Source: an uncultured Nitrospira sp.
GTDB taxonomy: Bacteria; Nitrospirota; Nitrospiria; Nitrospirales; Nitrospiraceae
Direction of reading: 5' to 3'
Assembly (NCBI GenBank): GCA_902500995.1
Contig: CABVSR010000005.1
Location: forward strand, 62,001-126,000
DNA: 64,000 bases
Position numbers and translations under genes: made by a program. Positions within the stretch are counted from its first letter, which is position 1. The number at the start of each line of letters is the position of its first letter. The notes beneath the pieces were generated by a model. The model was not told the DNA's origin, searched no databases, and saw only the letters and a list, made by a program, of their open reading frames with translations. Shown here one piece after another: positions 1 through 64,000 of the stretch.

Positions 1-576
1 ATCCTCACCTACGCGGGATTCCACGCCTTGCTGGCGTACCGGCTCGCCCATTGGTTGAAACAACGGCAGGTACCGTTTTTGCCGCGGGCGATTTCCCAAC
101 TGGCGCGATGGTTGACCGGCATCGAGATCCACCCCTCGGCGAAGATCGGCGCCTTTTTCTTTATCGATCACGGCATGGGTGTGGTGATCGGGGAAACCGC
201 CGAAGTCGGAGACCATGTCACCCTGTTTCAGGGCGTGACCCTGGGCGGTACGGGCAAGGAGCGCGGCAAACGCCACCCCACGCTGGGCAATCACGTAGTC
301 GTCGGGGCGGGAGCAAAAATTCTCGGCGGCATCACCATCGGCGACAATGTGAAAATCGGCGCCAATTCCGTCGTCGTCAAATCGGTTCCTCCCGATTCGA
401 CCGTGATCGGTGTGCCGGCCAGGATCATCAAGTCACAAGGCGAGCGGCTTCCCGATGCCACAATGGATCACACCAATATGCCGGATCCCACGGCCGACCG
501 GTTTGCCGCGCTGGAGATGGAACTGATCGAGTTGCGAAAAAAACTCGAAAATCCTGATTCCGGATCGGGCCGCTAG
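1..576 (+). CDS. cysE: Serine O-acetyltransferase, 5' end outside window
   Basis: The frame is open from base 1, so the true start lies upstream and the N-terminal helical domain is missing. What remains is the acetyl-CoA-binding left-handed beta-helix with hexapeptide repeats. It includes the family stretch [16 protein letters not shown] and the following [16 protein letters not shown], both typical of serine acetyltransferases. The enzyme acetylates L-serine to O-acetylserine, the first step of cysteine synthesis, in the cytosol. The C-terminus ends in a charged helix after the helix core, as in the short EpsC/NifP-type enzymes. The family call is secure; the paralogue type is less so. Confidence 0.9.
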
Positions 577-723
577 CTTCCCGCCAGGTCCGATCTTCCC
601 TGTGTTTCTGGACTCCAGATGACAGTTCGCGCCGAACACATCCGGCCAGGCTCGCTATCGTGATGATCACGGAGCCCCTGCAGGGCGTTGCACCATGCCG
701 GGAATGCGGTAGTGAGGCGGTGG

Positions 724-1041
724 CTAGTTGGACAGGCACTCCTTCATGAACGTCTTGCGCTCGTCGCCGGCCAGCTTTTTTGCCTTGGCCTCCTTATTAC
801 AGGTCGTCATCTTGTTCTGCTGAGTGGCTCCGGCCGCAGCTTTTGCCGGCTTGGCGGACAGGCACTCTTTCATGAAAGCCTTGCGCTGGTCGCCTTTGCC
901 TTCTCCGCCGAGTCCCTTGGCATCCGCATCGGCGTTGCAGGTCTTCATCTTGTTCTGTTGTGCCGCCGCATAGCTGAGCGGCGGGCTGAGGAGCAGGGCT
1001 GCCAAGAGGATCGAGGACAAGGCTGACAAGAAAGGTTTCAT
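724..1041 (-). CDS. PsiF-repeat small exported protein
   Basis: This 105-residue protein begins with a clear signal peptide (about residues 1-26, ending SYAAA). Two copies of the PsiF repeat follow, each with the pattern QQNKM-x-TCN...KAK...ERKTFMKECL. PsiF-type proteins are small periplasmic proteins of unknown biochemistry; the E. coli member was found as phosphate-starvation inducible. I chose the ATG at 1041 because an AGGAGA ribosome site lies just upstream and it puts the signal peptide at the N-terminus; a longer upstream frame looks non-coding. It is a single gene with its own candidate promoter, and regulation by phosphate here is only a possibility. Confidence 0.8.
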   Translation of the reverse strand: MKPFLSALSSILLAALLLSPPLSYAAAQQNKMKTCNADADAKGLGGEGKGDQRKAFMKECLSAKPAKAAAGATQQNKMTTCNKEAKAKKLAGDERKTFMKECLSN

Positions 1042-1080
1042 GGACGTCTCCTGTGAAGGTGAAGGGCGGCTGTCGGCGGG

Positions 1081-1109
1081 ACTATAACAAAACACGCCGG
1101 TTCTGTCTC
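1081..1109 (-). promoter_or_regulatory. Candidate sigma-70 promoter of the psiF-like gene
   Basis: On the minus strand, GAGACA (1104-1109) and TATAGT (1081-1086) are separated by 17 bp and lie about 40 bp upstream of the psiF-like start. The match to consensus is 4/6 and 5/6. This is read by eye only. Confidence 0.4.
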
Positions 1110-1122
1110 ACGGGAAAGTCCC

Positions 1123-1884
1123 CTAAGTGACAGGGGGGATGGATGGCACGGTATAGTCGACCCGCACGAGATACAATCCATGAGCCGGCGCCGTCCTGCC
1201 CGCCGCGGGGCGGGAACGGGCCGTGAGGACAGTCTGCATATCGGAGGCGGCTCTCTTGCCCCGCCCGACCTCCACCAGCGTTCCGACGAGCGTGCGCACC
1301 ATCTGTTTGAGGAACCGGTCGGCGTAGAACGAGCACACAATCAGATCGCCCTCCCGGCGCAGTTCCGACTGCTGCAACCGGCAGCGGGGATTTTTATTGG
1401 CGGTCGGCGCGGTTTCAAACGAAGAAAAATCGTGCGAGCCGAGCAGGGCGGAGGCCGCTGCCGTCATCGCCGCCAGGTCGAGAGGGTGATAGACCGTCCA
1501 GGCCCGCTCCCGGAGCAGCGCCGCCCGCTCCGATCGGTTCAAGATCCGGTACTCGTAGAGCTTTCCTGTCGCGGAGTATCGCGCGTGAAAATCATCCGGC
1601 GCCTGCTCAACCGATAAGGCGCTGATGTCGGGGGGTAGGTGGGCATTTAAGGCGCGGAGCCACTCTCGCGGCAAAAGTCCGCGGTCGGTGCGAAAGCTCG
1701 CGACCTGCCCGAGGGCATGCACCCCGGCATCCGTGCGACCGGCCCCGACAATCGGGATGCGCGTCTGGGCGATCGCCGCCAGCGCCTCTTCCACTGCGGC
1801 CTGGACGGTGGGCGCATTCACTTGGCGTTGCCAGCCCGAGTAGCGCGTTCCGTCATACTCGAGGACAAGCTTGAATGTGGTCAT
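1123..1884 (-). CDS. truA: tRNA pseudouridine(38-40) synthase
   Basis: The 253-residue product matches TruA in length and motifs. These include the N-terminal LEYDGTRYSGWQRQ and the catalytic AGRTDAGVHALGQV block, in which Asp52 is the expected nucleophile. It isomerises uridines 38-40 in the anticodon stem-loop of many tRNAs. The C-terminal half carries the usual FLKQMVRTLVGTLVEVG segment. The ATG at 1884 gives the canonical N-terminus. The 46-bp gap to the amidase gene on the same strand suggests co-transcription. There is nothing unusual in the sequence. Confidence 0.95.
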   Translation of the reverse strand: MTTFKLVLEYDGTRYSGWQRQVNAPTVQAAVEEALAAIAQTRIPIVGAGRTDAGVHALGQVASFRTDRGLLPREWLRALNAHLPPDISALSVEQAPDDFHARYSATGKLYEYRILNRSERAALLRERAWTVYHPLDLAAMTAAASALLGSHDFSSFETAPTANKNPRCRLQQSELRREGDLIVCSFYADRFLKQMVRTLVGTLVEVGRGKRAASDMQTVLTARSRPAAGRTAPAHGLYLVRVDYTVPSIPPVT

Positions 1885-1930
1885 CGTGTGCAGGTGAAAA
1901 GCAGAACTCTAGCGTAACGGGAAGCGGCTG

Positions 1931-3259
1931 TCACCGGGGCGGATTGGCGCGGAGATAGGTTTTGACCCCTTCGAAAATCGACTCGGCAATATGCGCTAGA
2001 AACGGTTGCGTCCGCATCTGTTCCTCTTCCGCCGGATTCGACATGAAGGCGATTTCAGCGAGAATGCTCGGCATGGTCGTGAACCGCAGGACATAGAAGG
2101 GCGCCGTCTTTACGCCATGGTCGATGGTGCTATAGCGCCCGTTGAGGCTGGTGACCATGGCCTGTTTGGCTGTCCAGGCCAGCTCCTGGGAATGCTCGAT
2201 TTTTTTAGTCGTCAGGAGATCTGCGAGGATATATTCCACTCCGAGTCCAGTGCTGTTCAACGGCGTGCCGTTTTCCCGCGCCGCGACTTCCAGCGCCCGC
2301 TGATCCTTGGCTTCTCCGAAATGGTAGATCTCCAGGCCACGAACCCCTTTATGCGGGTGCGAGTTGACATGGATGGAGACAAACAGATCGGCGTTCTTAC
2401 TATTGGCGAACTTCGCCCGGTCTTCCAATTCGATGAAGGCATCCCGCTCGCGGGTCATGAGGACACGCGTCTGAGGCAAGCTGCTCAGCAGGTCTTTCAG
2501 CAGCAACCCGACTTTCAGCGTGACATCCTTTTCGGTCGTGCCATGGTGCCCGATGGTGCCGGGGTCTTTGCCTCCATGTCCGGGATCGATGACGATCGTC
2601 TGGACCGGAGCGGCCGGTTTGGGCGAAGCGGGCCGAACCGGTTCCGTCACGGTGGGACTTGGAATGGTCGGCGGAGCCGGAAGCGCCGGGACAGGGGCCG
2701 ACGGCGCCGTGGGTGAAGTCTCGCCGATCTGCCGGATTTGATCTTTGGCCTTGTGAGAGAGGTCGATGACAACACGGTCTGGATTATCCAGAGAGAACGC
2801 TTTGTATTTTGATCCCTGCGTGCGCGCCAGCGTAATCGTAACGACCCTTGGGCGACTTTGCGTAATCTGAAACGACGGGGGTATCGTCCCGCCGGACACA
2901 CGCTGCCGGGATGACTTTCCGAGAATCGCATTGCTGATTTCGATGACGACCCGATCGGGGGTGCGCAAGTGCGTTTCGGTAAAGGATGCCTGATGATTCA
3001 GGTCGAGCACCAGACGTGTGCCTTCGGGAGTGGACCAGGTGCGAAGGTCGCGAACGATGATCGGATAACGCGGGGCGGCCTGGCGGTCTTGTTTGATCAG
3101 GAGAAAGTGAGGGGCCGCTGCAACTCCGGACAGCTGGGGCATCTCCGGCCAGGATGGCTCGGACAGCGTTCCCTCGGCCGCCAGGGCCACCGTACCCGAG
3201 AGGAGCCACGCCACGATCATGAGGAGACAGTTGCGGAGCAGCGCGGTTACCTGGTACAC
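1931..3259 (-). CDS. amiC: N-acetylmuramoyl-L-alanine amidase, AMIN plus Amidase_3
   Basis: This 442-residue periplasmic amidase has a signal peptide (about residues 8-28, ending VALAA) and an AMIN domain (about 65-170). A Pro-rich linker leads to an Amidase_3 catalytic domain (about 220-437). The zinc-site and catalytic motifs VIDPGHGGKDPG, FVSIHVNSH and LAEIAFMSNPAEEE are visible. Such enzymes cut the lactoyl-alanine bond of peptidoglycan during daughter-cell separation. The start is a GTG with GAGGAG 9 bases upstream. An internal ATG at codon 14 would shorten but not destroy the signal peptide. The symbol follows the AmiA/B/C family; the exact paralogue is not resolved. Confidence 0.88.
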   Translation of the reverse strand: MYQVTALLRNCLLMIVAWLLSGTVALAAEGTLSEPSWPEMPQLSGVAAAPHFLLIKQDRQAAPRYPIIVRDLRTWSTPEGTRLVLDLNHQASFTETHLRTPDRVVIEISNAILGKSSRQRVSGGTIPPSFQITQSRPRVVTITLARTQGSKYKAFSLDNPDRVVIDLSHKAKDQIRQIGETSPTAPSAPVPALPAPPTIPSPTVTEPVRPASPKPAAPVQTIVIDPGHGGKDPGTIGHHGTTEKDVTLKVGLLLKDLLSSLPQTRVLMTRERDAFIELEDRAKFANSKNADLFVSIHVNSHPHKGVRGLEIYHFGEAKDQRALEVAARENGTPLNSTGLGVEYILADLLTTKKIEHSQELAWTAKQAMVTSLNGRYSTIDHGVKTAPFYVLRFTTMPSILAEIAFMSNPAEEEQMRTQPFLAHIAESIFEGVKTYLRANPPR

Positions 3260-3348
3260 GAGCGGAGACTCCTCTCGAGGGACATGTAGGCGTTTTCTCA
3301 GATGTCCGTGGTATTGTCAACTAAAGGGCTGAAACCGGGGCGGTGCAG

Positions 3349-3882
3349 ATGGCGACACATCTTCTGGTCGATGGATACAACCTTGTCGGGAGCGCGGGAA
3401 TGGCGCTCCCAGCCGGTGCTGGCCGTCTCGAAGCGGCGCGCGACAGGCTCCTGCACGCATTGGCCGGATACCGTCAGCGAAAAGGCCATGCGATTACCCT
3501 GGTGTTCGACGGGTGGCAAGGTGGCCTGGGAGCGGAGCAGCGGGAGTTCCACGCAGGCATCGAGGTAGTCTATTCCAAACGGGGCGAACGCGCCGACCAG
3601 GTGATCCAGCGTCTGGCACGACTGTATGGCACGGACTGCGCGGTGGTGTCCTCGGATCACGAGGTGATCAATGCGGCAAGGGCGGCCGGCGCCTTCGTGA
3701 TCGGCGCGCCGGAGTTTCGCGCCAAACTGTATGAGCGGCCGTTGCGGTCGCCCGCGCCGGCCTTCAAAGAGTTGGACCGGGGCGAGGCCGACGTGGTGAA
3801 ACGGTCCAAGGAAAAGGGCGGCAATCCCCGCAAACTTCCCAAGTCCCGCCGCAAGCGTAACCAGCAGCTCAGGGAATTTTGA
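3349..3882 (+). CDS. YacP/NYN-domain RNase-like protein
   Basis: This 177-residue protein belongs to the NYN (PIN-like) family related to Bacillus YacP/Rae1. Acidic metal-site motifs are present: LLVDGYNLVG near the N-terminus, LVFDGWQGG and VVSSDHEVINAA. Members are PIN-fold ribonucleases; Rae1 acts on ribosome-bound mRNA, but that activity cannot be inferred for this protein. The C-terminus is strongly basic (PRKLPKSRRKRNQQ), consistent with RNA binding. I prefer ATG 3349, which has GGGG 8 bases upstream, over the in-frame GTG at 3343. The gene ends 14 bp inside the convergent tatD gene. Confidence 0.8.
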   Translation: MATHLLVDGYNLVGSAGMALPAGAGRLEAARDRLLHALAGYRQRKGHAITLVFDGWQGGLGAEQREFHAGIEVVYSKRGERADQVIQRLARLYGTDCAVVSSDHEVINAARAAGAFVIGAPEFRAKLYERPLRSPAPAFKELDRGEADVVKRSKEKGGNPRKLPKSRRKRNQQLREF

Positions 3883-4648
3883 ACAGGCGGCGCGCGTTCT
3901 CGCTGGTGAGCCGGCCTATGTCATCGGCCGTCATGGCGTCGCCGTCGGAGACTATCGAAGCCAGCGTTTCTGCGACGTGCCGCACATAGGCCGGTTCATT
4001 GCGTTTCCCGCGATGGGGAATGGGCGTGAGATACGGGCAATCGGTTTCGATGAGGAGCCGGTCCGCCGGCACGGTTCTGGCGATATCTCGCAGCATGGTC
4101 GCGTTCTGGAACGTCAGAATGCCCGAAAACGACAAGTAGAAGCCCAGCTCCAGCGCATCCTTCGCCAGCCAGGCATCTCCGGAAAAACAGTGGAAGACCC
4201 CGCCGATGTCCGAGGCCCGCTCTTCTTTCAAGATACGGATGGTATCGTCCTGCGCCTCTCTGGTGTGAATGATCACCGGGAGCTTCAGTTCTCGCGCCAG
4301 CTGAATCTGTTCGCGGAAGCGCCCACGCTGTAATTCCGGATCGGAGTGGTTGTAATGGTAGTCGAGGCCGATCTCGCCGTAGGCGACGACCTTCTGATTT
4401 CGTGCCAGCTGCCGCAGCTCGTCGTACCAATCGTCCGTGATGTGTTTCACTTCGTGCGGATGAACGCCGATCGAGGCATAGACGAAGGGATACTGCCCGG
4501 CGAGGGCGACCGCCGACCGGCTGGTGGCAAGGTCGCAGCCGATCGTCATCATCGTCTCCACGCCGGCTTCCCGCGCCCTGGCAATCATGGCCTCGCGGTC
4601 GGAATCGTAACGCGCGTCGTCGAGATGGGTATGGGTATCGAACAGCAT
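3869..4648 (-). CDS. tatD: TatD-family metal-dependent DNase
   Basis: The 259-residue TIM-barrel hydrolase starts with the metal-binding FDTHTHLDD motif. It also carries YGEIGLDYHY (metal-bridging Glu), VIIHTREA, FHCFSGD and LIETDCPYLTP, the full set of TatD ligands. TatD enzymes are 3'-5' exonucleases or DNases linked to DNA repair. The start at 4648 was chosen because the HTH motif sits at residues 4-6 as in the family; the 32 extra upstream codons are Arg-rich and look non-coding. It is convergent with the NYN gene, overlapping by 14 bp. Confidence 0.93.
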   Translation of the reverse strand: MLFDTHTHLDDARYDSDREAMIARAREAGVETMMTIGCDLATSRSAVALAGQYPFVYASIGVHPHEVKHITDDWYDELRQLARNQKVVAYGEIGLDYHYNHSDPELQRGRFREQIQLARELKLPVIIHTREAQDDTIRILKEERASDIGGVFHCFSGDAWLAKDALELGFYLSFSGILTFQNATMLRDIARTVPADRLLIETDCPYLTPIPHRGKRNEPAYVRHVAETLASIVSDGDAMTADDIGRLTSENARRLFKIP

Positions 4649-4706
4649 GGAACGGATGTGTACCGCGGTTGCAGAGCGGGCACGAGATAGCCGGGGCAGT
4701 GCGACC

Positions 4707-5765
<1,059 letters not shown>

Positions 5766-5933
5766 GATGGTCCCTTTGAAAGGTCTGTTGGTTCGCGTGG
5801 CGATTCAAGATTGCCGCTTAAGATATCGAATTCTGTAGGAAAAAGTCCAGCGTGGGGGGCTCAGGAGGATCGGCTTGCATTCACGGCGCCCTCTTGTTAC
5901 AACTCACGCGCACCCAGAAATCGGTCGGAACGT

Positions 5934-6254
5934 ATGCTGTTTCACTCCTCCCAGAAAAAATCCGCGTCCGTTGTCGCGCTCCTGCTTGCCTGCCTGTTGC
6001 TCGCGATGGCGCCCTTCGCCGCGGCGTTGGAAATTCATCACGAGCTGGCGGCCGCGGACCATGACGGCCATGAACATTCCGACACCGACCTCTGCCAGTG
6101 GGTGCAATATCACACGGGCCATTCGCTCACCGGCGATGTGCCGGCGCCTTGTGCGTTTCTTGCCCATGCTCCGCCGCAACCGCTGCCGGCGCTTGTCCTT
6201 GTCTCTCAGCTCCTGCCTGCATTCCGCGCCTCTCGCGCGCCCCCGCTCAACTGA
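5934..6254 (+). CDS. Small His-rich exported protein, DUF2946-like
   Basis: This 106-residue protein has an N-terminal signal or anchor segment (about residues 10-31). A His/Asp-rich stretch (HHELAAADHDGHEHSDTD) and two lone cysteines around a WVQYHTGHSL segment follow. The arrangement resembles DUF2946-type small envelope proteins that sit beside metal-related TonB receptors. The family name is tentative. It is transcribed in the same direction as the TonB-dependent receptor about 100 bp downstream, so a metal-binding role in the same uptake module is a reasonable inference. Part of the C-terminus is Pro/Ala-rich and low complexity. Confidence 0.55.
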   Translation: MLFHSSQKKSASVVALLLACLLLAMAPFAAALEIHHELAAADHDGHEHSDTDLCQWVQYHTGHSLTGDVPAPCAFLAHAPPQPLPALVLVSQLLPAFRASRAPPLN

Positions 6255-6356
6255 CCTCAACGCCATACTGCGTTCTTATTGGCTTTTTCCGTGCCGTCTT
6301 GGCTCAGGCTGTGTATTGAGCTCTGACGCGTGCGGGACTATTTGAGGGAGGTGCGC

Positions 6357-8795
6357 ATGTTGTCGTCCGTGAGAATCGTGTCTGGCTTGTGTCTGGGATG
6401 GATGTTGATGGCCCTTGCGCCGAGTGGTTTGCCGGTCTTCGCGCAGGAGCCGGTCCCGGCGAAAGGTCGAACGTTGACCGGCACGGTACAAAACCAGGAT
6501 CTCCGGCGGGTGCCGCAGGCCGCGGTGGAAATCAAGGATCAGGAGGGGACGCTCATAGGAACGGCGGTCGCCGATGACGCCGGTGAATTTTCTGTGGACC
6601 TGCCGTCCGAGGGAACCTTCTCGGTGAGTGCGGTCCAGGATACCTATCGGAGTGAATATGCCATCATCAAGGTCGGGGCCCAACCCCCCGCGCCGGTGAC
6701 GCTGACTCTCTCGCAGACCAAGGAAATTGCGCTCGAAGTCGTCTCTCCCTTGGCGCCCATACAATACAAGGCCTCAAGCGAAACCTATGCGTTGAGTCGC
6801 AAGGACATCGAAGCGTTGCCGCGCGGCAACAACAATGAGCTCCACGACGTGCTGCTGACCATCCCCAGCGCCGTCTACGGCTCCCTCAAACAAGTGCATA
6901 TCCGGCAAGACCATGCGAATCTCCAGTTGCGCATCGACGGTGTGCCGATCCCGGATACCGTCTCCTCGACGTTTTCAGATGTCATCAGCCCAAGGGCGTG
7001 GGAGCGGGCCGACATCATCCTGGGGGGCATGGAGGCGCAATACGGGAACAAGGCGGCGGCGGTCCTGGACATCACCACGAAAAGCGGGACCAGGCCCGGA
7101 TTCGGCTCGGTGCAGATGATGGGCGGTTCCAACCAGACGCTCAATCCGTCATTCGAATATGGCGGGACCATAGGCGAAAAGTTCCGATTTTATATTTTGA
7201 ACAGCCACACGGCCACCAACCGCGGGATCGAACCGCCGACCTTGGGGCATTCGGTGTTCCATGGCCAGAGCGAACGGAATCAGACCTTCATTCGCGGCGA
7301 CTACCAGCATGACAATAAGAATAACTTCACGTGGTTGTTTCTCAATGCCGTCGCGAAATACCAGATTCCAACCACGCCCGGACTTGAGCTCGACCCGAGC
7401 GGGCAGCTGCTGCCGCTGCTGCAGGCGGGGAGGCCGGGATTTACGCCGGTCGCCTCGCAGGCCATCAATGAATTCCAGAAAGAGAACAACCAATACGGCC
7501 ACATGGTGTGGCGGCACGATGTCAACGCGAACAACTTCTTCAGCCTGGCCGGATACATGCGGCACACGCGCGCGATCTTCAAGACTGATCCGCTGAATGT
7601 CCTGGCCTATACAGCCGATCCGGCCGAGCCGTTTTCCGCCGCCGATCAGGATCGCAATGCCTATTCGACCGGTTTGCGATTCGATTACACCTATGTGCAC
7701 AGCAAAGAACATCTCATCAAGACCGGCTTCCAGCTCGATCGCACCCAGGCAGTGAACAAGACCCGGCTGTTCACCTTCGCCGATGACGGGGCGGGCAATC
7801 CGGCCGGCGATCTGCTCAGTCTCAATGCCGATAACCGGCAGATCGGGTATCGGCAGGAGTTTTGGATTCAGGATCAGTGGAGTCCCAACGACAAGTGGAC
7901 CTTCAATCTCGGTCTGCGCGGGGACATCGTGCAGTATCAGCGCAATGAGGGCCAGGTCAGCCCACGGCTGGGCGCCACCTATAAGTACAATCCATCGAAC
8001 GTCTTCCACGTGTTCTACGGGCGGATGTTCACGCCGCCGAATCTGGAGGCCATCTCCTTTGCCAAACTCAATACGCTGGGCACGAGGGCACAGCCGGAAG
8101 ATTTGACCAACAATACGGTGCGGGCGGAACGTGCGCATTACTTCGAGGTGGGCAGTTACCACGCCTTGAATCGCTACGCCACCCTGCAATTCACCGGCTG
8201 GTATAAGCTCAGCAACTTTCTGTCGGACGCCGGGCAATTCGGCACGACGCCGTTATTGAATTACTTCGCGTTCGAGCGCGGCTGGCAGCGCGGAATCGAC
8301 GGCGCGTTAAAGCTGCAACTCACGGACAATTTGACGGCGCGAGGCAACGTGGCTTGGGGGCAATGCAAAGGCTATGGATTACAGTCGGGGCATTTCCTGC
8401 TGGAGGCCAAGGAAATTGCCGACATCAATTCGCAAGGCGGGGTATTTTGTGATCACATGCAGACCCTGACCAGTTCGGCCGTGGTGACGTACAAATTGCT
8501 GGAACGGACCACAATGACCGGGCAGATGTTGTTTGCGTCCGGCCTGCGGACCGCCGAGAATGAGGACGCGAAGACCAATTCGACCCACAGTCCGTCCTAC
8601 ACCATTTACAACCTGTCCATTGCGCATGTGTTTCCGCTGCCGTGGGAAGGGCAGAAGTTTTTGTTGGCATTCGACGTCATCAATCTCTTGGATCAGAAGT
8701 ACTTCATCAATCAGGGCGAGGGAAGTATCGGCTTGGGCGTCGCGCATGCGGGGATGCCGAGGTCGTTCTTCTTCCGCGGCCAATGGTTCTTCTAG
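6357..8795 (+). CDS. TonB-dependent outer-membrane receptor with N-terminal carboxypeptidase-like domain
   Basis: The 812-residue protein has a signal peptide (about 1-29) and a carboxypeptidase-regulatory-like beta-sandwich (about 36-110, GTVQNQDLRRVPQAAVEIKD). A plug domain (about 140-250) follows, with PSAVYGSLKQVHIRQ and the GMEAQYGNKAAAVLDITTKSG block. A long beta-barrel ends in aromatic FFRGQWFF, the typical outer-membrane C-terminus. It should import a ligand energised by TonB-ExbBD. The neighbouring His-rich protein hints at a metal or metal chelate, but the substrate is unknown. The ATG at 6357 has GAGGGAGG 6 bases upstream; the upstream in-frame codons are not needed. Confidence 0.88.
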   Translation: MLSSVRIVSGLCLGWMLMALAPSGLPVFAQEPVPAKGRTLTGTVQNQDLRRVPQAAVEIKDQEGTLIGTAVADDAGEFSVDLPSEGTFSVSAVQDTYRSEYAIIKVGAQPPAPVTLTLSQTKEIALEVVSPLAPIQYKASSETYALSRKDIEALPRGNNNELHDVLLTIPSAVYGSLKQVHIRQDHANLQLRIDGVPIPDTVSSTFSDVISPRAWERADIILGGMEAQYGNKAAAVLDITTKSGTRPGFGSVQMMGGSNQTLNPSFEYGGTIGEKFRFYILNSHTATNRGIEPPTLGHSVFHGQSERNQTFIRGDYQHDNKNNFTWLFLNAVAKYQIPTTPGLELDPSGQLLPLLQAGRPGFTPVASQAINEFQKENNQYGHMVWRHDVNANNFFSLAGYMRHTRAIFKTDPLNVLAYTADPAEPFSAADQDRNAYSTGLRFDYTYVHSKEHLIKTGFQLDRTQAVNKTRLFTFADDGAGNPAGDLLSLNADNRQIGYRQEFWIQDQWSPNDKWTFNLGLRGDIVQYQRNEGQVSPRLGATYKYNPSNVFHVFYGRMFTPPNLEAISFAKLNTLGTRAQPEDLTNNTVRAERAHYFEVGSYHALNRYATLQFTGWYKLSNFLSDAGQFGTTPLLNYFAFERGWQRGIDGALKLQLTDNLTARGNVAWGQCKGYGLQSGHFLLEAKEIADINSQGGVFCDHMQTLTSSAVVTYKLLERTTMTGQMLFASGLRTAENEDAKTNSTHSPSYTIYNLSIAHVFPLPWEGQKFLLAFDVINLLDQKYFINQGEGSIGLGVAHAGMPRSFFFRGQWFF

Positions 8796-8796
8796 T

Positions 8797-8919
8797 ATGA
8801 TGCTGAAACGGGCCACCAGCGGCGTTCTCAGTCGCCCGTCTCCCTGCGACGTACCGCTAGGGTACGCCTCAGTCGGCGGGCTCCCTGCGGCCTGGCTGGA
8901 TGGCCCGTTTGAGCATCAT
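8797..8919. repeat. Structured intergenic repeat, copy A
   Basis: This imperfect palindrome of about 120 bp begins directly after the receptor stop codon. Its outer arms (8797-8815 and 8901-8919) are complementary with one mismatch. A central hairpin, CGTACC-loop-GGTACG, sits near 8850-8867. Similar elements occur at 52168-52292 and 58382-58502. Arm sequences differ between copies while pairing is kept. No protein-coding frame is conserved. Confidence 0.8.
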
Positions 8920-8944
8920 CCCTTTGCAAGATGCGGGAAATGAT

Positions 8945-9412
8945 ATGCCACCAATCATCGACACAATAATTCGCGTGACAAGACGTATAGTTGGCAGCTG
9001 CGCCCTATGTCTTTGCCTATCGCCATTGTCGGCTTACGCCGTGACCGGTGATGACGCGACGCATGAGGCGGATCATGCGCTCGATGCGGACATCATCGAG
9101 TTGCCCGAAGTCCATGTGCATGGGCTGCCGCTGAATAAGGATCAGCAGGTGGGACCGGTGCCGAAAGCGACGCCATGGCCTGCCGTTCCTTCATCACTGG
9201 AAGGGAAACCGCTCGACGATTGGATGAAGGCGCGCCTGCTCGTCTCCAAAGACGCGCAGGTGACGGTGGTGGTGCTTGAACCGGCGAAACACCGCGAACT
9301 GACGATCGCCGGCATCATCGCCTTGAACAAATGGACGTTTCTACCGCAGCTGAAAGGCGACGACCCCATCGACGGCGAACTCACCGTCCGCATTCATTTC
9401 CGGTCGCAGTAG
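8945..9412 (+). CDS. Exported TonB C-terminal-like protein
   Basis: The 155-residue protein has a signal peptide (about 1-33, ending LSAYAV) and a Pro-rich linker. Its C-terminal domain of about 85 residues has the pattern of a TonB C-terminal domain: the segment QVTVVVLEPAKHRELTIAGI, then ALNKWTFLPQLKGDDPIDGEL, and a final VRIHF strand. Unlike true TonB it lacks the long Pro-rich spacer, and the N-terminal segment looks like a cleavable signal rather than the His-containing TonB anchor. It follows the TonB receptor, separated only by repeat copy A, so a role with that receptor is likely but unproven. Start ATG 8945 follows GGGAA. Confidence 0.6.
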   Translation: MPPIIDTIIRVTRRIVGSCALCLCLSPLSAYAVTGDDATHEADHALDADIIELPEVHVHGLPLNKDQQVGPVPKATPWPAVPSSLEGKPLDDWMKARLLVSKDAQVTVVVLEPAKHRELTIAGIIALNKWTFLPQLKGDDPIDGELTVRIHFRSQ

Positions 9413-9460
9413 GTGAGAGTCGGCTACAAGGGGATCAAAGGTTCCTTGCTGTGTGATCCC

Positions 9461-10951
9461 TCATGGGTTCGGCCGGCGGCCCCCATACGGTTCGAACCCT
9501 TGCGGAATGGGATGGCGGAATGGTGTCGAACCAAAATTGCCGGTCCACGTGTCCATCTTGCTGTAATCCCTGCCGGGAGATCCGACCTCTACTGCTACGA
9601 CGTATTCCCGATCCTTGGTAATGCGAACGATCGGCGCACCGCTGTCGGGCAAGCCACCAAGCCATACGCCATTGTGTCGAATGTAAAGATGGCCTTCCGT
9701 GACGTCTATGGCCAGTCCTATCACATCTTTGTCGCGCAGGCCGCCCAAGGTCTTAAGGTACCGCTTCACTTCGTATGCCAATTGTCCGTCCTGGGACGTC
9801 AGTCCGCTGTACTCATTGTTGGTCGACCGGATGCCGACATTGGTCCATCTGTTTGGGATCCCGTTGTCGCTCCCGGCATGGACGATGAATTCCGCGTACC
9901 ATTTCCCTCGGCTGTGCGGCATCGTGGCAATGCTTTCCGTCGAAGCGCCGCTCATGCCATATCCGACCGTCAGTCGGTCCGATGAAATCATAGGCCGGCC
10001 GTAGGATCGTGCCGAGGATTCGTCTTTCGACTCAAACACGACTGGTTGTGTGATAGGCCTTTCGATTGGGTTCGGAAACGCTAACGTCGTCTTTCCGTCG
10101 ATCACAAGCGAATCGCCCGTGTAGAGGCTCTGGACCGTCGCGGGTTCGACGCCGACCATCGAGCGCACGTAGGCTTTAAAGTCAATCAGCCCATCCCTGG
10201 ATCTCACGAGCGTCTGAGGAAATATCTGGTACCAGTTGTCATCCTCAGCCGAAGCGAAATTGACGGGAACTGTCTGGTCCAGCCCTCGAATCGTTTGGCG
10301 GTAATAGCCGCGGAGAATGACTGATCCGATATGTGCACCAGGTGCGGCGGAGACATTCCAATCAACCGGGTCATAGGACATCAGCAAGAGTGTGATCGGT
10401 CCGCGCATTGGTTCTACCGTGACGTGAATGATTCCCTGGGGCGTGTCGATGGGATTGGCGTCCGGACGAACGGCCATCCCTTGATACACCGCCACGGCAT
10501 GAAGACTGTGAACCTGTATCTTCTCGAGCGCTGTGGAGGTCACAGTCTGCGGCATGCGTGGCTGCTTGCCTGCTTCAAGGATCTGATGCAATACCTCTGC
10601 AAGAGGCACGGTCGTGCCGTTGTGAAACCGAAGAACGCTGCGCGTGAGAACGTTCTCCGTGGCTGGGTGAAGAATGTCGTCGCAGATCACGGAGTCACTG
10701 GTCCCACGCAGAGAAAGCCGAGCGCTATAGGAATCCGTTCGAGTCGCCTCCAGATCCATGATGGTGATGCCGGGGCCGATCTCTATGATCATGACGCACT
10801 CGGAGTGGGTCTCTCCTGCCCCTCTGGATAAGTCATAGCGATGAGCGGTCCGTTGATGATCTGCGGCATGAACCTGGCACACTGAATAGGCAACCAGGTG
10901 GGCGATCAGCACAAGCGGCAGGGCAAGTGTGAACGTGTGCCGCATCTTCAT
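9461..10951 (-). CDS. Secreted protein with C-terminal SPRY-like domain
   Basis: The 496-residue product starts with a signal peptide (about 1-29, ending CQVHAAD). The middle (about 30-300) matches no family I recognise. The C-terminal part (about 310-480) looks like a SPRY/concanavalin-like beta-sandwich. Segments there include GKWYAEFIVHAGS, NVGIRSTNNEYSG and the GHLYIRHNGVWLGG motif, which resembles the SPRY core. SPRY domains are mostly binding modules. Start 10951 was chosen because it gives the signal peptide and has GAGGG upstream; 21 upstream codons are excluded. The gene is convergent with the TonB-C-like gene. The 265 bp upstream to the efflux gene hold no gene I can support. Confidence 0.6.
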   Translation of the reverse strand: MKMRHTFTLALPLVLIAHLVAYSVCQVHAADHQRTAHRYDLSRGAGETHSECVMIIEIGPGITIMDLEATRTDSYSARLSLRGTSDSVICDDILHPATENVLTRSVLRFHNGTTVPLAEVLHQILEAGKQPRMPQTVTSTALEKIQVHSLHAVAVYQGMAVRPDANPIDTPQGIIHVTVEPMRGPITLLLMSYDPVDWNVSAAPGAHIGSVILRGYYRQTIRGLDQTVPVNFASAEDDNWYQIFPQTLVRSRDGLIDFKAYVRSMVGVEPATVQSLYTGDSLVIDGKTTLAFPNPIERPITQPVVFESKDESSARSYGRPMISSDRLTVGYGMSGASTESIATMPHSRGKWYAEFIVHAGSDNGIPNRWTNVGIRSTNNEYSGLTSQDGQLAYEVKRYLKTLGGLRDKDVIGLAIDVTEGHLYIRHNGVWLGGLPDSGAPIVRITKDREYVVAVEVGSPGRDYSKMDTWTGNFGSTPFRHPIPQGFEPYGGRRPNP

Positions 10952-11216
10952 AACCCTCGCGTGAACAGAATGGGAATGGGCAACAGACGCATATCCCAGA
11001 AATAACACGAGCAAAGCCGTCCTCCAACGAGTAACGTCTTTCGTGGTGGAGAGAAGTCAGTGGAGAGCGAGTTTGGAGTGAAGGCGAATGCCGATACGGA
11101 CCCTTGCAGGACTAGTCCGCGGATTGAAAAGTTGCTGCACAAATACGGATTTGAACCGGTGACATCACCAACGCAACGAGAGCGAGGCAAACGCGTGGCA
11201 CCATAGATTCGGAGGA

Positions 11217-14200
11217 TTAAGTCGACTCCGGCGATGCCTCTACCCTTTCCGCATCGTGCCTGATCAGCTTGCGTCCCGACAGCATGCGGAGGCCGACATA
11301 GAACACCGGGGTGAGAAATAAACCAAACAGCGTGACGCCGATCATGCCGGCGAAGACGGTGATGCCGGTAGCCGAACGTACCTCCGCGCCGGCGCCGTGC
11401 GAGAGCACGAGTGGGACCGTGCCGGCGATAAAGGCGACCGACGTCATCACGATAGGGCGTAACCGGAGGCGGCAGGCGTCGAGCGCCGCTTCGATGATAC
11501 CCTTCCCTTGCAGTTCCAACTCGCGCGCGAATTCGACGATCAGGATCGCGTTCTTGCACGCCAATCCCATCAAGACAACCAAACCGACCTGCACGAACGT
11601 ATTGTTGTCGCCGCCGGTGAGTTTCACGCCCGCGAGCGCGCAGAGCATGCACATCGGCACGATCAGGATCACCGCCAACGGCAGGGTCCAGGATTCGTAC
11701 AGGGCGGCGAGCACGAGAAAGGCCAGCAAGATGGCCACGGGAAAGACCAGCAGGGCCGCCTTTCCTTGTGACGCTTCCTGAAAGCTCAAATCGGTCCATT
11801 CGACGGTCATGCCGTTCGGCAATACTTTTCCGGCGATGTCGCGAATCGTGTCCATCGCCTGGGCCGAGGAGAACTTGGCCGGATCGGCTTCTCCCATGAA
11901 ATCCGCGGCGGGATATCCGTTGTAGCGCAGCACCGGATCCGGTCCGTACGTTTGGCTGAACTTCACCATCGACCCGATCGGAACCATTTCACCGCGGGTG
12001 TTGCGGGTTTTGAGGTTGGCGATGTCCTCCACCTTGCCGCGAAAATCGCCGTCGGCTTGCGCATACACGCGCCAGGTGCGGCCGAATAGGTTGAAGTCGT
12101 TCACATAGGCAGAGCCGAGATAGATCTGCATCGTCGCGAACAGCTCCGTGAGCGCAATGCCCTGCGTTTTGGTTTTGATGCGGTCCACTTCGGCATCAAG
12201 CTGCGGCACGTTGGCCTGATAGCCGGAAATCGGATATCCCATACCCGGCGTCTGCATGACCGCTCCCTGGAGAGCGCCGACGGCATTTTGCAGCGCCCCG
12301 AAGCCGAGTCCGGCGCGGTCTTCCACAAAGAGCCCGTATCCCGCCCCGTTGCCGAGTCCAAGAATCGGCGGCGGCATCAACACGAAGGTGATGCCTTCTT
12401 TGATGGCGGAGATCTTGCGGTTCATCTCTTCGCTGATGTCTTTCGCACTACGCTGTCGCTCCTCGAACGGTTTCAAGATGAGAAACGCGATGCCGTAGTT
12501 CGGCGTATTCGTAAACTGCAGGGGATTCAGCCCGGTCATGGCTACGGCGTGCTCGACCCCCTCCACGGTTTTGCTGATCGCAACGACCTGGCGCAACACG
12601 GCATCCGTGCGGTCGAGTGACGCGCCCTCCGGCAATTTCACCCCGGCCATCAGATACAACTTGTCCTGGGTAGGAATGAAACCTCTAGGCACCGTTTGAA
12701 ACAGCAGCCCGGTGGCGATCAACAGCATGGCATACAGGGCGAAGACGGCCCCGCGATGTGTCAGCGTGTGCGAAACGGTGCCCTGGTACCGGTCTGAACT
12801 GGCTTTGAAAAATCGGTTGAACGGCCGGAAGACCCAGCCGAAGAGCCGCTCGATCAACCGCGACAGCGCATCCTTCGGCGCGCCGTGGCTCTTGAGCAAT
12901 TTGGCCGCCAAGGCCGGCGAGAGTGTCAGCGAATTGATGGCTGAGATCACCGTCGAGATGGCGATCGTCACGGCGAACTGCTTGTAGAACTGGCCGGTGA
13001 CGCCGCTCAGAAACGCCATCGGTACGAACACGGCGCACAGAACGAGCGCGATGGCGACAATCGGGCCCGACACTTCCTGCATGGCCTGGTGCGCCGCCTG
13101 GAGCGGCGTGCGGCCTTCTTCGATGTTGCGCTCGACGTTTTCCACCACCACGATCGCGTCATCCACGACAATGCCGATTGCGAGGACGAGGCCGAAGAGA
13201 GTGAGGGTGTTGATCGAGAACCCGAACATGTACAACGCGGCAAACGTGCCGACCACGGAAACCGGCACGGCAATCAGCGGAATGATCGAGGCGCGCCAGG
13301 TCTGCAGGAACAGAATCACGACGAGCACGACGAGCAGGATCGCTTCCATCAGCGTCTGGACGACCGCCTGAATGGAATCGCGCACGAAGACCGTGGTGTC
13401 GTAGTCCGAGCGGTAGGTGAGGCCCGGCGGAAACCGCGTCTTCAGTTCCTCCATCTTGGCGATCACCGCATCGCGCACCGTGAGCGCGTTTGCGCCGGGT
13501 GCCTGGAAGATACCGATGGGGGGCGCATCCTGGTTGTCGAGCTGGCCGCGCAACGTGTAGTCGTTGGCGCCGAGTTCGATGCGCGCCACGTCGGAGAGAC
13601 GGACGACTTCGCCGCCCGCTCCGATTTTCAACACGACGTTGCCGAACTCCTCGGCCGTGCGCAGGCGGCCTTGGGCGTTGATGGAAATGAGAAAGTCGGT
13701 GTCTGCCGCGATGGGTTCCGCGCCGAGCTGCCCCGCCGAGACCTGGATGTTTTGTTCCCGTACGGCGGCGACGACGTCGCCGGCGGTCATGCCGCGCGAA
13801 GCGATCTTGTCCGGATTGAGCCAGATGCGCATGGCATAATCGCCGCTGCCGAAAATCTGGACTTGTCCGACGCCGGGCAGGCGAGCCAGTTCATCCTTGA
13901 TTTTGATGTTGGCGTAGTTGCGCAGGTAGAGCGCGTCGTACTTCGCTTCCGGTGAGAGCAATTGCACCATCACCAGAAAGGTCGGCGACTGTTTCTGCGT
14001 CGTCACGCCGAGGCTGACGACTTCCGACGGCAGCCGTGACAAGGCCTGGCTGACGCGGTTTTGTACCTGCACCTGAGCCGCATCCGGATCGGTGCCGGGA
14101 CGAAACGTGATCGTCATTTGCAACACCCCGTCGGAACCGGCGACCGACTTCATGTACATCATGTTCTCGACGCCGTTGATCTGCTCCTCCAGCGGCGTCG

Positions 14201-14390
14201 ACACGGTTTCGGCGATGACCTTGGGATTGGCCCCCGGATAGATCGCGCGCACGATCACCGCCGGCGGCACGACATCGGGGTATTCGCTGATGGGAAGGAT
14301 GGGGATGGCGATCAAGCCGGCGGCGAAGATCACGATCGACAGCACTGCGGCAAAGATCGGCCGGTCGATAAAAAACTTGGAAAAGTCCAT
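11217..14390 (-). CDS. RND efflux pump, HAE1 family inner-membrane transporter (MexF/OqxB-like)
   Basis: The 1,057-residue protein is a full-length hydrophobe/amphiphile efflux transporter with 12 membrane helices in two pseudo-symmetric halves. It opens with MDFSKFFIDRPIFAAVLSI, followed by the porter-domain YPGANPKVIAETVSTPLEEQ segment. The proton-relay pair lies in GIVVDDAIVVVEN (TM4). Overall it looks closest to MexF/OqxB rather than AcrB. It uses proton-motive force to expel drugs or lipophilic compounds through a tripartite channel. It lies 12 bp downstream of its adaptor gene in one operon; no outer-membrane channel gene is adjacent, so that component must be encoded elsewhere. Confidence 0.93.
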   Translation of the reverse strand: MDFSKFFIDRPIFAAVLSIVIFAAGLIAIPILPISEYPDVVPPAVIVRAIYPGANPKVIAETVSTPLEEQINGVENMMYMKSVAGSDGVLQMTITFRPGTDPDAAQVQVQNRVSQALSRLPSEVVSLGVTTQKQSPTFLVMVQLLSPEAKYDALYLRNYANIKIKDELARLPGVGQVQIFGSGDYAMRIWLNPDKIASRGMTAGDVVAAVREQNIQVSAGQLGAEPIAADTDFLISINAQGRLRTAEEFGNVVLKIGAGGEVVRLSDVARIELGANDYTLRGQLDNQDAPPIGIFQAPGANALTVRDAVIAKMEELKTRFPPGLTYRSDYDTTVFVRDSIQAVVQTLMEAILLVVLVVILFLQTWRASIIPLIAVPVSVVGTFAALYMFGFSINTLTLFGLVLAIGIVVDDAIVVVENVERNIEEGRTPLQAAHQAMQEVSGPIVAIALVLCAVFVPMAFLSGVTGQFYKQFAVTIAISTVISAINSLTLSPALAAKLLKSHGAPKDALSRLIERLFGWVFRPFNRFFKASSDRYQGTVSHTLTHRGAVFALYAMLLIATGLLFQTVPRGFIPTQDKLYLMAGVKLPEGASLDRTDAVLRQVVAISKTVEGVEHAVAMTGLNPLQFTNTPNYGIAFLILKPFEERQRSAKDISEEMNRKISAIKEGITFVLMPPPILGLGNGAGYGLFVEDRAGLGFGALQNAVGALQGAVMQTPGMGYPISGYQANVPQLDAEVDRIKTKTQGIALTELFATMQIYLGSAYVNDFNLFGRTWRVYAQADGDFRGKVEDIANLKTRNTRGEMVPIGSMVKFSQTYGPDPVLRYNGYPAADFMGEADPAKFSSAQAMDTIRDIAGKVLPNGMTVEWTDLSFQEASQGKAALLVFPVAILLAFLVLAALYESWTLPLAVILIVPMCMLCALAGVKLTGGDNNTFVQVGLVVLMGLACKNAILIVEFARELELQGKGIIEAALDACRLRLRPIVMTSVAFIAGTVPLVLSHGAGAEVRSATGITVFAGMIGVTLFGLFLTPVFYVGLRMLSGRKLIRHDAERVEASPEST

Positions 14391-14402
14391 GGCCGGCTCT
14401 CC

Positions 14403-15569
14403 CTACTTCTCGGCCATGGCTGCAGGCGCGGCGGGCGCCGGCGGCTTGCCCATGGGAACCTCGGCGGGCATCACCGGCATGCCGGGGAAAAAGATCTTCT
14501 GCAGGCCGACCACGACAATTCTGTCGTCGGCCGCGAGGCCGGACCGCACCACGCGCAACCCGTCGACCATGCCGCCGAGCACGATATCCTTGCGTTGCGC
14601 CTTGCCCTCGCCATCGACCGCATAAACGTATTTGCGATCCTGATCCGTGAGAATGGCCTTGTCGTCGATCAACAGCGCCTCGGCCTTTTGGCCGCTGACG
14701 AACTGCACGCGCGCATACAGACCGGGAGTAAAGATTCGATCGGGATTGGGCAGCACGGCGCGCGCGCGCACGGTGCCGAGGGTGGGATTCACCTGTGTGT
14801 CGAGGAAATCGACCGTGCCGGCATGCGGATAGCCGATCTCATTGGCGAGGCCGACGTGCACGGCATTGTCACGCGCGGTGCGCTCGTTCTTCCGCTCCTG
14901 TTCCTTGTACCGCAAGTAACTGTTTTCGTCGGCGTCAAAATACACGTACATCGGATCCTGCGAGACCACTGTCGTCAAGAGCGTGTCGTCGGCGGTCGCC
15001 AGGTTGCCGACCGTCACCAGTGCCCGGCTCGCCCGTCCCGAAACCGGGGCCCGGACCTCGGTGAAGGACAAGTTGAGCTTGGCGGTAGCCACCGCGGCTT
15101 CAGCGGCATGGACATCGGCGGCGCTTTGATCCAGCGCGGCCCGGCGCAAATCGAGTTCTTCGCGCGAGATCGCATCATCGTTGATCAAGGATTGTGCGCG
15201 CTTGTTGCGGATGGTCTCCAACTGCTGCGCCACGCGCGCGCGTGACAGTTGCGCCTGGGCATTCTCCAGGGCCGCGCGGTAGGGGCGAGGGTCGATTTGA
15301 AACATCAAATCGCCCTGCTTCACATCCTGTCCTTCCTTGTAGGCGAGTTTCTGCACGTAGCCGCTGGCGCGCGGCCGCAACTCGACCGTGTCGATGGCGC
15401 TGATGCGGCCGGTGTATTCGTCCCATTGCTGCACCGGCTTGGAGATCACCTGCGCGACGCCGACCTCAGGGGGAGGGGGCTGACCGCCGCTGCTGGCCTG
15501 TTCGTTACCGCAGCCCGCCGCTGTCAGCAACAGCGGGAGCAGCCAATGTGTATATCGGACATTGCGCAT
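14403..15569 (-). CDS. RND efflux periplasmic adaptor lipoprotein (MexE/OqxA-like)
   Basis: The 388-residue membrane-fusion protein has a lipoprotein signal ending at LTAAGC, so Cys19 is the likely lipidated residue. A barrel-sandwich hybrid/lipoyl half-motif (RPRASGYVQKLAYKEGQDVKQ) comes first. An alpha-helical hairpin of about 70 residues follows, then the second lipoyl half (FTEVRAPVSGRASRALV) and beta-barrel and membrane-proximal domains. It bridges the RND transporter to an outer-membrane channel. It is the first gene of the operon and is divergent from marR, whose product probably controls it. The C-terminus is Pro/Ala-rich. Confidence 0.92.
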   Translation of the reverse strand: MRNVRYTHWLLPLLLTAAGCGNEQASSGGQPPPPEVGVAQVISKPVQQWDEYTGRISAIDTVELRPRASGYVQKLAYKEGQDVKQGDLMFQIDPRPYRAALENAQAQLSRARVAQQLETIRNKRAQSLINDDAISREELDLRRAALDQSAADVHAAEAAVATAKLNLSFTEVRAPVSGRASRALVTVGNLATADDTLLTTVVSQDPMYVYFDADENSYLRYKEQERKNERTARDNAVHVGLANEIGYPHAGTVDFLDTQVNPTLGTVRARAVLPNPDRIFTPGLYARVQFVSGQKAEALLIDDKAILTDQDRKYVYAVDGEGKAQRKDIVLGGMVDGLRVVRSGLAADDRIVVVGLQKIFFPGMPVMPAEVPMGKPPAPAAPAAMAEK

Positions 15570-15615
15570 GGTGTACCTGTTGGAAGAATGGCCGTCTTGT
15601 CACTCGCTGTCATGC

Positions 15616-15645
15616 AGTATCCGGCATGCGGCGAAACATAGTCAA
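15616..15645 (-). promoter_or_regulatory. Candidate promoter of the RND efflux operon
   Basis: On the minus strand, TTGACT (15640-15645) and GATACT (15616-15621) are spaced by 18 bp. They lie about 50 bp upstream of the adaptor start and inside the divergent intergenic region shared with marR. The adjoining 15640-15690 stretch is strikingly AT-rich and holds partial dyads that could be MarR operators. I cannot define an operator exactly. Confidence 0.45.
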
Positions 15646-15717
15646 TATATGAATGATCAAAATATGGATAATTTATGATTGAAACGTGTCGCATTTTTGA
15701 AGTACGGTATTCCCATC

Positions 15718-16209
15718 ATGAAACGTGCGCAGAAAGTCCGTCGCGTCACGATCAAGGAGACCTCATCCGTCTCTCCCTGCATCTCGACGTTGCCGCGGCA
15801 CCGGTTGGTCGAACTGTTATGGAGCTTTGCCCCGGCCTATCAGCGGTGGTCGGAATCGTTGTTGGTGGAGAAGGGGCTGTCCCCCCAGCGGTTACGGATT
15901 CTCGGATCGATTCACGAGCGCGGTCCGAGAATCATGAGCGACCTCAAAAAGGAACTCGGCGTGACCGCGACGAACGTGACGGCGCTCGTCGATTCGTTGG
16001 AAAACGACGGGTTGGTCGTGCGGAGACGGCATCCCACGGATCGCCGTGCCACGGTGATCGAACTGTCGGACAAGGTCATGTCCGAGCTCTCGCCCCGCTG
16101 CACGGAATACAAAGAACAGGTGGCGGAACTGTTCTCAGATCTCACCGATCAGGAATGTAAGGCGTTCGTCAAAACGCTGGAGAAGCTGTGGAGTCGATTG
16201 CAGGGGTGA
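15718..16209 (+). CDS. MarR-family transcriptional regulator
   Basis: The 163-residue protein has the MarR winged-helix layout. It has N- and C-terminal dimerisation helices and a core with LSPQRLRILGSIHERGP, the recognition helix TATNVTALVDSLENDGLV and the wing motif VRRRHPTDRRATVIELS. MarR proteins usually repress adjacent efflux genes and release DNA on binding a small ligand. The gene is divergent from the RND operon, which is the likely target. ATG 15718 is preferred over an in-frame TTG at 15679, because the TTG would lie within the AT-rich promoter region. The N-terminal 25 residues are basic and poorly conserved. Confidence 0.87.
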   Translation: MKRAQKVRRVTIKETSSVSPCISTLPRHRLVELLWSFAPAYQRWSESLLVEKGLSPQRLRILGSIHERGPRIMSDLKKELGVTATNVTALVDSLENDGLVVRRRHPTDRRATVIELSDKVMSELSPRCTEYKEQVAELFSDLTDQECKAFVKTLEKLWSRLQG

Positions 16210-16214
16210 CCAAT

Positions 16215-16358
16215 TCAGGAAGGTTCGCGGTAGCTGCGGCTAGGCCACTTGGATTCGGCCTTACTGTAGGGGCGTGATGGAGGTTTGCGTATCACAAGGC
16301 GTTTCAGCAGGAGCATGAGCGTGGCAAGTGACAGGGCTGTGAACAGGCGAGTGAGCAT
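16215..16358 (-). CDS. Possible 47-residue membrane microprotein
   Basis: A short frame reads from ATG 16358 to TGA. It encodes a hydrophobic N-terminal helix (about residues 4-19, Leu-rich) followed by a basic, Ser/Pro-rich tail. The layout of a single-span membrane microprotein is plausible, but there is only a weak GTGAG upstream and no family I recognise. It is convergent with marR, whose stop is 5 bp away. It may equally be a chance frame. Confidence 0.3.
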   Translation of the reverse strand: MLTRLFTALSLATLMLLLKRLVIRKPPSRPYSKAESKWPSRSYREPS

Positions 16359-16418
16359 GTCTCACGATATCGCTCTGCGGCAAGAGAGTCAAACAGACGC
16401 TGATCGGCCTTGAACAAA

Positions 16419-16625
16419 CTAGGAGCGTCCCCCATCCCTCCGGCGGTTTTTTGCCTTGTCGGCAAGTTGTGCGACCCCACCTTGCGCCTCGGCCACGTTT
16501 CTCAGTGCAAGTAAGAACAGCTCAGTATCATCTTCTTCCAATGCCGCACTCAAATACTCTGCAGCCTCACGCGAATCCCTAAGGCTCTGAATCAGATCCG
16601 GCTGATAGGCTCTGCTCTTTTTCAT
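16419..16625 (-). pseudogene. Truncated HigA-type addiction-module antitoxin remnant
   Basis: The 68-codon frame begins like the probable addiction-module antidote family. A DLIQSLRDSREAAEYLSAAL segment is followed by DDTELFLLALRNVAEAQGGV, matching the family's first half. After LADKAKN the sequence turns into an Arg/Gly tail and stops. The helix-turn-helix recognition part expected next (a Leu-Ser-Arg-Glu-like helix and a GNP turn, about 30 residues) is absent in every frame downstream. No HigB toxin gene is adjacent. It lies 22 bp beyond the stop of the large-protein cluster, on the same strand. I read it as a decayed antitoxin; a short functional product cannot be excluded. Confidence 0.55.
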
Positions 16626-16647
16626 GGCCGCCTCGTTGAGGAGAGGA

Positions 16648-18360
16648 TTATCCTTCTTTCTTCTCCACCACATCAAACTGCAGCCCACTCGACCCTTCCC
16701 CTCGGCCTGGGCTCTTCCGCCGGCCGATCCAGAGATGCGTCGAGCCGTCGATCCAGCGCGCATATTGGTATGTTCTGGTAACACGCGCGCCTTCGCGGGG
16801 AACTTCCTCTTCGAATAGCAGCAGCTCGCGGTTCGGTTCGAGTAGCCGGCCCTTCGGACGTTGTACGCCTTGAATGCCGCCGTCGCCGAATGCCGGCAGG
16901 ACGCCGCGTTTGAGCCGCAAGGCATTGCCCTCTTTGACCGGCAATAATGGAATCCAATAGTCCGGCACCGTGGTGCCGAGCCGGTAGACCAGAGCGCTGT
17001 CACTGCCGGCGGCGGGTGGGGGCTGCTGTTCCGCCAGCGTCTCTTGATAGGCTTCATGACGATCCAATGGTCGACCGGCGGCGCTTTCAACGATGCGTTC
17101 CACGGCCCAGGCCACGTTGGCCATTTCATCCCTCAAGAGCGACAGGTCTTCCACCGGCTGGCTCTCCAACAGCGGGCCCAACACCGGCGGCAGGAAGAAT
17201 AATTTCTGGGTATCGTTGGTCAGGCTGAACATGCGCCAGGGCGACGTGGGCCCATCCACTTCGCTCGCGTGGGGAATGAGGAACCGTTCGCCGAAGGTGT
17301 TGGTCACGACGAGCGCGCGGACCTGCGACAGGGTGCCCACGGGAAGTTCGAGCGGCAGGAGGAACCAATCGTTGCTGTACTCCAGCGCGAACTTGACGAG
17401 CAACAGGCGGGCCAGGTCCTGCGGCGCGGCTTGGACGCTCGCAAAATTCACCGAGCCGTCTTCGAATTCCCACAAGCGCGCAGAAGGCATGCCGCGAAAC
17501 GAGACCGGCGCGGGAAGAAACGCTTCGGTGAGTGATGTGTGGCTGTCGGTCGCGCCCAAGCCGTTTCCTGTACTCGTCGTGAACGAAAACCAATCCAGCC
17601 GTCCGTCGAGATACTCCGGCGCGGTCAACACCACTTCGCTCGCCGCCGTCTTGCCGGAGACGCTGAGCGCGTACTCCATTCGTTCGGAAATCCAGGCGGA
17701 AGGGGCGGCGCCCTGTTGGAAGAGACTCTCCAGCCAGGTGAGCCAGGACGTAAGAATGCCGAGGAGCTTGGAACGATCCACTTCGGCTATTTGCACGAAC
17801 GGCGGATCGCGGAATAATTCATTTAAGCTGTTGCCGGCCTGTAATGCGCGGACTCGTGCGGCGAACCGCAAGCCGTCGATGGTGCGCCCAGCCAGCACGC
17901 GGATGAACGAGAGGCCGGCATCATCGATCTGCTTGGCCTGCTCTTCTGTGGGTGCGGTCAGGACATACGCGCTCGCCAACCATTGCGCGCGTGAGGGCCC
18001 GAGCCTCGCCGCCTCCAGCAGGCGAAGCAGATGCCGCCCGGATTCGGCAGCCAGCCGCCAGTTCGGGCGCGAGTCGTCCGTCACCGGTTCGGCTTCCACC
18101 ACTGTTTCCAGTGCGAGGTTGTCGGCGGCGTAGGGCCTGGCCGGATGCGGGCCGGAACGTGGCCCCGGTTGATAACGAGTGACGGCGGCCTGGTCCACGA
18201 TCACCTGCGCGGCGGCAGGCGAGCCGGCATCGGCCCCGTTGAACTCGCCGAACTGCCATTGACGACCGAGCATCCAGAGCGGATCGTGGATGCGTGCCTG
18301 CAAGCCGTCTTGCAAATCGGGGTTGTGCGTGCTGAGGTCGAGTCTGATTCGTGAGGCCAT
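16648..18360 (-). CDS. Uncharacterised 570-residue protein, last gene of the DUF6603 cluster
   Basis: I do not recognise a named domain. The protein opens with RIRLDLSTHNPDLQDGL and IHDPLWMLGRQWQFGEFNGA, an unusually ordered, Trp-rich N-terminal block. Later it has FRGMPSARLWEFEDGSVNF, FALEYSNDWFLLPLELPVG and a C-terminal YARWIDGSTHLWIGRRKS segment. It is mixed alpha/beta with no signal peptide or membrane helix. The ATG at 18360 follows a purine-rich GGGAGGGG and lies 2 bp after the stop of the 1,772-residue gene, so the two must be co-transcribed. The precise N-terminal motif suggests a conserved family rather than a random frame. Function is unknown. Confidence 0.75.
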   Translation of the reverse strand: MASRIRLDLSTHNPDLQDGLQARIHDPLWMLGRQWQFGEFNGADAGSPAAAQVIVDQAAVTRYQPGPRSGPHPARPYAADNLALETVVEAEPVTDDSRPNWRLAAESGRHLLRLLEAARLGPSRAQWLASAYVLTAPTEEQAKQIDDAGLSFIRVLAGRTIDGLRFAARVRALQAGNSLNELFRDPPFVQIAEVDRSKLLGILTSWLTWLESLFQQGAAPSAWISERMEYALSVSGKTAASEVVLTAPEYLDGRLDWFSFTTSTGNGLGATDSHTSLTEAFLPAPVSFRGMPSARLWEFEDGSVNFASVQAAPQDLARLLLVKFALEYSNDWFLLPLELPVGTLSQVRALVVTNTFGERFLIPHASEVDGPTSPWRMFSLTNDTQKLFFLPPVLGPLLESQPVEDLSLLRDEMANVAWAVERIVESAAGRPLDRHEAYQETLAEQQPPPAAGSDSALVYRLGTTVPDYWIPLLPVKEGNALRLKRGVLPAFGDGGIQGVQRPKGRLLEPNRELLLFEEEVPREGARVTRTYQYARWIDGSTHLWIGRRKSPGRGEGSSGLQFDVVEKKEG

Positions 18361-18362
18361 GC

Positions 18363-21300
18363 CTATGCCCCTCCCGCCGGATCGATAACGCCGGTGAAGT
18401 CGATGGTGCCGCCGGTAAACAGCAGCGCCGGTGCCGAGGGGTCCTGCTCGCCGGTACCCACCGGTTGCACCGCGCGCTTGCCGGCACGATCCCAGGTGGC
18501 CGTCCCGTCGAACAGGGTGAAGGCCATCCCGTCCACGATGCGTCCTTCCACCCCCACGGTCGTCGCGGGCACGTCGAGGCGCACCCAGCGGCCGGGCGGC
18601 GGCAGCGGGCCCATGTATTGGCGGCTCGCGGTATTGTCCGTCCCCCAGGCAATGAGATTCTCGCCCCAATAGGCGCGATGCTCCCAACTGCCGTCATGCC
18701 ACTGCAACATGACCTGCCGCGGCAGACGCGCGGGATCGAGGTAGATGTGCGCAAACAGCCGGTCGTCCACGCCGACAAACAGCGGGGCCTTAGCGCCTCG
18801 GAAGAAGTGCTGATGCATGCCGGCGGCGACCACCGATTGATGCGCGCGCCTGCCGGACAAGGGTTCCGGTTTCATACGGATCCAGTTCCAGGTTTCGCCG
18901 TCGCCGAAGGGAGCGGCGCCTTCGGGCAGGTCATCCTCCACCCAAATCACTTCATCGCCGCTGTCGGGCGCCACCGTGCGGAGTCTCGCCAAGTCCATCG
19001 TCTCGTGCAGGACGGCTTCCAGGCTGTTGAGGTCCCACGTCGTCCGCCGATCAGCCGGCACGGCGAGCAGCAGCGCCTGCGGGGGCGCGTTGTTGGGCTG
19101 GTCGTAGTGAAAGGTCACCGCGGTCGTCTCTCGGGGGCTGGGCACCGTTTCTACCCATTCGTCGATCATGAGACCGGCGAAGGGTTGATCGAAGCGGAGC
19201 GGTTGTGCCGATGCCATTTGTGCCACGAGCGAGAGGCGCCCGCGCGGAAATGGTGTGTTCGCTGCTTGAGGCAAGGCCACCCAGCGATCCTGCGCCTGGA
19301 AAGGAAGTTGTCCCACGTGAAAACGAAGCGCCGCGCTCCCCACGGTTTCGGCGTAGAGGAGGGCTTCGTTGAGTCGCGCCGCGCCGGGTCTGACGTAGGA
19401 TGCGCGCTGGAACCAAGTCACAGCGGCCAGGGGATCTTGCCCTTGGAGCGAGAGCCCGGCGGCGAATGTTTCAGTTAATTGCGCAGCGTTGGCCGCGGTC
19501 ACGCGGGGTAGCGTCAGAAAGTCCTGGCCGAAGATGATCCGGAGTCGCGCCAGATCATGATCGCGCCGTTCTTCCGGCGTCGCGTTCGCGCGCACAAACT
19601 CCTGCTCGGCTTCGGCCAAGCGGTTCAGACGGCGTTGCGCTTCCAGCAGGACCGAGCGTGCCTGCATCAGGAGCAGCGACCGCGCCTCCGATCCAGTGCC
19701 GCCGAGGTCCAAGGGAACTGCGCTGGGGATGCCGAAGTCCGCTAAGCCGAATAATGCGCGGCGAACCTCGTCGAGATTGGACGTCAGGTCATCGGATGGA
19801 GGCGGCGGCACAAGGCCGTTGAGCCTCCCGTGCACATTGGTCAAGGCCTGCACTGCGCCTGTCGCGCGGCCCGCAAACTCGGCATGGTCCAATCCGGAAT
19901 CGGCCGGTGATTCGGGCAACGACAGGTCCCGTCCGTCGAGCGAGCGGGCATTACTGAGCAGACGCCGGACCGTGGTCGCGACCTCGCACCATTCCATCAC
20001 GCTCACGATATCCGCACCCCACCCATTGTCGCGGCCGAACCGCAGTCGAATGACGGCGTCCGGCGGCACTGTTGCGGGGCGCGTTTGCTGCAGCGCGAAT
20101 CGCCACCGTTGCTCCAATTCCGCCTGCTGTGCCCTGGTGTTGCCCTCGGCCATGTAGACGGCATCCAGCGGCGCCAATCCAAGCGCGGTCAGCGAACTTT
20201 CGACTGTGTGTAGAATGTGTCCGTCTTGTTCGTTGACGTAATCCGCCTTGCAACGGACCTGTGCCGGGTTCGGTAGGAGCGACGCCACCCAGGCATTGAG
20301 AATCGGTTCTGCCTGGGCGCGTGGCGACGGGAGGGTCGTCGGCCAGCCGGCTGGTGCCGTCACTCCGGTCGCCGGGAACAGCGAGCAGAGGCGATGCGTG
20401 AGTCCGGTGCCGCTTCTCGGCGTGCGGATCACTTCCAAGTCCGGCGGCGGCACTTCACCTGCGGCAATAGCATCCAACGTCGCGCCGGAGCGCAGCGGAT
20501 TGCCTTGCACGAGTTGGTAGACGCTTTCGGCCACGACACTGTCTCCCACGGAATCGACGAGATCATCGAGCGCCTTGAGCGCTTCGACCAGCGCCGTGAA
20601 GTCGGCGCTGCCGGGAGCGGGAAATCCCAAGGTGGTGTTGCCGAACGGAATGGTCGTGACATCCCAGGGCGTGTGCGGCGCCTGGCGTTGCTGGCTCGCG
20701 GTCCATCGCCCGTGCAGGGCCAGCCCGTCGACCACGGCGGCGGCCGGCAACGACTTCAGCGCCTCATTCCATTGGGCGGCAAGCCGGGTGGTCAGTGCCG
20801 CTCTGGCGGCGGTGAGATCGGCCATGACCTTTCCCCGTTGCCCGCCTTCTTTCGCAAGGGCCTGGCGGTCCAGTTCGGCGGCGAGTGCATCCTGTCGCAC
20901 TGCCATCTGCTGCGCTGCTGGGATCGATTCGGGATCGGCGGCGTTGAGCAATGTGGCTTGGGCCCGTTCTGCGAGCAGGCGAGAACTCTCCTGGGCGCTG
21001 ACGGTCTGTTGTGCGGCGGCGGCCTGGGCCACGGCGGTGACATGGGCCTGGCTCAGCTGTTCCACGCGGTTGTCCCACTCATCCAAATCCCGCGCTTCTA
21101 ACAGTTGCACGGCAAAACGCCGCACAGAGGGCTGCAACACCTTGCCCTGCGGTTTCGCCGCCTGCTGTTGCGCCAGCACTTGAGCCGCCTGCGTCACCTG
21201 TGTCTGCGCGGCCTGGGCCTGCTGCGCCAGCGTGGAGATGGTGCCGAGCGCGACGCGATAGGTCTGCTCGCGGCGCTCCCGCTCGGCCTTCAATCCGCGG

Positions 21301-23681
21301 GCATCCTCCGCCCGTCGCAGCGCCTGATCACGTTGCGCGGTCAGCAGCGCTACCTCCTGCGCCAACCCTTCGGCGCGCGTGAGCGTGGCCCGGATGTCGG
21401 CAAAGCGGTCGGTGCCGGTGAAACTCGTGAGGGCGCGGAAGCGTTGGATGTAACGGTCGAGCCCGCGCTCGTGGAGATGGCGTTCAAACCGATAGCCGAG
21501 CAGCGAGCTCAAGGACTGACCTTGTCGTACGCCGTCGAGCAGCCACTTGGCGCGATGCACTCGCTCGGATGACAGATCGACCGCAAAGGGTGTGGCGCCG
21601 GGCGCGCGATTGGAGGCCTGCGACAGGTAGCCGCTCCGCAGCACCGCCGCGGCCGCCGCATGACCCAGCGAGGGAGCGTGGACGAATCCCTTGTTCTGGG
21701 CCGAGCGCGAGACCGGTGACGGCACACCGGCCGGTGGCGCGGGCACTGGTTGCAGCGCGGCGGCACGACGGACCTGTTCCACCCAGCCGTAGGCGCCGAG
21801 CCTGACGCCGGTAGGCGCGGCTTGCCGCATGGCTGAGAGCCGCCTGGTGGCGAGCGATGTGCCCCAGGCATCCAGTCGATAGGTGAGCAGATCCACGACC
21901 TCCGCGAGCAACTGCTGCCGAACCGGCTCGGGCAGGGTCGTCAATTCGTCCCAGGCCGGCTCGTGGGGCGTCGAGAGGGCGCGCGTCAGCAGCGACGTCC
22001 GGAAAGCGGGCGTGAGCAGCAGTTGCGGCACTGGTGGTTGTCGGGTGGAGACTTCCGGAAATTCGCGCAACGTATAACGGCAGGCGTTGGCTTCCTGCGC
22101 CAGGAGTACGACGGGGTTGGATTCCACCGTGGTCTGAAGGGACTCCGGGAGTTGCCTGCGACGGGTCAATCGTTGCGCGCGCCACCAGGCTGCCAGTGCC
22201 CGGTCCGGGTCCTGATCGGTCGTCGAAGTCCAGCGGTCGAGTGCCGCCACGGGCAGCAAGCCATAAGGCTGCCGGTCGAGCCGCAAGACCGGTAGCGGCC
22301 CGCGAGCCCGGACGTATTTTGCAAAATGCTCGCGCAGCAGGTCCACTCCGGATGCGCCGATGAGTTGCCGCAAGAGCGGGCTGTCGCACGAGGCGAGCAG
22401 GGCCGCCTGCATGAGCGCAGTCCGATGTTGTTCCGATCCTCCGGCTCCGCGGATATGCGCAAAGACGGATTGCGGCAAGCCCAGCGCCTGCGCCAGCAAA
22501 TCGCCGTCGGATCCGGGGCGAATCAACGAGACACCCAGTTCGACGGCCATGCTCGCCGCAGCATCGCGGTCGCTCGATCGATAGCCGGCAGGACTGTCGG
22601 CGCTGTTGTTCGTCGGCACCAGTTGTTCGACGAGGGCGAGGCCGCCGGTGTAATGGTGGGCATCGAACAGGTGGACCAATCGGCCGGCTGTGGTAGGCGC
22701 GTCCCATGACGCTTTGAGCCCCAGCACCACGATCCGGTCGAATCCGGCCCGGGCGTCTTCCTCTTTGATGGGAATACGTAGACCCATGCCGATGGATTCT
22801 GCCACGTCGAAATCCGTGATCCAGCGGATGCCTTCATCGACGGGCGGCATCCCATTGTCACCGAGGGGCCCGGCGCTGCGCGGATCGGGCCCGACCGCGA
22901 CTGTCTCAGGGATCGGCTTGCCCCAGGCGGTAATAGAGGCCGCCTCGCCACGATAGCCGATGGCGACCCAGCGATCGGGCAGCATCTGCGTGTGCGGCGC
23001 GCGGGTCCAGCTGTCGTTGCGACGCGTGACCGTTCCCGCTTGGGCGGGATCAAGCAGGTGAGCGATCCAGGCGGCGCGCGCCCTGTCGAATTGTTCCGTG
23101 AGCCGTTGCCAGCCTTGTCTGATATGTTCCTGCCGCTCAGACCCGGCAGGGGCGGCTGCGACATGGGCCCAGAATTCCTTACCGCGGCGTTCCTCTTCCT
23201 CCGTGAGCGCCGGTTCGTGGCTGTCGAGATGAATGTCGTCGGGGTAGACGCGAAGCAGAAGGTCAGTGCCCGGTCCCGTGCGCCTCGCCGCAAACCTGGT
23301 TTCGACTCGCACGGGAAACAGCAGCAACGGATGCGTGGTGGCGACGGTGCCGCTGAGCCGATCGGTGCCCAGCAGGCGGGCGGTCGCGGCATCGCGGGCT
23401 GCTCGATGGTCATCGACCTGTGCCGACAACGCGGCGACTTCCGCCCGCTTGCGGGTCACGGCCTCTTGCGTGGCCGTGATCTGCGCGTTGACCTGGCCTA
23501 ACTCGGCCTGGAAGAGCGCCCGCTGCCGGATGAGCATGGCGGCTCGCCGTTGCGCCGCCTGCGCCCGTGCCACGACCCGGTCATGTGCCGCCTGTAATTG
23601 CCGGAGCTTGGTGGCCCAGGCTCGCATGACGGCCGGAGGCACCCGTTCAGGAATGTCTGATCCTTCAGTGATCGGTCTCAC
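18363..23681 (-). CDS. Giant uncharacterised protein, 1,772 residues, with coiled coils
   Basis: There is no recognised catalytic domain. Residues about 20-105 form an Ala/Arg/Gln-rich coiled coil. A conserved-looking block follows (HPLLLFPVRVETRFA, LLRVYPDDIHLDSHEPALTE). A middle section holds VDLSSERVHRAKWLLDGVRQ and LLGYRFERHLHERGLDRYI. A second long coiled coil (about 800-960) and a C-terminal beta-rich region (about 1,640-1,772) with HRAYWGENLIAWGTDNTA complete it. No signal peptide is seen. The start is a GTG with AAGGA about 9 bases upstream. It sits 13 bp after the coiled-coil gene and 2 bp before the next gene. The size and two coils suggest a structural scaffold; this is inference only. 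Confidence 0.75.
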   Translation of the reverse strand: MRPITEGSDIPERVPPAVMRAWATKLRQLQAAHDRVVARAQAAQRRAAMLIRQRALFQAELGQVNAQITATQEAVTRKRAEVAALSAQVDDHRAARDAATARLLGTDRLSGTVATTHPLLLFPVRVETRFAARRTGPGTDLLLRVYPDDIHLDSHEPALTEEEERRGKEFWAHVAAAPAGSERQEHIRQGWQRLTEQFDRARAAWIAHLLDPAQAGTVTRRNDSWTRAPHTQMLPDRWVAIGYRGEAASITAWGKPIPETVAVGPDPRSAGPLGDNGMPPVDEGIRWITDFDVAESIGMGLRIPIKEEDARAGFDRIVVLGLKASWDAPTTAGRLVHLFDAHHYTGGLALVEQLVPTNNSADSPAGYRSSDRDAAASMAVELGVSLIRPGSDGDLLAQALGLPQSVFAHIRGAGGSEQHRTALMQAALLASCDSPLLRQLIGASGVDLLREHFAKYVRARGPLPVLRLDRQPYGLLPVAALDRWTSTTDQDPDRALAAWWRAQRLTRRRQLPESLQTTVESNPVVLLAQEANACRYTLREFPEVSTRQPPVPQLLLTPAFRTSLLTRALSTPHEPAWDELTTLPEPVRQQLLAEVVDLLTYRLDAWGTSLATRRLSAMRQAAPTGVRLGAYGWVEQVRRAAALQPVPAPPAGVPSPVSRSAQNKGFVHAPSLGHAAAAAVLRSGYLSQASNRAPGATPFAVDLSSERVHRAKWLLDGVRQGQSLSSLLGYRFERHLHERGLDRYIQRFRALTSFTGTDRFADIRATLTRAEGLAQEVALLTAQRDQALRRAEDARGLKAERERREQTYRVALGTISTLAQQAQAAQTQVTQAAQVLAQQQAAKPQGKVLQPSVRRFAVQLLEARDLDEWDNRVEQLSQAHVTAVAQAAAAQQTVSAQESSRLLAERAQATLLNAADPESIPAAQQMAVRQDALAAELDRQALAKEGGQRGKVMADLTAARAALTTRLAAQWNEALKSLPAAAVVDGLALHGRWTASQQRQAPHTPWDVTTIPFGNTTLGFPAPGSADFTALVEALKALDDLVDSVGDSVVAESVYQLVQGNPLRSGATLDAIAAGEVPPPDLEVIRTPRSGTGLTHRLCSLFPATGVTAPAGWPTTLPSPRAQAEPILNAWVASLLPNPAQVRCKADYVNEQDGHILHTVESSLTALGLAPLDAVYMAEGNTRAQQAELEQRWRFALQQTRPATVPPDAVIRLRFGRDNGWGADIVSVMEWCEVATTVRRLLSNARSLDGRDLSLPESPADSGLDHAEFAGRATGAVQALTNVHGRLNGLVPPPPSDDLTSNLDEVRRALFGLADFGIPSAVPLDLGGTGSEARSLLLMQARSVLLEAQRRLNRLAEAEQEFVRANATPEERRDHDLARLRIIFGQDFLTLPRVTAANAAQLTETFAAGLSLQGQDPLAAVTWFQRASYVRPGAARLNEALLYAETVGSAALRFHVGQLPFQAQDRWVALPQAANTPFPRGRLSLVAQMASAQPLRFDQPFAGLMIDEWVETVPSPRETTAVTFHYDQPNNAPPQALLLAVPADRRTTWDLNSLEAVLHETMDLARLRTVAPDSGDEVIWVEDDLPEGAAPFGDGETWNWIRMKPEPLSGRRAHQSVVAAGMHQHFFRGAKAPLFVGVDDRLFAHIYLDPARLPRQVMLQWHDGSWEHRAYWGENLIAWGTDNTASRQYMGPLPPPGRWVRLDVPATTVGVEGRIVDGMAFTLFDGTATWDRAGKRAVQPVGTGEQDPSAPALLFTGGTIDFTGVIDPAGGA

Positions 23682-23694
23682 TGGGTTGGTCCTT

Positions 23695-24513
23695 TCATAA
23701 ACTGAGTGGCCCCTCTTGTAAAACTGCGGTGACTTCCGCTTCGGCCTCCGCCAGCGCCTGCTGAGCTGTGGCCGCTTGCGCCTCCGCCTGTGGAATCTGC
23801 GTGGCCAGGCCGGCCAGGAGCGCCGTCAACTCGTTGCGCCGGGCGATCGACCTGGCGAGGAGCGCCTCGGCATCTTCCAACTCGAAACGCGCTATCAGAT
23901 GGGATTCTTCCAGCGTGGCCGTGCGGGCCGAGAGTTGCGCCGCTACCTGTTGCAAGATCGGCCTGTCCAACGGGTCGCGCTGGATCTCCGCGTTCAGCCG
24001 CTCGATCTCGGTGAGTGCCGACTGCAGTTCCTTCCGGCGGGGTTCGAGGGCGGCGATTGCGGCCTGGGTGGCTTGGACCGCCGCAGCTGCCGCGGCCACC
24101 TGCCGATCCGCGGCTTGCACCTGCCCCTGAGCCTGCGCCACGCCTTGCTGCGCCTCGGTCACCTTCGCATGGGCCGCGGTCGCGGCGGTCTTGGCTGAGG
24201 CCACTTTTTTGCGCAACGCGGTCAGGCGCGCTCTCCACTGAGCCGGAGGAATGCCGGCCGGCGGCTCGGCCGCATCGCGGAGTTCTTGTTCAGCCCCCGC
24301 CACCTGTTCGTCTGCCGCGGCGGCCGCCGCTTGCAACGGTGTCACACGTGCCTGCGCCTGCGTCACGCCATTTTGCGCAGCGGCGCGTTGGGCCTGGGCG
24401 GCGGTGACGGCTTGCTGCTGCGTCGAAAGCTGCGCCGACAACGACGTCTGCTGCGAGGCCAACGCCTGGATCGCGGCCTGGAGCCGTGCGGTTTCTTGTT
24501 CCAAATAAGGCAT
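23695..24513 (-). CDS. 272-residue coiled-coil protein
   Basis: Nearly the whole product (about residues 5-265) is Ala/Gln/Glu-rich heptad coiled coil, broken near residue 85 by a short Pro/Gly segment (EPPAGIPPAQW). It lacks Cys, a signal peptide and membrane helices. Low-complexity composition makes family assignment unreliable. The ATG at 24513 gives MPYLEQETARLQAAIQ and has GGAGAG upstream; about 39 in-frame upstream codons overlap the 873-residue gene and are excluded. It lies in the middle of the cluster with gaps of 13 and 20 bp. Its similarity in style to the coils of the 1,772-residue protein suggests they may pair. Confidence 0.7.
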   Translation of the reverse strand: MPYLEQETARLQAAIQALASQQTSLSAQLSTQQQAVTAAQAQRAAAQNGVTQAQARVTPLQAAAAAADEQVAGAEQELRDAAEPPAGIPPAQWRARLTALRKKVASAKTAATAAHAKVTEAQQGVAQAQGQVQAADRQVAAAAAAVQATQAAIAALEPRRKELQSALTEIERLNAEIQRDPLDRPILQQVAAQLSARTATLEESHLIARFELEDAEALLARSIARRNELTALLAGLATQIPQAEAQAATAQQALAEAEAEVTAVLQEGPLSL

Positions 24514-24533
24514 GGTGTCGTCTCTCTCCGCCG

Positions 24534-27155
24534 CTAATGCCGGGCGGGCAGCCAGGTTCTCGCATGGACCGCCACGCGGAACGGTGGTTGTCTGGTGATG
24601 GCGGCCATCTGCGCCGAGTTTTTTCCCCAAGGAATCTGATCGACGGTGACATTCTTCAGCAGCCCGTCGATCGGCACGTACACGATCTGTTTCAGCGCCG
24701 TTTCATCCGGCGCCAGGTTCCCCCATGTCAGGTCGCGCCAGCGAGCGGGTGTGCCGCCATAGGTCGTGGGGACATCCAGGCCGAATCGCGGTTCCGTCGG
24801 CTGCTCCTGCAGGACAAAAAACCAGCCCGGGTGCCCTCCGGCCTTGTTGTCCGCTCCGCGCACCTGATCTTCGGTGAGGGGAAAGCCGAGCATGGTGATG
24901 TCCGGACTCTGTGTCGCGCGGAAGATGGGATAACGTTCCGTGGTGCCCAGCTCGCGCTTGGTGCCGTCCGGCGACCAGACGCTTTCCAGGGCATAGACCA
25001 TGGCGCGGGGATAACGTCGCAGAAGGTCGCCCCTGATCAGCAGGACCATCTGGCCGACCGCCGAGCCTCGCGCGCTATGGGAGCCGAGTCGGCTGTCCGG
25101 CGACCAGGAGGTGATCCGGGTGATGTCGAAGCGGGATTCGCGTTCCGCGTCGGTTGCCGGCAGGTCATCACCGGCGGCATCCCAGAATTGCCGGAAGTAG
25201 GTGCCGCGCTGATCGGTCGGAAACCCTCGCCAGAGCAGCTCGCGACCCATCTCGTGGTTGAGCCCGATCATGTAGGCTTCGATCAACGCCGGATTGGTCT
25301 TCAGCAGCGCAATCGTGTTCTGCGGCACCTGGTCCATGCCCGGCAATAACATTTCGGGTGCGTAGTCGCGCAGAGGTTCGTACATCGGTTGCGGAAAACT
25401 CGGGGCAAAGACCGTTAGCTCGGTGTTCTCCACTGTGGGCATGGTTTTCCGCACCGCCGCCAGTACCGCCTCTTTCGGCGAGAGTCGCCGCAGCACCTCC
25501 ACTTTGACCTCCGACCATTCGCGCAGCGCCGGCACCTGCCGCCGCTGGGTGGCGACGGCGAATTGCATGAGGGGCCGAAACGCCTGTCCCGCCGTGGAGG
25601 CGGGTGAGGTGGCGGGGAGCCGAAGCCCATCGAATGTCGCCGCGTGAGCGGCGATCGGTCCGTTCACCCGGGTCAAGCGGCGGAAGGCGCCGGTGACGGC
25701 AGGATGGCCGGCCAGCACGCGGCTGGTCTCGGTCGGGGGCGCGGTCGGGGGCGCGGTCGGAGTGGTGGGGAAGCCGGTCAAGGTCCCGAGCGCCGGCCCT
25801 GTGAGTTGCAGCAGCCCGGCCGGGTCGAGTGCCGCGAAGTGTTTTTTTGACAGGCTGTTGCCGACGGCTTCGGCCACCTGCGCGCGCTTGAGCCGCTGCC
25901 GATCCCGCCGCTCTTGTTCCAGTTGATCCCAAGCCGAACCCATCAACGGTTCCTGTTCATTCCGGATCACCATCGTGCCGATGCCGGCGGCGATACGGTG
26001 ACGCGGATCGAGATTGAGCTCGCGGAACCAGTGGGGGGGCTGGTCGGGAGGCGGCAGGCTGTCACGTTCTACGTACCATTGCCCATAGAGCGGCGGGCCG
26101 AGGAGAGCGGGGGCTCCGCTGGTGCCGGCCATGGCTGCCGGGGCGTTGAGGATGGCGCCGAGCGCCTGTTGAAACGCCGCGCGTGGTTGATCGGGCCAGG
26201 GCCGCGGTTGTGTTTCCGGTGTTTGTAGAGCACCACCTAAATCCAACAGACCGCCCGGGGCGCCTGGCGGCACAACCGGCATGCCCCAGCCGGGCGTCCG
26301 AATGTCCACGGCACGCAAGCCCACCGTGGATGGCAGAGATTGGGCTTTCAAGCGGCGCGCGAGGGATTCGAAATCTCCCGCCACACCGGTCCGAAATTCC
26401 CAGTGAAAATAGACCGGCAGCGTGACCGGCCCTGGATTGGTTGTTCGCCATGCAGGGTGTAAGGCCTGTTCTTCTTCCGGCTTGATCGGTTCGCCCAGCC
26501 CGGCCTTTTTTCCCACGTCGTACGTCGGGACAAGGCAGGCGTAGTAGGCGGTATTGGGATCCAAACGGCGCGGAGCCAGCAGCCGCGAGAGGGTGCGTTC
26601 AGGGTGGTCGTTCAGGATTTGTTGCAGCGTCGCGCGTGGCGAGGGATCGGGCGTCGCACTCTGGCCGGCCACGATCTGAGCATGGGCCCAGGCCCACGAT
26701 TGGTCGAGATCAGGCAGGTCTTCGAGAGCGCAGGTGATCGCCGGCAAGGGCCGCTGTTGGTTGGTCTTCAACGTGGACCGTTCCTTGGGCACGACGATCA
26801 AGCAGATCCAGGGACGCAAGCGCCGCGCATTATCCGCCGCAGCCGGCGTGAAGAGCCAGGGAAAATCCGGCCGATCGAATTCGATGGCGGGAAAATAATT
26901 CGGCTCGAAATCGGTCATGCGGGCATGGGGCTCCGTGCGGATGACCTCGCGGGCGTCCAGGCCGGTGATGTCGCCGGGACCATAGAGCTGCACGTTTACG
27001 TCGAGAGGGGCGCGGTCGTTGACCTTCAGCCGGACCGGCAGGGAGAGGCGTCCCGCTGTGGCAGGGCTTGAAGCGCCGGGGCCGGAAAGGCTCGCGAGCA
27101 GCCCTTGCCGAAGCCAGGAGTAGAAACGATAGGTCGCTGCGGTCTGTTCAGCCAT
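24534..27155 (-). CDS. Uncharacterised 873-residue protein of the DUF6603 cluster
   Basis: No named domain is recognised. The N-terminus (TYRFYSWLRQGLLASLSG, VNVQLYGPGDITGLDAREV, FEPNYFPAIEFDRPDFPWLF) and the C-terminus (GWFFVLQEQPTEPRFGLDVP, YVPIDGLLKNVTVDQIPWG) look strongly constrained. A Pro/Thr repeat (APPTAPPTETS) near residue 470 marks a domain boundary. A helical segment, QNTIALLKTNPALIEAYMIG followed by LNHEMGRELLWRGFPTDQRG, resembles a packed helical bundle. There is no signal peptide. ATG 27155 has AGAGGAA upstream. It lies 19 bp from the DUF6603 gene before it and 20 bp from the coiled-coil gene after it. Function is unknown. Confidence 0.75.
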   Translation of the reverse strand: MAEQTAATYRFYSWLRQGLLASLSGPGASSPATAGRLSLPVRLKVNDRAPLDVNVQLYGPGDITGLDAREVIRTEPHARMTDFEPNYFPAIEFDRPDFPWLFTPAAADNARRLRPWICLIVVPKERSTLKTNQQRPLPAITCALEDLPDLDQSWAWAHAQIVAGQSATPDPSPRATLQQILNDHPERTLSRLLAPRRLDPNTAYYACLVPTYDVGKKAGLGEPIKPEEEQALHPAWRTTNPGPVTLPVYFHWEFRTGVAGDFESLARRLKAQSLPSTVGLRAVDIRTPGWGMPVVPPGAPGGLLDLGGALQTPETQPRPWPDQPRAAFQQALGAILNAPAAMAGTSGAPALLGPPLYGQWYVERDSLPPPDQPPHWFRELNLDPRHRIAAGIGTMVIRNEQEPLMGSAWDQLEQERRDRQRLKRAQVAEAVGNSLSKKHFAALDPAGLLQLTGPALGTLTGFPTTPTAPPTAPPTETSRVLAGHPAVTGAFRRLTRVNGPIAAHAATFDGLRLPATSPASTAGQAFRPLMQFAVATQRRQVPALREWSEVKVEVLRRLSPKEAVLAAVRKTMPTVENTELTVFAPSFPQPMYEPLRDYAPEMLLPGMDQVPQNTIALLKTNPALIEAYMIGLNHEMGRELLWRGFPTDQRGTYFRQFWDAAGDDLPATDAERESRFDITRITSWSPDSRLGSHSARGSAVGQMVLLIRGDLLRRYPRAMVYALESVWSPDGTKRELGTTERYPIFRATQSPDITMLGFPLTEDQVRGADNKAGGHPGWFFVLQEQPTEPRFGLDVPTTYGGTPARWRDLTWGNLAPDETALKQIVYVPIDGLLKNVTVDQIPWGKNSAQMAAITRQPPFRVAVHARTWLPARH

Positions 27156-27174
27156 GGCGTTTCATTCCTCTTGA

Positions 27175-30100
27175 TTACGTCGTGACCACTCTGTTCCCCC
27201 GCCGGCGTTTGCGGGCGGGGGCCTGACCGGCGGCGCCGAAGGGGGCGACCCGGGCCAGCACCGCCGCCGAGAGCACATAGCCCGGCCGGGGCCGCTCCGG
27301 CGGCCGCGTCGGATCGAGCAGCAGGGTCTCATAGGCAATCGGCGCGGTGAGTCCCGCCTCGTCCTCTACCGCGAGCTCCTCGGCCGCCACCGTGAGGCCG
27401 CCGTCCAAGGGCGCAAAGGCCGGCTGCGCCAACTGCTCGTCCTCGCGCAGCTCTTCGAATTGCGCCAGGGCGAAGGGTTCCTGGACCGGCGTCGTCCGCC
27501 AGGGGGAGGTCCCGGCGCGATCCGTCACCGTGACCCGTACCGTCGTCGGCCCGCCGAGAATCGGCGCGGTGCCCAGCTTGGTGATCTGCCGGTTCAAGGG
27601 CGCAATGCGCTCCCGCACGGTCAGCTCCGCCCAGGGATGGACGCGCAAGTCGTTCGGGGGCGGCGATGTCTCGCGGAGCGTCACCACCGGGCTCTGGCTC
27701 CGGGGCACCGTGCCGCTCCAATTGCGCCGGTCGGCCAAGGCGGCGGCGATCGCGCCCACCACATCCACGGCTGCCGGGAGCGGCGGTGCGGTCTTGCTGC
27801 CGAACGTTCGCGCGAAGCGCACCGACACCGAGAAGAACAACAGCGAGATGGAGGCCTTGCCCTCCACATGCCAGGGCGTCGGGCCGGCCAGCCGGCCCTT
27901 AAATGAGATGCCCATCAACAGGCGGCCGTGATACCGGAGCGCTAAGGCGGCGCCGAGTTCCACCTCAAAGGCCAAGGGGGTTAATTGAATCAGCGCATCG
28001 AAGCCGAGCATGCCGTCGAAGCTGAAGCCGCCGCCCGCCGCATGCAGATCCACCCGGGCGCCGAACTGCACCGTATTCGACGTGACCGCCAGATAGGTCT
28101 GGCACCGTAACTGGAGCGAATCGCCATCGGCCAGTTGCAAGGCCAACCGCTTCAAGGCCGGCAGCCCCGGCGGCGGCGCAAAGCGGGGATGGAAGCCGCC
28201 GAGGGCGAGCACAAATTGCGGCTGCCGCCCCCAGCCGGCGCGGAGGGCCATATCGCCCGTGAGGGTGAACTGCAGGATCTTGGAATCATAGAGCGTGGCA
28301 TCGAGCGACACCGTCTCGGCGCTGACATCCAGCACCCCCAGCGCATCCATGCGGATCTGAATCAATGGATGGGTCTGATTGGGCAAGAGCACTTGCAGCC
28401 GGCCGAGCACGATGACCCGAATAGGACTAGGCAGTTCGACGAGCAGGGCGAGATCGAGCGTGAGCAGGGTCGGGGTGCCCCAGCGCAGTTGCACCATCGG
28501 ACCCACCACGTGGCGGCCGGCCGCCGGCGGAAACACCCGGCGCAGGTCACTGAAGATCTGCGGGGCATTGCGGAGTGGATCGGGGGGAAACAACACCGAG
28601 TTGAGGGTGCCGGTCTTGAGCCCGTCGCGCAGTACGTCGGTGCGGACGGTGCGGTGCAAGGCCACTAGGCCACCGATGCCCGTCAACGTGAAGCCCAAAC
28701 CGATGGGAATGGGCGTGAAGCCTTCGGCGGTGAGCAAAATCACGAGGGAGTAGCCACGGCTGCCGTCGGGCAGTCTGGTGGTGAGCAGGCCTAGCGCCTT
28801 GATGGCCACCGTCTCGGCCAGTTCCACCTGCAACATGCCGGAGTATTCGGCACGCTGGGGATCGAAGCCCAGGAAGCCGCCGCCGGTGACGCCCGGCGTC
28901 GCGATCGCCAGCCCGAGGCCGGTGGGCGGTTTGAAGTCGAGGGACAGATCGAGTGGTCCCACATTTCCGCCGTTCGGAGGGAACCGCAGGGTTGCAGCGA
29001 ATCCCACCTGATCGATGGTGCTGGTGACCGGGCCCAGTTTTACGGCGGCGCTGGTGGCGGCCAGGATGTCGATTCCTTGGCCTTCGCCGCTCGATGCACG
29101 GACCGCGAGCCGCAGCAGCTGGATGGAAATCGCATTCAGGAGCGTGACGTGCAGCGGCAGGGTCGCTTCGAATCCCACTCCCCCTTGCAGCGAGAGTCCG
29201 TGACGGAACGACCAGGCACCGGCCAGAGCGAAGGGAACGGTCAGGCCATTTTTCGGGAGCACCTGCGCGAGAAACCCATCGGCTTTAGAGACATCAATCA
29301 CCACCTGGCCCCGTTCCACGCTGAAGGCAATCGCCGGGTCGACGACGGCACGAGCAGGCGCGGCCGAGTCGACATGCAGGTTCAGTTTCACGGAGGACTG
29401 AAGTCCCTCCAGAGTCAGGCGAGAGCCTTCTGCCGAGCCGATCAGAACAAAGGGTTCTGAGCCGGTCTTGCGAGCGAACTGAGCTCCCACGGTCACGTCC
29501 ATCGCCGTTCCGGCCGGCAGCTGAAAGTCGAGATCCATGGGTGGACGAATGGAGGCGGTCAGATCACTGCTGATGCGGGCGACCGTGTCAAACGTCACCT
29601 GCCACGCACCCTCTGTGATGGTGTCGCTGCGTTCGATCGAGGTCGGCGCGCGCAAGCTGACGTCCAACCCGGGGGGCGAGAACGCCGGATGCACTTCCGC
29701 GTTGAAGCCGAAGGCTTCCAACAGCGCCGGCTCACCGGCCGGGCGCAGGATCTCGGCGGGAATGCCGAATTTATCATTCAACAGTCTCTGCAACATCGTG
29801 AACAGGGTCAGCCCGTTGAACGAGGGCGTACCCCAGCCATAGACATCACGCAGCAGTCCCGCCGGGTCGGTGAACAGCTTGAGCAAGCGGTTGAGATGCA
29901 GGGTCTTGTGGACATAGGGACCTTGGAGCGATCCGTCAGGAAGGCCCGGTTCGTCTACGACTTCGATGACGCCTGTGCCGAGCAACAGGAGCGCGATCTG
30001 AGGGAATCGGACTTCGAGGTACTCGGCCACAAGGCGGTGAAGGAGCCGTTCCGGAAAGGCGCGGGCGAAGGCGGCGAGTTCCGTCTTCTGTTGAGGCGAA

Positions 30101-30456
30101 AGGGCGGCGTCGTTGCCGAGCGTCTGGAGAGCCTGAGCAATGTGCTCGACGCTTTGAAGCGTCGCGCGCAATTGCTGGAGCAAGGCGGCGGAGATGGCCG
30201 CAATGATCGCGCGATCGTCCTGCGTGACGGCTTGCGCCAAGTCGTTGATCAGGGCGTCGAGCTCGACGGCAGCCGAGGCCGTGGCGGTGAGCCGGTTCTC
30301 CAGATCGGTCTGGTCCGGCTCCAATTCGAATACGCGCAGCCCGAGCCACGGCAGGACCTCGTCCAGCGTCCCGGTTTCAATGCGCTGCGCCAGCGGTTCG
30401 AACACCCGCGCGAGTTCACCGGCCAATTGTTCAAGCGTGCCGACAATGGTGCTCAT
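27175..30456 (-). CDS. DUF6603-domain giant protein 1 (1,093 residues)
   Basis: The C-terminal two-thirds matches what I know as DUF6603. It has the GLGLAIATPGVTGGGFLGFD opening, a series of alternating hydrophobic beta-strands such as ALGLLTTRLPDGSRGYSLVI, and the ALGGFHPRFAPPPGLPAL motif. Residues about 524-1086 are encoded by a DNA repeat shared with the second DUF6603 gene. The N-terminal half (helical residues 1-170, then beta-rich) differs from its paralogue. There is no signal peptide. The long run of amphipathic strands suggests an elongated beta structure. Its ATG overlaps the protease stop as ATGA, implying translational coupling. The family has no known function. Confidence 0.8.
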   Translation of the reverse strand: MSTIVGTLEQLAGELARVFEPLAQRIETGTLDEVLPWLGLRVFELEPDQTDLENRLTATASAAVELDALINDLAQAVTQDDRAIIAAISAALLQQLRATLQSVEHIAQALQTLGNDAALSPQQKTELAAFARAFPERLLHRLVAEYLEVRFPQIALLLLGTGVIEVVDEPGLPDGSLQGPYVHKTLHLNRLLKLFTDPAGLLRDVYGWGTPSFNGLTLFTMLQRLLNDKFGIPAEILRPAGEPALLEAFGFNAEVHPAFSPPGLDVSLRAPTSIERSDTITEGAWQVTFDTVARISSDLTASIRPPMDLDFQLPAGTAMDVTVGAQFARKTGSEPFVLIGSAEGSRLTLEGLQSSVKLNLHVDSAAPARAVVDPAIAFSVERGQVVIDVSKADGFLAQVLPKNGLTVPFALAGAWSFRHGLSLQGGVGFEATLPLHVTLLNAISIQLLRLAVRASSGEGQGIDILAATSAAVKLGPVTSTIDQVGFAATLRFPPNGGNVGPLDLSLDFKPPTGLGLAIATPGVTGGGFLGFDPQRAEYSGMLQVELAETVAIKALGLLTTRLPDGSRGYSLVILLTAEGFTPIPIGLGFTLTGIGGLVALHRTVRTDVLRDGLKTGTLNSVLFPPDPLRNAPQIFSDLRRVFPPAAGRHVVGPMVQLRWGTPTLLTLDLALLVELPSPIRVIVLGRLQVLLPNQTHPLIQIRMDALGVLDVSAETVSLDATLYDSKILQFTLTGDMALRAGWGRQPQFVLALGGFHPRFAPPPGLPALKRLALQLADGDSLQLRCQTYLAVTSNTVQFGARVDLHAAGGGFSFDGMLGFDALIQLTPLAFEVELGAALALRYHGRLLMGISFKGRLAGPTPWHVEGKASISLLFFSVSVRFARTFGSKTAPPLPAAVDVVGAIAAALADRRNWSGTVPRSQSPVVTLRETSPPPNDLRVHPWAELTVRERIAPLNRQITKLGTAPILGGPTTVRVTVTDRAGTSPWRTTPVQEPFALAQFEELREDEQLAQPAFAPLDGGLTVAAEELAVEDEAGLTAPIAYETLLLDPTRPPERPRPGYVLSAAVLARVAPFGAAGQAPARKRRRGNRVVTT
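27198..28887. repeat. Long exact direct repeat, copy 1 (DUF6603 C-terminal region)
   Basis: This segment of about 1,690 bp recurs at 32934-34623 in the same orientation with a constant offset of 5,736 bp. I compared both ends base by base and several internal lines, and all six reading frames give the same translations. I saw no internal mismatch. Beyond 28887 similarity continues at a lower, coding-like level. The other edge lies a few codons before the stop. Confidence 0.9.
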
Positions 30457-32891
30457 GGATGCGACAGGGCTCGTGATTCAACCTGGGCCATGGCAGTCTC
30501 CGTCAAGAGCATGGCCATGATCGATCGGTATCGTTCAAGACTCGCGCGCAATCTCGGGCTGCCCTGCAGGGCCAGCAGGGTGAAACAACGGTCGAGATAT
30601 CGAGAGGCAGATTCTCCGTCAATCGGCACGGGGCTTCGTTCGGCATGTCCTCCGTACAGGAGCTGCCGCAGCAGCGCCGGGCCTGCCGCGCGGTGCCACA
30701 TCGTCGCGATGCGCCGGTTGCTGTTGATCAACCGGCGGACTTCGCTGAAGTGCCGGCTGATCGCGGCGGCGATGTGTTCGCCTTCCGGATAGCCCTTGAG
30801 CCGCCAGCGGAGCTGTTGCAGCCATGACGTCAACGGCGCGGAATGTCCGGTGAAGGCCGAAGCCTTGGACTCGCGCTGTAGCGGGCCATCTAAACCTGAT
30901 GGTGGATAGATGCGAGGCACGCCGCCGCCGCCACCCCCACCGCCACCTCCGCCGGCTGCTGCGCGAACGGCGTCGATGGCCGCTTGAATATTCAGTTTGC
31001 CTCCTCCCCAGGTGGCATCCCATCCGCCGGCCGGTCGCTCGCGTGCCGTCGCCTGCAAGTGGCGGACAATCTCGGCTCTCGTCAGCCGGGGATTTTCTTC
31101 CAGGAGCAACGCGATCGCACCCGCCACGTGGGGCGCGGCCATACTGGTGCCGGTCAGATCTTCATAGAGACAGCAACAGGCGTCGGGGCAGCAGTCGCAG
31201 CAGCGGCCGCGCAAGTTGGCGGCATCGGCCTTGGCGGACGTGATTTCCAACCCCGGCGCCGCGATGTCGGGCTTGCGGTTCGTGGCGGCGCCTCTTGCGA
31301 CGGGGCCACGGCTGGAGGAGGAGACGATGCCGGTCGAGGGCCAGCAATCGCAGCGGCTCGTGCGCGACGCGTGGTTGGCAACCGTGATGACTTGCGATGC
31401 CGTGCCGGGAATGCTGAGTGTCGCGTCGAGGCTGGCGCGCACCTTCGCGTCGGCGGGAGTCGTCGGCGGCAAGAACCAGGGCGTGTTGGTGCCGCGATCG
31501 ATCCAGCAATGAACATTGACATCCCCGGCGTTCGGATTGGCGAGCGTCAGCTTCCAGAGGCCGTTGAGGATAGGCGCGCGCCGGGGACGCGCGATGGTGA
31601 TGCGGAAATTATTGTCCCGGTCGTGTTCGCCATTGATGGTGCCGTCGATCGACACGCGCGTTTGCCGGTTGGCGGCGGCTGCGGGATTGGCGATAAAAGG
31701 CGGCGCGGCGGCATTGGCCGGCAGGTCGGTGCCATGGTTGACGGCGCCGCTCGCGGCTCCCCCTGGCGCGGTGACGGTCAGGTTCAGTGTGCCGGCACGG
31801 TCGTACCAGAGGTCGAGCAAGGTTTCGCTCTGGCGATCCTTGGGCATCTCGAATTCGATCTCCAGATTGCCGTTGCCCGGCACGCGGCCCTGCACGTGGC
31901 GCAACATGCCGCCTTCGTTGCCGGAGGATTTGACCACGATCTGCGGATGGTGCAGGAAGTCGCCGGTCTCCACATGGGCGTCGATCGCCAGCTCCACGGC
32001 GTTCGTGCCGTCATGAGGTCCCAGGTTGTCGCCCTGACTGATGTTGATGACTTTCGGTTTGTCGATGCTGCCGAGAAAGGAGAAGATGAAATCGATCGCT
32101 TCGAGCAAGCGTTGGTTTTCTCCGATCGCGTTGTCGTTGGTGTAGTCGTAACGCACGACGATGAGTTCAGCCTCCGGTGCCACCCCGACATAGGTCTGGC
32201 TGCCATGGCAGCAGGTGGCAGGTTTGCCGTTGCCCGCTGCGATGCCTGCGACGTGGGTGCCATGGCCTTCCCGTTTGTTGCTGGCATCGACATCCTTGGT
32301 GCGCACCGTGGCTTGTCCTTTGAGCGCCCGGGTGAGCTGGTCCTGGTTGTAGACCACGCCGATATTGTTGGGGCCTCTGGTATCGCCGGCGCGGAAGCGC
32401 AACATTTGATCCCAGATCGCGAGGATCCTCGAGTTGCCGTTCTCATCGACGAAGGAGCCGTGCCGCCAGTCGATGCCGCTGTCGATGATTCCGACGACGA
32501 CGCCCTTTCCCTTGCGCGAGCGGGCGCCTGTATGCACGGCGGTCGCGCGGATTTCCGGCAAACTGAAGTTGAGCTCCGGATGCATCCGGCGAGGCCCTTC
32601 CACGGTCGTGACGTGAGGGATCGCTGCGAGATCGTCGAGCCGGTCGATGGCGATGGTGCCGGTGGCGATGCTGTAGCCCTTGCGGGGATGGCGGACGAGC
32701 GTGCGCCGGACGAAGCCGGTTGAGGTTAGATCCTCCACATTCCCGGTGAATCCGACGATGACGCCCACCTGATCACTCTTCGTGTCAGCCTTGGCGCGGG
32801 AGCGAGATTTCGGCGCGGCCGCGGCTGCGTCACCGGGGGCCTGCCTGGCACGGAGTTTCGCCCGCAATCCGGGATCAAGTTTTTTATTCAT
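30453..32891 (-). CDS. Subtilisin-like (S8) serine protease with Cys-rich insert
   Basis: The 812-residue protein has an intact S8 triad: Asp near 135 (VVVGIIDSGID), His near 211 (GHGTHVAGIAAGNG) and Ser near 582 (DLTGTSMAAPHVAG). A beta-rich insert of about 250 residues separates His from Ser. Just before the Ser motif lies a dense cysteine cluster (GRCCDCCPDACCCLYED). Near residue 650 a poly-Gly run links to a helical C-terminal domain of about 140 residues. The N-terminus is basic with no signal peptide, although a prodomain-like region (40-110) is present. ATG 32891 follows GAGGA. It lies between the two DUF6603 genes, 10 bp from one and overlapping the other by 4 bp. Confidence 0.88.
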   Translation of the reverse strand: MNKKLDPGLRAKLRARQAPGDAAAAAPKSRSRAKADTKSDQVGVIVGFTGNVEDLTSTGFVRRTLVRHPRKGYSIATGTIAIDRLDDLAAIPHVTTVEGPRRMHPELNFSLPEIRATAVHTGARSRKGKGVVVGIIDSGIDWRHGSFVDENGNSRILAIWDQMLRFRAGDTRGPNNIGVVYNQDQLTRALKGQATVRTKDVDASNKREGHGTHVAGIAAGNGKPATCCHGSQTYVGVAPEAELIVVRYDYTNDNAIGENQRLLEAIDFIFSFLGSIDKPKVINISQGDNLGPHDGTNAVELAIDAHVETGDFLHHPQIVVKSSGNEGGMLRHVQGRVPGNGNLEIEFEMPKDRQSETLLDLWYDRAGTLNLTVTAPGGAASGAVNHGTDLPANAAAPPFIANPAAAANRQTRVSIDGTINGEHDRDNNFRITIARPRRAPILNGLWKLTLANPNAGDVNVHCWIDRGTNTPWFLPPTTPADAKVRASLDATLSIPGTASQVITVANHASRTSRCDCWPSTGIVSSSSRGPVARGAATNRKPDIAAPGLEITSAKADAANLRGRCCDCCPDACCCLYEDLTGTSMAAPHVAGAIALLLEENPRLTRAEIVRHLQATARERPAGGWDATWGGGKLNIQAAIDAVRAAAGGGGGGGGGGGVPRIYPPSGLDGPLQRESKASAFTGHSAPLTSWLQQLRWRLKGYPEGEHIAAAISRHFSEVRRLINSNRRIATMWHRAAGPALLRQLLYGGHAERSPVPIDGESASRYLDRCFTLLALQGSPRLRASLERYRSIMAMLLTETAMAQVESRALSHP

Positions 32892-32901
32892 GGGGCTGTC
32901 C

Positions 32902-35900
32902 TCATGACTGGCCGACCAAGTCGGCGGTGCGTGCCCGCCGGCGTTTGCGGGCGGGGGCCTGACCGGCGGCGCCGAAGGGGGCGACCCGGGCCAGCACCGC
33001 CGCCGAGAGCACATAGCCCGGCCGGGGCCGCTCCGGCGGCCGCGTCGGATCGAGCAGCAGGGTCTCATAGGCAATCGGCGCGGTGAGTCCCGCCTCGTCC
33101 TCTACCGCGAGCTCCTCGGCCGCCACCGTGAGGCCGCCGTCCAAGGGCGCAAAGGCCGGCTGCGCCAACTGCTCGTCCTCGCGCAGCTCTTCGAATTGCG
33201 CCAGGGCGAAGGGTTCCTGGACCGGCGTCGTCCGCCAGGGGGAGGTCCCGGCGCGATCCGTCACCGTGACCCGTACCGTCGTCGGCCCGCCGAGAATCGG
33301 CGCGGTGCCCAGCTTGGTGATCTGCCGGTTCAAGGGCGCAATGCGCTCCCGCACGGTCAGCTCCGCCCAGGGATGGACGCGCAAGTCGTTCGGGGGCGGC
33401 GATGTCTCGCGGAGCGTCACCACCGGGCTCTGGCTCCGGGGCACCGTGCCGCTCCAATTGCGCCGGTCGGCCAAGGCGGCGGCGATCGCGCCCACCACAT
33501 CCACGGCTGCCGGGAGCGGCGGTGCGGTCTTGCTGCCGAACGTTCGCGCGAAGCGCACCGACACCGAGAAGAACAACAGCGAGATGGAGGCCTTGCCCTC
33601 CACATGCCAGGGCGTCGGGCCGGCCAGCCGGCCCTTAAATGAGATGCCCATCAACAGGCGGCCGTGATACCGGAGCGCTAAGGCGGCGCCGAGTTCCACC
33701 TCAAAGGCCAAGGGGGTTAATTGAATCAGCGCATCGAAGCCGAGCATGCCGTCGAAGCTGAAGCCGCCGCCCGCCGCATGCAGATCCACCCGGGCGCCGA
33801 ACTGCACCGTATTCGACGTGACCGCCAGATAGGTCTGGCACCGTAACTGGAGCGAATCGCCATCGGCCAGTTGCAAGGCCAACCGCTTCAAGGCCGGCAG
33901 CCCCGGCGGCGGCGCAAAGCGGGGATGGAAGCCGCCGAGGGCGAGCACAAATTGCGGCTGCCGCCCCCAGCCGGCGCGGAGGGCCATATCGCCCGTGAGG
34001 GTGAACTGCAGGATCTTGGAATCATAGAGCGTGGCATCGAGCGACACCGTCTCGGCGCTGACATCCAGCACCCCCAGCGCATCCATGCGGATCTGAATCA
34101 ATGGATGGGTCTGATTGGGCAAGAGCACTTGCAGCCGGCCGAGCACGATGACCCGAATAGGACTAGGCAGTTCGACGAGCAGGGCGAGATCGAGCGTGAG
34201 CAGGGTCGGGGTGCCCCAGCGCAGTTGCACCATCGGACCCACCACGTGGCGGCCGGCCGCCGGCGGAAACACCCGGCGCAGGTCACTGAAGATCTGCGGG
34301 GCATTGCGGAGTGGATCGGGGGGAAACAACACCGAGTTGAGGGTGCCGGTCTTGAGCCCGTCGCGCAGTACGTCGGTGCGGACGGTGCGGTGCAAGGCCA
34401 CTAGGCCACCGATGCCCGTCAACGTGAAGCCCAAACCGATGGGAATGGGCGTGAAGCCTTCGGCGGTGAGCAAAATCACGAGGGAGTAGCCACGGCTGCC
34501 GTCGGGCAGTCTGGTGGTGAGCAGGCCTAGCGCCTTGATGGCCACCGTCTCGGCCAGTTCCACCTGCAACATGCCGGAGTATTCGGCACGCTGGGGATCG
34601 AAGCCCAGGAAGCCGCCGCCGGTCACGCCCGGCGTGGTAATCGCCAGGCCGAGACCGGTGGGTGGCTTGAAACGCGGCGACAGGCCAAAGAGGCCGAGGT
34701 TGCCTTCGTGAAACGAGAGGGCGACCGTGACGCCGATCCGTTCGATGGTCGCGGTGACGGGGCCGAGTACGACACGCCCGGTCAGGCTGGTTTCTGTGTC
34801 GATGCCCTCTTCGCCCACGTCGATGCCGATGTGGGCTGCATCCAACTTCACGGGGCCGCCGGCCCGCTGCAACGAGAGCGATACGTGAAGTCCCCCGCTG
34901 CCGGAGAACGAGAGTCCGGTCTTGCTGCTCCAGTGCAGGGTGAGGTCGAACGGAGCCTGGACGGACTCTCGTCCCATCGTCCCTTGAATGAAGCCGTCGG
35001 CTCCCGCGAGCGAGAGGTCGAACCGCAACCCCACAAGCGCGAGTTCCACGAATGCGTCCCTGTTGGTCGCGGAGGATACATCGAGCCCGCCTGCGACGCT
35101 GAACTGTTGATACTGCAGGGCCGACCCGCCCGGCAAACGCACCAGCGGTTTGGCTGTGCCGGTCGGCTGACCGTGCCGCAATCCCAAGGTGAAGCGACCG
35201 GTGAGGGCGTCGCTGAGCCCCGCGCCTTTGCGCAACGTGAAGTCCTGGCCCGGCCGGAGGATCAGCGCCAGCCGTTTGAGGACGTCCACGTTGCCGGACC
35301 ATTCAATGCGGGTATCCTCCAGCCGTGAAAAAGGCACGCTGCCTTCCGCGCGGCCTTGGATGATGGGCGCCGCGCCCAGGCCGGCGTCGCTCGCGCCAGG
35401 CGACGTGGGGGCGGCACCGAAGAGTGAGAGGCCCAGGCGCGCGCCGAACGAGGTTCCACGTTCCTCATGCAGGAAGGTGATGAGTTGCGGCGGAGGATCG
35501 GCTCTGGCTTCGGTTCGTCCCAGCCAGGCTTCCTCCGCCTGCGGGCTGAGCGGCTGGATGCGGCTCCGCAGGCCGAGCGTCTGCAGCAGTTGGCTCAGTC
35601 TGGTGAGGAAGGTCATCGATTGGAAGTCGGGCGTATGCCAGCCGTAGGCCTCGGTCATCAGTTCGTCCGGCTTCGTGACCGCCACTTTGAAGAGGTGATA
35701 GTTCACCGTCGCGCGGACATGTTCGACCTGGAACTTCGTCGGATCGGCGGCGTAGTACGGATAGTCGATGATGTTGAGCAGATGCAGGGCGGCGTAACTG
35801 AGCGGCGAAGCCTGCGCCAGGAAATTGGCTACCAGGAAATCGAAGAGCCGTCTCGGGAGTTCCTTGTGGATTTGCGTGCGATCGACGTAGTCGCCGAAGG

Positions 35901-36228
35901 AGGCCAGCTTGGCGGGCAAGGTCACGGCCAGGTCGTGGATGCGGCGGACGAGCGCTTCGATCGCCAGCGCGAGGTCGGCGATGCGGCCGGCCATGGCCAG
36001 ATCATCGTGCCATTCGGCATCGGACGCGCTGAGCACCGCGTCGAGCTTCGAGAGGAAATCGCCGATGTCGAGAGTCGCCAGCCCGATGTCGTCGATGCCG
36101 GGCGGCAGGTCCCAGCCCAAGAGGTTCAAGAACGCGCGCGCTTCCTCCACATTTCCGTGGATGAGGTCGAGGTGCGCCAGCAGGCGCCCGACCCCGGCGG
36201 TGGCGTTCTGAACTAGATGATCGGCCAT
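32902..36228 (-). CDS. DUF6603-domain giant protein 2 (1,108 residues)
   Basis: This is a paralogue of the 1,093-residue protein. From about residue 536 to 1,098 it is identical, being encoded by the shared repeat; the N-terminal half is clearly different. That half starts with a helical region (1-200: VGRLLAHLDLIHGNVEEARA) and continues with Gly-rich beta strands. The identical part includes the GGFHPRFAPPPGLPALKRLA motif. There is no signal peptide or membrane helix. The last residues (RRRARTADLVGQS) lie outside the repeat and differ from the paralogue. It overlaps the PLD gene by 16 bp and ends 10 bp before the protease start. Confidence 0.8.
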   Translation of the reverse strand: MADHLVQNATAGVGRLLAHLDLIHGNVEEARAFLNLLGWDLPPGIDDIGLATLDIGDFLSKLDAVLSASDAEWHDDLAMAGRIADLALAIEALVRRIHDLAVTLPAKLASFGDYVDRTQIHKELPRRLFDFLVANFLAQASPLSYAALHLLNIIDYPYYAADPTKFQVEHVRATVNYHLFKVAVTKPDELMTEAYGWHTPDFQSMTFLTRLSQLLQTLGLRSRIQPLSPQAEEAWLGRTEARADPPPQLITFLHEERGTSFGARLGLSLFGAAPTSPGASDAGLGAAPIIQGRAEGSVPFSRLEDTRIEWSGNVDVLKRLALILRPGQDFTLRKGAGLSDALTGRFTLGLRHGQPTGTAKPLVRLPGGSALQYQQFSVAGGLDVSSATNRDAFVELALVGLRFDLSLAGADGFIQGTMGRESVQAPFDLTLHWSSKTGLSFSGSGGLHVSLSLQRAGGPVKLDAAHIGIDVGEEGIDTETSLTGRVVLGPVTATIERIGVTVALSFHEGNLGLFGLSPRFKPPTGLGLAITTPGVTGGGFLGFDPQRAEYSGMLQVELAETVAIKALGLLTTRLPDGSRGYSLVILLTAEGFTPIPIGLGFTLTGIGGLVALHRTVRTDVLRDGLKTGTLNSVLFPPDPLRNAPQIFSDLRRVFPPAAGRHVVGPMVQLRWGTPTLLTLDLALLVELPSPIRVIVLGRLQVLLPNQTHPLIQIRMDALGVLDVSAETVSLDATLYDSKILQFTLTGDMALRAGWGRQPQFVLALGGFHPRFAPPPGLPALKRLALQLADGDSLQLRCQTYLAVTSNTVQFGARVDLHAAGGGFSFDGMLGFDALIQLTPLAFEVELGAALALRYHGRLLMGISFKGRLAGPTPWHVEGKASISLLFFSVSVRFARTFGSKTAPPLPAAVDVVGAIAAALADRRNWSGTVPRSQSPVVTLRETSPPPNDLRVHPWAELTVRERIAPLNRQITKLGTAPILGGPTTVRVTVTDRAGTSPWRTTPVQEPFALAQFEELREDEQLAQPAFAPLDGGLTVAAEELAVEDEAGLTAPIAYETLLLDPTRPPERPRPGYVLSAAVLARVAPFGAAGQAPARKRRRARTADLVGQS
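32934..34623. repeat. Long exact direct repeat, copy 2 (DUF6603 C-terminal region)
   Basis: This is the second copy of the 1,690-bp segment at 27198-28887. The first mismatch on the right is at 34624 (c against g), after which the two copies differ at several positions per 50 bp. On the left identity begins at 32934. Recombination between the copies would delete 5,736 bp, including the protease gene, and leave a single hybrid DUF6603 gene. Confidence 0.9.
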
Positions 36229-38468
36229 GGGAGCAGACTCTTTTTGTCGTCGACCTTGCAGGAGCCGAAGTCGAACTTCTGTGCCTTATTGCGCAACGTG
36301 GAGGTGCGAATCTTGAGCGCGGCTAAGTATTCCTTCGAGTCGGTTTCCGGCTTCCAGGGCAACAGATGCGGCGCCTGGTCGGCCGGCGGAGGCAGGTCGT
36401 TCTTGATCGCATCCACATGATGGGTGGCGGCCGCTTCCCACTCGGCGACCCAGGTCAGGGGGGCCGGCTCCGCGGGCATGGTCTTGAGGTGGTCGGGGAG
36501 CGCGGCCAGCCCGAGATGTTCCCGCCAGAGGGCGTCGCGTAACGCACGGACGGTGCCGTTTTCCGGCAGACCTTCGATGCCGCTGTAGAGCACCAGGTTG
36601 AGTTCGACGCTCCGCGACGGCTGGCGCGAGCGGTTGGGAACGGCATGGCGGGCGGTCCGCGTGTAGATGTCCCGTACAAGTTGGGGAATGTCGGCCACAT
36701 CGCCGAGCGTTTCCCGGATGGTCTCCAGCGTCTCCTTGAAATCGAAGATCAGCTTGTAGGCGACGAACAACAAGATGAGGAGCGTCTTCAGGTCGAAGAG
36801 GATTTGTTTGAACACGAAGAAGAACAGATACCAGAACAGTTCCCAGAGAAATTTTCCGGGATCGTTGGTGAGCTTCGCTTTTTGGATCGCGCGGTCGAGG
36901 ATCGAGCCGGTGATGATCAGGCCGATCTCGTGGTAGTTCATCGAGGTGCCGTCGAGGTTCGCGCTGCCGACGGTCGCCCAGACGTCGTCGATGATGGCCA
37001 CCTTGCTGTGCACGTACACCGGCATCACGTCGTACCGCCGCGGATTGCCACCGCCGCTGCCCGGCTTTTCCGAGCGACTCCAGAGCGTGTAGACGCCCAG
37101 GTGATGCCCGCCTGCGGTGGCGGCGCTGCGGAGCTGGTTGACGTTGTCGATCTGTCGATCGGGATAGCCGGGCAAGTCGGGGCGGAGATTCAAGACCAGG
37201 ATGATCTGCAAGCGCGGCTTGGCCTGGTCTTTCATCCTCGCGATCAACGCATCGACGATTTCGGGAGACGTGAAGTATTGGTTCTCGATGTAGATGTAGC
37301 GCCGGGCATTGGCGATGGCTCGTTCATAGGCTTCGAGGATGCCGGTTTCGCCATGGGGCAGGTCTTCATCGCTCGGGTGCACCCGTTTGATCGACCCCCC
37401 CGGCAGGGTGCGCAGAACTTGTACCGAAGCGACGTCGCCGTCGGGTGTGACGGGCAGATCGGGAAAGGTTTTCGGCGGAGGGATGAGCATCGGCTTGCCG
37501 GTGGCGTTCCAGATACTCGCAAAGGTCTTCTCGACGTGGGCGACCGCCGGGCCGCTGAGGTCCGTGTTGACGTCGTGCATGAGCGAGCCCTTGTGGCGCG
37601 CATCCCGGATCGCGTGGCGGGTATCACTGAAGTAAAACTGTTTCAGCGGCGATCCCATGAGGATGGCGCGGCGGCCGTCCACCACGAGGGCCTTGGCATG
37701 CAGCAGGGCGAAACCCTTGTTGAAGGCGTTGGTACTGACCCCCGGCGTCTGCGCGAAAAACTCCGCCACTTCGGTGACAGTATCTTCGGCAGAAAGCGGC
37801 ACGTTCGTGACCAGCACATTGACCGGCTTGCCGCCCTTGTTTTTGAGCACCTCCTCCAACGAGGTTTCCGCCGACTGTTTGCAGCCGGTGGAGGGGGGAT
37901 TGAGCGGATCGAAGCTGCTTTTGAATTTGGAGAGGAAGCCGTTGTTGACGTCGAAAAAGAGCGTCATCAGATTGATGGATTCCGTGGCGCCGGCTGCGGC
38001 ATCGGTCACCTCGGGAAACATCTTGGCGCCGTCGATCAGGTGCGTAATCCGATTGTGATGAAAGAGGGCGACCGGTGTGCCGACCGCCGGGTTCAACGTC
38101 GTGTGGGTGACGAGCCATCCTTCGATGTTCTTGCGGTGGATGGTGATGGTGCCGACCTCGTGGTTCGAGTCGGTGACATCTTTGGCTTCTTTGGTTTCGT
38201 GCAGCAGGCGCGTGCCGAACAGTTTCGGGTCTGCGTGGGAAGGCCCGAGCACTTGCACGACGAGGTCGGGATTCCGGTCGGCCTTCCACGTGCGGTAGGC
38301 ATCCGGCGCGTAGGAGATGAGAAACGTGCCGTCGCCCTCGGTCTTCACGGCCCCTAGCACGTCGTCTTCGTTGAAGAAGGGATCGAAATCCAGCGCGCGG
38401 ATCGTCAAACCTGCAATGCCGGCGCCCTGTTCATCGATGATACGCCCGTGAATGCTGGTGTTGGCCAT
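36213..38468 (-). CDS. Phospholipase D-like protein with N-terminal beta-sandwich and membrane-seeking insert
   Basis: The 751-residue protein has two HKD motifs: HAKALVVDGRRAILMGSP (about 257) and HSKVAIIDDVWATVGSANLD (about 487), so the PLD active site looks complete. An N-terminal carboxypeptidase-regulatory-like domain (SIHGRIIDEQGAGIAGLTIR) precedes it. Residues about 535-575 form a very hydrophobic, aromatic double segment that could insert in a membrane. The C-terminal 150 residues are unassigned. PLD-fold enzymes hydrolyse phosphodiesters of lipids or nucleic acids. It is the first gene of the cluster and overlaps the next gene by 16 bp. No signal peptide is seen. Confidence 0.85.
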   Translation of the reverse strand: MANTSIHGRIIDEQGAGIAGLTIRALDFDPFFNEDDVLGAVKTEGDGTFLISYAPDAYRTWKADRNPDLVVQVLGPSHADPKLFGTRLLHETKEAKDVTDSNHEVGTITIHRKNIEGWLVTHTTLNPAVGTPVALFHHNRITHLIDGAKMFPEVTDAAAGATESINLMTLFFDVNNGFLSKFKSSFDPLNPPSTGCKQSAETSLEEVLKNKGGKPVNVLVTNVPLSAEDTVTEVAEFFAQTPGVSTNAFNKGFALLHAKALVVDGRRAILMGSPLKQFYFSDTRHAIRDARHKGSLMHDVNTDLSGPAVAHVEKTFASIWNATGKPMLIPPPKTFPDLPVTPDGDVASVQVLRTLPGGSIKRVHPSDEDLPHGETGILEAYERAIANARRYIYIENQYFTSPEIVDALIARMKDQAKPRLQIILVLNLRPDLPGYPDRQIDNVNQLRSAATAGGHHLGVYTLWSRSEKPGSGGGNPRRYDVMPVYVHSKVAIIDDVWATVGSANLDGTSMNYHEIGLIITGSILDRAIQKAKLTNDPGKFLWELFWYLFFFVFKQILFDLKTLLILLFVAYKLIFDFKETLETIRETLGDVADIPQLVRDIYTRTARHAVPNRSRQPSRSVELNLVLYSGIEGLPENGTVRALRDALWREHLGLAALPDHLKTMPAEPAPLTWVAEWEAAATHHVDAIKNDLPPPADQAPHLLPWKPETDSKEYLAALKIRTSTLRNKAQKFDFGSCKVDDKKSLLPWPII

Positions 38469-38685
38469 AGGTCACGTTAGCTGAGGGCAACCTACGCCGC
38501 TCGCCTGACCCTGTCAACCGTAAGGGCAGGGGAGAATACGTGTATTAGTTACGTGTTTGATACAGGTGGGATTCTCGTGTGGGATATCTGTGCTGTGCCG
38601 CTTGAACGCGAGCTGCACTCGGCGGAACATCACGCGCGCAGTCGAAGTGACCTGCGCGCGCGATGCGATTGCCAATGGCCGTCAC

Positions 38686-39159
38686 TCATTCGACGCGCGG
38701 CATGCCGTAACCTTGCGCCCAAGCCAACTCCACGACTCGCTGAGTCGATTGCGATTCCGGCAGTTGTTGGTCGAAGAGCTGCGGATAGGAGTCCGTCATG
38801 ACCGTTTGAAAATGGGGCCACCGGTCTGCGGAGACACCAGTCAGGCTGGCCAACGAGGCGAGATACTCTCCCTGGCCCCGCGCGATATCGGTGCGCAGAT
38901 TGTCATGAGTTTGCATGGCGAAGAAGGTGGCCCGTCGTTTGGCTTTGAGGAGACGGCCATCCGCCGACGCGCCCGGTGTCGTGCTCGATGTGAATTCGGT
39001 CGTGGGATCTAGGAATTCCTGCGTCGCGCCGGACGTGCCTCCGGTGAGGTCGGTCGTGGCGTCGAACGGCGCCTTCGTCAATTCGACGGTCGCGTCCGTC
39101 ATACATCCGGCGAGGGTCAGGAGCAAACCGGGAATCAGTGCAACGCGTGTGGTCATCAT
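38686..39159 (-). CDS. Lipoprotein, DUF3015-like
   Basis: The 157-residue product has a lipoprotein signal with lipobox LTLAGC (Cys at about 19). A Thr/Ser-rich spacer (FTSSTTPGASADG) leads to a helical domain with DNLRTDIARGQGEYLASLAS. That motif is what I associate with DUF3015-type proteins. The function of the family is unknown and the protein would sit in the envelope. A strong AGGAGG site precedes tandem ATGs at 39159 and 39156. It lies upstream of the PLD cluster on the same strand, but a 217-bp gap suggests separate transcription. Confidence 0.65.
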   Translation of the reverse strand: MMTTRVALIPGLLLTLAGCMTDATVELTKAPFDATTDLTGGTSGATQEFLDPTTEFTSSTTPGASADGRLLKAKRRATFFAMQTHDNLRTDIARGQGEYLASLASLTGVSADRWPHFQTVMTDSYPQLFDQQLPESQSTQRVVELAWAQGYGMPRVE

Positions 39160-39439
39160 GATGGGCCTCCTGGGTTCGCCTGGGTTTCCTAATCTTTGGA
39201 TATCACATCGAACATAGGGCTCGCCCTAGGAAGGGCCCTAGGGGGGAGGGAGATTTCGCTAGCAGCGGAAAATTATTCGTAGCACCCCGTTCGAGCGATC
39301 AAGTTTCGGGGGAACGCACCGTGCTGGCTGGTCCGCACTGATAGTCTTCGCCGGGTGGTTCAGGCCGTGGCATTGGAGCTTCGTCGGTAGTATAGTGCTG
39401 GCCGAGCCTCAATCGCGGACCTCATGACAGCTGCGTCCC

Positions 39440-39829
39440 ATGCTTCACCCTAATCAATTTAACGTCAACGATGCCTGGATAGGTTTTCGGCTCAATGATG
39501 CGCCTCTTGTCACGGAACGAGACGGCGACTTTGATTGCCTGGCCTTGATGGACGCGGCGAGTTGCTACATTGTCGGTATGGAAATGTATTCCGCACGGGC
39601 CAGAGGTCCGTCTACGCCAGAGTCGCGCTGCCTGTTGCAGCAAGGGCAAGACCGTGCAGGCACATGGCCCTCAAAGCTGTTCGTGGCGGAAGGACAGGTT
39701 CCAGATGCGTTGTGCCAGGAAGCCGCGCGCCTGAACATCGAGATCGTCACTGTTCCGGAGTATGATCTGCTGGTGTTCATCGGCGAAGCACGTGACGGGT
39801 TCAGACAGCGGTTTGGACGATCACAGTGA
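39440..39829 (+). CDS. Conserved-looking hypothetical protein, 129 residues
   Basis: I do not recognise a named family. The protein is acidic and globular, with no signal peptide or membrane helix. A compact N-terminal segment (NVNDAWIGFRLNDAPLVTER, then DGDFDCLALMDAASCYIVG) and a C-terminal alpha/beta part (LNIEIVTVPEYDLLVFIGEA) have regular secondary-structure patterning. That supports a real gene. The ATG at 39440 lacks a good ribosome site. The 280 bp upstream of it hold no gene I can see. Confidence 0.6.
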   Translation: MLHPNQFNVNDAWIGFRLNDAPLVTERDGDFDCLALMDAASCYIVGMEMYSARARGPSTPESRCLLQQGQDRAGTWPSKLFVAEGQVPDALCQEAARLNIEIVTVPEYDLLVFIGEARDGFRQRFGRSQ

Positions 39830-39855
39830 CGCCTGACTGTTTTGATCCCATCCGC

Positions 39856-39925
39856 ATAAGACTCGCACAGAACTCGCGCTCGGAACTCATTGAACGATCA
39901 CGGTCCTGGCGTATTGTTCACGAAC
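39856..39925. repeat. 70-bp repeat flanking hicBA, upstream copy
   Basis: This segment recurs as 40386-40456 with about 80% identity. Shared stretches include CGCGCTCGGAACTCATTGAA and TGGCGTATTGTTC. The two copies bracket the hicB gene and its broken toxin gene. Each copy contains a promoter-like -35/-10 pair. Confidence 0.75.
39890..39917 (+). promoter_or_regulatory. Candidate hicB promoter
   Basis: TTGAAC (39890-39895) and TATTGT (39912-39917), 16 bp apart, lie 25 bp upstream of the hicB start. A GGAGGAAGGA ribosome site then leads directly into the ATG. Confidence 0.4.
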
Positions 39926-39941
39926 AAATCGGAGGAAGGAC

Positions 39942-40160
39942 ATGAAAGCAGAATTCATGGCAATTATCGAATCTGCTCCAGAGGATGGGTATTGGGCGAT
40001 TTGTCCTGAGGTGCCTGGCGCAAATGGGCAAGGGGACACAATTGCTGCAGCAAAGGAGAATTTGCGCCGAGCCATTGAACTGATTCTGCAAGATCGACGA
40101 GATGATATTCTTCGCGGGTTGCCTGACGATGCCATCCAAGAAAAGGTCAGCCTTGCATGA
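39942..40160 (+). CDS. hicB: HicB-family antitoxin (short form)
   Basis: The 72-residue protein has the HicB partial RNase-H-like fold: a FMAIIESAPEDGYWAICPEV strand pair, PGANGQGDTIAAAKENLRRA and an amphipathic helix ELILQDRRDDIL. It is the short form lacking a C-terminal DNA-binding domain. HicB neutralises the mRNA-cleaving HicA toxin. The ATG follows GGAGGAAGGA. Its stop overlaps the hicA ATG as ATGA, the usual coupling. Because the adjoining hicA has a premature stop, this antitoxin may now be an orphan. Confidence 0.85.
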   Translation: MKAEFMAIIESAPEDGYWAICPEVPGANGQGDTIAAAKENLRRAIELILQDRRDDILRGLPDDAIQEKVSLA

Positions 40161-40336
40161 AACGAAAGGGCTCGAAACGAAAGCTGCGGATAGCAGGCTG
40201 CTATCTCAAATGAGAGGGATCCTCTCACGCGCTGTGGGTTAATCCGAAGAAAGGCGTTGTTGAAGCGGTTCCTCGCCACAACGAAATCAAGGAGCCCTTG
40301 GCAAAAAAGATTTTGAAGAATCTACATGCGGAATGA
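40157..40336 (+). pseudogene. hicA: hicA toxin gene with in-frame premature stop
   Basis: Read from ATG 40157 the frame gives MKRKGSKRKLRIAGCYLK and then TGA at 40211-40213. Reading on in the same frame gives a perfect HicA continuation (EGSSHALWVNPKKGVVEAVP, RHNEIKEPLAKKILKNL) to a TGA at 40334-40336. The total is 59 codons, normal HicA length. HicA homologues usually have Arg at this position, so a single C-to-T change (CGA to TGA) explains the break. The conserved His is retained in GSSHALW. The order hicB then hicA is reversed from many loci but common. As written the toxin is inactive, unless the stop is read through or is a sequencing error. Confidence 0.85.
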
Positions 40337-40385
40337 ATGGTCGAAGAAGGCGATCCACCGGACGACAACTGTTTGGTCCTGTCCA

Positions 40386-40456
40386 ATAAGATACGTAACG
40401 AACCCGCGCTCGGAACTCATTGAAACGAAAACGGTCATGGCGTATTGTTCGCGAAC
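40386..40456. repeat. 70-bp repeat flanking hicBA, downstream copy
   Basis: This is the second copy of the 39856-39925 segment. It carries TTGAAA (40420-40425) and TATTGT (40443-40448) exactly 17 bp apart, a better promoter match than the upstream copy. It could drive the membrane-protein gene that starts at 40545. The 208 bp between hicA and that gene hold nothing else I can support. Confidence 0.75.
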
Positions 40457-40544
40457 GGGTGTGGCGTGTGATACGGACAGGAACCGGCCCATCCGGCTCT
40501 TATGCGGATCAGCTTAAACATAATTAGACGCCTCAGGTATCCAC

Positions 40545-41051
40545 GTGTCGTTCAATCACCACTACCTTTGGAGCACCGCCTTCATCGCGAACCTTCTACG
40601 CAATGAGCGTATTTCGGAGGCGGTCACTTTCCGCTATTTCCTGGCAATCATGGTCTTTGATTGGCTGCAGTTCACGTTCATTGCTACAACACCAACTCCA
40701 AAAATCAGCCAGTGGTCCATGGTGGGTTCGTGGGCTACCTTCGCTGTTACCGTGCTTGGCCTTCTATACCTCTATCGCAAGAATGGCGGCTGTATTGGCA
40801 AACAATTTCTGCAGCGCTATTTTCCGCTGTCCTTTACGGTGGGTTGGAAGTTTCTGGTCGCAATGGTCGTCGTCTTATGGCTTATCCCAGTCGTCCTGAC
40901 AGGTCAAAGCAACAAGACTTTGGGCTGGAGCACCACTGTCTCGCTCGCGGTCATCAATATCCTCATGTTCTGGCGCATAGGTGTTCACCTCAAATCGCTC
41001 TCCAATGAGCCAGCGTCCAATCGCTCGCTCAACCGGCCCCACTGTGGTTGA
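40545..41051 (+). CDS. Four-helix membrane protein, unknown family
   Basis: The 168-residue protein has about four predicted membrane helices (roughly 29-48, 62-77, 97-118 and 126-146) with short loops and a polar C-terminus. No family or active-site motif is recognised. Hydrophobic periodicity and basic loop residues support a real inner-membrane protein. The start is a GTG at 40545 with no strong ribosome site, so the true start could be slightly downstream. It is in the small-gene patch between two toxin-antitoxin loci. Confidence 0.5.
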   Translation: MSFNHHYLWSTAFIANLLRNERISEAVTFRYFLAIMVFDWLQFTFIATTPTPKISQWSMVGSWATFAVTVLGLLYLYRKNGGCIGKQFLQRYFPLSFTVGWKFLVAMVVVLWLIPVVLTGQSNKTLGWSTTVSLAVINILMFWRIGVHLKSLSNEPASNRSLNRPHCG

Positions 41052-41139
41052 GGATACCCAATGTGAGGGGGCAGCCCCCGTTATCTGATCCAGCTAGAAC
41101 TCAGCAGACTTAATAGGTAGGCAGATTCGGATACCATCC

Positions 41140-41439
41140 ATGAGTGTGAATCCTTGTCCAAGCATAGTCGGAGACGCGCGGGTGATATGTTACTCACCGA
41201 TCGACCAGCGCCACCGTTACACGGAGGCGTGCAATCATATTGTCGCCGGTCAGCTCGTAGGCGCGGTGTCGGGACTGGCGATTTGTCAGCCTGCCGGAGA
41301 GGATGGCTTTTATCTGTTCGGTTGCGACTCGGAGTGGCAGACCGTCACTGACACTTGGCATCAGACGTTCGATGACGCTAAGCACCAAGCGGAGATTGAG
41401 TACGAGGGAGTCAGTAAGACATGGATTGATGCTGCGTAA
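41140..41439 (+). CDS. Hypothetical protein, 99 residues
   Basis: This is a small soluble protein with a beta-strand-rich centre (LVGAVSGLAICQPAGEDGFY, LFGCDSEWQTVTDTWHQTFD) and an amphipathic C-terminal helix (DDAKHQAEIEYEG). The pattern resembles small conserved orphan proteins, but I cannot name a family. It starts with an ATG. The 131 bp after it, before the convergent RelE gene, contain nothing I can support. Confidence 0.5.
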   Translation: MSVNPCPSIVGDARVICYSPIDQRHRYTEACNHIVAGQLVGAVSGLAICQPAGEDGFYLFGCDSEWQTVTDTWHQTFDDAKHQAEIEYEGVSKTWIDAA

Positions 41440-41570
41440 CCAAGGGCCTGGGGCAACCCGCCGCCTGCTTCAGCCATACAGGTCGGATAGTTGTCTGCAA
41501 CTCTTGCCCCGACCAATAGTTTCGGCGGCCGAGACTGGGTGGCAGACGGACTTAAGGTTCGGATTGCTTT

Positions 41571-41882
41571 TCATCGCTTCCGCTGTGTTAAGCGTTTGAG
41601 AGCTTCCTGATAAACCGCGAGATCTTCTCGCTTTCCAATGGCGACGACTTCGACCAGGATCTTTTGGTCGATGATCTGGTACACGATGCGGATCGATTTC
41701 TTCGCGGCGTAGAGTTTGTAGTAGCCGGTGAGATCGAGGCCTGCCCGATTGCCAAGATGCTCGCCGAGCCGAGGGGCCGTTTCGAGTTTTCTGAGCTGCT
41801 TCGCAACCGGTTCCTTCAGCGATCCGTCAAGCCGTCGAAAGTCTTCGGCGGCCGCCGCGGTCAGGACGACGTTATATCGCAA
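41571..41882 (-). CDS. RelE/ParE-superfamily toxin
   Basis: The 103-residue protein has the RelE fold order: strand MRYNVVLTAAAAEDFRRL, two helices (SLKEPVAKQLRKLET) and PRLGEHLGNRAGLDLTGYYK. The core strands SIRIVYQIIDQKILVEVVAI and the GKREDLAVYQEAL helix follow. RelE-type toxins cleave mRNA in the ribosome, whereas ParE-type toxins poison gyrase; sequence by eye favours RelE (KREDLAVY ending). It overlaps the upstream antitoxin by 11 bp, the usual coupled arrangement. The pair looks intact. Confidence 0.88.
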   Translation of the reverse strand: MRYNVVLTAAAAEDFRRLDGSLKEPVAKQLRKLETAPRLGEHLGNRAGLDLTGYYKLYAAKKSIRIVYQIIDQKILVEVVAIGKREDLAVYQEALKRLTQRKR

Positions 41883-42165
41883 GTCGTTGCTCCTTCAGTA
41901 ACGACTCCAATGTGACAGTTTTTTTTCCTTTCTTGTGTCCCCGCTGTGTGACGAGGCGATGGATTTCCATGTGCTCCAAGAGATCGAGCGCCTCCGCCAT
42001 CTTTTCGTAGTCATCCACCGGCACGATGACCGCTTCCACCTGATTGTTTTTGAGGACGACCACCCGACGCCGATGGTGGGCTTTCAGATCGGTGAGTACT
42101 TTTCCAAAGGACCGCGCGATTCGAGATGCGCTGAGGATTTCTTCTTTCTTGTAGGCTACGGCCAT
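41872..42165 (-). CDS. Phd/YefM-like antitoxin
   Basis: The 97-residue protein has the Phd/YefM layout. The N-terminal DNA-binding part (ILSASRIARSFGKVLTDLKA) is followed by the characteristic VVVLKNNQVEAVIVPVDDYE strand-turn motif. A helical C-terminus would wrap the toxin. It is the first gene of the pair and should autoregulate the operon together with the toxin. ATG 42165 gives MAVAYKKEEIL. A candidate promoter with a perfect -10 lies about 43 bp upstream. Confidence 0.87.
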   Translation of the reverse strand: MAVAYKKEEILSASRIARSFGKVLTDLKAHHRRRVVVLKNNQVEAVIVPVDDYEKMAEALDLLEHMEIHRLVTQRGHKKGKKTVTLESLLKEQRLAI

Positions 42166-42207
42166 GTGTTACCTCGTTGTTTAGTTTTGTGTACAATCTA
42201 GCGCATG

Positions 42208-42213
42208 ATTATA
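42208..42213 (-). promoter_or_regulatory. Candidate -10 element of the RelE/Phd operon
   Basis: On the minus strand a perfect TATAAT lies about 43 bp upstream of the antitoxin start in a locally AT-rich stretch. No convincing -35 is present at 17 bp. A small dyad around GCGTATAATCATGCGC could be an autoregulatory operator. The rest of the 262-bp gap up to 42427 shows no gene. Confidence 0.4.
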
Positions 42214-42427
42214 CGCAACACACAGTAATAACGCCATGAGACCAGGGAAATGGATCGAAATTAAGGGATCGACTCTCTGTCTTTTGTTACAGCGTTACAG
42301 CCGTGCTTGTCTGAAGTACGCCAATGGCGTATAGCATGGCCTGTATGTCAGTCGAGACGCCGGTTTAACCACCGCGATTCAGCGGCTACTTGATGAACAC
42401 CAATACCGGGGATTTCAGATTGCGCCG

Positions 42428-42760
42428 ATGTTGAGGCCAGAACAGCCGATGCCGCGTTTTCCCCAATGTGTTGCGGGTTGGTTGCTGACCATTATCGGGT
42501 GCCTGTTGTTGGGGGTGGCCTTGGTACTGCACTGGGGCATGTACTTGGTCGTGTTCGGCCACAAGAGCGTATCTCCTGGAGGCGGTGAATTTGCGGTTGC
42601 ATTGTTCGGAGGTGTGCCCACGGTGCTTCTGTCGTTGGCACTATTGGGGGCGGCCAGTATCAGGCCGGCATGGAGATCGACTGCGTCGGTAATCGCCATC
42701 GGTGCGGCAGGCGCATTGCTTCTGTCCTGGGTCCTGGTCATTGTTTTGTGGCCGCGGTGA
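42428..42760 (+). CDS. Small membrane protein, unknown family
   Basis: The 110-residue protein has three hydrophobic helices (about residues 15-40, 55-75 and 84-106) separated by short Gly/Ser loops, and ends in WPR. There is no recognisable family. The regular hydrophobic pattern argues for a real inner-membrane protein. The ATG at 42428 is used, though an in-frame ATG at 42449 would also include all helices. It stands alone between the toxin-antitoxin pair and the next orphan gene. Confidence 0.5.
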   Translation: MLRPEQPMPRFPQCVAGWLLTIIGCLLLGVALVLHWGMYLVVFGHKSVSPGGGEFAVALFGGVPTVLLSLALLGAASIRPAWRSTASVIAIGAAGALLLSWVLVIVLWPR

Positions 42761-42855
42761 GCGTGCGACCTAGAAAAAGAAGCGTGTCGTCATTACGTGA
42801 CCCAAGACATGACCCAAAGAATCATGTTCGCTCCGATTGCTGAACGTAGGACATC

Positions 42856-43248
42856 ATGAGCACTGGCCCTCAAGTCACGTTTACCTCCGACTTCTTCAAA
42901 CCCCTTCCGGGCGAGGAGAAGCAGACGAATCCCGGATGTTATGGGCAAGCTTTGGCCACGTGGCTGGCCGATCGTCTTCGGGAGCGAGCGGTTTCAGTCG
43001 AAGGCGTCATCCCGGAAGATTTTGGCTGGGTGGTGATGATCGCTCGCCGGCCATTTATGCTGTGGCTGGCTTGCAGCAACACCGAAGACAGCACCACTGA
43101 ATGGATGGTCTATCCCGTCGCGGAATTGTCGGTGATGCAACGCCTGTTGAGGCGTGCTGATCCCGCCCCTGAGCTGGAACGATTGCGGGCCCATCTGGCC
43201 GAGCTTGTGCCGCTCATTCCCGGCGTCACGAATGTCGTCTGGGAGTAA
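42856..43248 (+). CDS. Hypothetical protein, 130 residues
   Basis: This is a soluble acidic protein with a well-ordered alpha/beta pattern. An N-terminal helix (GCYGQALATWLADRLRER) leads to a beta-hairpin (VEGVIPEDFGWVVMIARRPF) with LWLACSNTEDS. A C-terminal helix (LERLRAHLAELVPLIPGV) ends at VVWE. I recall similar unnamed proteins in other bacteria but cannot give a family. It has no signal peptide. It is a monocistronic-looking gene. Confidence 0.6.
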   Translation: MSTGPQVTFTSDFFKPLPGEEKQTNPGCYGQALATWLADRLRERAVSVEGVIPEDFGWVVMIARRPFMLWLACSNTEDSTTEWMVYPVAELSVMQRLLRRADPAPELERLRAHLAELVPLIPGVTNVVWE

Positions 43249-43368
43249 ATGTCTCAGGCTCGACCTACGGGGAGCCAGCAACCACGGGCCTCTCGACAGC
43301 AACGACCCCTTCTCCTTCTAAACCACGAACCATTTGACTGATCCTTCTTGACCCTTTATCGTCGCGCC

Positions 43369-43944
43369 ATGGGCTTGGACGAGCTTCTGTTTCGCGGCAT
43401 CAACGGCATGGCCGGCCGGTCGAGCGTGCTCGATTGGCTCGGAATCGAATTAGCCAAACCGGGAAACCTTCTCTATCCGATTCTGCTGGCCGCAGTCTAT
43501 TGGGCCTGGGTCAACTGGCGTGAGTGTCTGATCGGCGGAGCGATACTGGCGGCTGTGGTAGGCGCAACGGATGCGCTGGGCACTCTCTTGAAAGGTGTGG
43601 TCCAGCGCCCGCGCCCCTGCATGACCCTGGCCGATGCGCATCAATTGCTCGGCTGCGGCGGGGCCTTTTCGTTTCCTTCCAACCATGCGGCCAACACCGC
43701 TGCGGCGGCCGCGTTCTTTCAGGTGCTCTATCCAAAATCAGGCTGGATCGGCTGGCCGTTGGTCGCGGCTATCGGGATCTCCCGCGTCTATATCGGCGCG
43801 CATTATCTGACGGACGTGATCGGAGGCTGGATGATCGGCGGGTTGCTCGGGGGAGGGATGGCGTGGCTTCTGATTCACTGGTCATGGTTCCGCCCGGCGG
43901 TGAGAGCTACCGCGCAGAAGACACCGGTGCGTACCGTGATGTGA
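43369..43944 (+). CDS. PAP2-family membrane phosphatase
   Basis: The 191-residue membrane protein carries the three PAP2 signature blocks: KGVVQRPRP, SFPSNHAAN (PSNH instead of the commoner PSGH) and SRVYIGAHYLTDVIGG with the catalytic His and Asp. Five or six helices are predicted. Such enzymes remove phosphate from lipid phosphates, for example phosphatidate or undecaprenyl pyrophosphate, on the periplasmic side. ATG 43369 is preferred to an upstream TTG at 43348. The exact substrate cannot be read from the sequence. Confidence 0.88.
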   Translation: MGLDELLFRGINGMAGRSSVLDWLGIELAKPGNLLYPILLAAVYWAWVNWRECLIGGAILAAVVGATDALGTLLKGVVQRPRPCMTLADAHQLLGCGGAFSFPSNHAANTAAAAAFFQVLYPKSGWIGWPLVAAIGISRVYIGAHYLTDVIGGWMIGGLLGGGMAWLLIHWSWFRPAVRATAQKTPVRTVM

Positions 43945-43994
43945 CGGCAGAGGGTCCTTCGTGCTGCCTTGATTCGGTGTGATCGCACCGCGAG

Positions 43995-44033
43995 GCCGGA
44001 GATCCCCACGCCATCTTCCAAGAGATCTCCGGC
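43995..44033. terminator. Candidate bidirectional hairpin between convergent genes
   Basis: A perfect 10-bp inverted repeat (GCCGGAGATC and GATCTCCGGC) with a 19-nt spacer lies between the convergent PAP2 and peroxidase genes. There is no T-run after either arm, so it is at best a weak intrinsic terminator. Confidence 0.35.
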
Positions 44034-44050
44034 ACAGCCGAGCGTAGCCG

Positions 44051-45127
44051 TTACTTCGGCAATTTGGGCACCGTCACCTTGAGCGGCGCGCCCGTGAGGG
44101 CCTTGAGGAATTCCACGAGGTCCGTTTTTTCTTCCGGCGTCAGTCCCAATGGTTTCATGAGCGGGCTGAGATTTGGATTACTGCCACCTCCCTGGTCGAA
44201 AAAATCGACGACTTCTTCCAAGGTCTTGAACGCGCCGTCGTGCATATAGGGCGCGGTCTCGATGATGCTCCGCAATGTCGGGGTTTTGAACGCGCCCTTG
44301 TCCTTCGCGGCTCTGCTCACGAGGAACCGTCCCAGATCTTCTTTCAACGGTCCCACTTGCGGCACCCCGAGATTGTGGAATTTATTGTCGGTGAAGTTCG
44401 GTCCGTTGTGGCACAGGATGCAACGGGCCTTGCCTTTGAAGAGGTCCAATCCACGCACCGCGGCCTCGTTCATGGCGCCGGCTTCCCCCATGACATGTTT
44501 GTCGAAGGCGCTGTTCTGGGAGACGATCGTGCGTTCGAAGGCTGCGATCGCTTCCGCGATGTGTTGCAGGCTGGCCCCGCCTCCAAAGATCAACTGAAAT
44601 TGTTTTTGATAGGCGGCAATCTTGGCGATTTTTGGGACGACGGTGTCATGCTTCTCGGCCATTTCGACGGGATTGTGAATGGGACCGATGGCCTGTTCTT
44701 CCAGCGAGCCCGCGCGGCCGTCCCAAAATTGCAGCGGGATAAAGCCGGTGTTGTATACCGTCGGGGCTTGTCTGCCGCCCGCTGTGCCGAAGGCTCCGAT
44801 GGACACCTGCCGGGCATCGGCGAAGCCGGTGCCGGGATTGTGGCAAAAGGCACAGGAGACCGAGTTGTTTTTAGAGAGCCGCGTGTCGAAATAGAGCTGC
44901 TTCCCCAATTCGACTTTTTGCAGGTAGCCCAAGTTCGTCGGTGGAGTCGGCACCTGCGTCGGCATCGGGCCGATGTCCGGAACGGTGATCCCGTCGATCG
45001 TCACCGTTCCATGGGGGGCATAGCCGGCCGGTGATGCGGTCGTCACCGAAGGTCCCAGCAACAGGTGGCTCAACAGGAGCGCTGATACGACCAGAGCTGA
45101 ACCAATCGAAGATCGCGTAGCATTCAT
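44051..45127 (-). CDS. Di-haem cytochrome c peroxidase (CcpA/MauG family)
   Basis: The 358-residue periplasmic protein has a signal peptide (about 1-31) and two haem c sites, CAFCH (92-96) and CILCH (236-240). It also has the family segments LGKQLYFDTRLSKNNSVSC, TVYNTGFIPLQFWDGRAGSL and KTPTLRSIIETAPYMHDGAF. Bacterial di-haem peroxidases reduce hydrogen peroxide using electrons from small c-type cytochromes. MauG relatives oxidise other substrates, so the substrate is not certain. ATG 45127 has GGAGGG 6 bases upstream. It lies 42 bp from the CobW-like gene on the same strand. Confidence 0.92.
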   Translation of the reverse strand: MNATRSSIGSALVVSALLLSHLLLGPSVTTASPAGYAPHGTVTIDGITVPDIGPMPTQVPTPPTNLGYLQKVELGKQLYFDTRLSKNNSVSCAFCHNPGTGFADARQVSIGAFGTAGGRQAPTVYNTGFIPLQFWDGRAGSLEEQAIGPIHNPVEMAEKHDTVVPKIAKIAAYQKQFQLIFGGGASLQHIAEAIAAFERTIVSQNSAFDKHVMGEAGAMNEAAVRGLDLFKGKARCILCHNGPNFTDNKFHNLGVPQVGPLKEDLGRFLVSRAAKDKGAFKTPTLRSIIETAPYMHDGAFKTLEEVVDFFDQGGGSNPNLSPLMKPLGLTPEEKTDLVEFLKALTGAPLKVTVPKLPK

Positions 45128-45169
45128 AGTGTCCCTCCAAGGTTGACGGCACAATATCAGGCTCAGGTC

Positions 45170-46147
45170 TCAACGGCGAGGCTGATCGTCTGCTACCAGG
45201 CAATCGAGCAGATCCGCACGGCAACGTTCCTGATCGTAGCCTCGCCCAATCAACACCAGAACATGGTCCGGCTCATCGAGCAACATCACCGGGGCGATGG
45301 TGCTGGTGCGGGGTGGAAAAAACTGAAACTCCTGCAGCTCCGGTTCCCCGGCAAACCGAAAAAACCCCTTCGCGCGCTCCATCCCCTCCGGTAAAGACTT
45401 CGTCCATTTGATGAACTTTGAGCGATCGAGCGGTTTCGGTAACCGCACGGTCGTTACCATGGGGTGATGCGGCGCGCGGGCCTCATGGCCCTTGGCTCGC
45501 GTCGGATGTGTCCCGAATTCCACATTGGTCGGAAGCGATCTGGTCGCCGGCGCCGCGAGCAGGGCAGCCACGTCGAGCCGCGCATGATTGGTCTCCCACA
45601 GCCGTCCGTGAGGATTCAGGCGCGTGATCGTCTCGCGAAACTGTTCCCAATGGCCGGGGATGTAGAGATCGCGTTTGTTGAGGATGAGATCATCCGCATA
45701 TCGAATGGCGTTGCGGGTGACGAGTTCCGCCATGCCCGTATCGGGTAGTGGCACGGGATGCAGCATGGCAAAAATCCGTTCGAGCTTCGCCATGCGCGAA
45801 ACATAGGCATCAGTCACCGCATCGACCACTTCCGCCGGGTCGGCCATCCCCGAGCATTCCAGCACGATCACGGTGGATTCATAGTCCTGCACCAGTTGGG
45901 CGATGCTCCAAGCCAGGTCGTCTTTCGTATCGCAGCAGATGCAGCCACCGGCAAGGTTCAAGACTTGTTCGGCGATGGTGCCTGCTCGCGGACCGTCGAT
46001 GCTGACCTCGCCTGCTTCGTTCATCAGCACGCCGACCTTGTGCCCTTGGCTGTTCCAGTATTCCAGCAGACGCATGAGCAGTGTGGTCTTGCCGGCGCCG
46101 AGCGACCCGCAGAGCATGTAGAAGGGGATAGGGAGAGTCTGTGTCAT
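45170..46147 (-). CDS. CobW/COG0523 G3E GTPase (metallochaperone-like)
   Basis: The 325-residue protein has a P-loop (CGSLGAGKTTLL, about 14-21) and the metal-binding GCICCDTKDDL motif typical of COG0523. Also present are VLECSGMADP, the guanine-specificity LNKRDLY and a C-terminal CobW_C-like region ending with GRGYDQERCRADLLD. Members insert metals such as zinc or cobalt into client proteins. There is no nearby client, but a CDF metal exporter lies about 60 bp beyond its N-terminal end and may share the metal. ATG 46147 is preferred to 46156; neither has a strong ribosome site. Confidence 0.88.
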   Translation of the reverse strand: MTQTLPIPFYMLCGSLGAGKTTLLMRLLEYWNSQGHKVGVLMNEAGEVSIDGPRAGTIAEQVLNLAGGCICCDTKDDLAWSIAQLVQDYESTVIVLECSGMADPAEVVDAVTDAYVSRMAKLERIFAMLHPVPLPDTGMAELVTRNAIRYADDLILNKRDLYIPGHWEQFRETITRLNPHGRLWETNHARLDVAALLAAPATRSLPTNVEFGTHPTRAKGHEARAPHHPMVTTVRLPKPLDRSKFIKWTKSLPEGMERAKGFFRFAGEPELQEFQFFPPRTSTIAPVMLLDEPDHVLVLIGRGYDQERCRADLLDCLVADDQPRR

Positions 46148-46273
46148 GCGGCCCATTGTAGCTGTTGAAGTCAGGTGTCGGCTAGGTGGCGGACAGATGA
46201 TAGAGGAGGTTTCCCGGCGGATGGTCAAATAGTCCGCCCAGCGCGGCCGAACCGTGAGCGGGGAGGCAAAGTG

Positions 46274-47215
46274 CTAATGGTGACTGTGGAGAAATTCGTG
46301 ATGGGAATGCTGGTCGTGGAGTTTGGAAAGGTCGCAGTGGACGGCTTCGGGATGGCAGCATTCGGTTTCGAGTTGAATGGTGAGGTGCTTGATCTTGAAT
46401 TCGCTGGTCACACGATTGCGAATGGCTTGGAGCAAGTCGGTCGTCAATGCCTGGTCACCACCGTCCACTTGCACATGCGTGGTCATCATGATGAGTCGCG
46501 GTTCGACGGCCCAGATGTGGAGGTCGTGCACGTTCTTCACGCCGGGGATGGATTCGATGGTAGCGGCTACCAGGGCAGGGCTTACGCCGGGCGGGGTGGA
46601 CTCCAGCAGGACCTCAAGTGATTCTTTAAAGAGCGGCCAGGCGCCGCGCACGATCGCGACGACGACGAAAAGACTCACGAGCGGATCGAGCATCGACCAG
46701 CCGGTGAACATGATGATCCCGCCGCTCACAACGACGCCGAGTGACACCCAGGCATCGCTCAGCATGTGCCAGAAGGCGCTGCGGATATTCAGGTCATCCT
46801 TCGCGCCATGTTGCAGCAACAGCGCGATGGAGAGATTCGCCGCGAAGCTGATCAACGCGATCAGCATGACCCACCCGCCCGGGACCGGGACAGGGGCCAT
46901 CAGGCGTTCGATGCTCACGAGCGTGATCCCGCCGGCGGTGAGCAGCAGGATGAACGAATTAAGGAACGCCGCGACGATGCCTGCCCGGTGGTAGCCGAAG
47001 GTGCGGCTATCGGTGGCCGGTCTGGCCGTCAGCACATGCGCGTAGAGAGCGAGGAACAGGGAGCCTTGATCGACGAGGTTGTGTCCCGCGTCTCCGATCA
47101 AGCCGATACTGTTGGTGAGAAAGCCTCCGGCAAATTCCGCGACCACGATGACGGCATTAACCGCCAGCGCGATCCTGAGTTGGGAGCGCAGTTCATGGTA
47201 GGTGTGGGGAACCAT
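46274..47215 (-). CDS. Cation diffusion facilitator (CDF) metal exporter
   Basis: The 313-residue protein has six membrane helices. The metal site is visible in GLIGDAGHNLVDQGSL (TM2) and in AFWHMLSDAWVSLGVV (TM5, HxxxD). A cytoplasmic domain of about 90 residues follows (PGVKNVHDLHIWAVEPRLIM). The C-terminus is His-rich (HDQHSHHEFLHSHH), as in ZitB/CzcD-like zinc exporters. It should exchange zinc or cobalt for protons. ATG 47215 was chosen because the upstream open frame (about 86 codons) overlaps ftsH and lacks membrane-protein character. Confidence 0.92.
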   Translation of the reverse strand: MVPHTYHELRSQLRIALAVNAVIVVAEFAGGFLTNSIGLIGDAGHNLVDQGSLFLALYAHVLTARPATDSRTFGYHRAGIVAAFLNSFILLLTAGGITLVSIERLMAPVPVPGGWVMLIALISFAANLSIALLLQHGAKDDLNIRSAFWHMLSDAWVSLGVVVSGGIIMFTGWSMLDPLVSLFVVVAIVRGAWPLFKESLEVLLESTPPGVSPALVAATIESIPGVKNVHDLHIWAVEPRLIMMTTHVQVDGGDQALTTDLLQAIRNRVTSEFKIKHLTIQLETECCHPEAVHCDLSKLHDQHSHHEFLHSHH

Positions 47216-47342
47216 CGGCTTCAGTGTCTCACGAGAGGCAGGGGAGGGCAAGCCGTTGTACGGTCTTCCAGGAGCGGCTGAGGATCGGCAGGGATCGGGC
47301 GCGTCAAACGCAGAAGAGCGAAGCGAGGCGCAAGCGGTGTTG

Positions 47343-49127
47343 TCACAGCGCCGTGGCGAGGGTTTTGAGTTCCTCGCCGGTGATCGTTTCTTTTTCGAGC
47401 AGTACCTGGGCCGCATGCCGCAGCGTGGCTTCCTGGGCCTTGATGAGGTCCCGCGCCCGTTCATACTGCTCATCGATCAACAGCCGGACTTCGCAATCGA
47501 TTTCCCTGGAGGTCTGTTCGCTATAGTCCCCAGGCGTGTGGGTGGGAGTGGTTTGGAGAAAGATCGACTGCCGGTCCCGCTCCAGGCTGACCTGCCCCAG
47601 CTTTTCACTCATCCCGTAAGCCTTGACCATACTCTTGGCGATGTCGGTGGCTTTCCGTAAATCGTCCTGCGCGCCGGTGGACACCTCGCCATAGATGACT
47701 TCTTCGGCCGCGCGCCCGCCCAGCAGGATGGCGATGCGGTTCTTCAACTCGGACATGGTCATGAGGAATCGGTCTTCGGTCGGCAACTGCATGGTGTACC
47801 CGAGCGCGGCAATACCTCGAGGAATAATTGAGATTTTGTGCACCGCATCGCCGCCCGGGATGGAAAGCGCCATCAGCGCATGGCCGACCTCGTGGTGAGC
47901 CACGCGGGCCCGTTCCATTTTATTCAACACCCGGTTCTTCTTTTCCAGCCCGCCTATGACGCGCTCCACCGCTTCCTGCAATTCAGCGAGGCTGACCGTT
48001 TCCTTGCCGCGCCGCACGGCCAGCAAGGCCGCTTCGTTGAGGAGATTCGCCAGGTCGGCGCCCACAAAGCCGGGCGTCATGGCGGCGATGGTTTCGAGAT
48101 CTGCCTGATTGGCGAGGGTGATGCTTCGCGCGTGCACTTTGAGAATGGCCAGGCGACCGATCTTGTCGGGGCGGTCTACCAGCACCTGACGATCGAAGCG
48201 GCCGGCTCTGAGCAGCGCGGGATCGAGAATCTCCGGGCGGTTGGTGGCAGCCACGAGAATGACGCCGACCCGGGAGTCGAATCCGTCCATCTCGACGAGC
48301 AGTTGGTTCAGGGTCTGTTCCCGTTCCTCGTGGGCCATCGGGCCGACCCCGCGCGCTTTGCCGAGCGCGTCGAGCTCGTCGAGGAAGATGATGCAGGGCG
48401 CCTTGCTCTTGGCCTGCTCGAACAGGTCGCGGACGCGGGCCGCCCCGACGCCGACGAACATTTCCACAAACTCCGACCCGCTGATCGAAAAAAACGGCAC
48501 ACCGGCTTCCCCGGCGACTGCTTTCGCCAGCAGCGTTTTGCCGGTGCCGGGAGGGCCGACGAGCAGGATGCCCTTGGGAATTTTGCCGCCGAGACGTCGA
48601 AACTTTTCCGGCGTCTTCAGGAATTCGATGATCTCTTCCAGTTCCTGCTTCGCTTCGTCGACGCCCGCCACATCGGCGAAGGTGACCTTCACTTCTTTCT
48701 CCACATAAATTTTGGCCTTGCTCTGCCCGACCGTCATGAATCCCTGGCTCTGGCCCATGCGGCGGAGCAAGAACCACCAGACGCCGAAGAACAGCACGAT
48801 CGGCAGGATCCACGACAACACATCGCGGAACAGGGTGCTCTCGATCATGCCCGTGACCTTGACCTGGTGTTGTTCGAGGCTGCGCAGCAGCTCGGGGTCG
48901 TCGATGCGGATGGTATGGAAGATCTTATCTTCCTTCATCTTGCCGTGAATGATCTGCGGCGAGACGGTCACCTCGGTGACTTTGTTTGCCTCCACGGCGG
49001 ATTTGAATTCGCTGTACGGGATTTCGGTGGGGTTAAACAGGGACGGGAGAAAGGTCTGGATCAGGATCAGCACCCAGAGGGCGATGAACATGTACCAGAT
49101 GGAGAATTGTCGTTGTTTCGGATCCAT
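47343..49127 (-). CDS. ftsH: ATP-dependent zinc metalloprotease FtsH
   Basis: The 594-residue membrane AAA+ protease has two N-terminal helices (about 10-30 and 100-122) around a small periplasmic domain. Next come Walker [21 protein letters not shown] (about 190), Walker [14 protein letters not shown] and the second region of homology [20 protein letters not shown]. The zinc site HHEVGHALM lies near 411. It degrades misfolded membrane and regulatory proteins such as LpxC. It is somewhat shorter at the C-terminus than E. coli FtsH (594 against 644 residues), lacking the long tail, which is common. No strong ribosome site precedes the ATG. Confidence 0.96.
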
Positions 49128-49241
49128 CGTGAGGAATGCGATCGAGTGCTTGGGAGCGCCGACGGTGCATGATTGATGGGGTAACCGTTCCCGTGCTCCC
49201 CTCGTCAGCACACCATGAAACGGCCGATTCAGTCAATGGGG

Positions 49242-50108
49242 TCAATTTTTCTTGGGTCGCAAACGTTCGGAGAGCACCGGATATTGCGCCGAGGCCAGGC
49301 CGAAGTTGCCGGTTGCGACATCGGCTGCGACCACCCGTAGGGTGATGCCGTCGGGGGCGTCTTTGGAGAGGGGCACGAAAAACGGGGCTTCAAACCGGCT
49401 CTTTTCTCCTGAATAAAACATCTGCAACCGCTCGACGATGCGATCCCCGATCACCAATTCGGCATAGATGTGAATTTTCCGTGAATCCCAGTCGCTGTGT
49501 GGTCTGACCAGGGCGCCGGAGAGGGTGCGCACCGAGGCCCGGAGCATCACGTCCTCCTTGGCGATCAAGGGCTCGCCTGGTTTGGGATGTTCGACTTGCA
49601 CCAGGTAGCCGTACAGAGGCAGCACGATGCCGTCATTGGTCAGGTCGTGACCGGGGATCAACAGCACGGTGGTGCTCGCGCGCTGCAAGGCGTGGGGATA
49701 AGCCAGTGGTCCCTCGGCCGTGATTTCCACCAGGGTGGGGCGGGTCAATTCGAGTGTGGCGCGGAACGCGGCGGCCGGGCGGCTGCTGTACACCGGCTCA
49801 TCCATCAGATGGGGCGTGCGCATGATCTGGGTCTGGTCGCCCGACTCGCCTTGCTGAAGTCCCGAGACCAGCAACTGTCCGGTCGCCACATCCGTCATGG
49901 TGACGCGGGCGCCGCCGACCTCATGCCCCAGGACCAGCGAGCGGTGCGCGACGACGCGCACGAGCACGGTGGTGGGCAGCGGATCGTTGTAATGGGCTTT
50001 GCTCTCGAGCTCGGATTCCGAAGGCTCCGGCGTAAACGCGGCGCTTATGCTGGTCAGCAGCACGAGCAGGACGGTGCCGATCAGACGGATGAGGGGAAGG
50101 CGAATCAT
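49242..50108 (-). CDS. Exported hypothetical protein coupled to metG
   Basis: The 288-residue protein starts with a signal peptide (about 1-24, ending SISAA). It is predicted to be all-beta, with strands such as TTVLVRVVAHRSLVLGHEVG and KIHIYAELVIGDRIVERLQM that resemble repeated immunoglobulin-like folds. I cannot name a family. Its ATG overlaps the metG stop as ATGA, so it is translated from the metG message. That pairing is a matter of genome layout and does not imply a link to translation. Confidence 0.7.
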   Translation of the reverse strand: MIRLPLIRLIGTVLLVLLTSISAAFTPEPSESELESKAHYNDPLPTTVLVRVVAHRSLVLGHEVGGARVTMTDVATGQLLVSGLQQGESGDQTQIMRTPHLMDEPVYSSRPAAAFRATLELTRPTLVEITAEGPLAYPHALQRASTTVLLIPGHDLTNDGIVLPLYGYLVQVEHPKPGEPLIAKEDVMLRASVRTLSGALVRPHSDWDSRKIHIYAELVIGDRIVERLQMFYSGEKSRFEAPFFVPLSKDAPDGITLRVVAADVATGNFGLASAQYPVLSERLRPKKN

Positions 50109-52123
50109 TTCACTTTGGTGCCGGGCTCCACGTCTTCGACAAAGGTGGCGAGCCCTCGCACTTCACTGTCGCCCGCGGCGAGGACCATGCCCTGGGATTC
50201 GATGCCCATGAGTTTCGCCGGTTTGAGGTTCGCGACGATGACGATGGTTTTGCCGATCAGCGCGTCCGGCTCGTATTTCTTGCCGATGCCCGCGACGATC
50301 TGCCGTTGTTCGGCCCCGAGGCTGACTTGAAGCTTGAGCAACTTCTCGGATTTGGGCATGCGTTCCGCTGCCAGCACCTTGGCGGCCTTGAGCTGAATCT
50401 TCATGAACTCGTCGATGGTGATCTGGGCCGGCTGCGAGGTGACCGGGGCGGCAGCCGCTACGGCAGCGGGAGCAGGGGATTGTGGCGCAGCGGGGGCTGC
50501 GGTCGGGGCGGCGGCAACCGGTTGCGGGGATGCTGGTGTATCACTCACGGGTTTGGCTCCTTGTGGTTTGGATTCGATACGGGGAAACAGGGCTGCGCCT
50601 TTTTGAATGGTGCGGCCGGCCAACGGCGCATCCCAACGGCCTGCGTCCGCCGCCAGCGGTCGCGAAAAGTCGATCGACAATCCCAGTTGCCGGAGCATCT
50701 CCGCGGCGGCACTCGGCATGAATGGATAGAGCATGAGCGCCAACAGCCGGAGCGCGCGAGCGGAAATGTTCAGCACCGTGTGCAATTGCGTCTGTGCCTC
50801 GGGCTGCTTCGCCAATTTCCATGGCGCGCTCTTGTCGATATATTCATCGCAGTAGCCGTTGAGTTCCTCGATCATCAACAGGACGTCCCGGAACTGCAGC
50901 GCGTTGAAGCCTGCTTCAATGCTGCCGGGCAGGTGTTGGGCCAGCGCCTCGATCCGTTGTTCCAGTTCCGGCAGCACAGCCGGACCCCGTTCGGGAATCA
51001 CACCGGCGCAAGACCGTTCAATCATGGTGAGTGTGCGGCTGAGGAGATTCCCGATTCCGTTGGCAAGTTTGGCATTGACGGTCGTGATCAAGGCGCTGTG
51101 CGAGAAATCCCCATCCTGCCCGAACGGCACTTCGCGGAGCAGGAAGTAGCGGAAGGCATCGGTGCCGAATTGATCGACCATCTTGTTGGGATCCACGACA
51201 TTGCCCCGGCTCTTCGACATCTTCTCGCCGTCCACCGTCCACCAGCCGTGGGCGAAGATCGTCTTCGGGAGCGGCTGTTCGAGCGCCATCAACATGGTGG
51301 ACCAGTAGACGGCGTGGGTAGTGAGAATATCCTTCCCGACCAGGTGGACGTCGGCGGGCCAGTACCGTAATCCGGCCGGTCGGCCCTGGGGTAGGTATTC
51401 GAGCGCCGAGATGTAATTGACCAGCGCATCGAACCAGACATACGTGACATAGTTCTGGTCGAAGGGGAGTTCGATTCCCCAAGACAGTCGCGATGTGGGT
51501 CGTGAGATCGACAGATCGCCAAGCTTCTGCGTTTGCAAAAATCCCAGGACCTCGTTGCGGCGCGACTCCGGTCGGATGAAGTCCGGATGATCCAGGATGT
51601 GCCGCTGCAACCGTTCCTGATATTGGCCCATCTTGAAAAAGTAATTGTGTTCGCTCAGTTGTTCGATGGGCCGTTTACAGTCGGGGCAGAGGCCGCCGAC
51701 CACATCCTTCTCCGTCCAGAACCGCTCGTCATACGTGCAGTACCATCCCGTATATTCTGCCTTGTAAATCAACTGTTTATCGTAGAGCTGTTGAAGATAT
51801 CGTTGAACCACGGCCTGGTGGGGTTTGTTGGTCGTGCGGATGAAGGCGCTGTGGGAAATGTTCAACCGTTGCCAGAGGTCTGTGAACTGCGGCGCGAGGC
51901 GGTCGCAATGGGCTTGCGGATCGACGCCGGCCTTGGCTGCGGCCTGCTGGACTTTTTGTCCGTGCTCATCGAGACCGGTTAGAAAAAACACGTCGCGCCC
52001 ACGCAATCGCCAGTAGCGGGCCAGGACATCGGCGGCGACCGTCGTGTAGGCATGGCCGATGTGCGGCACGTCGTTGACGTAATAAATGGGTGTCGTGATG
52101 TAGAAGGGGTCGTGAGTGTTCAT
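50105..52123 (-). CDS. metG: Methionyl-tRNA synthetase
   Basis: The 672-residue class I synthetase has the HIGH motif (VNDVPHIGHAYT), the zinc-knuckle region with GLCPDCKRPIEQ, and the KMSKS loop (DGEKMSKSRGNVVDP). After the anticodon-binding domain an Ala/Pro-rich linker (about 540-570) leads to a C-terminal EMAP-like tRNA-binding domain of about 105 residues (IQLKAAKVLAAERMPKSEKL, MGIESQGMVLAAG). It charges tRNA-Met. ATG 52123 was chosen from the conserved ITTPIYYVND start. Structured repeat copy B lies in its 5' leader. Confidence 0.96.
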   Translation of the reverse strand: MNTHDPFYITTPIYYVNDVPHIGHAYTTVAADVLARYWRLRGRDVFFLTGLDEHGQKVQQAAAKAGVDPQAHCDRLAPQFTDLWQRLNISHSAFIRTTNKPHQAVVQRYLQQLYDKQLIYKAEYTGWYCTYDERFWTEKDVVGGLCPDCKRPIEQLSEHNYFFKMGQYQERLQRHILDHPDFIRPESRRNEVLGFLQTQKLGDLSISRPTSRLSWGIELPFDQNYVTYVWFDALVNYISALEYLPQGRPAGLRYWPADVHLVGKDILTTHAVYWSTMLMALEQPLPKTIFAHGWWTVDGEKMSKSRGNVVDPNKMVDQFGTDAFRYFLLREVPFGQDGDFSHSALITTVNAKLANGIGNLLSRTLTMIERSCAGVIPERGPAVLPELEQRIEALAQHLPGSIEAGFNALQFRDVLLMIEELNGYCDEYIDKSAPWKLAKQPEAQTQLHTVLNISARALRLLALMLYPFMPSAAAEMLRQLGLSIDFSRPLAADAGRWDAPLAGRTIQKGAALFPRIESKPQGAKPVSDTPASPQPVAAAPTAAPAAPQSPAPAAVAAAAPVTSQPAQITIDEFMKIQLKAAKVLAAERMPKSEKLLKLQVSLGAEQRQIVAGIGKKYEPDALIGKTIVIVANLKPAKLMGIESQGMVLAAGDSEVRGLATFVEDVEPGTKVK

Positions 52124-52167
52124 GAGTTGTCGGGTGAAGATAACAAGATGCCGAGGCGCAAAGCTAG

Positions 52168-52292
52168 CTGGCTGTTGAGAAAGGCCGCCAGCGGCCTTCT
52201 CAGTTGCGCGCCTCCCTGCGACGTACCGCAAGGGTACGTCTCAGTTGTCGTGCTCCCTGCGGCCTTGCTGGACCGCCTTTCTGAACAGCCAG
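52168..52292. repeat. Structured intergenic repeat, copy B
   Basis: This is the second copy of the ~120-bp palindromic element. Outer arms 52168-52185 and 52275-52292 pair with one mismatch but have a different sequence from copy A. The central CGTACC-loop-GGTACG hairpin and the CTCCCTGCG blocks are preserved. It lies between holB and metG, both on the minus strand, and would form part of the metG 5' leader if they are co-transcribed. Confidence 0.8.
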
Positions 52293-52325
52293 TTCGGTAA
52301 GGATTCAAATGGATACGCGACAAAG

Positions 52326-53357
52326 TTATCGTGAGCGGTCGGCGGTACCTGGCGGAGTCAGGAGTTGCCGGACTCTGAGGAGGATGGTTTCGAGCGCGAT
52401 CTGCACGTTCAGGTTCCGGTTCGCCTGACGTTCCATCGTTTCGAGGTCGCCGATCAGATCCAGGAGGTCGTCGATGCTGATGTGTGCCGCCAGCGCCTGC
52501 ATTCCGGCCCGTTGATCCAGGTTGAGGATATGGTCGGAGCCGCTCCCGACGGCAATGAGTAGGAGGTCGCGCAGCCATCGAAGCAGCCAGTCGAACGCTT
52601 CCGCCGCACGGTCGCCTTTGGCCAGCGCTTCCGCCGCGGCCAAGACGGTGGAGAAGGACTGAAGCCCTTTGGCCGAGAAAATGGCGGCGAACTCTTTCTG
52701 GTTGGTACGCGCCTGTTCGAGGTCACATTCCAACGCCCGGCCCAGTTGCCCGTCGCTGAGCATGGCGAGAAATCGCGCATCGGCGGGAGGCATCTCGCGC
52801 TTCAAAATCACCGCGGCTTCCACCTGCGTTTGTGCCGGCGCGGTAAGTCGCAGTGCCTGGCAGCGCGAGCGAATGGTGGCCGGCAGGGCATAGGGGCGGC
52901 TCGACACCAAGATGAACAGGCTGTGGTCGGGGGGCTCTTCGAGTGTTTTGAGCAGGGCGTTGGCCGCGCCGATGGTCATGCGATCCGCGTCGTCGATCAG
53001 GCAGATTTTGCGATTGCCGATCAGCGGCCGGTAGATCATCTGATGTTCGATGTCTCGAATGGATTCGATTTTGATCTGGGGATTGGCCATCTCCTGATCC
53101 GGTTCGATCACCAGAAAGTCCGGATGGGTGCGCGCATCTACCTGCTGGCAGGCCCGGCAGGTGCCGCAGGCGTCCGGTTGCCGGCCGTCTGACACCGTCT
53201 CGCAGAGCAGTGTCTGCGCCAACCGCAGGGCGAGGAGACGTTTGCCGATGCGATCGTCGCCGTGGAAGAGATACGCATGGGCCAATCGATTCTGCAGGAT
53301 CGCCGATCGCAGCAGGGTCTTGGCATGGTCGTGGCCGATGATGTCAGCGAAGGGCAT
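52326..53357 (-). CDS. holB: DNA polymerase III subunit delta'
   Basis: The 343-residue clamp-loader subunit starts MPFADIIGHDHAKTLL. It has a zinc module with four Cys in the LLCETVSDGRQPDACGTCRA and CQQ region. The P-loop is degenerate (HGDDRIGKRL), as expected for delta', which does not bind ATP. KICLIDDADRMTIGAANALL followed by KTLEEPPD, and the SRC motif in IRSRCQALRL, are clear. It pairs with delta and tau/gamma to load the sliding clamp. The tmk gene upstream overlaps it by 14 bp, the usual bacterial tmk-holB arrangement. Confidence 0.95.
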   Translation of the reverse strand: MPFADIIGHDHAKTLLRSAILQNRLAHAYLFHGDDRIGKRLLALRLAQTLLCETVSDGRQPDACGTCRACQQVDARTHPDFLVIEPDQEMANPQIKIESIRDIEHQMIYRPLIGNRKICLIDDADRMTIGAANALLKTLEEPPDHSLFILVSSRPYALPATIRSRCQALRLTAPAQTQVEAAVILKREMPPADARFLAMLSDGQLGRALECDLEQARTNQKEFAAIFSAKGLQSFSTVLAAAEALAKGDRAAEAFDWLLRWLRDLLLIAVGSGSDHILNLDQRAGMQALAAHISIDDLLDLIGDLETMERQANRNLNVQIALETILLRVRQLLTPPGTADRSR

Positions 53358-54066
53358 GGCCTGCCTCCGTCGCGCCAGAAGGCGTAGCGCGCCCTATCGC
53401 CGCCTGGCGACCGGCGCGATGCAGTCGCTTCAGCATCGGAGTGACTATCCGGGAGACTGCGCGCGCGACGGTCTCTTTGGATGCACGCGCGGCAATGACT
53501 TTCATCCGCGCGGGATGACGTTTGGCCAGGTCGAGAAAACCGGCGCGAACTTTTTGGTGAAACCGAAGCGATTCACGGTCGAGCCGATTCGTTTCGGCTG
53601 CGGATCGCCGACGCGCCAGTCCGGTCGCCACAGGAAGATCGAATAGCAGCGTCAGGTCCGGCGTTACGTCGTGAGTCGCAAGCCGGTTGAGCCGTTCCAG
53701 CAGGGGCACATTGATCCCGCGGGCGTACCCTTGATACGCCAACGTCGAATCGCTGAAGCGGTCGCAGAGCACGATGGCGCCGCGGGCAAGCGCCGGCTCG
53801 ATCACCTGGGCCACATGCTGGCGCCGGGCAGCAAACACGAGAAACGCTTCGGTCTCGGCCGTCACCGTTTCATCGGCGCGATCGAGCAGGACCGATCGGA
53901 TCTTTTCCGCGAGCGGGGTTCCGCCCGGCTCCCGTGTTTCGACGGTGACGTGCCCCAGGCTTCGCAGATATTCTCCGAGGAGCTTCGCCTGGGTAGATTT
54001 TCCACAGCCCTCGATGCCCTCCAGGGTGATGAACAGACCTCGTGACGGCTGCCGGCGTGGTGTCAT
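53344..54066 (-). CDS. tmk: Thymidylate kinase
   Basis: The 240-residue kinase phosphorylates dTMP to dTDP. It has the P-loop LEGIEGCGKSTQ (about 15-26) and the DR[YFS] motif in IVLCDRFSDSTLAYQG. The LID region includes ARRRSAAETNRLDRE. The C-terminal 25 residues (RLHRAGRQAAIGRATP and on) are basic and extend past the usual family end at about 210. ATG 54066 was chosen because the core begins RGLFITLEG; the 50-codon upstream extension overlaps the divergent promoter region. Confidence 0.94.
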   Translation of the reverse strand: MTPRRQPSRGLFITLEGIEGCGKSTQAKLLGEYLRSLGHVTVETREPGGTPLAEKIRSVLLDRADETVTAETEAFLVFAARRQHVAQVIEPALARGAIVLCDRFSDSTLAYQGYARGINVPLLERLNRLATHDVTPDLTLLFDLPVATGLARRRSAAETNRLDRESLRFHQKVRAGFLDLAKRHPARMKVIAARASKETVARAVSRIVTPMLKRLHRAGRQAAIGRATPSGATEAGHALR

Positions 54067-54200
54067 GGTTTGGATCGAAAAAGTTCGGGGAAAAAGAGGG
54101 CGGATCCTATTCCAAGTGATTGAAAATAGCAAGAAAAGGCTTGCGACGACCGGCAAAAGACCAGTATCATGACGCTCTACCCGGGACCCCTCAGCCGCGC

Positions 54201-54875
54201 ATGGTACAAGCTTCATTAAAACGTTATTTTCTCACCGGTTTGCTGGTGATGATCCCCATTTGGGGGACCGTCCTGATTTTGAAGACCCTGTTCGTCAGCC
54301 TGGATGGGATTCTCGGCGACGCCGCCGCTCGCCTCGTAACCCCGGGATATTATGTGCCCGGTCTCGGGATTATCGCGCTCATCCTGCTCATTTTCATGAC
54401 CGGGCTCTTCGCCGCGAATTTTATCGGCCGCCAGGTCGTGCGGCAATGGGAGAGTTTGCTCAATCGCGTACCGGTGGTCCGGGGAATCTATTCCACCATC
54501 AAGTCGATGATGGACATTCTGTCCTTCGCGGAGCGCGAGAGCTATCGGCGCGTGGTGCTGATTCAGTTTCCCAAGAACGGCCACTACTGTTTTGCCTTTG
54601 TGACGGGCGTGACGAAAGGCGAAATGCAGCAACTCTCCCCGGACCCGCTCGTGCACGTCTATGTGCCGACTTCGCCCAATCCGACGTCCGGGTATTTTCT
54701 CCTGGTGCCCGAGCGCGAAGTGATCGCCGTGGATATCACGGTGGAAGAAGCCATGAAGCTGATTGTGTCGGGAGGGCTGTATACCCCGGCGCAGTCATCG
54801 GGTGCCGCGTCGCAGGCCGGTGGAAAATCCTGGGCACCGATTAAGCAACCCGACGCAGGCGTGCAGGTCGGCTGA
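54201..54875 (+). CDS. DUF502-family membrane protein
   Basis: The 224-residue protein opens with KRYFLTGLLVMIPIWGTVLI, the DUF502 signature, and has two membrane helices (about 9-27 and 53-74). A soluble domain follows with NRVPVVRGIYSTIKSMMDIL, ESYRRVVLIQFPKNGHYCFA and VYVPTSPNPTSGYFLLVPER. The family is widespread and its biochemical function is not established. The gene is divergent from tmk; about 135 bp between them must hold both promoters. The Ser/Gly-rich C-terminus is variable. Confidence 0.88.
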   Translation: MVQASLKRYFLTGLLVMIPIWGTVLILKTLFVSLDGILGDAAARLVTPGYYVPGLGIIALILLIFMTGLFAANFIGRQVVRQWESLLNRVPVVRGIYSTIKSMMDILSFAERESYRRVVLIQFPKNGHYCFAFVTGVTKGEMQQLSPDPLVHVYVPTSPNPTSGYFLLVPEREVIAVDITVEEAMKLIVSGGLYTPAQSSGAASQAGGKSWAPIKQPDAGVQVG

Positions 54876-54890
54876 GCGCGACATCGCCGA

Positions 54891-56537
54891 ATGGAGCCTG
54901 TGTCGATGACGTATGGTGAGCAATCTATGACGGACGTATTGCGCGAGAAGTCTTTGGCTTCCTCCATTCCCGGACTGGGCGTCATCATTATGGCGGCGGG
55001 GCTCGGCAAGCGCATGAAATCCGCGCTGGCCAAAGTGCTCCATCCGGTCGCAGGGAGGCCGATGGTACTGTACGTACTCGATATCGCCTGTGGCCTGGCG
55101 GAGCAGGGTGTGGCGGTCGTCGTCGGTCATCAGGGTGCCGATGTGCGCAAGGTGGTGGAAGCGGTCGGCGGGCAGGTGGCCGTTGCCGAGCAGACGAAGC
55201 AGCTGGGGACAGGCCATGCAGTGTTGCAAGCGCGTCCGGTGTTTGCCGGCGTTGCGCACCGCCGCCCGACCCGTTATTTGATCCTCAACGGTGACACGCC
55301 GTTGTTGACGGAAGCGACGGTGCGGGAACTCCTCGCGATGCACGATGCGCAAGGCGCGGCCGTGACGTTGTTGACGGCGGTCCTCGACGATGCGTCGGGC
55401 TATGGGCGCGTGATTCGCCACCGTCGCGACGAATGGCTGCAGGGAGCCGCAGATAATCGGGTGCAGAGCATCGTTGAGGACAAGGATGCCTCTCCCGCCG
55501 AGCGACGCGTGCGCGAGATCAACGTGGGGACCTATGTCGTCGACGGAGAGTTTCTCTTTCCGGCCCTCGACAAACTCGATCCGCGGAACGCGCAAGGCGA
55601 ATACTATCTCACCGACATCGTGCAGATGGCCGTGCAGCAAGGCCGCACCGTCTCGGCGTTACGCCTGCGGGACATCGACGAAGGGCTGGGAATCAACAGC
55701 CGCGTGCAGTTGGCGGAGGCGGAGGGCGTCATTCGCCAAAGGATCCGGGAACGTTGGCTGGAGGCCGGCGTGACGATGCGGGATCCGGCGTCAACGTGGA
55801 TCGATGCGGATGTGACCATCGGGCGCGATACCCTGTTGTACCCGAATGTGACGCTCGAAGGCAGGACAGTGATCGGCGAGAATACGGTCGTGCACGCGGG
55901 CGCACGAATCACCGATTGCACCATCGGCAACCGGGTCGAGATTCTCGACCATTGTATCTTTCGAGAGTCGCAGGTTGACGATGACGCGCATCTCGGGCCG
56001 TTCGTGCATCTGCGGCCCGGGACCGTGGTGCGGCGCAAGGGGAAGGTCGGCAACTTTGTCGAGATGAAAAAGACGGAGCTCGGCGAGGGATCGAAGGCCA
56101 ATCATTTGAGTTATATCGGCGATGCCACGATCGGCCAAGGCGTGAACATCGGCGCCGGCACGATTACCTGCAATTACGACGGATACAAGAAATTTCATAC
56201 GGTCGTCGGCAACGGCGTGTTCATCGGCAGCGATGTCCAATTGGTCGCCCCGGTGACGGTCGGCTCGGGCTCCGTGATCGCGGCCGGCGCCACCGTGACG
56301 CAGGATGTGCCGGCGGATGCGCTGGTGATTTCGAGGGTGCCGCAGGTGACGCGCGAGGGATGGGCAGCCAGGCGGCGCGCCTTGCAGAGCGGGCAGATTC
56401 CGCCTCCTGCGCCGGCGCCTGCGAGGAAATCCCGTTCGAGTGCGAAGCCCGCAAAAAAGGGGACATCGAAGGCGAAGACCGGAAGCCGTGCGGTAAAAAA
56501 GAAGCAACCGGCAGTTCAACGTTCGAAACGGAGGTAA
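54891..56537 (+). CDS. glmU: Bifunctional GlmU (UDP-GlcNAc pyrophosphorylase / GlcN-1-P acetyltransferase)
   Basis: The 548-residue enzyme has an N-terminal uridylyltransferase domain (LGVIIMAAGLGKRMKSALAK from about 29; LILNGDTPLL; EINVGTYVVD). The left-handed beta-helix acetyltransferase domain includes GTVVRRKGKVGNFVEMKKTE, NHLSYIGDATIG and NIGAGTITCNYDG. It makes UDP-GlcNAc for peptidoglycan and LPS. The last 50 or so residues are a Lys/Ala/Pro/Ser-rich basic tail absent from the E. coli enzyme (456 residues). Starts at 54891, 54906 or 54927 are all possible. It lies 9 bp upstream of glmS, the preceding step in the same pathway. Confidence 0.95.
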   Translation: MEPVSMTYGEQSMTDVLREKSLASSIPGLGVIIMAAGLGKRMKSALAKVLHPVAGRPMVLYVLDIACGLAEQGVAVVVGHQGADVRKVVEAVGGQVAVAEQTKQLGTGHAVLQARPVFAGVAHRRPTRYLILNGDTPLLTEATVRELLAMHDAQGAAVTLLTAVLDDASGYGRVIRHRRDEWLQGAADNRVQSIVEDKDASPAERRVREINVGTYVVDGEFLFPALDKLDPRNAQGEYYLTDIVQMAVQQGRTVSALRLRDIDEGLGINSRVQLAEAEGVIRQRIRERWLEAGVTMRDPASTWIDADVTIGRDTLLYPNVTLEGRTVIGENTVVHAGARITDCTIGNRVEILDHCIFRESQVDDDAHLGPFVHLRPGTVVRRKGKVGNFVEMKKTELGEGSKANHLSYIGDATIGQGVNIGAGTITCNYDGYKKFHTVVGNGVFIGSDVQLVAPVTVGSGSVIAAGATVTQDVPADALVISRVPQVTREGWAARRRALQSGQIPPPAPAPARKSRSSAKPAKKGTSKAKTGSRAVKKKQPAVQRSKRR

Positions 56538-56546
56538 CGGCACCCT

Positions 56547-58379
56547 ATGTGTGGCATAGTCGGCTACGTAGGAAATCAAGATGCAGTCCCGATTTTGTTG
56601 AACGGGTTGTCGAAACTGGAGTATCGAGGGTACGACTCGGCCGGCGTGGCGATTCAGCGCGGCGAAAAGATCGACATCCGGCGCAGTGTGGGGAAGCTGA
56701 TCAATCTGCAGAAATCGCTGGAGCAGAAACCGATCGCCGGCATGTGCGGGATCGGCCATACGCGCTGGGCGACGCACGGGAAGCCTTCCGAGCAGAATGC
56801 CCATCCGCATCGCTCCGAGAACTGTGTGCTCGTGCACAACGGCATCATCGAAAACTACGTCGAGCTCAAGCAGCGTCTCCTCAAGGACGGGTACAAATTT
56901 CAGTCGGAGACGGACACGGAGGTCGTGGCGCATCTCATCGATACCCACATGACCAAGGGCAAACTGCGATTGGCCGATGCGGTTCGCGCGACGGCGAGGG
57001 AGATTCGCGGCAGTTACGCCATCGCGGTGATTTCGGAGCATGAGCCTGGTCTGCTGGTCGCCGCGCGATCCGGCTGTCCGCTGGTCATCGGTCGCACTGC
57101 GGAGGCGTCGTTTGTCGGCTCGGATGTCATGGCCATGTTGTCTCACACCAGGGACGTGACGTTCCTGGAAGAAGGCGATGTCGTCGAGGTCACGGCGGGA
57201 GGCGCCGGGTTCACGGATCTCGACGGGCAGGCGGTCACGCGCAAGAAAACCAAGGTGACCTGGGATGCCTCCGCGGCTGAAAAGAGCGGCTATCCCCATT
57301 TCATGCTGAAGGAAATTCACGAGCAGCCCCAAACGATTTTGGATACCATCAGGGGACGCTATTCGTATGAGAGCGGCGAGGCCGACCTGCCGGATATCGG
57401 CTTGACGCCGAAGCAGTTTGCCGATGTGGGGCGCATCTGGATCGTAGCCTGTGGCACGAGCTGGCATGCCGGGTTGGTCGGGAAATATCTGCTCGAAGAG
57501 ATGGTCCGTACGCCGGTGCAGGTCGATATCGGTAGCGAATTCCGCTATCGGGATCCGTTGATTGAAAAGAATGATCTGTTCATCACGATCTCGCAGTCGG
57601 GCGAAACGGCCGATACCTTGGCCGCTGCCCGGGAAGCCAAACAAAAGGGCGCGCGGGTGGTATCGATCGTCAATGTCGTGGGCAGCACGCTGGCTCGCGA
57701 GTCGGACGGCGTGTTGTATACGCACTGCGGACCCGAGATCGGCGTCGCCTCAACAAAGGCCTTCACCAGCCAATTGGCCGCGCTCTACATGCTGGCGCTC
57801 CATCTCGGCCGGGTGCGGGGCGTCTTGACGGTGGCGGACGGGAAGGCCTGGTTAGACCGCCTGGTGACGGTGCCGGCGCTGGTGAAACATGTGCTGGGTC
57901 GCGAGGCCGAGATTCTCGCGATTGCGAAACGGTACTATAAGAAACCGGACTTTTTGTATCTGGCGCGCGGCATCAACTATCCCATCGCGCTCGAAGGCGC
58001 GCTGAAGCTCAAGGAGATTTCCTATATCCATGCGGAAGGTTATGCCGCAGGAGAAATGAAGCACGGGCCTATCGCGCTGATCGATAAAGACATGCCGGTG
58101 GTGGTATTGGCGCCCAGGGACCGGTTATATGAGAAGACAGTGAGCAATCTCATGGAGGTCAAGGCGCGGCGGGCTCCGGTGATTGCGTTTGTGGCGGAAG
58201 GCGAACGGGAGTTGGGCAAGATCGCCGACGCGGTGTTTACCATCCCCGATGTGCATCCGTTGTTGTCGCCGATTTTGTTCACCATCCCGCTGCAGCTGCT
58301 GGCCTATCACATTGCGGTGTTGCGCGGGGAAGATGTGGATCAGCCTCGCAATTTGGCCAAAAGCGTGACGGTAGAATAG
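56547..58379 (+). CDS. glmS: Glutamine-fructose-6-phosphate aminotransferase
   Basis: The 610-residue enzyme starts MCGIVGYVGNQDAV, so Cys2 is the glutaminase nucleophile after Met removal. The glutaminase domain spans about 1-220 (HTRWATHGKPSEQNAHPH). Two SIS isomerase domains follow (ACGTSWHAGLVGKYLLEE, ISQSGETADTLAA). The C-terminus is DQPRNLAKSVTVE, the canonical ending. It converts fructose 6-phosphate and glutamine to glucosamine 6-phosphate, feeding GlmU. It is 9 bp downstream of glmU and is followed by structured repeat copy C. Confidence 0.97.
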   Translation: MCGIVGYVGNQDAVPILLNGLSKLEYRGYDSAGVAIQRGEKIDIRRSVGKLINLQKSLEQKPIAGMCGIGHTRWATHGKPSEQNAHPHRSENCVLVHNGIIENYVELKQRLLKDGYKFQSETDTEVVAHLIDTHMTKGKLRLADAVRATAREIRGSYAIAVISEHEPGLLVAARSGCPLVIGRTAEASFVGSDVMAMLSHTRDVTFLEEGDVVEVTAGGAGFTDLDGQAVTRKKTKVTWDASAAEKSGYPHFMLKEIHEQPQTILDTIRGRYSYESGEADLPDIGLTPKQFADVGRIWIVACGTSWHAGLVGKYLLEEMVRTPVQVDIGSEFRYRDPLIEKNDLFITISQSGETADTLAAAREAKQKGARVVSIVNVVGSTLARESDGVLYTHCGPEIGVASTKAFTSQLAALYMLALHLGRVRGVLTVADGKAWLDRLVTVPALVKHVLGREAEILAIAKRYYKKPDFLYLARGINYPIALEGALKLKEISYIHAEGYAAGEMKHGPIALIDKDMPVVVLAPRDRLYEKTVSNLMEVKARRAPVIAFVAEGERELGKIADAVFTIPDVHPLLSPILFTIPLQLLAYHIAVLRGEDVDQPRNLAKSVTVE

Positions 58380-58381
58380 TC

Positions 58382-58502
58382 GGATGTTGAAAACGACCTC
58401 CAGCGGCGTTCTCGGTCGCTCAGTCTCCTGCGACGTACCCCAGCGGGTACGCCTCGTCGCCGAGCTTCCTGCGGCCTTGCTGGGCGACCGTTTTGAACAT
58501 CC
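58382..58502. repeat. Structured intergenic repeat, copy C
   Basis: This is the third copy of the ~120-bp palindromic element, starting 3 bp after the glmS stop and ending 22 bp before gatC. Outer arms 58382-58395 and 58489-58502 pair with one mismatch. The central hairpin is CGTACCC-loop-GGGTACG, one pair longer than in the other two copies. Confidence 0.8.
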
Positions 58503-58523
58503 TCAACGAAATGAGAACATGGC

Positions 58524-58817
58524 ATGGAAATAACGAAGCAGGAAGTCGAAAAGGTGGCCAAGTTGGCGCGGCTGGCGTTGAGCGAGGCGGAGACCACAGC
58601 ATTTTCCCAGCAGTTGAATCAGATTGTGGCCTATGTCCAGAAGCTCAAGACGTTCTCTACGGAAGACGTGGAACCGACCTCGACCGTGTTAGGACAGACG
58701 AACGTGTTTCGTCCGGATGCCGTCGAGACGTCGTTGTCGCTCGAGCAGGCGTTGGCGAACGCTCCCGATGCTGAGGCGAGTTGTTTCCGGGTGCCGAAAA
58801 TCATTCAAGAGTCTTAA
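58524..58817 (+). CDS. gatC: Asp/Glu-tRNA amidotransferase subunit C
   Basis: The 97-residue subunit has the family pattern: the start ITKQEVEKVAKLARLALSEA, EVxP-like segments (EDVEPTSTVLGQTNVFRPDA) and the C-terminal ASCFRVPKII. GatC tethers GatA and GatB in the complex that converts misacylated Glu-tRNA-Gln or Asp-tRNA-Asn to the amide form. The panD gene follows 25 bp downstream, then gatA, so the gat genes are interrupted by a pantothenate gene. Confidence 0.94.
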   Translation: MEITKQEVEKVAKLARLALSEAETTAFSQQLNQIVAYVQKLKTFSTEDVEPTSTVLGQTNVFRPDAVETSLSLEQALANAPDAEASCFRVPKIIQES

Positions 58818-58842
58818 GGGACGCAAGGAGTACGAGCCGACT

Positions 58843-59208
58843 ATGTTTCGACAAATGTTGCGGGCCAAGATACATCGAGCGACGGTGACCGAAGCCTGTC
58901 TTGAATATGAAGGTAGCCTCACGGTGGACGAAGACTTGCTGGATGCCGCGGGAATTTTGCCGTACGAAGCCATCGTTTGTTCGAATCTCAACAACGGCGA
59001 GCGGTTCATGACTTACGCCATGAAGGGGAAACGGGGTGGCGGCGAGATCGTGTTAAACGGCCCGACGGCGCGCAAGGCCGCGGTGGGCGATCAGATCATT
59101 ATTTTCTGTTACGAATATTACAGCGACGAGGAAATCAAGCGGCATAAGCCGAAGATCATTCTGGTAGACGGGAAAAACCGGATCGCCCGCAAAATGGCGA
59201 AGCGCTGA
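58843..59208 (+). CDS. panD: Aspartate 1-decarboxylase
   Basis: The 121-residue proenzyme has the self-cleavage site Gly24-Ser25 ([14 protein letters not shown]), which generates the pyruvoyl group. It also has [20 protein letters not shown] and [13 protein letters not shown], normal for PanD. It makes beta-alanine for pantothenate and coenzyme A. The ATG is preceded by AAGGAG about 12 bases upstream. Its TGA shares the final A with the gatA ATG, so gatA translation is coupled to it. Whether maturation needs PanZ/PanM cannot be read here. Confidence 0.95.
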
Positions 59209-60683
59209 TGGCATTGACGGTCATACATAAAATGACGCTCGCCGAGTTGCAGCGGAAGTTTACCGCCGGCGATGTCACGGCCACAGAAATCGTGCGCGCC
59301 TACTTTCTCCGGGTGGGGCATGTTGAGCCCAAGGTGAACGCGTACCTGACGCAGTGCAAAGAGGCAGCGGCAGCGCAGGCGGAACGGCTCGATCAGTCCT
59401 TGAAAGGCTGGCGGAAGACCACCCCGTTGATGGCCATGCCGCTGGCGGTCAAAGACAACATCTGTACCGAAGGCGTGCGCACGACCTGCGCCTCCAGGAT
59501 GCTGGAGCACTTCGTCCCGCCCTATGATGCGACCGTCGTGGCCAAATTGCGCGCGCAACAGTATCTGCTGGTCGGTAAGACCAACCTGGACGAATTCGCG
59601 ATGGGCTCGTCCACCGAGAATTCCGCGTTCGGCCCCAGCCGTAATCCGTGGAGCATCCAGACCGTTCCCGGCGGCTCGAGCGGCGGATCTGCAGCCGCGG
59701 TCGCGGCGGACGAATGTGTCGCGGCCTTGGGCTCGGATACCGGCGGATCGATACGGCAGCCGGCGGCATTTTGCGGCGTCGTCGGATTGAAGCCGACCTA
59801 TGGCCGCGTCTCCCGGTACGGGCTGGTCGCCTTCGCGTCCTCTCTGGATCAGATCGGGCCCATCACGAAGGATGTCACGGATGCGGCTATCCTGCTGGGA
59901 GCCATTGCGGGCCATGATCCTCGCGATTCGACGTCGGCCAATGTCCCGGTTCCGGATTATCTCAGAGCCCTCAAGCGAAAGGACTTGAAACGCCTGAAGG
60001 TCGGCGTGCCTGCCGAATATTTTGCCGACGGCCTCGATCCTGAGGTGGAGCAGGCAGTTCGCGCGGCCATTGAAGGGCTGCGGGAACTCGGTGCCGACAT
60101 TCGCGACATCAAGCTGCCGACGACGGATGCGGCGGTGGCGACCTACTACGTCATCGCCACGGCAGAGGCCAGCTCGAACCTGGCGCGTTACGACGGGGTC
60201 AAGTACGGTCGGCGGACAGACGACAGCAAAGACCTGCTGGATATGTACCTCAGGACCAGGGCGGAAGGGTTCGGGCCGGAAGTGAAACGCCGGATCATGC
60301 TGGGGACCTATGTGTTGAGCGCCGGCTACTACGACGCCTATTACGGCAAAGCGCAGGCGGTGCGAACCTTGATCCGCCGCGAATTTGAAGCGGCCTTTGA
60401 GACGGTCGATCTGATCGTGACTCCGGTCACTCCGACCACCGCCTTCAAGTTCGGGGAGAAGGCGCAGGACCCGTTACAGATGTATTTGTCCGACATCTAT
60501 ACGATTTCGGCGAACCTGGCCGGTCTCCCTGCCATCTCGCTGCCCTGCGGGTTCAGTAAAGCAGGGATGCCGATCGGACTGCAGTTGATCGGCCGGCCGT
60601 TTGAAGAGGACACCCTGTTGCGCGGGGCCCATGCCTACGAGCAGGCGACAACCTGGCGGTCAAAAAAGCCGCTGGTGCGGTAA
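59208..60683 (+). CDS. gatA: Asp/Glu-tRNA amidotransferase subunit A
   Basis: The 491-residue amidase has the full Ser-cis-Ser-Lys triad: Lys82 ([10 protein letters not shown]), Ser157 ([14 protein letters not shown]) and Ser181 ([16 protein letters not shown]). The C-terminal [20 protein letters not shown] segment is also typical. GatA hydrolyses glutamine and passes ammonia to GatB through a tunnel. Presence of gatCAB implies indirect synthesis of Gln-tRNA and/or Asn-tRNA in this organism. The ATG overlaps the panD stop by one base. Confidence 0.97.
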
Positions 60684-60701
60684 GCCGGGAAGGGAGTGCC
60701 T

Positions 60702-61103
60702 ATGATTGTCGAAGTCGCCGCTATTCTGGTCGCGATTGCCTTCGCGGTGCTGGTGGGGTACCTCGTGCCGCTGTTGATTCAGGTCCGTAAAACCGCCGTC
60801 GAAGCGGAGCAGCTCGTGACAAAGATGAATACCGACCTGCCGATCCTGGTGACGGAATTGCGGGCGATGAGCCAAAACTTGAACGACCTGACCGAACAGG
60901 CCCGCGGCGGGGTGGAGCATGCGGCGGTGTTGCTGCACGCGGTGGGCGAAGTCGGTGAATCGGTCAACCAGGTGCATAGTTTGGTACGAGGCTCCGGGGG
61001 GACGTTGCTGGCCAATGTGGCGAGCGTCGTGGCGGGGCTTCGCGCGGCAAAACACGTGGTCACGGAACGCTTGAAAGAGGGAGGACATCACAATGGCGGA
61101 TAA
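60702..61103 (+). CDS. DUF948-like membrane-anchored coiled-coil protein
   Basis: The 133-residue protein has one N-terminal membrane helix (about 4-28, VAAILVAIAFAVLVGYLVPL). A coiled coil (EAEQLVTKMNTDLPILVTEL) and a second amphipathic region follow. This is the layout of DUF948 proteins, which often precede YtxH genes. Their role is not established, but general-stress roles are suspected in Firmicutes. ATG 60702 is preferred because AGGGAG lies 5 bases upstream. It overlaps the YtxH gene by 11 bp. Confidence 0.75.
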   Translation: MIVEVAAILVAIAFAVLVGYLVPLLIQVRKTAVEAEQLVTKMNTDLPILVTELRAMSQNLNDLTEQARGGVEHAAVLLHAVGEVGESVNQVHSLVRGSGGTLLANVASVVAGLRAAKHVVTERLKEGGHHNGG

Positions 61104-61413
61104 TCACGGCCCATCGGCGGCGGCGGTTCTGTTGGGATTTTTGAGCGGCGCGGCACTCGGCGCGGTGGCGGCGATCTTGTTGACCCCGCGGACCGGCTCG
61201 GAATCGCGCGAGCTGTTACGAGGGTATGCCCGGCGCGCGGAGGACGGGCTGCGGGATCTGGTCGGAGAAGCGGGCGAACGATTCGAAGGCGCGGTCGAAG
61301 AAGGCCGCGACTTTATCGAGTCGAAAAAAACCGTGTTGCGCGAGGCCTTTGATGCAGGGCGGGAAGCCATGCGCCGGGAGCGTGAGCAGTTCAGCAAGGG
61401 AGAACAGGGTTGA
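61093..61413 (+). CDS. YtxH-domain protein
   Basis: The 106-residue protein begins with a Gly/Ala-rich membrane segment ([20 protein letters not shown]), then [20 protein letters not shown], the YtxH signature. A long charged helix follows. YtxH proteins are small stress-associated membrane proteins without known activity. The gene is sandwiched between a DUF948-like gene and gatB; its stop overlaps the gatB TTG start. The C-terminus is strongly charged. Confidence 0.8.
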
Positions 61414-62843
61414 GCGTCACGTACGAAGTCGTGATCGGCGTGGAAGTGCATGCACAATTGCGCACGCAGTCCAAGTTGTTCTGCCCCTGCGGGACCACGT
61501 TTGGTCGAACCGCCAACTCGCAGACGTGCCCGGTTTGTCTGGGATTGCCGGGAAGTCTGCCCGTGATCAATGAGCAGGCCGTGGAGATGGCCGTGCGCGC
61601 CGGATTGGCGATGAACGGCACAATCGGGGCGCGTAATCGGTTTGCCCGCAAAAACTACTTCTATCCGGACTTGCCCAAGGGCTACCAGATCTCCCAATAC
61701 GAAGCCCCGATTTGCGAGCATGGGTGGATCGAAATTGCTGCCGGCGGGACCCGTAAACGCGTGCGCATCAGGCGCGCGCATCTGGAAGAAGATGCCGGAA
61801 AAAATCTGCATGAAGCGGGGAGCGGCATGAGCTTGGTGGATTTGAATCGCGCCGGCACGCCGCTGCTGGAGATCGTGACCGAACCGGATCTGAGTTCCTC
61901 CGAAGAGGTGGTGGCCTATCTGAAGGCGTTGCGCGAGCTGTTGATGTACCTCGACGTATGCGATGGAAACATGGAAGAGGGCAGCTTTCGCTGCGAGCCG
62001 AATCTCTCACTGCGCCCGGCCGGCCAGAAGGCCTTCGGCACGAAGGTGGAATTGAAGAACATCAATTCCTTCAAGTTCGTCAAGGATGCGGTTGATTATG
62101 AAATCAAACGGCAGACCAAGGTGCTGAACGAGGGAGGCAAGATCTCTCAGGAAACCAGGCTCTGGAATCACGAACGTGGTGAAACGGCAGTGATGCGGAG
62201 CAAGGAAGAGGCGCATGACTACCGGTATTTTCCCGATCCGGATCTGGTCCCGCTGGAGATTGCGGCCGACTGGATCGAACAGTTGCGCGAAGGATTGCCG
62301 GAGTTGGCTTCGGCGAAGCAGCAACGGTTTGTCGCGGAGTACGGCATTCCTGAGTATGATGCGGGGATTTTGACGTCCAGCAAAGCCCTGTCGGTATATT
62401 TCGAGGCCTGCGTCAAACTGTATCCCCATCCCAAGACCGTCAGCAATTGGGTGATGGGCGAGCTCTTGCGTGAATTGAATCAAGCCGGCATTCAAGCCAA
62501 CGCTTCACCCGTGATGCCGGAACGGTTGGTCGAGTTGCTGAGTCTGGTCGATCAAGGCGCGGTGAGTTTGAAGGTGGCCCGGGATATCTTTCCGGAAATG
62601 TATGCCTCTGGAAAATCACCGGCGCAGATTGTTCAGGACAAGGGACTTACGCAGGTATCGGATGAGGGGGCCCTGGTGTCAATAATTGATGCGGTCTTGA
62701 AGAACAATCCTGCTCAGGTGGCGCAATTTAAGGAAGGCAAACAGCAGGTGCTGGGATTTCTCGTCGGACAGGTCATGAAGGCATCCGGCGGGAAGGCCAA
62801 TCCCGGCAAGGTGAATGAGTTGCTGAAAAAGACATTGGGCTGA
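61410..62843 (+). CDS. gatB: Asp/Glu-tRNA amidotransferase subunit B
   Basis: The 477-residue subunit begins [20 protein letters not shown] and has the zinc-binding FCPCGTTFG and [12 protein letters not shown] motifs. The [20 protein letters not shown] block and a C-terminal YqeY-like tail ending LLKKTLG are present. It phosphorylates and then amidates the tRNA-bound acid using ammonia from GatA. The start is a TTG with AAGGGAG upstream, overlapping the YtxH stop by 4 bp; no better start codon exists before the conserved N-terminus. Confidence 0.96.
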
Positions 62844-62871
62844 GAATTGGCAGGCCGGGTAGGGTGAATGA

Positions 62872-64000
<1,129 letters not shown>

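What the first reader, a model, noticed from the sequence alone, without database searches (positions are those of the whole stretch)
16648..38468. 22-kb one-strand cluster of giant proteins with DUF6603, S8 protease and PLD-like members
Eight consecutive minus-strand genes (PLD-like, DUF6603, S8 protease, DUF6603, 873-residue protein, coiled-coil protein, 1,772-residue protein, 570-residue protein) have gaps of 2-20 bp or overlaps of 4-16 bp, so they form one operon. Seen directly: no clear signal peptides; no sheath, tube, baseplate, AAA ATPase, pilus or secretin genes; two enzymes with intact catalytic motifs; and several large proteins with highly patterned but unnamed sequences. Inference: a multi-protein assembly in which a protease and a lipid- or phosphodiester-cleaving enzyme act with large beta-rich scaffold proteins, possibly membrane-directed. 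This is the strongest candidate for an undescribed system.
Basis: partly seen in the sequence, partly recalled or inferred. Interest (0 to 1): 0.88.

Follow-up and report, generated by a model that had tools for sequence, protein, structure and literature searches.

The report
Widespread giant-protein complex with swappable enzymes
Bacteria from at least ten phyla and salt-loving archaea share an unnamed set of four giant proteins that travels with a swappable enzyme (lipase-, phosphatase- or protease-like), which looks like a not yet described machine for carrying enzymes to a target.

Summary
The eight-gene operon is real (window 16648-38468, minus strand, a Nitrospira genome). It is one instance of a conserved module: one or more enzyme genes, then DUF6603, P873, P1772 and P570, in fixed order. 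I found this order in at least ten bacterial phyla and in haloarchaea, on chromosomes and plasmids. Three of the four core families have no Pfam, NCBIfam, PHROG or PDB relative, and I found no paper on the system. The gene before DUF6603 is an exchangeable enzyme slot: PhoD-like phosphatase (commonest), PLD, S8 or M64 protease, amidase, Het-C and others, with active-site motifs intact where checked. DUF6603 has two parts. Its N-terminal ~430 residues follow the enzyme type; its C-terminal amphipathic beta-sheet follows the genome and is 100% identical between paralogues within four genomes (1,690 identical bp in the window). I read this as a cognate adaptor (N) on a common scaffold-docking part (C). 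Core proteins lack signal peptides but carry inserted surface-binding domains (PA14, F5/8C, LamG, FG-GAP) in some species. Most likely function: a cytoplasmically built complex that carries hydrolases to target surfaces or membranes. The modular architecture is well supported; delivery is inferred. The link to contractile injection systems does not hold up within lineages.

The parts
36213..38468 (-). Enzyme slot 1: PLD-superfamily protein (751 aa), two HKD motifs, no signal peptide
   Evidence: Pfam PLDc_2 E 9.5e-15; HKD motifs at 257 and 487; conserved in place in other Nitrospira
32902..36228 (-). DUF6603a (1108 aa): N-terminal ~430 aa = putative adaptor for PLD; C-terminal amphipathic beta-sheet core
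   Evidence: Pfam DUF6603 E 8e-131; N part follows the enzyme, core follows the genome; AF2 model
30453..32891 (-). Enzyme slot 2: S8 subtilase-like protease (812 aa from ATG at 32891)
   Evidence: Pfam Peptidase_S8 E 8.8e-40; HGTHVA and GTSMA motifs; start site
27175..30456 (-). DUF6603b (1093 aa): different N-terminal part (putative adaptor for S8), core identical to DUF6603a
   Evidence: 1,690 bp identical to 32934-34623; N parts 23% identical, core 100%
32934..34623 (-). Homogenised core block of DUF6603a
   Evidence: exact match to 27198-28887
27198..28887 (-). Homogenised core block of DUF6603b
   Evidence: exact match to 32934-34623
24534..27155 (-). P873 core scaffold protein (873 aa), no known family; domain-insertion hot spot near residue 533
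   Evidence: no Pfam/NCBIfam/PHROG/PDB match; LamG, FG-GAP or TM inserts at one site in relatives
23695..24513 (-). Coiled-coil protein (about 272 aa), found only in the Nitrospira clade
   Evidence: ORF and start; absent from other phyla
18363..23681 (-). P1772 core scaffold protein (1772 aa), no known family
   Evidence: no database match; homologues across phyla
16648..18360 (-). P570 core scaffold protein (570 aa), last gene of the module, no known fold match
   Evidence: 519 confirmed relatives in a capped scan; AF2 pLDDT 80; best PDB Z 3.6

Best explanation
The cluster encodes a modular, cytoplasmically assembled multi-protein complex that carries exchangeable hydrolytic enzymes to a target surface or membrane. 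P873, P1772 and P570 form the invariant scaffold. DUF6603 is the coupling subunit: its enzyme-specific N-terminal part recognises one enzyme, and its amphipathic beta-sheet core docks on the genome's own scaffold and/or binds lipid. Inserted or appended modules (PA14, F5/8C, LamG, FG-GAP, BGTF, lamin-tail) in some species would aim the complex at cell-surface sugars or proteins. Nitrospira carries two enzyme-adaptor pairs (PLD and S8) on one scaffold. Shown: conserved gene order, enzyme exchange, co-variation of the N-terminal part with the enzyme, homogenised core, absence of export signals, surface-type inserts. Inferred: physical complex, release route (lysis or an unknown exporter), and antagonistic or degradative delivery as the purpose.
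For: Order DUF6603-P873-P1772-P570 in 62 of 108 loci, 24 more with the last three in order and 18 with the last two (loci often cut before the upstream genes); median gaps 9, 9 and 3 bp. Phyla named. 30/30 diverse P570 genomes have DUF6603. The slot before DUF6603 holds PhoD-like, PLD, S8, M64, Amidase_2, Het-C, beta-lactamase-like, DUF4056, DUF2515 or ferritin-like proteins, often with a 4-bp overlap, with catalytic motifs kept in PhoD-like, PLD, S8 and M64 members. N part versus enzyme: partial Mantel 0.38, 0/2000 permutations; core versus enzyme: none. Core follows P570 (rho 0.47, 0/1000) while N does not follow P873 or P570. N. defluvii and G001, both M64: N 61%, core 46%. G303 (PLD) and G244 (PhoD): N 18%, core 91%. 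Paralogues within a genome: core 100% in four genomes. No shared docking domain among enzymes, so recognition plausibly lies in the cognate N part. No TM-like segment in 97 DUF6603, 97 P1772 or 94 P570 proteins. Surface-type inserts.
Against: No experiment. No exporter, lysis gene or immunity gene is conserved with the module, so delivery out of the cell is unproven. Structures of P873 and P1772 were not predicted; the DUF6603 N-terminal part folds with low confidence. Slot enzymes without signal peptides could act inside the producer. Mantel tests do not fully remove relatedness. Some slot genes have no assignable family, and a few upstream ORFs in GC-rich genomes may be miscalled.
Confidence: 0.55

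Rival explanations
1. An intracellular lipid-processing machine: the DUF6603 amphipathic sheet binds a lipid particle or membrane and the slot enzymes remodel phospholipid inside the producer.
For: PhoD-like, PLD and Het-C slots fit phosphoester or lipid substrates; DUF6603 core is an amphipathic sheet with topological likeness to ApoB100 (Z 13.7, rmsd 18.9 over 350 residues) and to porins; no signal peptides.
Against: Proteases, peptidoglycan amidase and beta-lactamase-like enzymes occupy the same slot; PA14, F5/8C, LamG and FG-GAP inserts are typical of extracellular proteins.
Confidence: 0.18
2. A nutrient-scavenging surface complex, chiefly for phosphate, with PhoD-like phosphatase as its original enzyme.
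For: PhoD-like is the commonest slot enzyme and is present in haloarchaea and Streptomyces plasmids too.
Against: The slot is also held by proteases and an amidase; known PhoD enzymes are exported by Tat, but only one of 51 slot proteins has a Tat-like motif; the known scavenging enzymes need no giant scaffold.
Confidence: 0.12
3. An accessory or cargo system of extracellular contractile injection systems.
For: Tube gene gp19 in 22 of 30 P570 genomes; in Nitrospirota 24/28 P1772 genomes versus 29/268 others.
Against: No association in Streptomyces (12/16 versus 120/183) or the family of Variovorax (3/9 versus 36/192), pooled p 0.32; 8 of 30 genomes lack gp19; clusters usually unlinked.
Confidence: 0.07
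4. An anti-phage defence island with nuclease-like (PLD) and protease effectors.
For: Patchy spread, plasmid copies; the PLD domain weakly resembles DrmC and the S8 a PADLOC subtilase model.
Against: Core proteins match no PADLOC, NCBIfam or PHROG model; no sensor ATPase; surface-type inserts.
Confidence: 0.08

Closest known systems
Pfam DUF6603 (PF20248)
   Same: Two of the window proteins belong to it (E ~1e-130)
   Different: The Pfam entry names one domain only; the enzyme-matched N-terminal part and the fixed four-gene module are not described there or in any paper found
T6SS VgrG/PAAR with effector-specific adaptors (from general knowledge)
   Same: A common core with exchangeable, cognate-matched extensions that carry different toxic enzymes
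   Different: No VgrG, PAAR, sheath, tube, baseplate or ATPase in the cluster; also in Gram-positives and archaea
Extracellular contractile injection systems (PMC8213781)
   Same: Cytoplasmic assembly without signal peptides, patchy spread over bacteria and archaea, environmental hosts
   Different: None of the phage-tail genes is present; no within-lineage association
PhoD-like phosphatase, PLD, S8 and M64 enzyme families
   Same: Slot enzymes keep active-site motifs
   Different: PhoD-like slot proteins are long (mostly 786-1084 aa, some about 1500), weak Pfam matches, no export signal with one exception
ApoB / LptD-type and porin beta-sheets
   Same: DUF6603 core: about 30 long antiparallel strands with one hydrophobic face
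   Different: rmsd 12-19 A, 7-10% identity, no signal peptide, found in organisms without an outer membrane

Membership tests
DUF6603 (PF20248) | Score above Pfam's gathering cut-off over the full profile | tested here: met
   437 bits versus cut-off 27, profile 2-501 of 502
PLD superfamily | Two HxK(x)4D motifs | tested here: met
   HAKALVVD at 257, HSKVAIID at 487
Subtilase S8 | Asp-His-Ser triad motifs | tested here: met
   DSGIDW, HGTHVA and GTSMA in the translation
Contractile injection system (eCIS, T6SS) | Sheath, tube and baseplate genes in the cluster | tested here: not met
   No such match in any window protein of the cluster; the genome's gp19 tube lies on another contig
Contractile injection system (eCIS, T6SS) | Co-inheritance with the tail genes inside lineages | tested here: not met
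   Streptomyces and Variovorax family, pooled odds ratio 1.8, p 0.32
Known anti-phage defence systems | Core proteins match PADLOC models | tested here: not met
   DUF6603, P873, P1772, P570: none
Outer-membrane beta-barrels | Sec signal peptide and closed barrel | tested here: not met
   No signal-like segment in 97 DUF6603 proteins; present in Bacillota and haloarchaea; barrel closure itself inconclusive (rmsd above 11 A for most rows)
ApoB-like or bridge-like lipid-binding beta-sheets | Amphipathic sheet forming a lipid-binding groove or belt | tested here: inconclusive
   Amphipathic pattern strong (2.96 versus 1.19 +/- 0.16 shuffled); match to ApoB Z 13.7 but rmsd 18.9

The most novel reading that the evidence does not exclude
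A previously undescribed, phage-tail-independent enzyme-delivery machine shared by bacteria and archaea, in which DUF6603 adaptors plug different hydrolases into a common giant-protein scaffold decorated with surface-binding modules.
Probability: 0.4. Interest if true: 0.93.

Novelty: categorically new. Interest (0 to 1): 0.82.

Why it matters
Few conserved multi-gene systems that span this many phyla still have no name. If the reading holds, it is a new class of modular effector carrier, not derived from phage tails and found in Gram-negatives, Gram-positives and archaea. Its enzyme-adaptor grammar could be used to find many new hydrolases and toxins. It would also give roles to DUF6603 and to three families that are not in Pfam.

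Tried and rejected
eCIS partnership: suggested by gp19 in 22/30 genomes and by Nitrospirota, but not supported within Streptomyces or the Variovorax family. Phage origin: no relative of P570 among IMG/VR viral contigs and no DUF6603 in phage records. Sequence search of PDB with profiles of the four core families: nothing credible. Fold search of P570 in PDB (best Z 3.6) and in viral structures (no E below 0.001). Shared docking domain among slot enzymes by profile comparison: none (best probability 1.3%; the first attempt, printed nothing because no pair passed its threshold). Assembly artefact for the identical DUF6603 blocks: unlikely, since two of the four cases are single-contig genomes and a third is the complete N. 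defluvii chromosome. Literature: no paper holds DUF6603, PF20248 or the other combinations tried; a positive control for another DUF worked. Preprints and most subscription journals are not covered. The locus-tag search used guessed N. defluvii tags and is uninformative. Promoter and terminator scans near the cluster ends: no convincing site.
Full report
What is there. The eight genes lie on the minus strand of the window with gaps of 2-20 bp or overlaps of 4 and 16 bp, as described. The first stage's gene identities hold: PLD-like, DUF6603, S8 protease, DUF6603, then P873, a coiled-coil protein, P1772 and P570. Only the PLD, S8 and DUF6603 domains match a named family; the weak coiled-coil hits mean nothing. 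The host is a Nitrospira: the nearest loci are Nitrospira genomes, including the complete Ca. N. defluvii chromosome.

It is a module, not a one-off. In other Nitrospira the last genes keep their order while the genes in front of DUF6603 change. A profile of P570 confirmed 519 relatives in a capped scan of GTDB genomes. The 79 loci kept come from Nitrospirota, Acidobacteriota, Verrucomicrobiota, Bacillota, Goldiibacteriota, Chloroflexota, Cyanobacteriota, Pseudomonadota, Actinomycetota, Bacteroidota and haloarchaea. Of 108 loci with P570, 62 show DUF6603-P873-P1772-P570 in that order on one strand. Another 24 show the last three and 18 the last two, mostly where the locus was cut; median gaps are 9, 9 and 3 bp. 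All 30 diverse P570 genomes tested also have DUF6603. Plasmids of Streptomyces, Salinigranum and Rhizobium carry it; in the Rhizobium copy the genes between DUF6603 and P570 are short, consistent with split P873 and P1772. It is patchy: 16 of 199 Streptomyces, 9 of 201 in the family of Variovorax, 5 of 194 Halobacteria. No P570 relative was found in IMG/VR contigs and no DUF6603 in phage records.

The enzyme slot. The gene directly in front of DUF6603 often overlaps it by 4 bp. In about half the loci it is one family with a weak PhoD match. Elsewhere it is PLD, S8, M64, Amidase_2, Het-C, beta-lactamase-like, DUF4056, DUF2515, ferritin-like or unassigned. A Streptomyces locus carries two S8-like genes there. 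The motifs DDHE and GDQIY (PhoD-like), HKD (PLD), HGTHVA and GTSMA (S8) and HExxH (M64) are kept in nearly all members checked. Enzyme families share no detectable domain with each other or with the core proteins.

DUF6603 is a two-part coupler. I compared the N-terminal ~430 residues and the core (530-1010) separately. The two window copies are 23% identical in the N part and 100% in the core. N. defluvii copies paired with PLD and M64: 24% and 100%. Two M64-paired proteins from different species: 61% in the N part but only 46% in the core. A PLD-paired and a PhoD-paired protein from related species: 18% and 91%. Over 39 loci, N-part similarity follows enzyme similarity after allowing for the core (partial Mantel 0.38, 0 of 2000 permutations), while the core does not follow the enzyme. 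Over 23 loci the core follows P570 and P1772, and the N part does not. Within four genomes the paralogous cores are identical over about 1,650-2,100 bp of DNA (with one short interruption in N. defluvii), although cores differ by 17% or more of DNA between species. Repeated gene conversion is the simplest cause. The natural reading is that the N part recognises its enzyme and the core must fit the genome's own scaffold.

Structure. The DUF6603 model (mean pLDDT 68, core mostly 80-95) shows a helical N-terminus and about 30 long antiparallel strands. One face is hydrophobic: odd-even difference 2.96 against 1.19 +/- 0.16 shuffled. The nearest solved folds are porin and ApoB sheets with Z 12-14.5 but rmsd mostly 12-19 A, so only topology and amphipathicity are shared. 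P570 folds with pLDDT 80 and has no solved match above Z 3.6. P873 and P1772 were not folded.

Location. None of 97 DUF6603, 97 P1772 and 94 P570 proteins has a TM or signal-like segment; P873 has one only inside a rare middle insert (3 of 87); one slot protein of 51 has a Tat-like motif. Yet scaffold proteins accept inserts typical of extracellular proteins. These are PA14 and F5/8C in P570 after residue ~66-70, LamG or FG-GAP in P873 near residue 533, and annotated BGTF and lamin-tail domains in haloarchaea. The LamG assignment was read by eye from the sequence; the others are Pfam or record annotations. This points to assembly inside the cell and action on surfaces, with an unknown release route.

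Mechanism, shown and inferred. Shown: conserved order, enzyme exchange, adaptor-enzyme co-variation, core homogenisation, amphipathic core, no export signals. Inferred: physical complex, targeting by inserted modules, delivery of hydrolases. Rivals are an internal lipid-processing machine, phosphate scavenging, an eCIS accessory and defence. The eCIS link looked strong at first (22 of 30 genomes; Nitrospirota 24/28 versus 29/268) but vanished within Streptomyces and the Variovorax family, so I treat it as shared ecology or ancestry.

Novelty. I found no name, structure or paper for the system (with a positive control). The library lacks preprints and most subscription journals, so a prior description cannot be excluded.

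Noticed in passing
window 11217-16209: An AcrB/HlyD-type RND efflux pump with a divergent MarR regulator lies just downstream of the cluster; not part of the module in other species.
   Followed up: partly
window 38686-39159: DUF3015 gene upstream of the cluster, also near the M64 version in another Nitrospira (L043:6381-6857).
   Followed up: partly
L045:18563-18880 and L046: In one Nitrospiraceae genome an amidase-DUF6603 pair is followed by only a fragment of P873, with a complete PhoD-DUF6603-scaffold set nearby: a likely remnant of duplication.
   Followed up: no
L180: Leptolyngbya PCC 7375 has a DUF6603 gene with none of the scaffold genes in the fetched stretch beside it, perhaps an orphan enzyme-adaptor island.
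   Followed up: no
L076: A contig labelled Gemmatimonadetes is 87% identical to the Nitrospira locus; probably a binning error.
   Followed up: no
G000 contig C10:106645-107073: The genome also carries a gp19-type tube gene, a marker of contractile injection systems, on another contig.
   Followed up: partly
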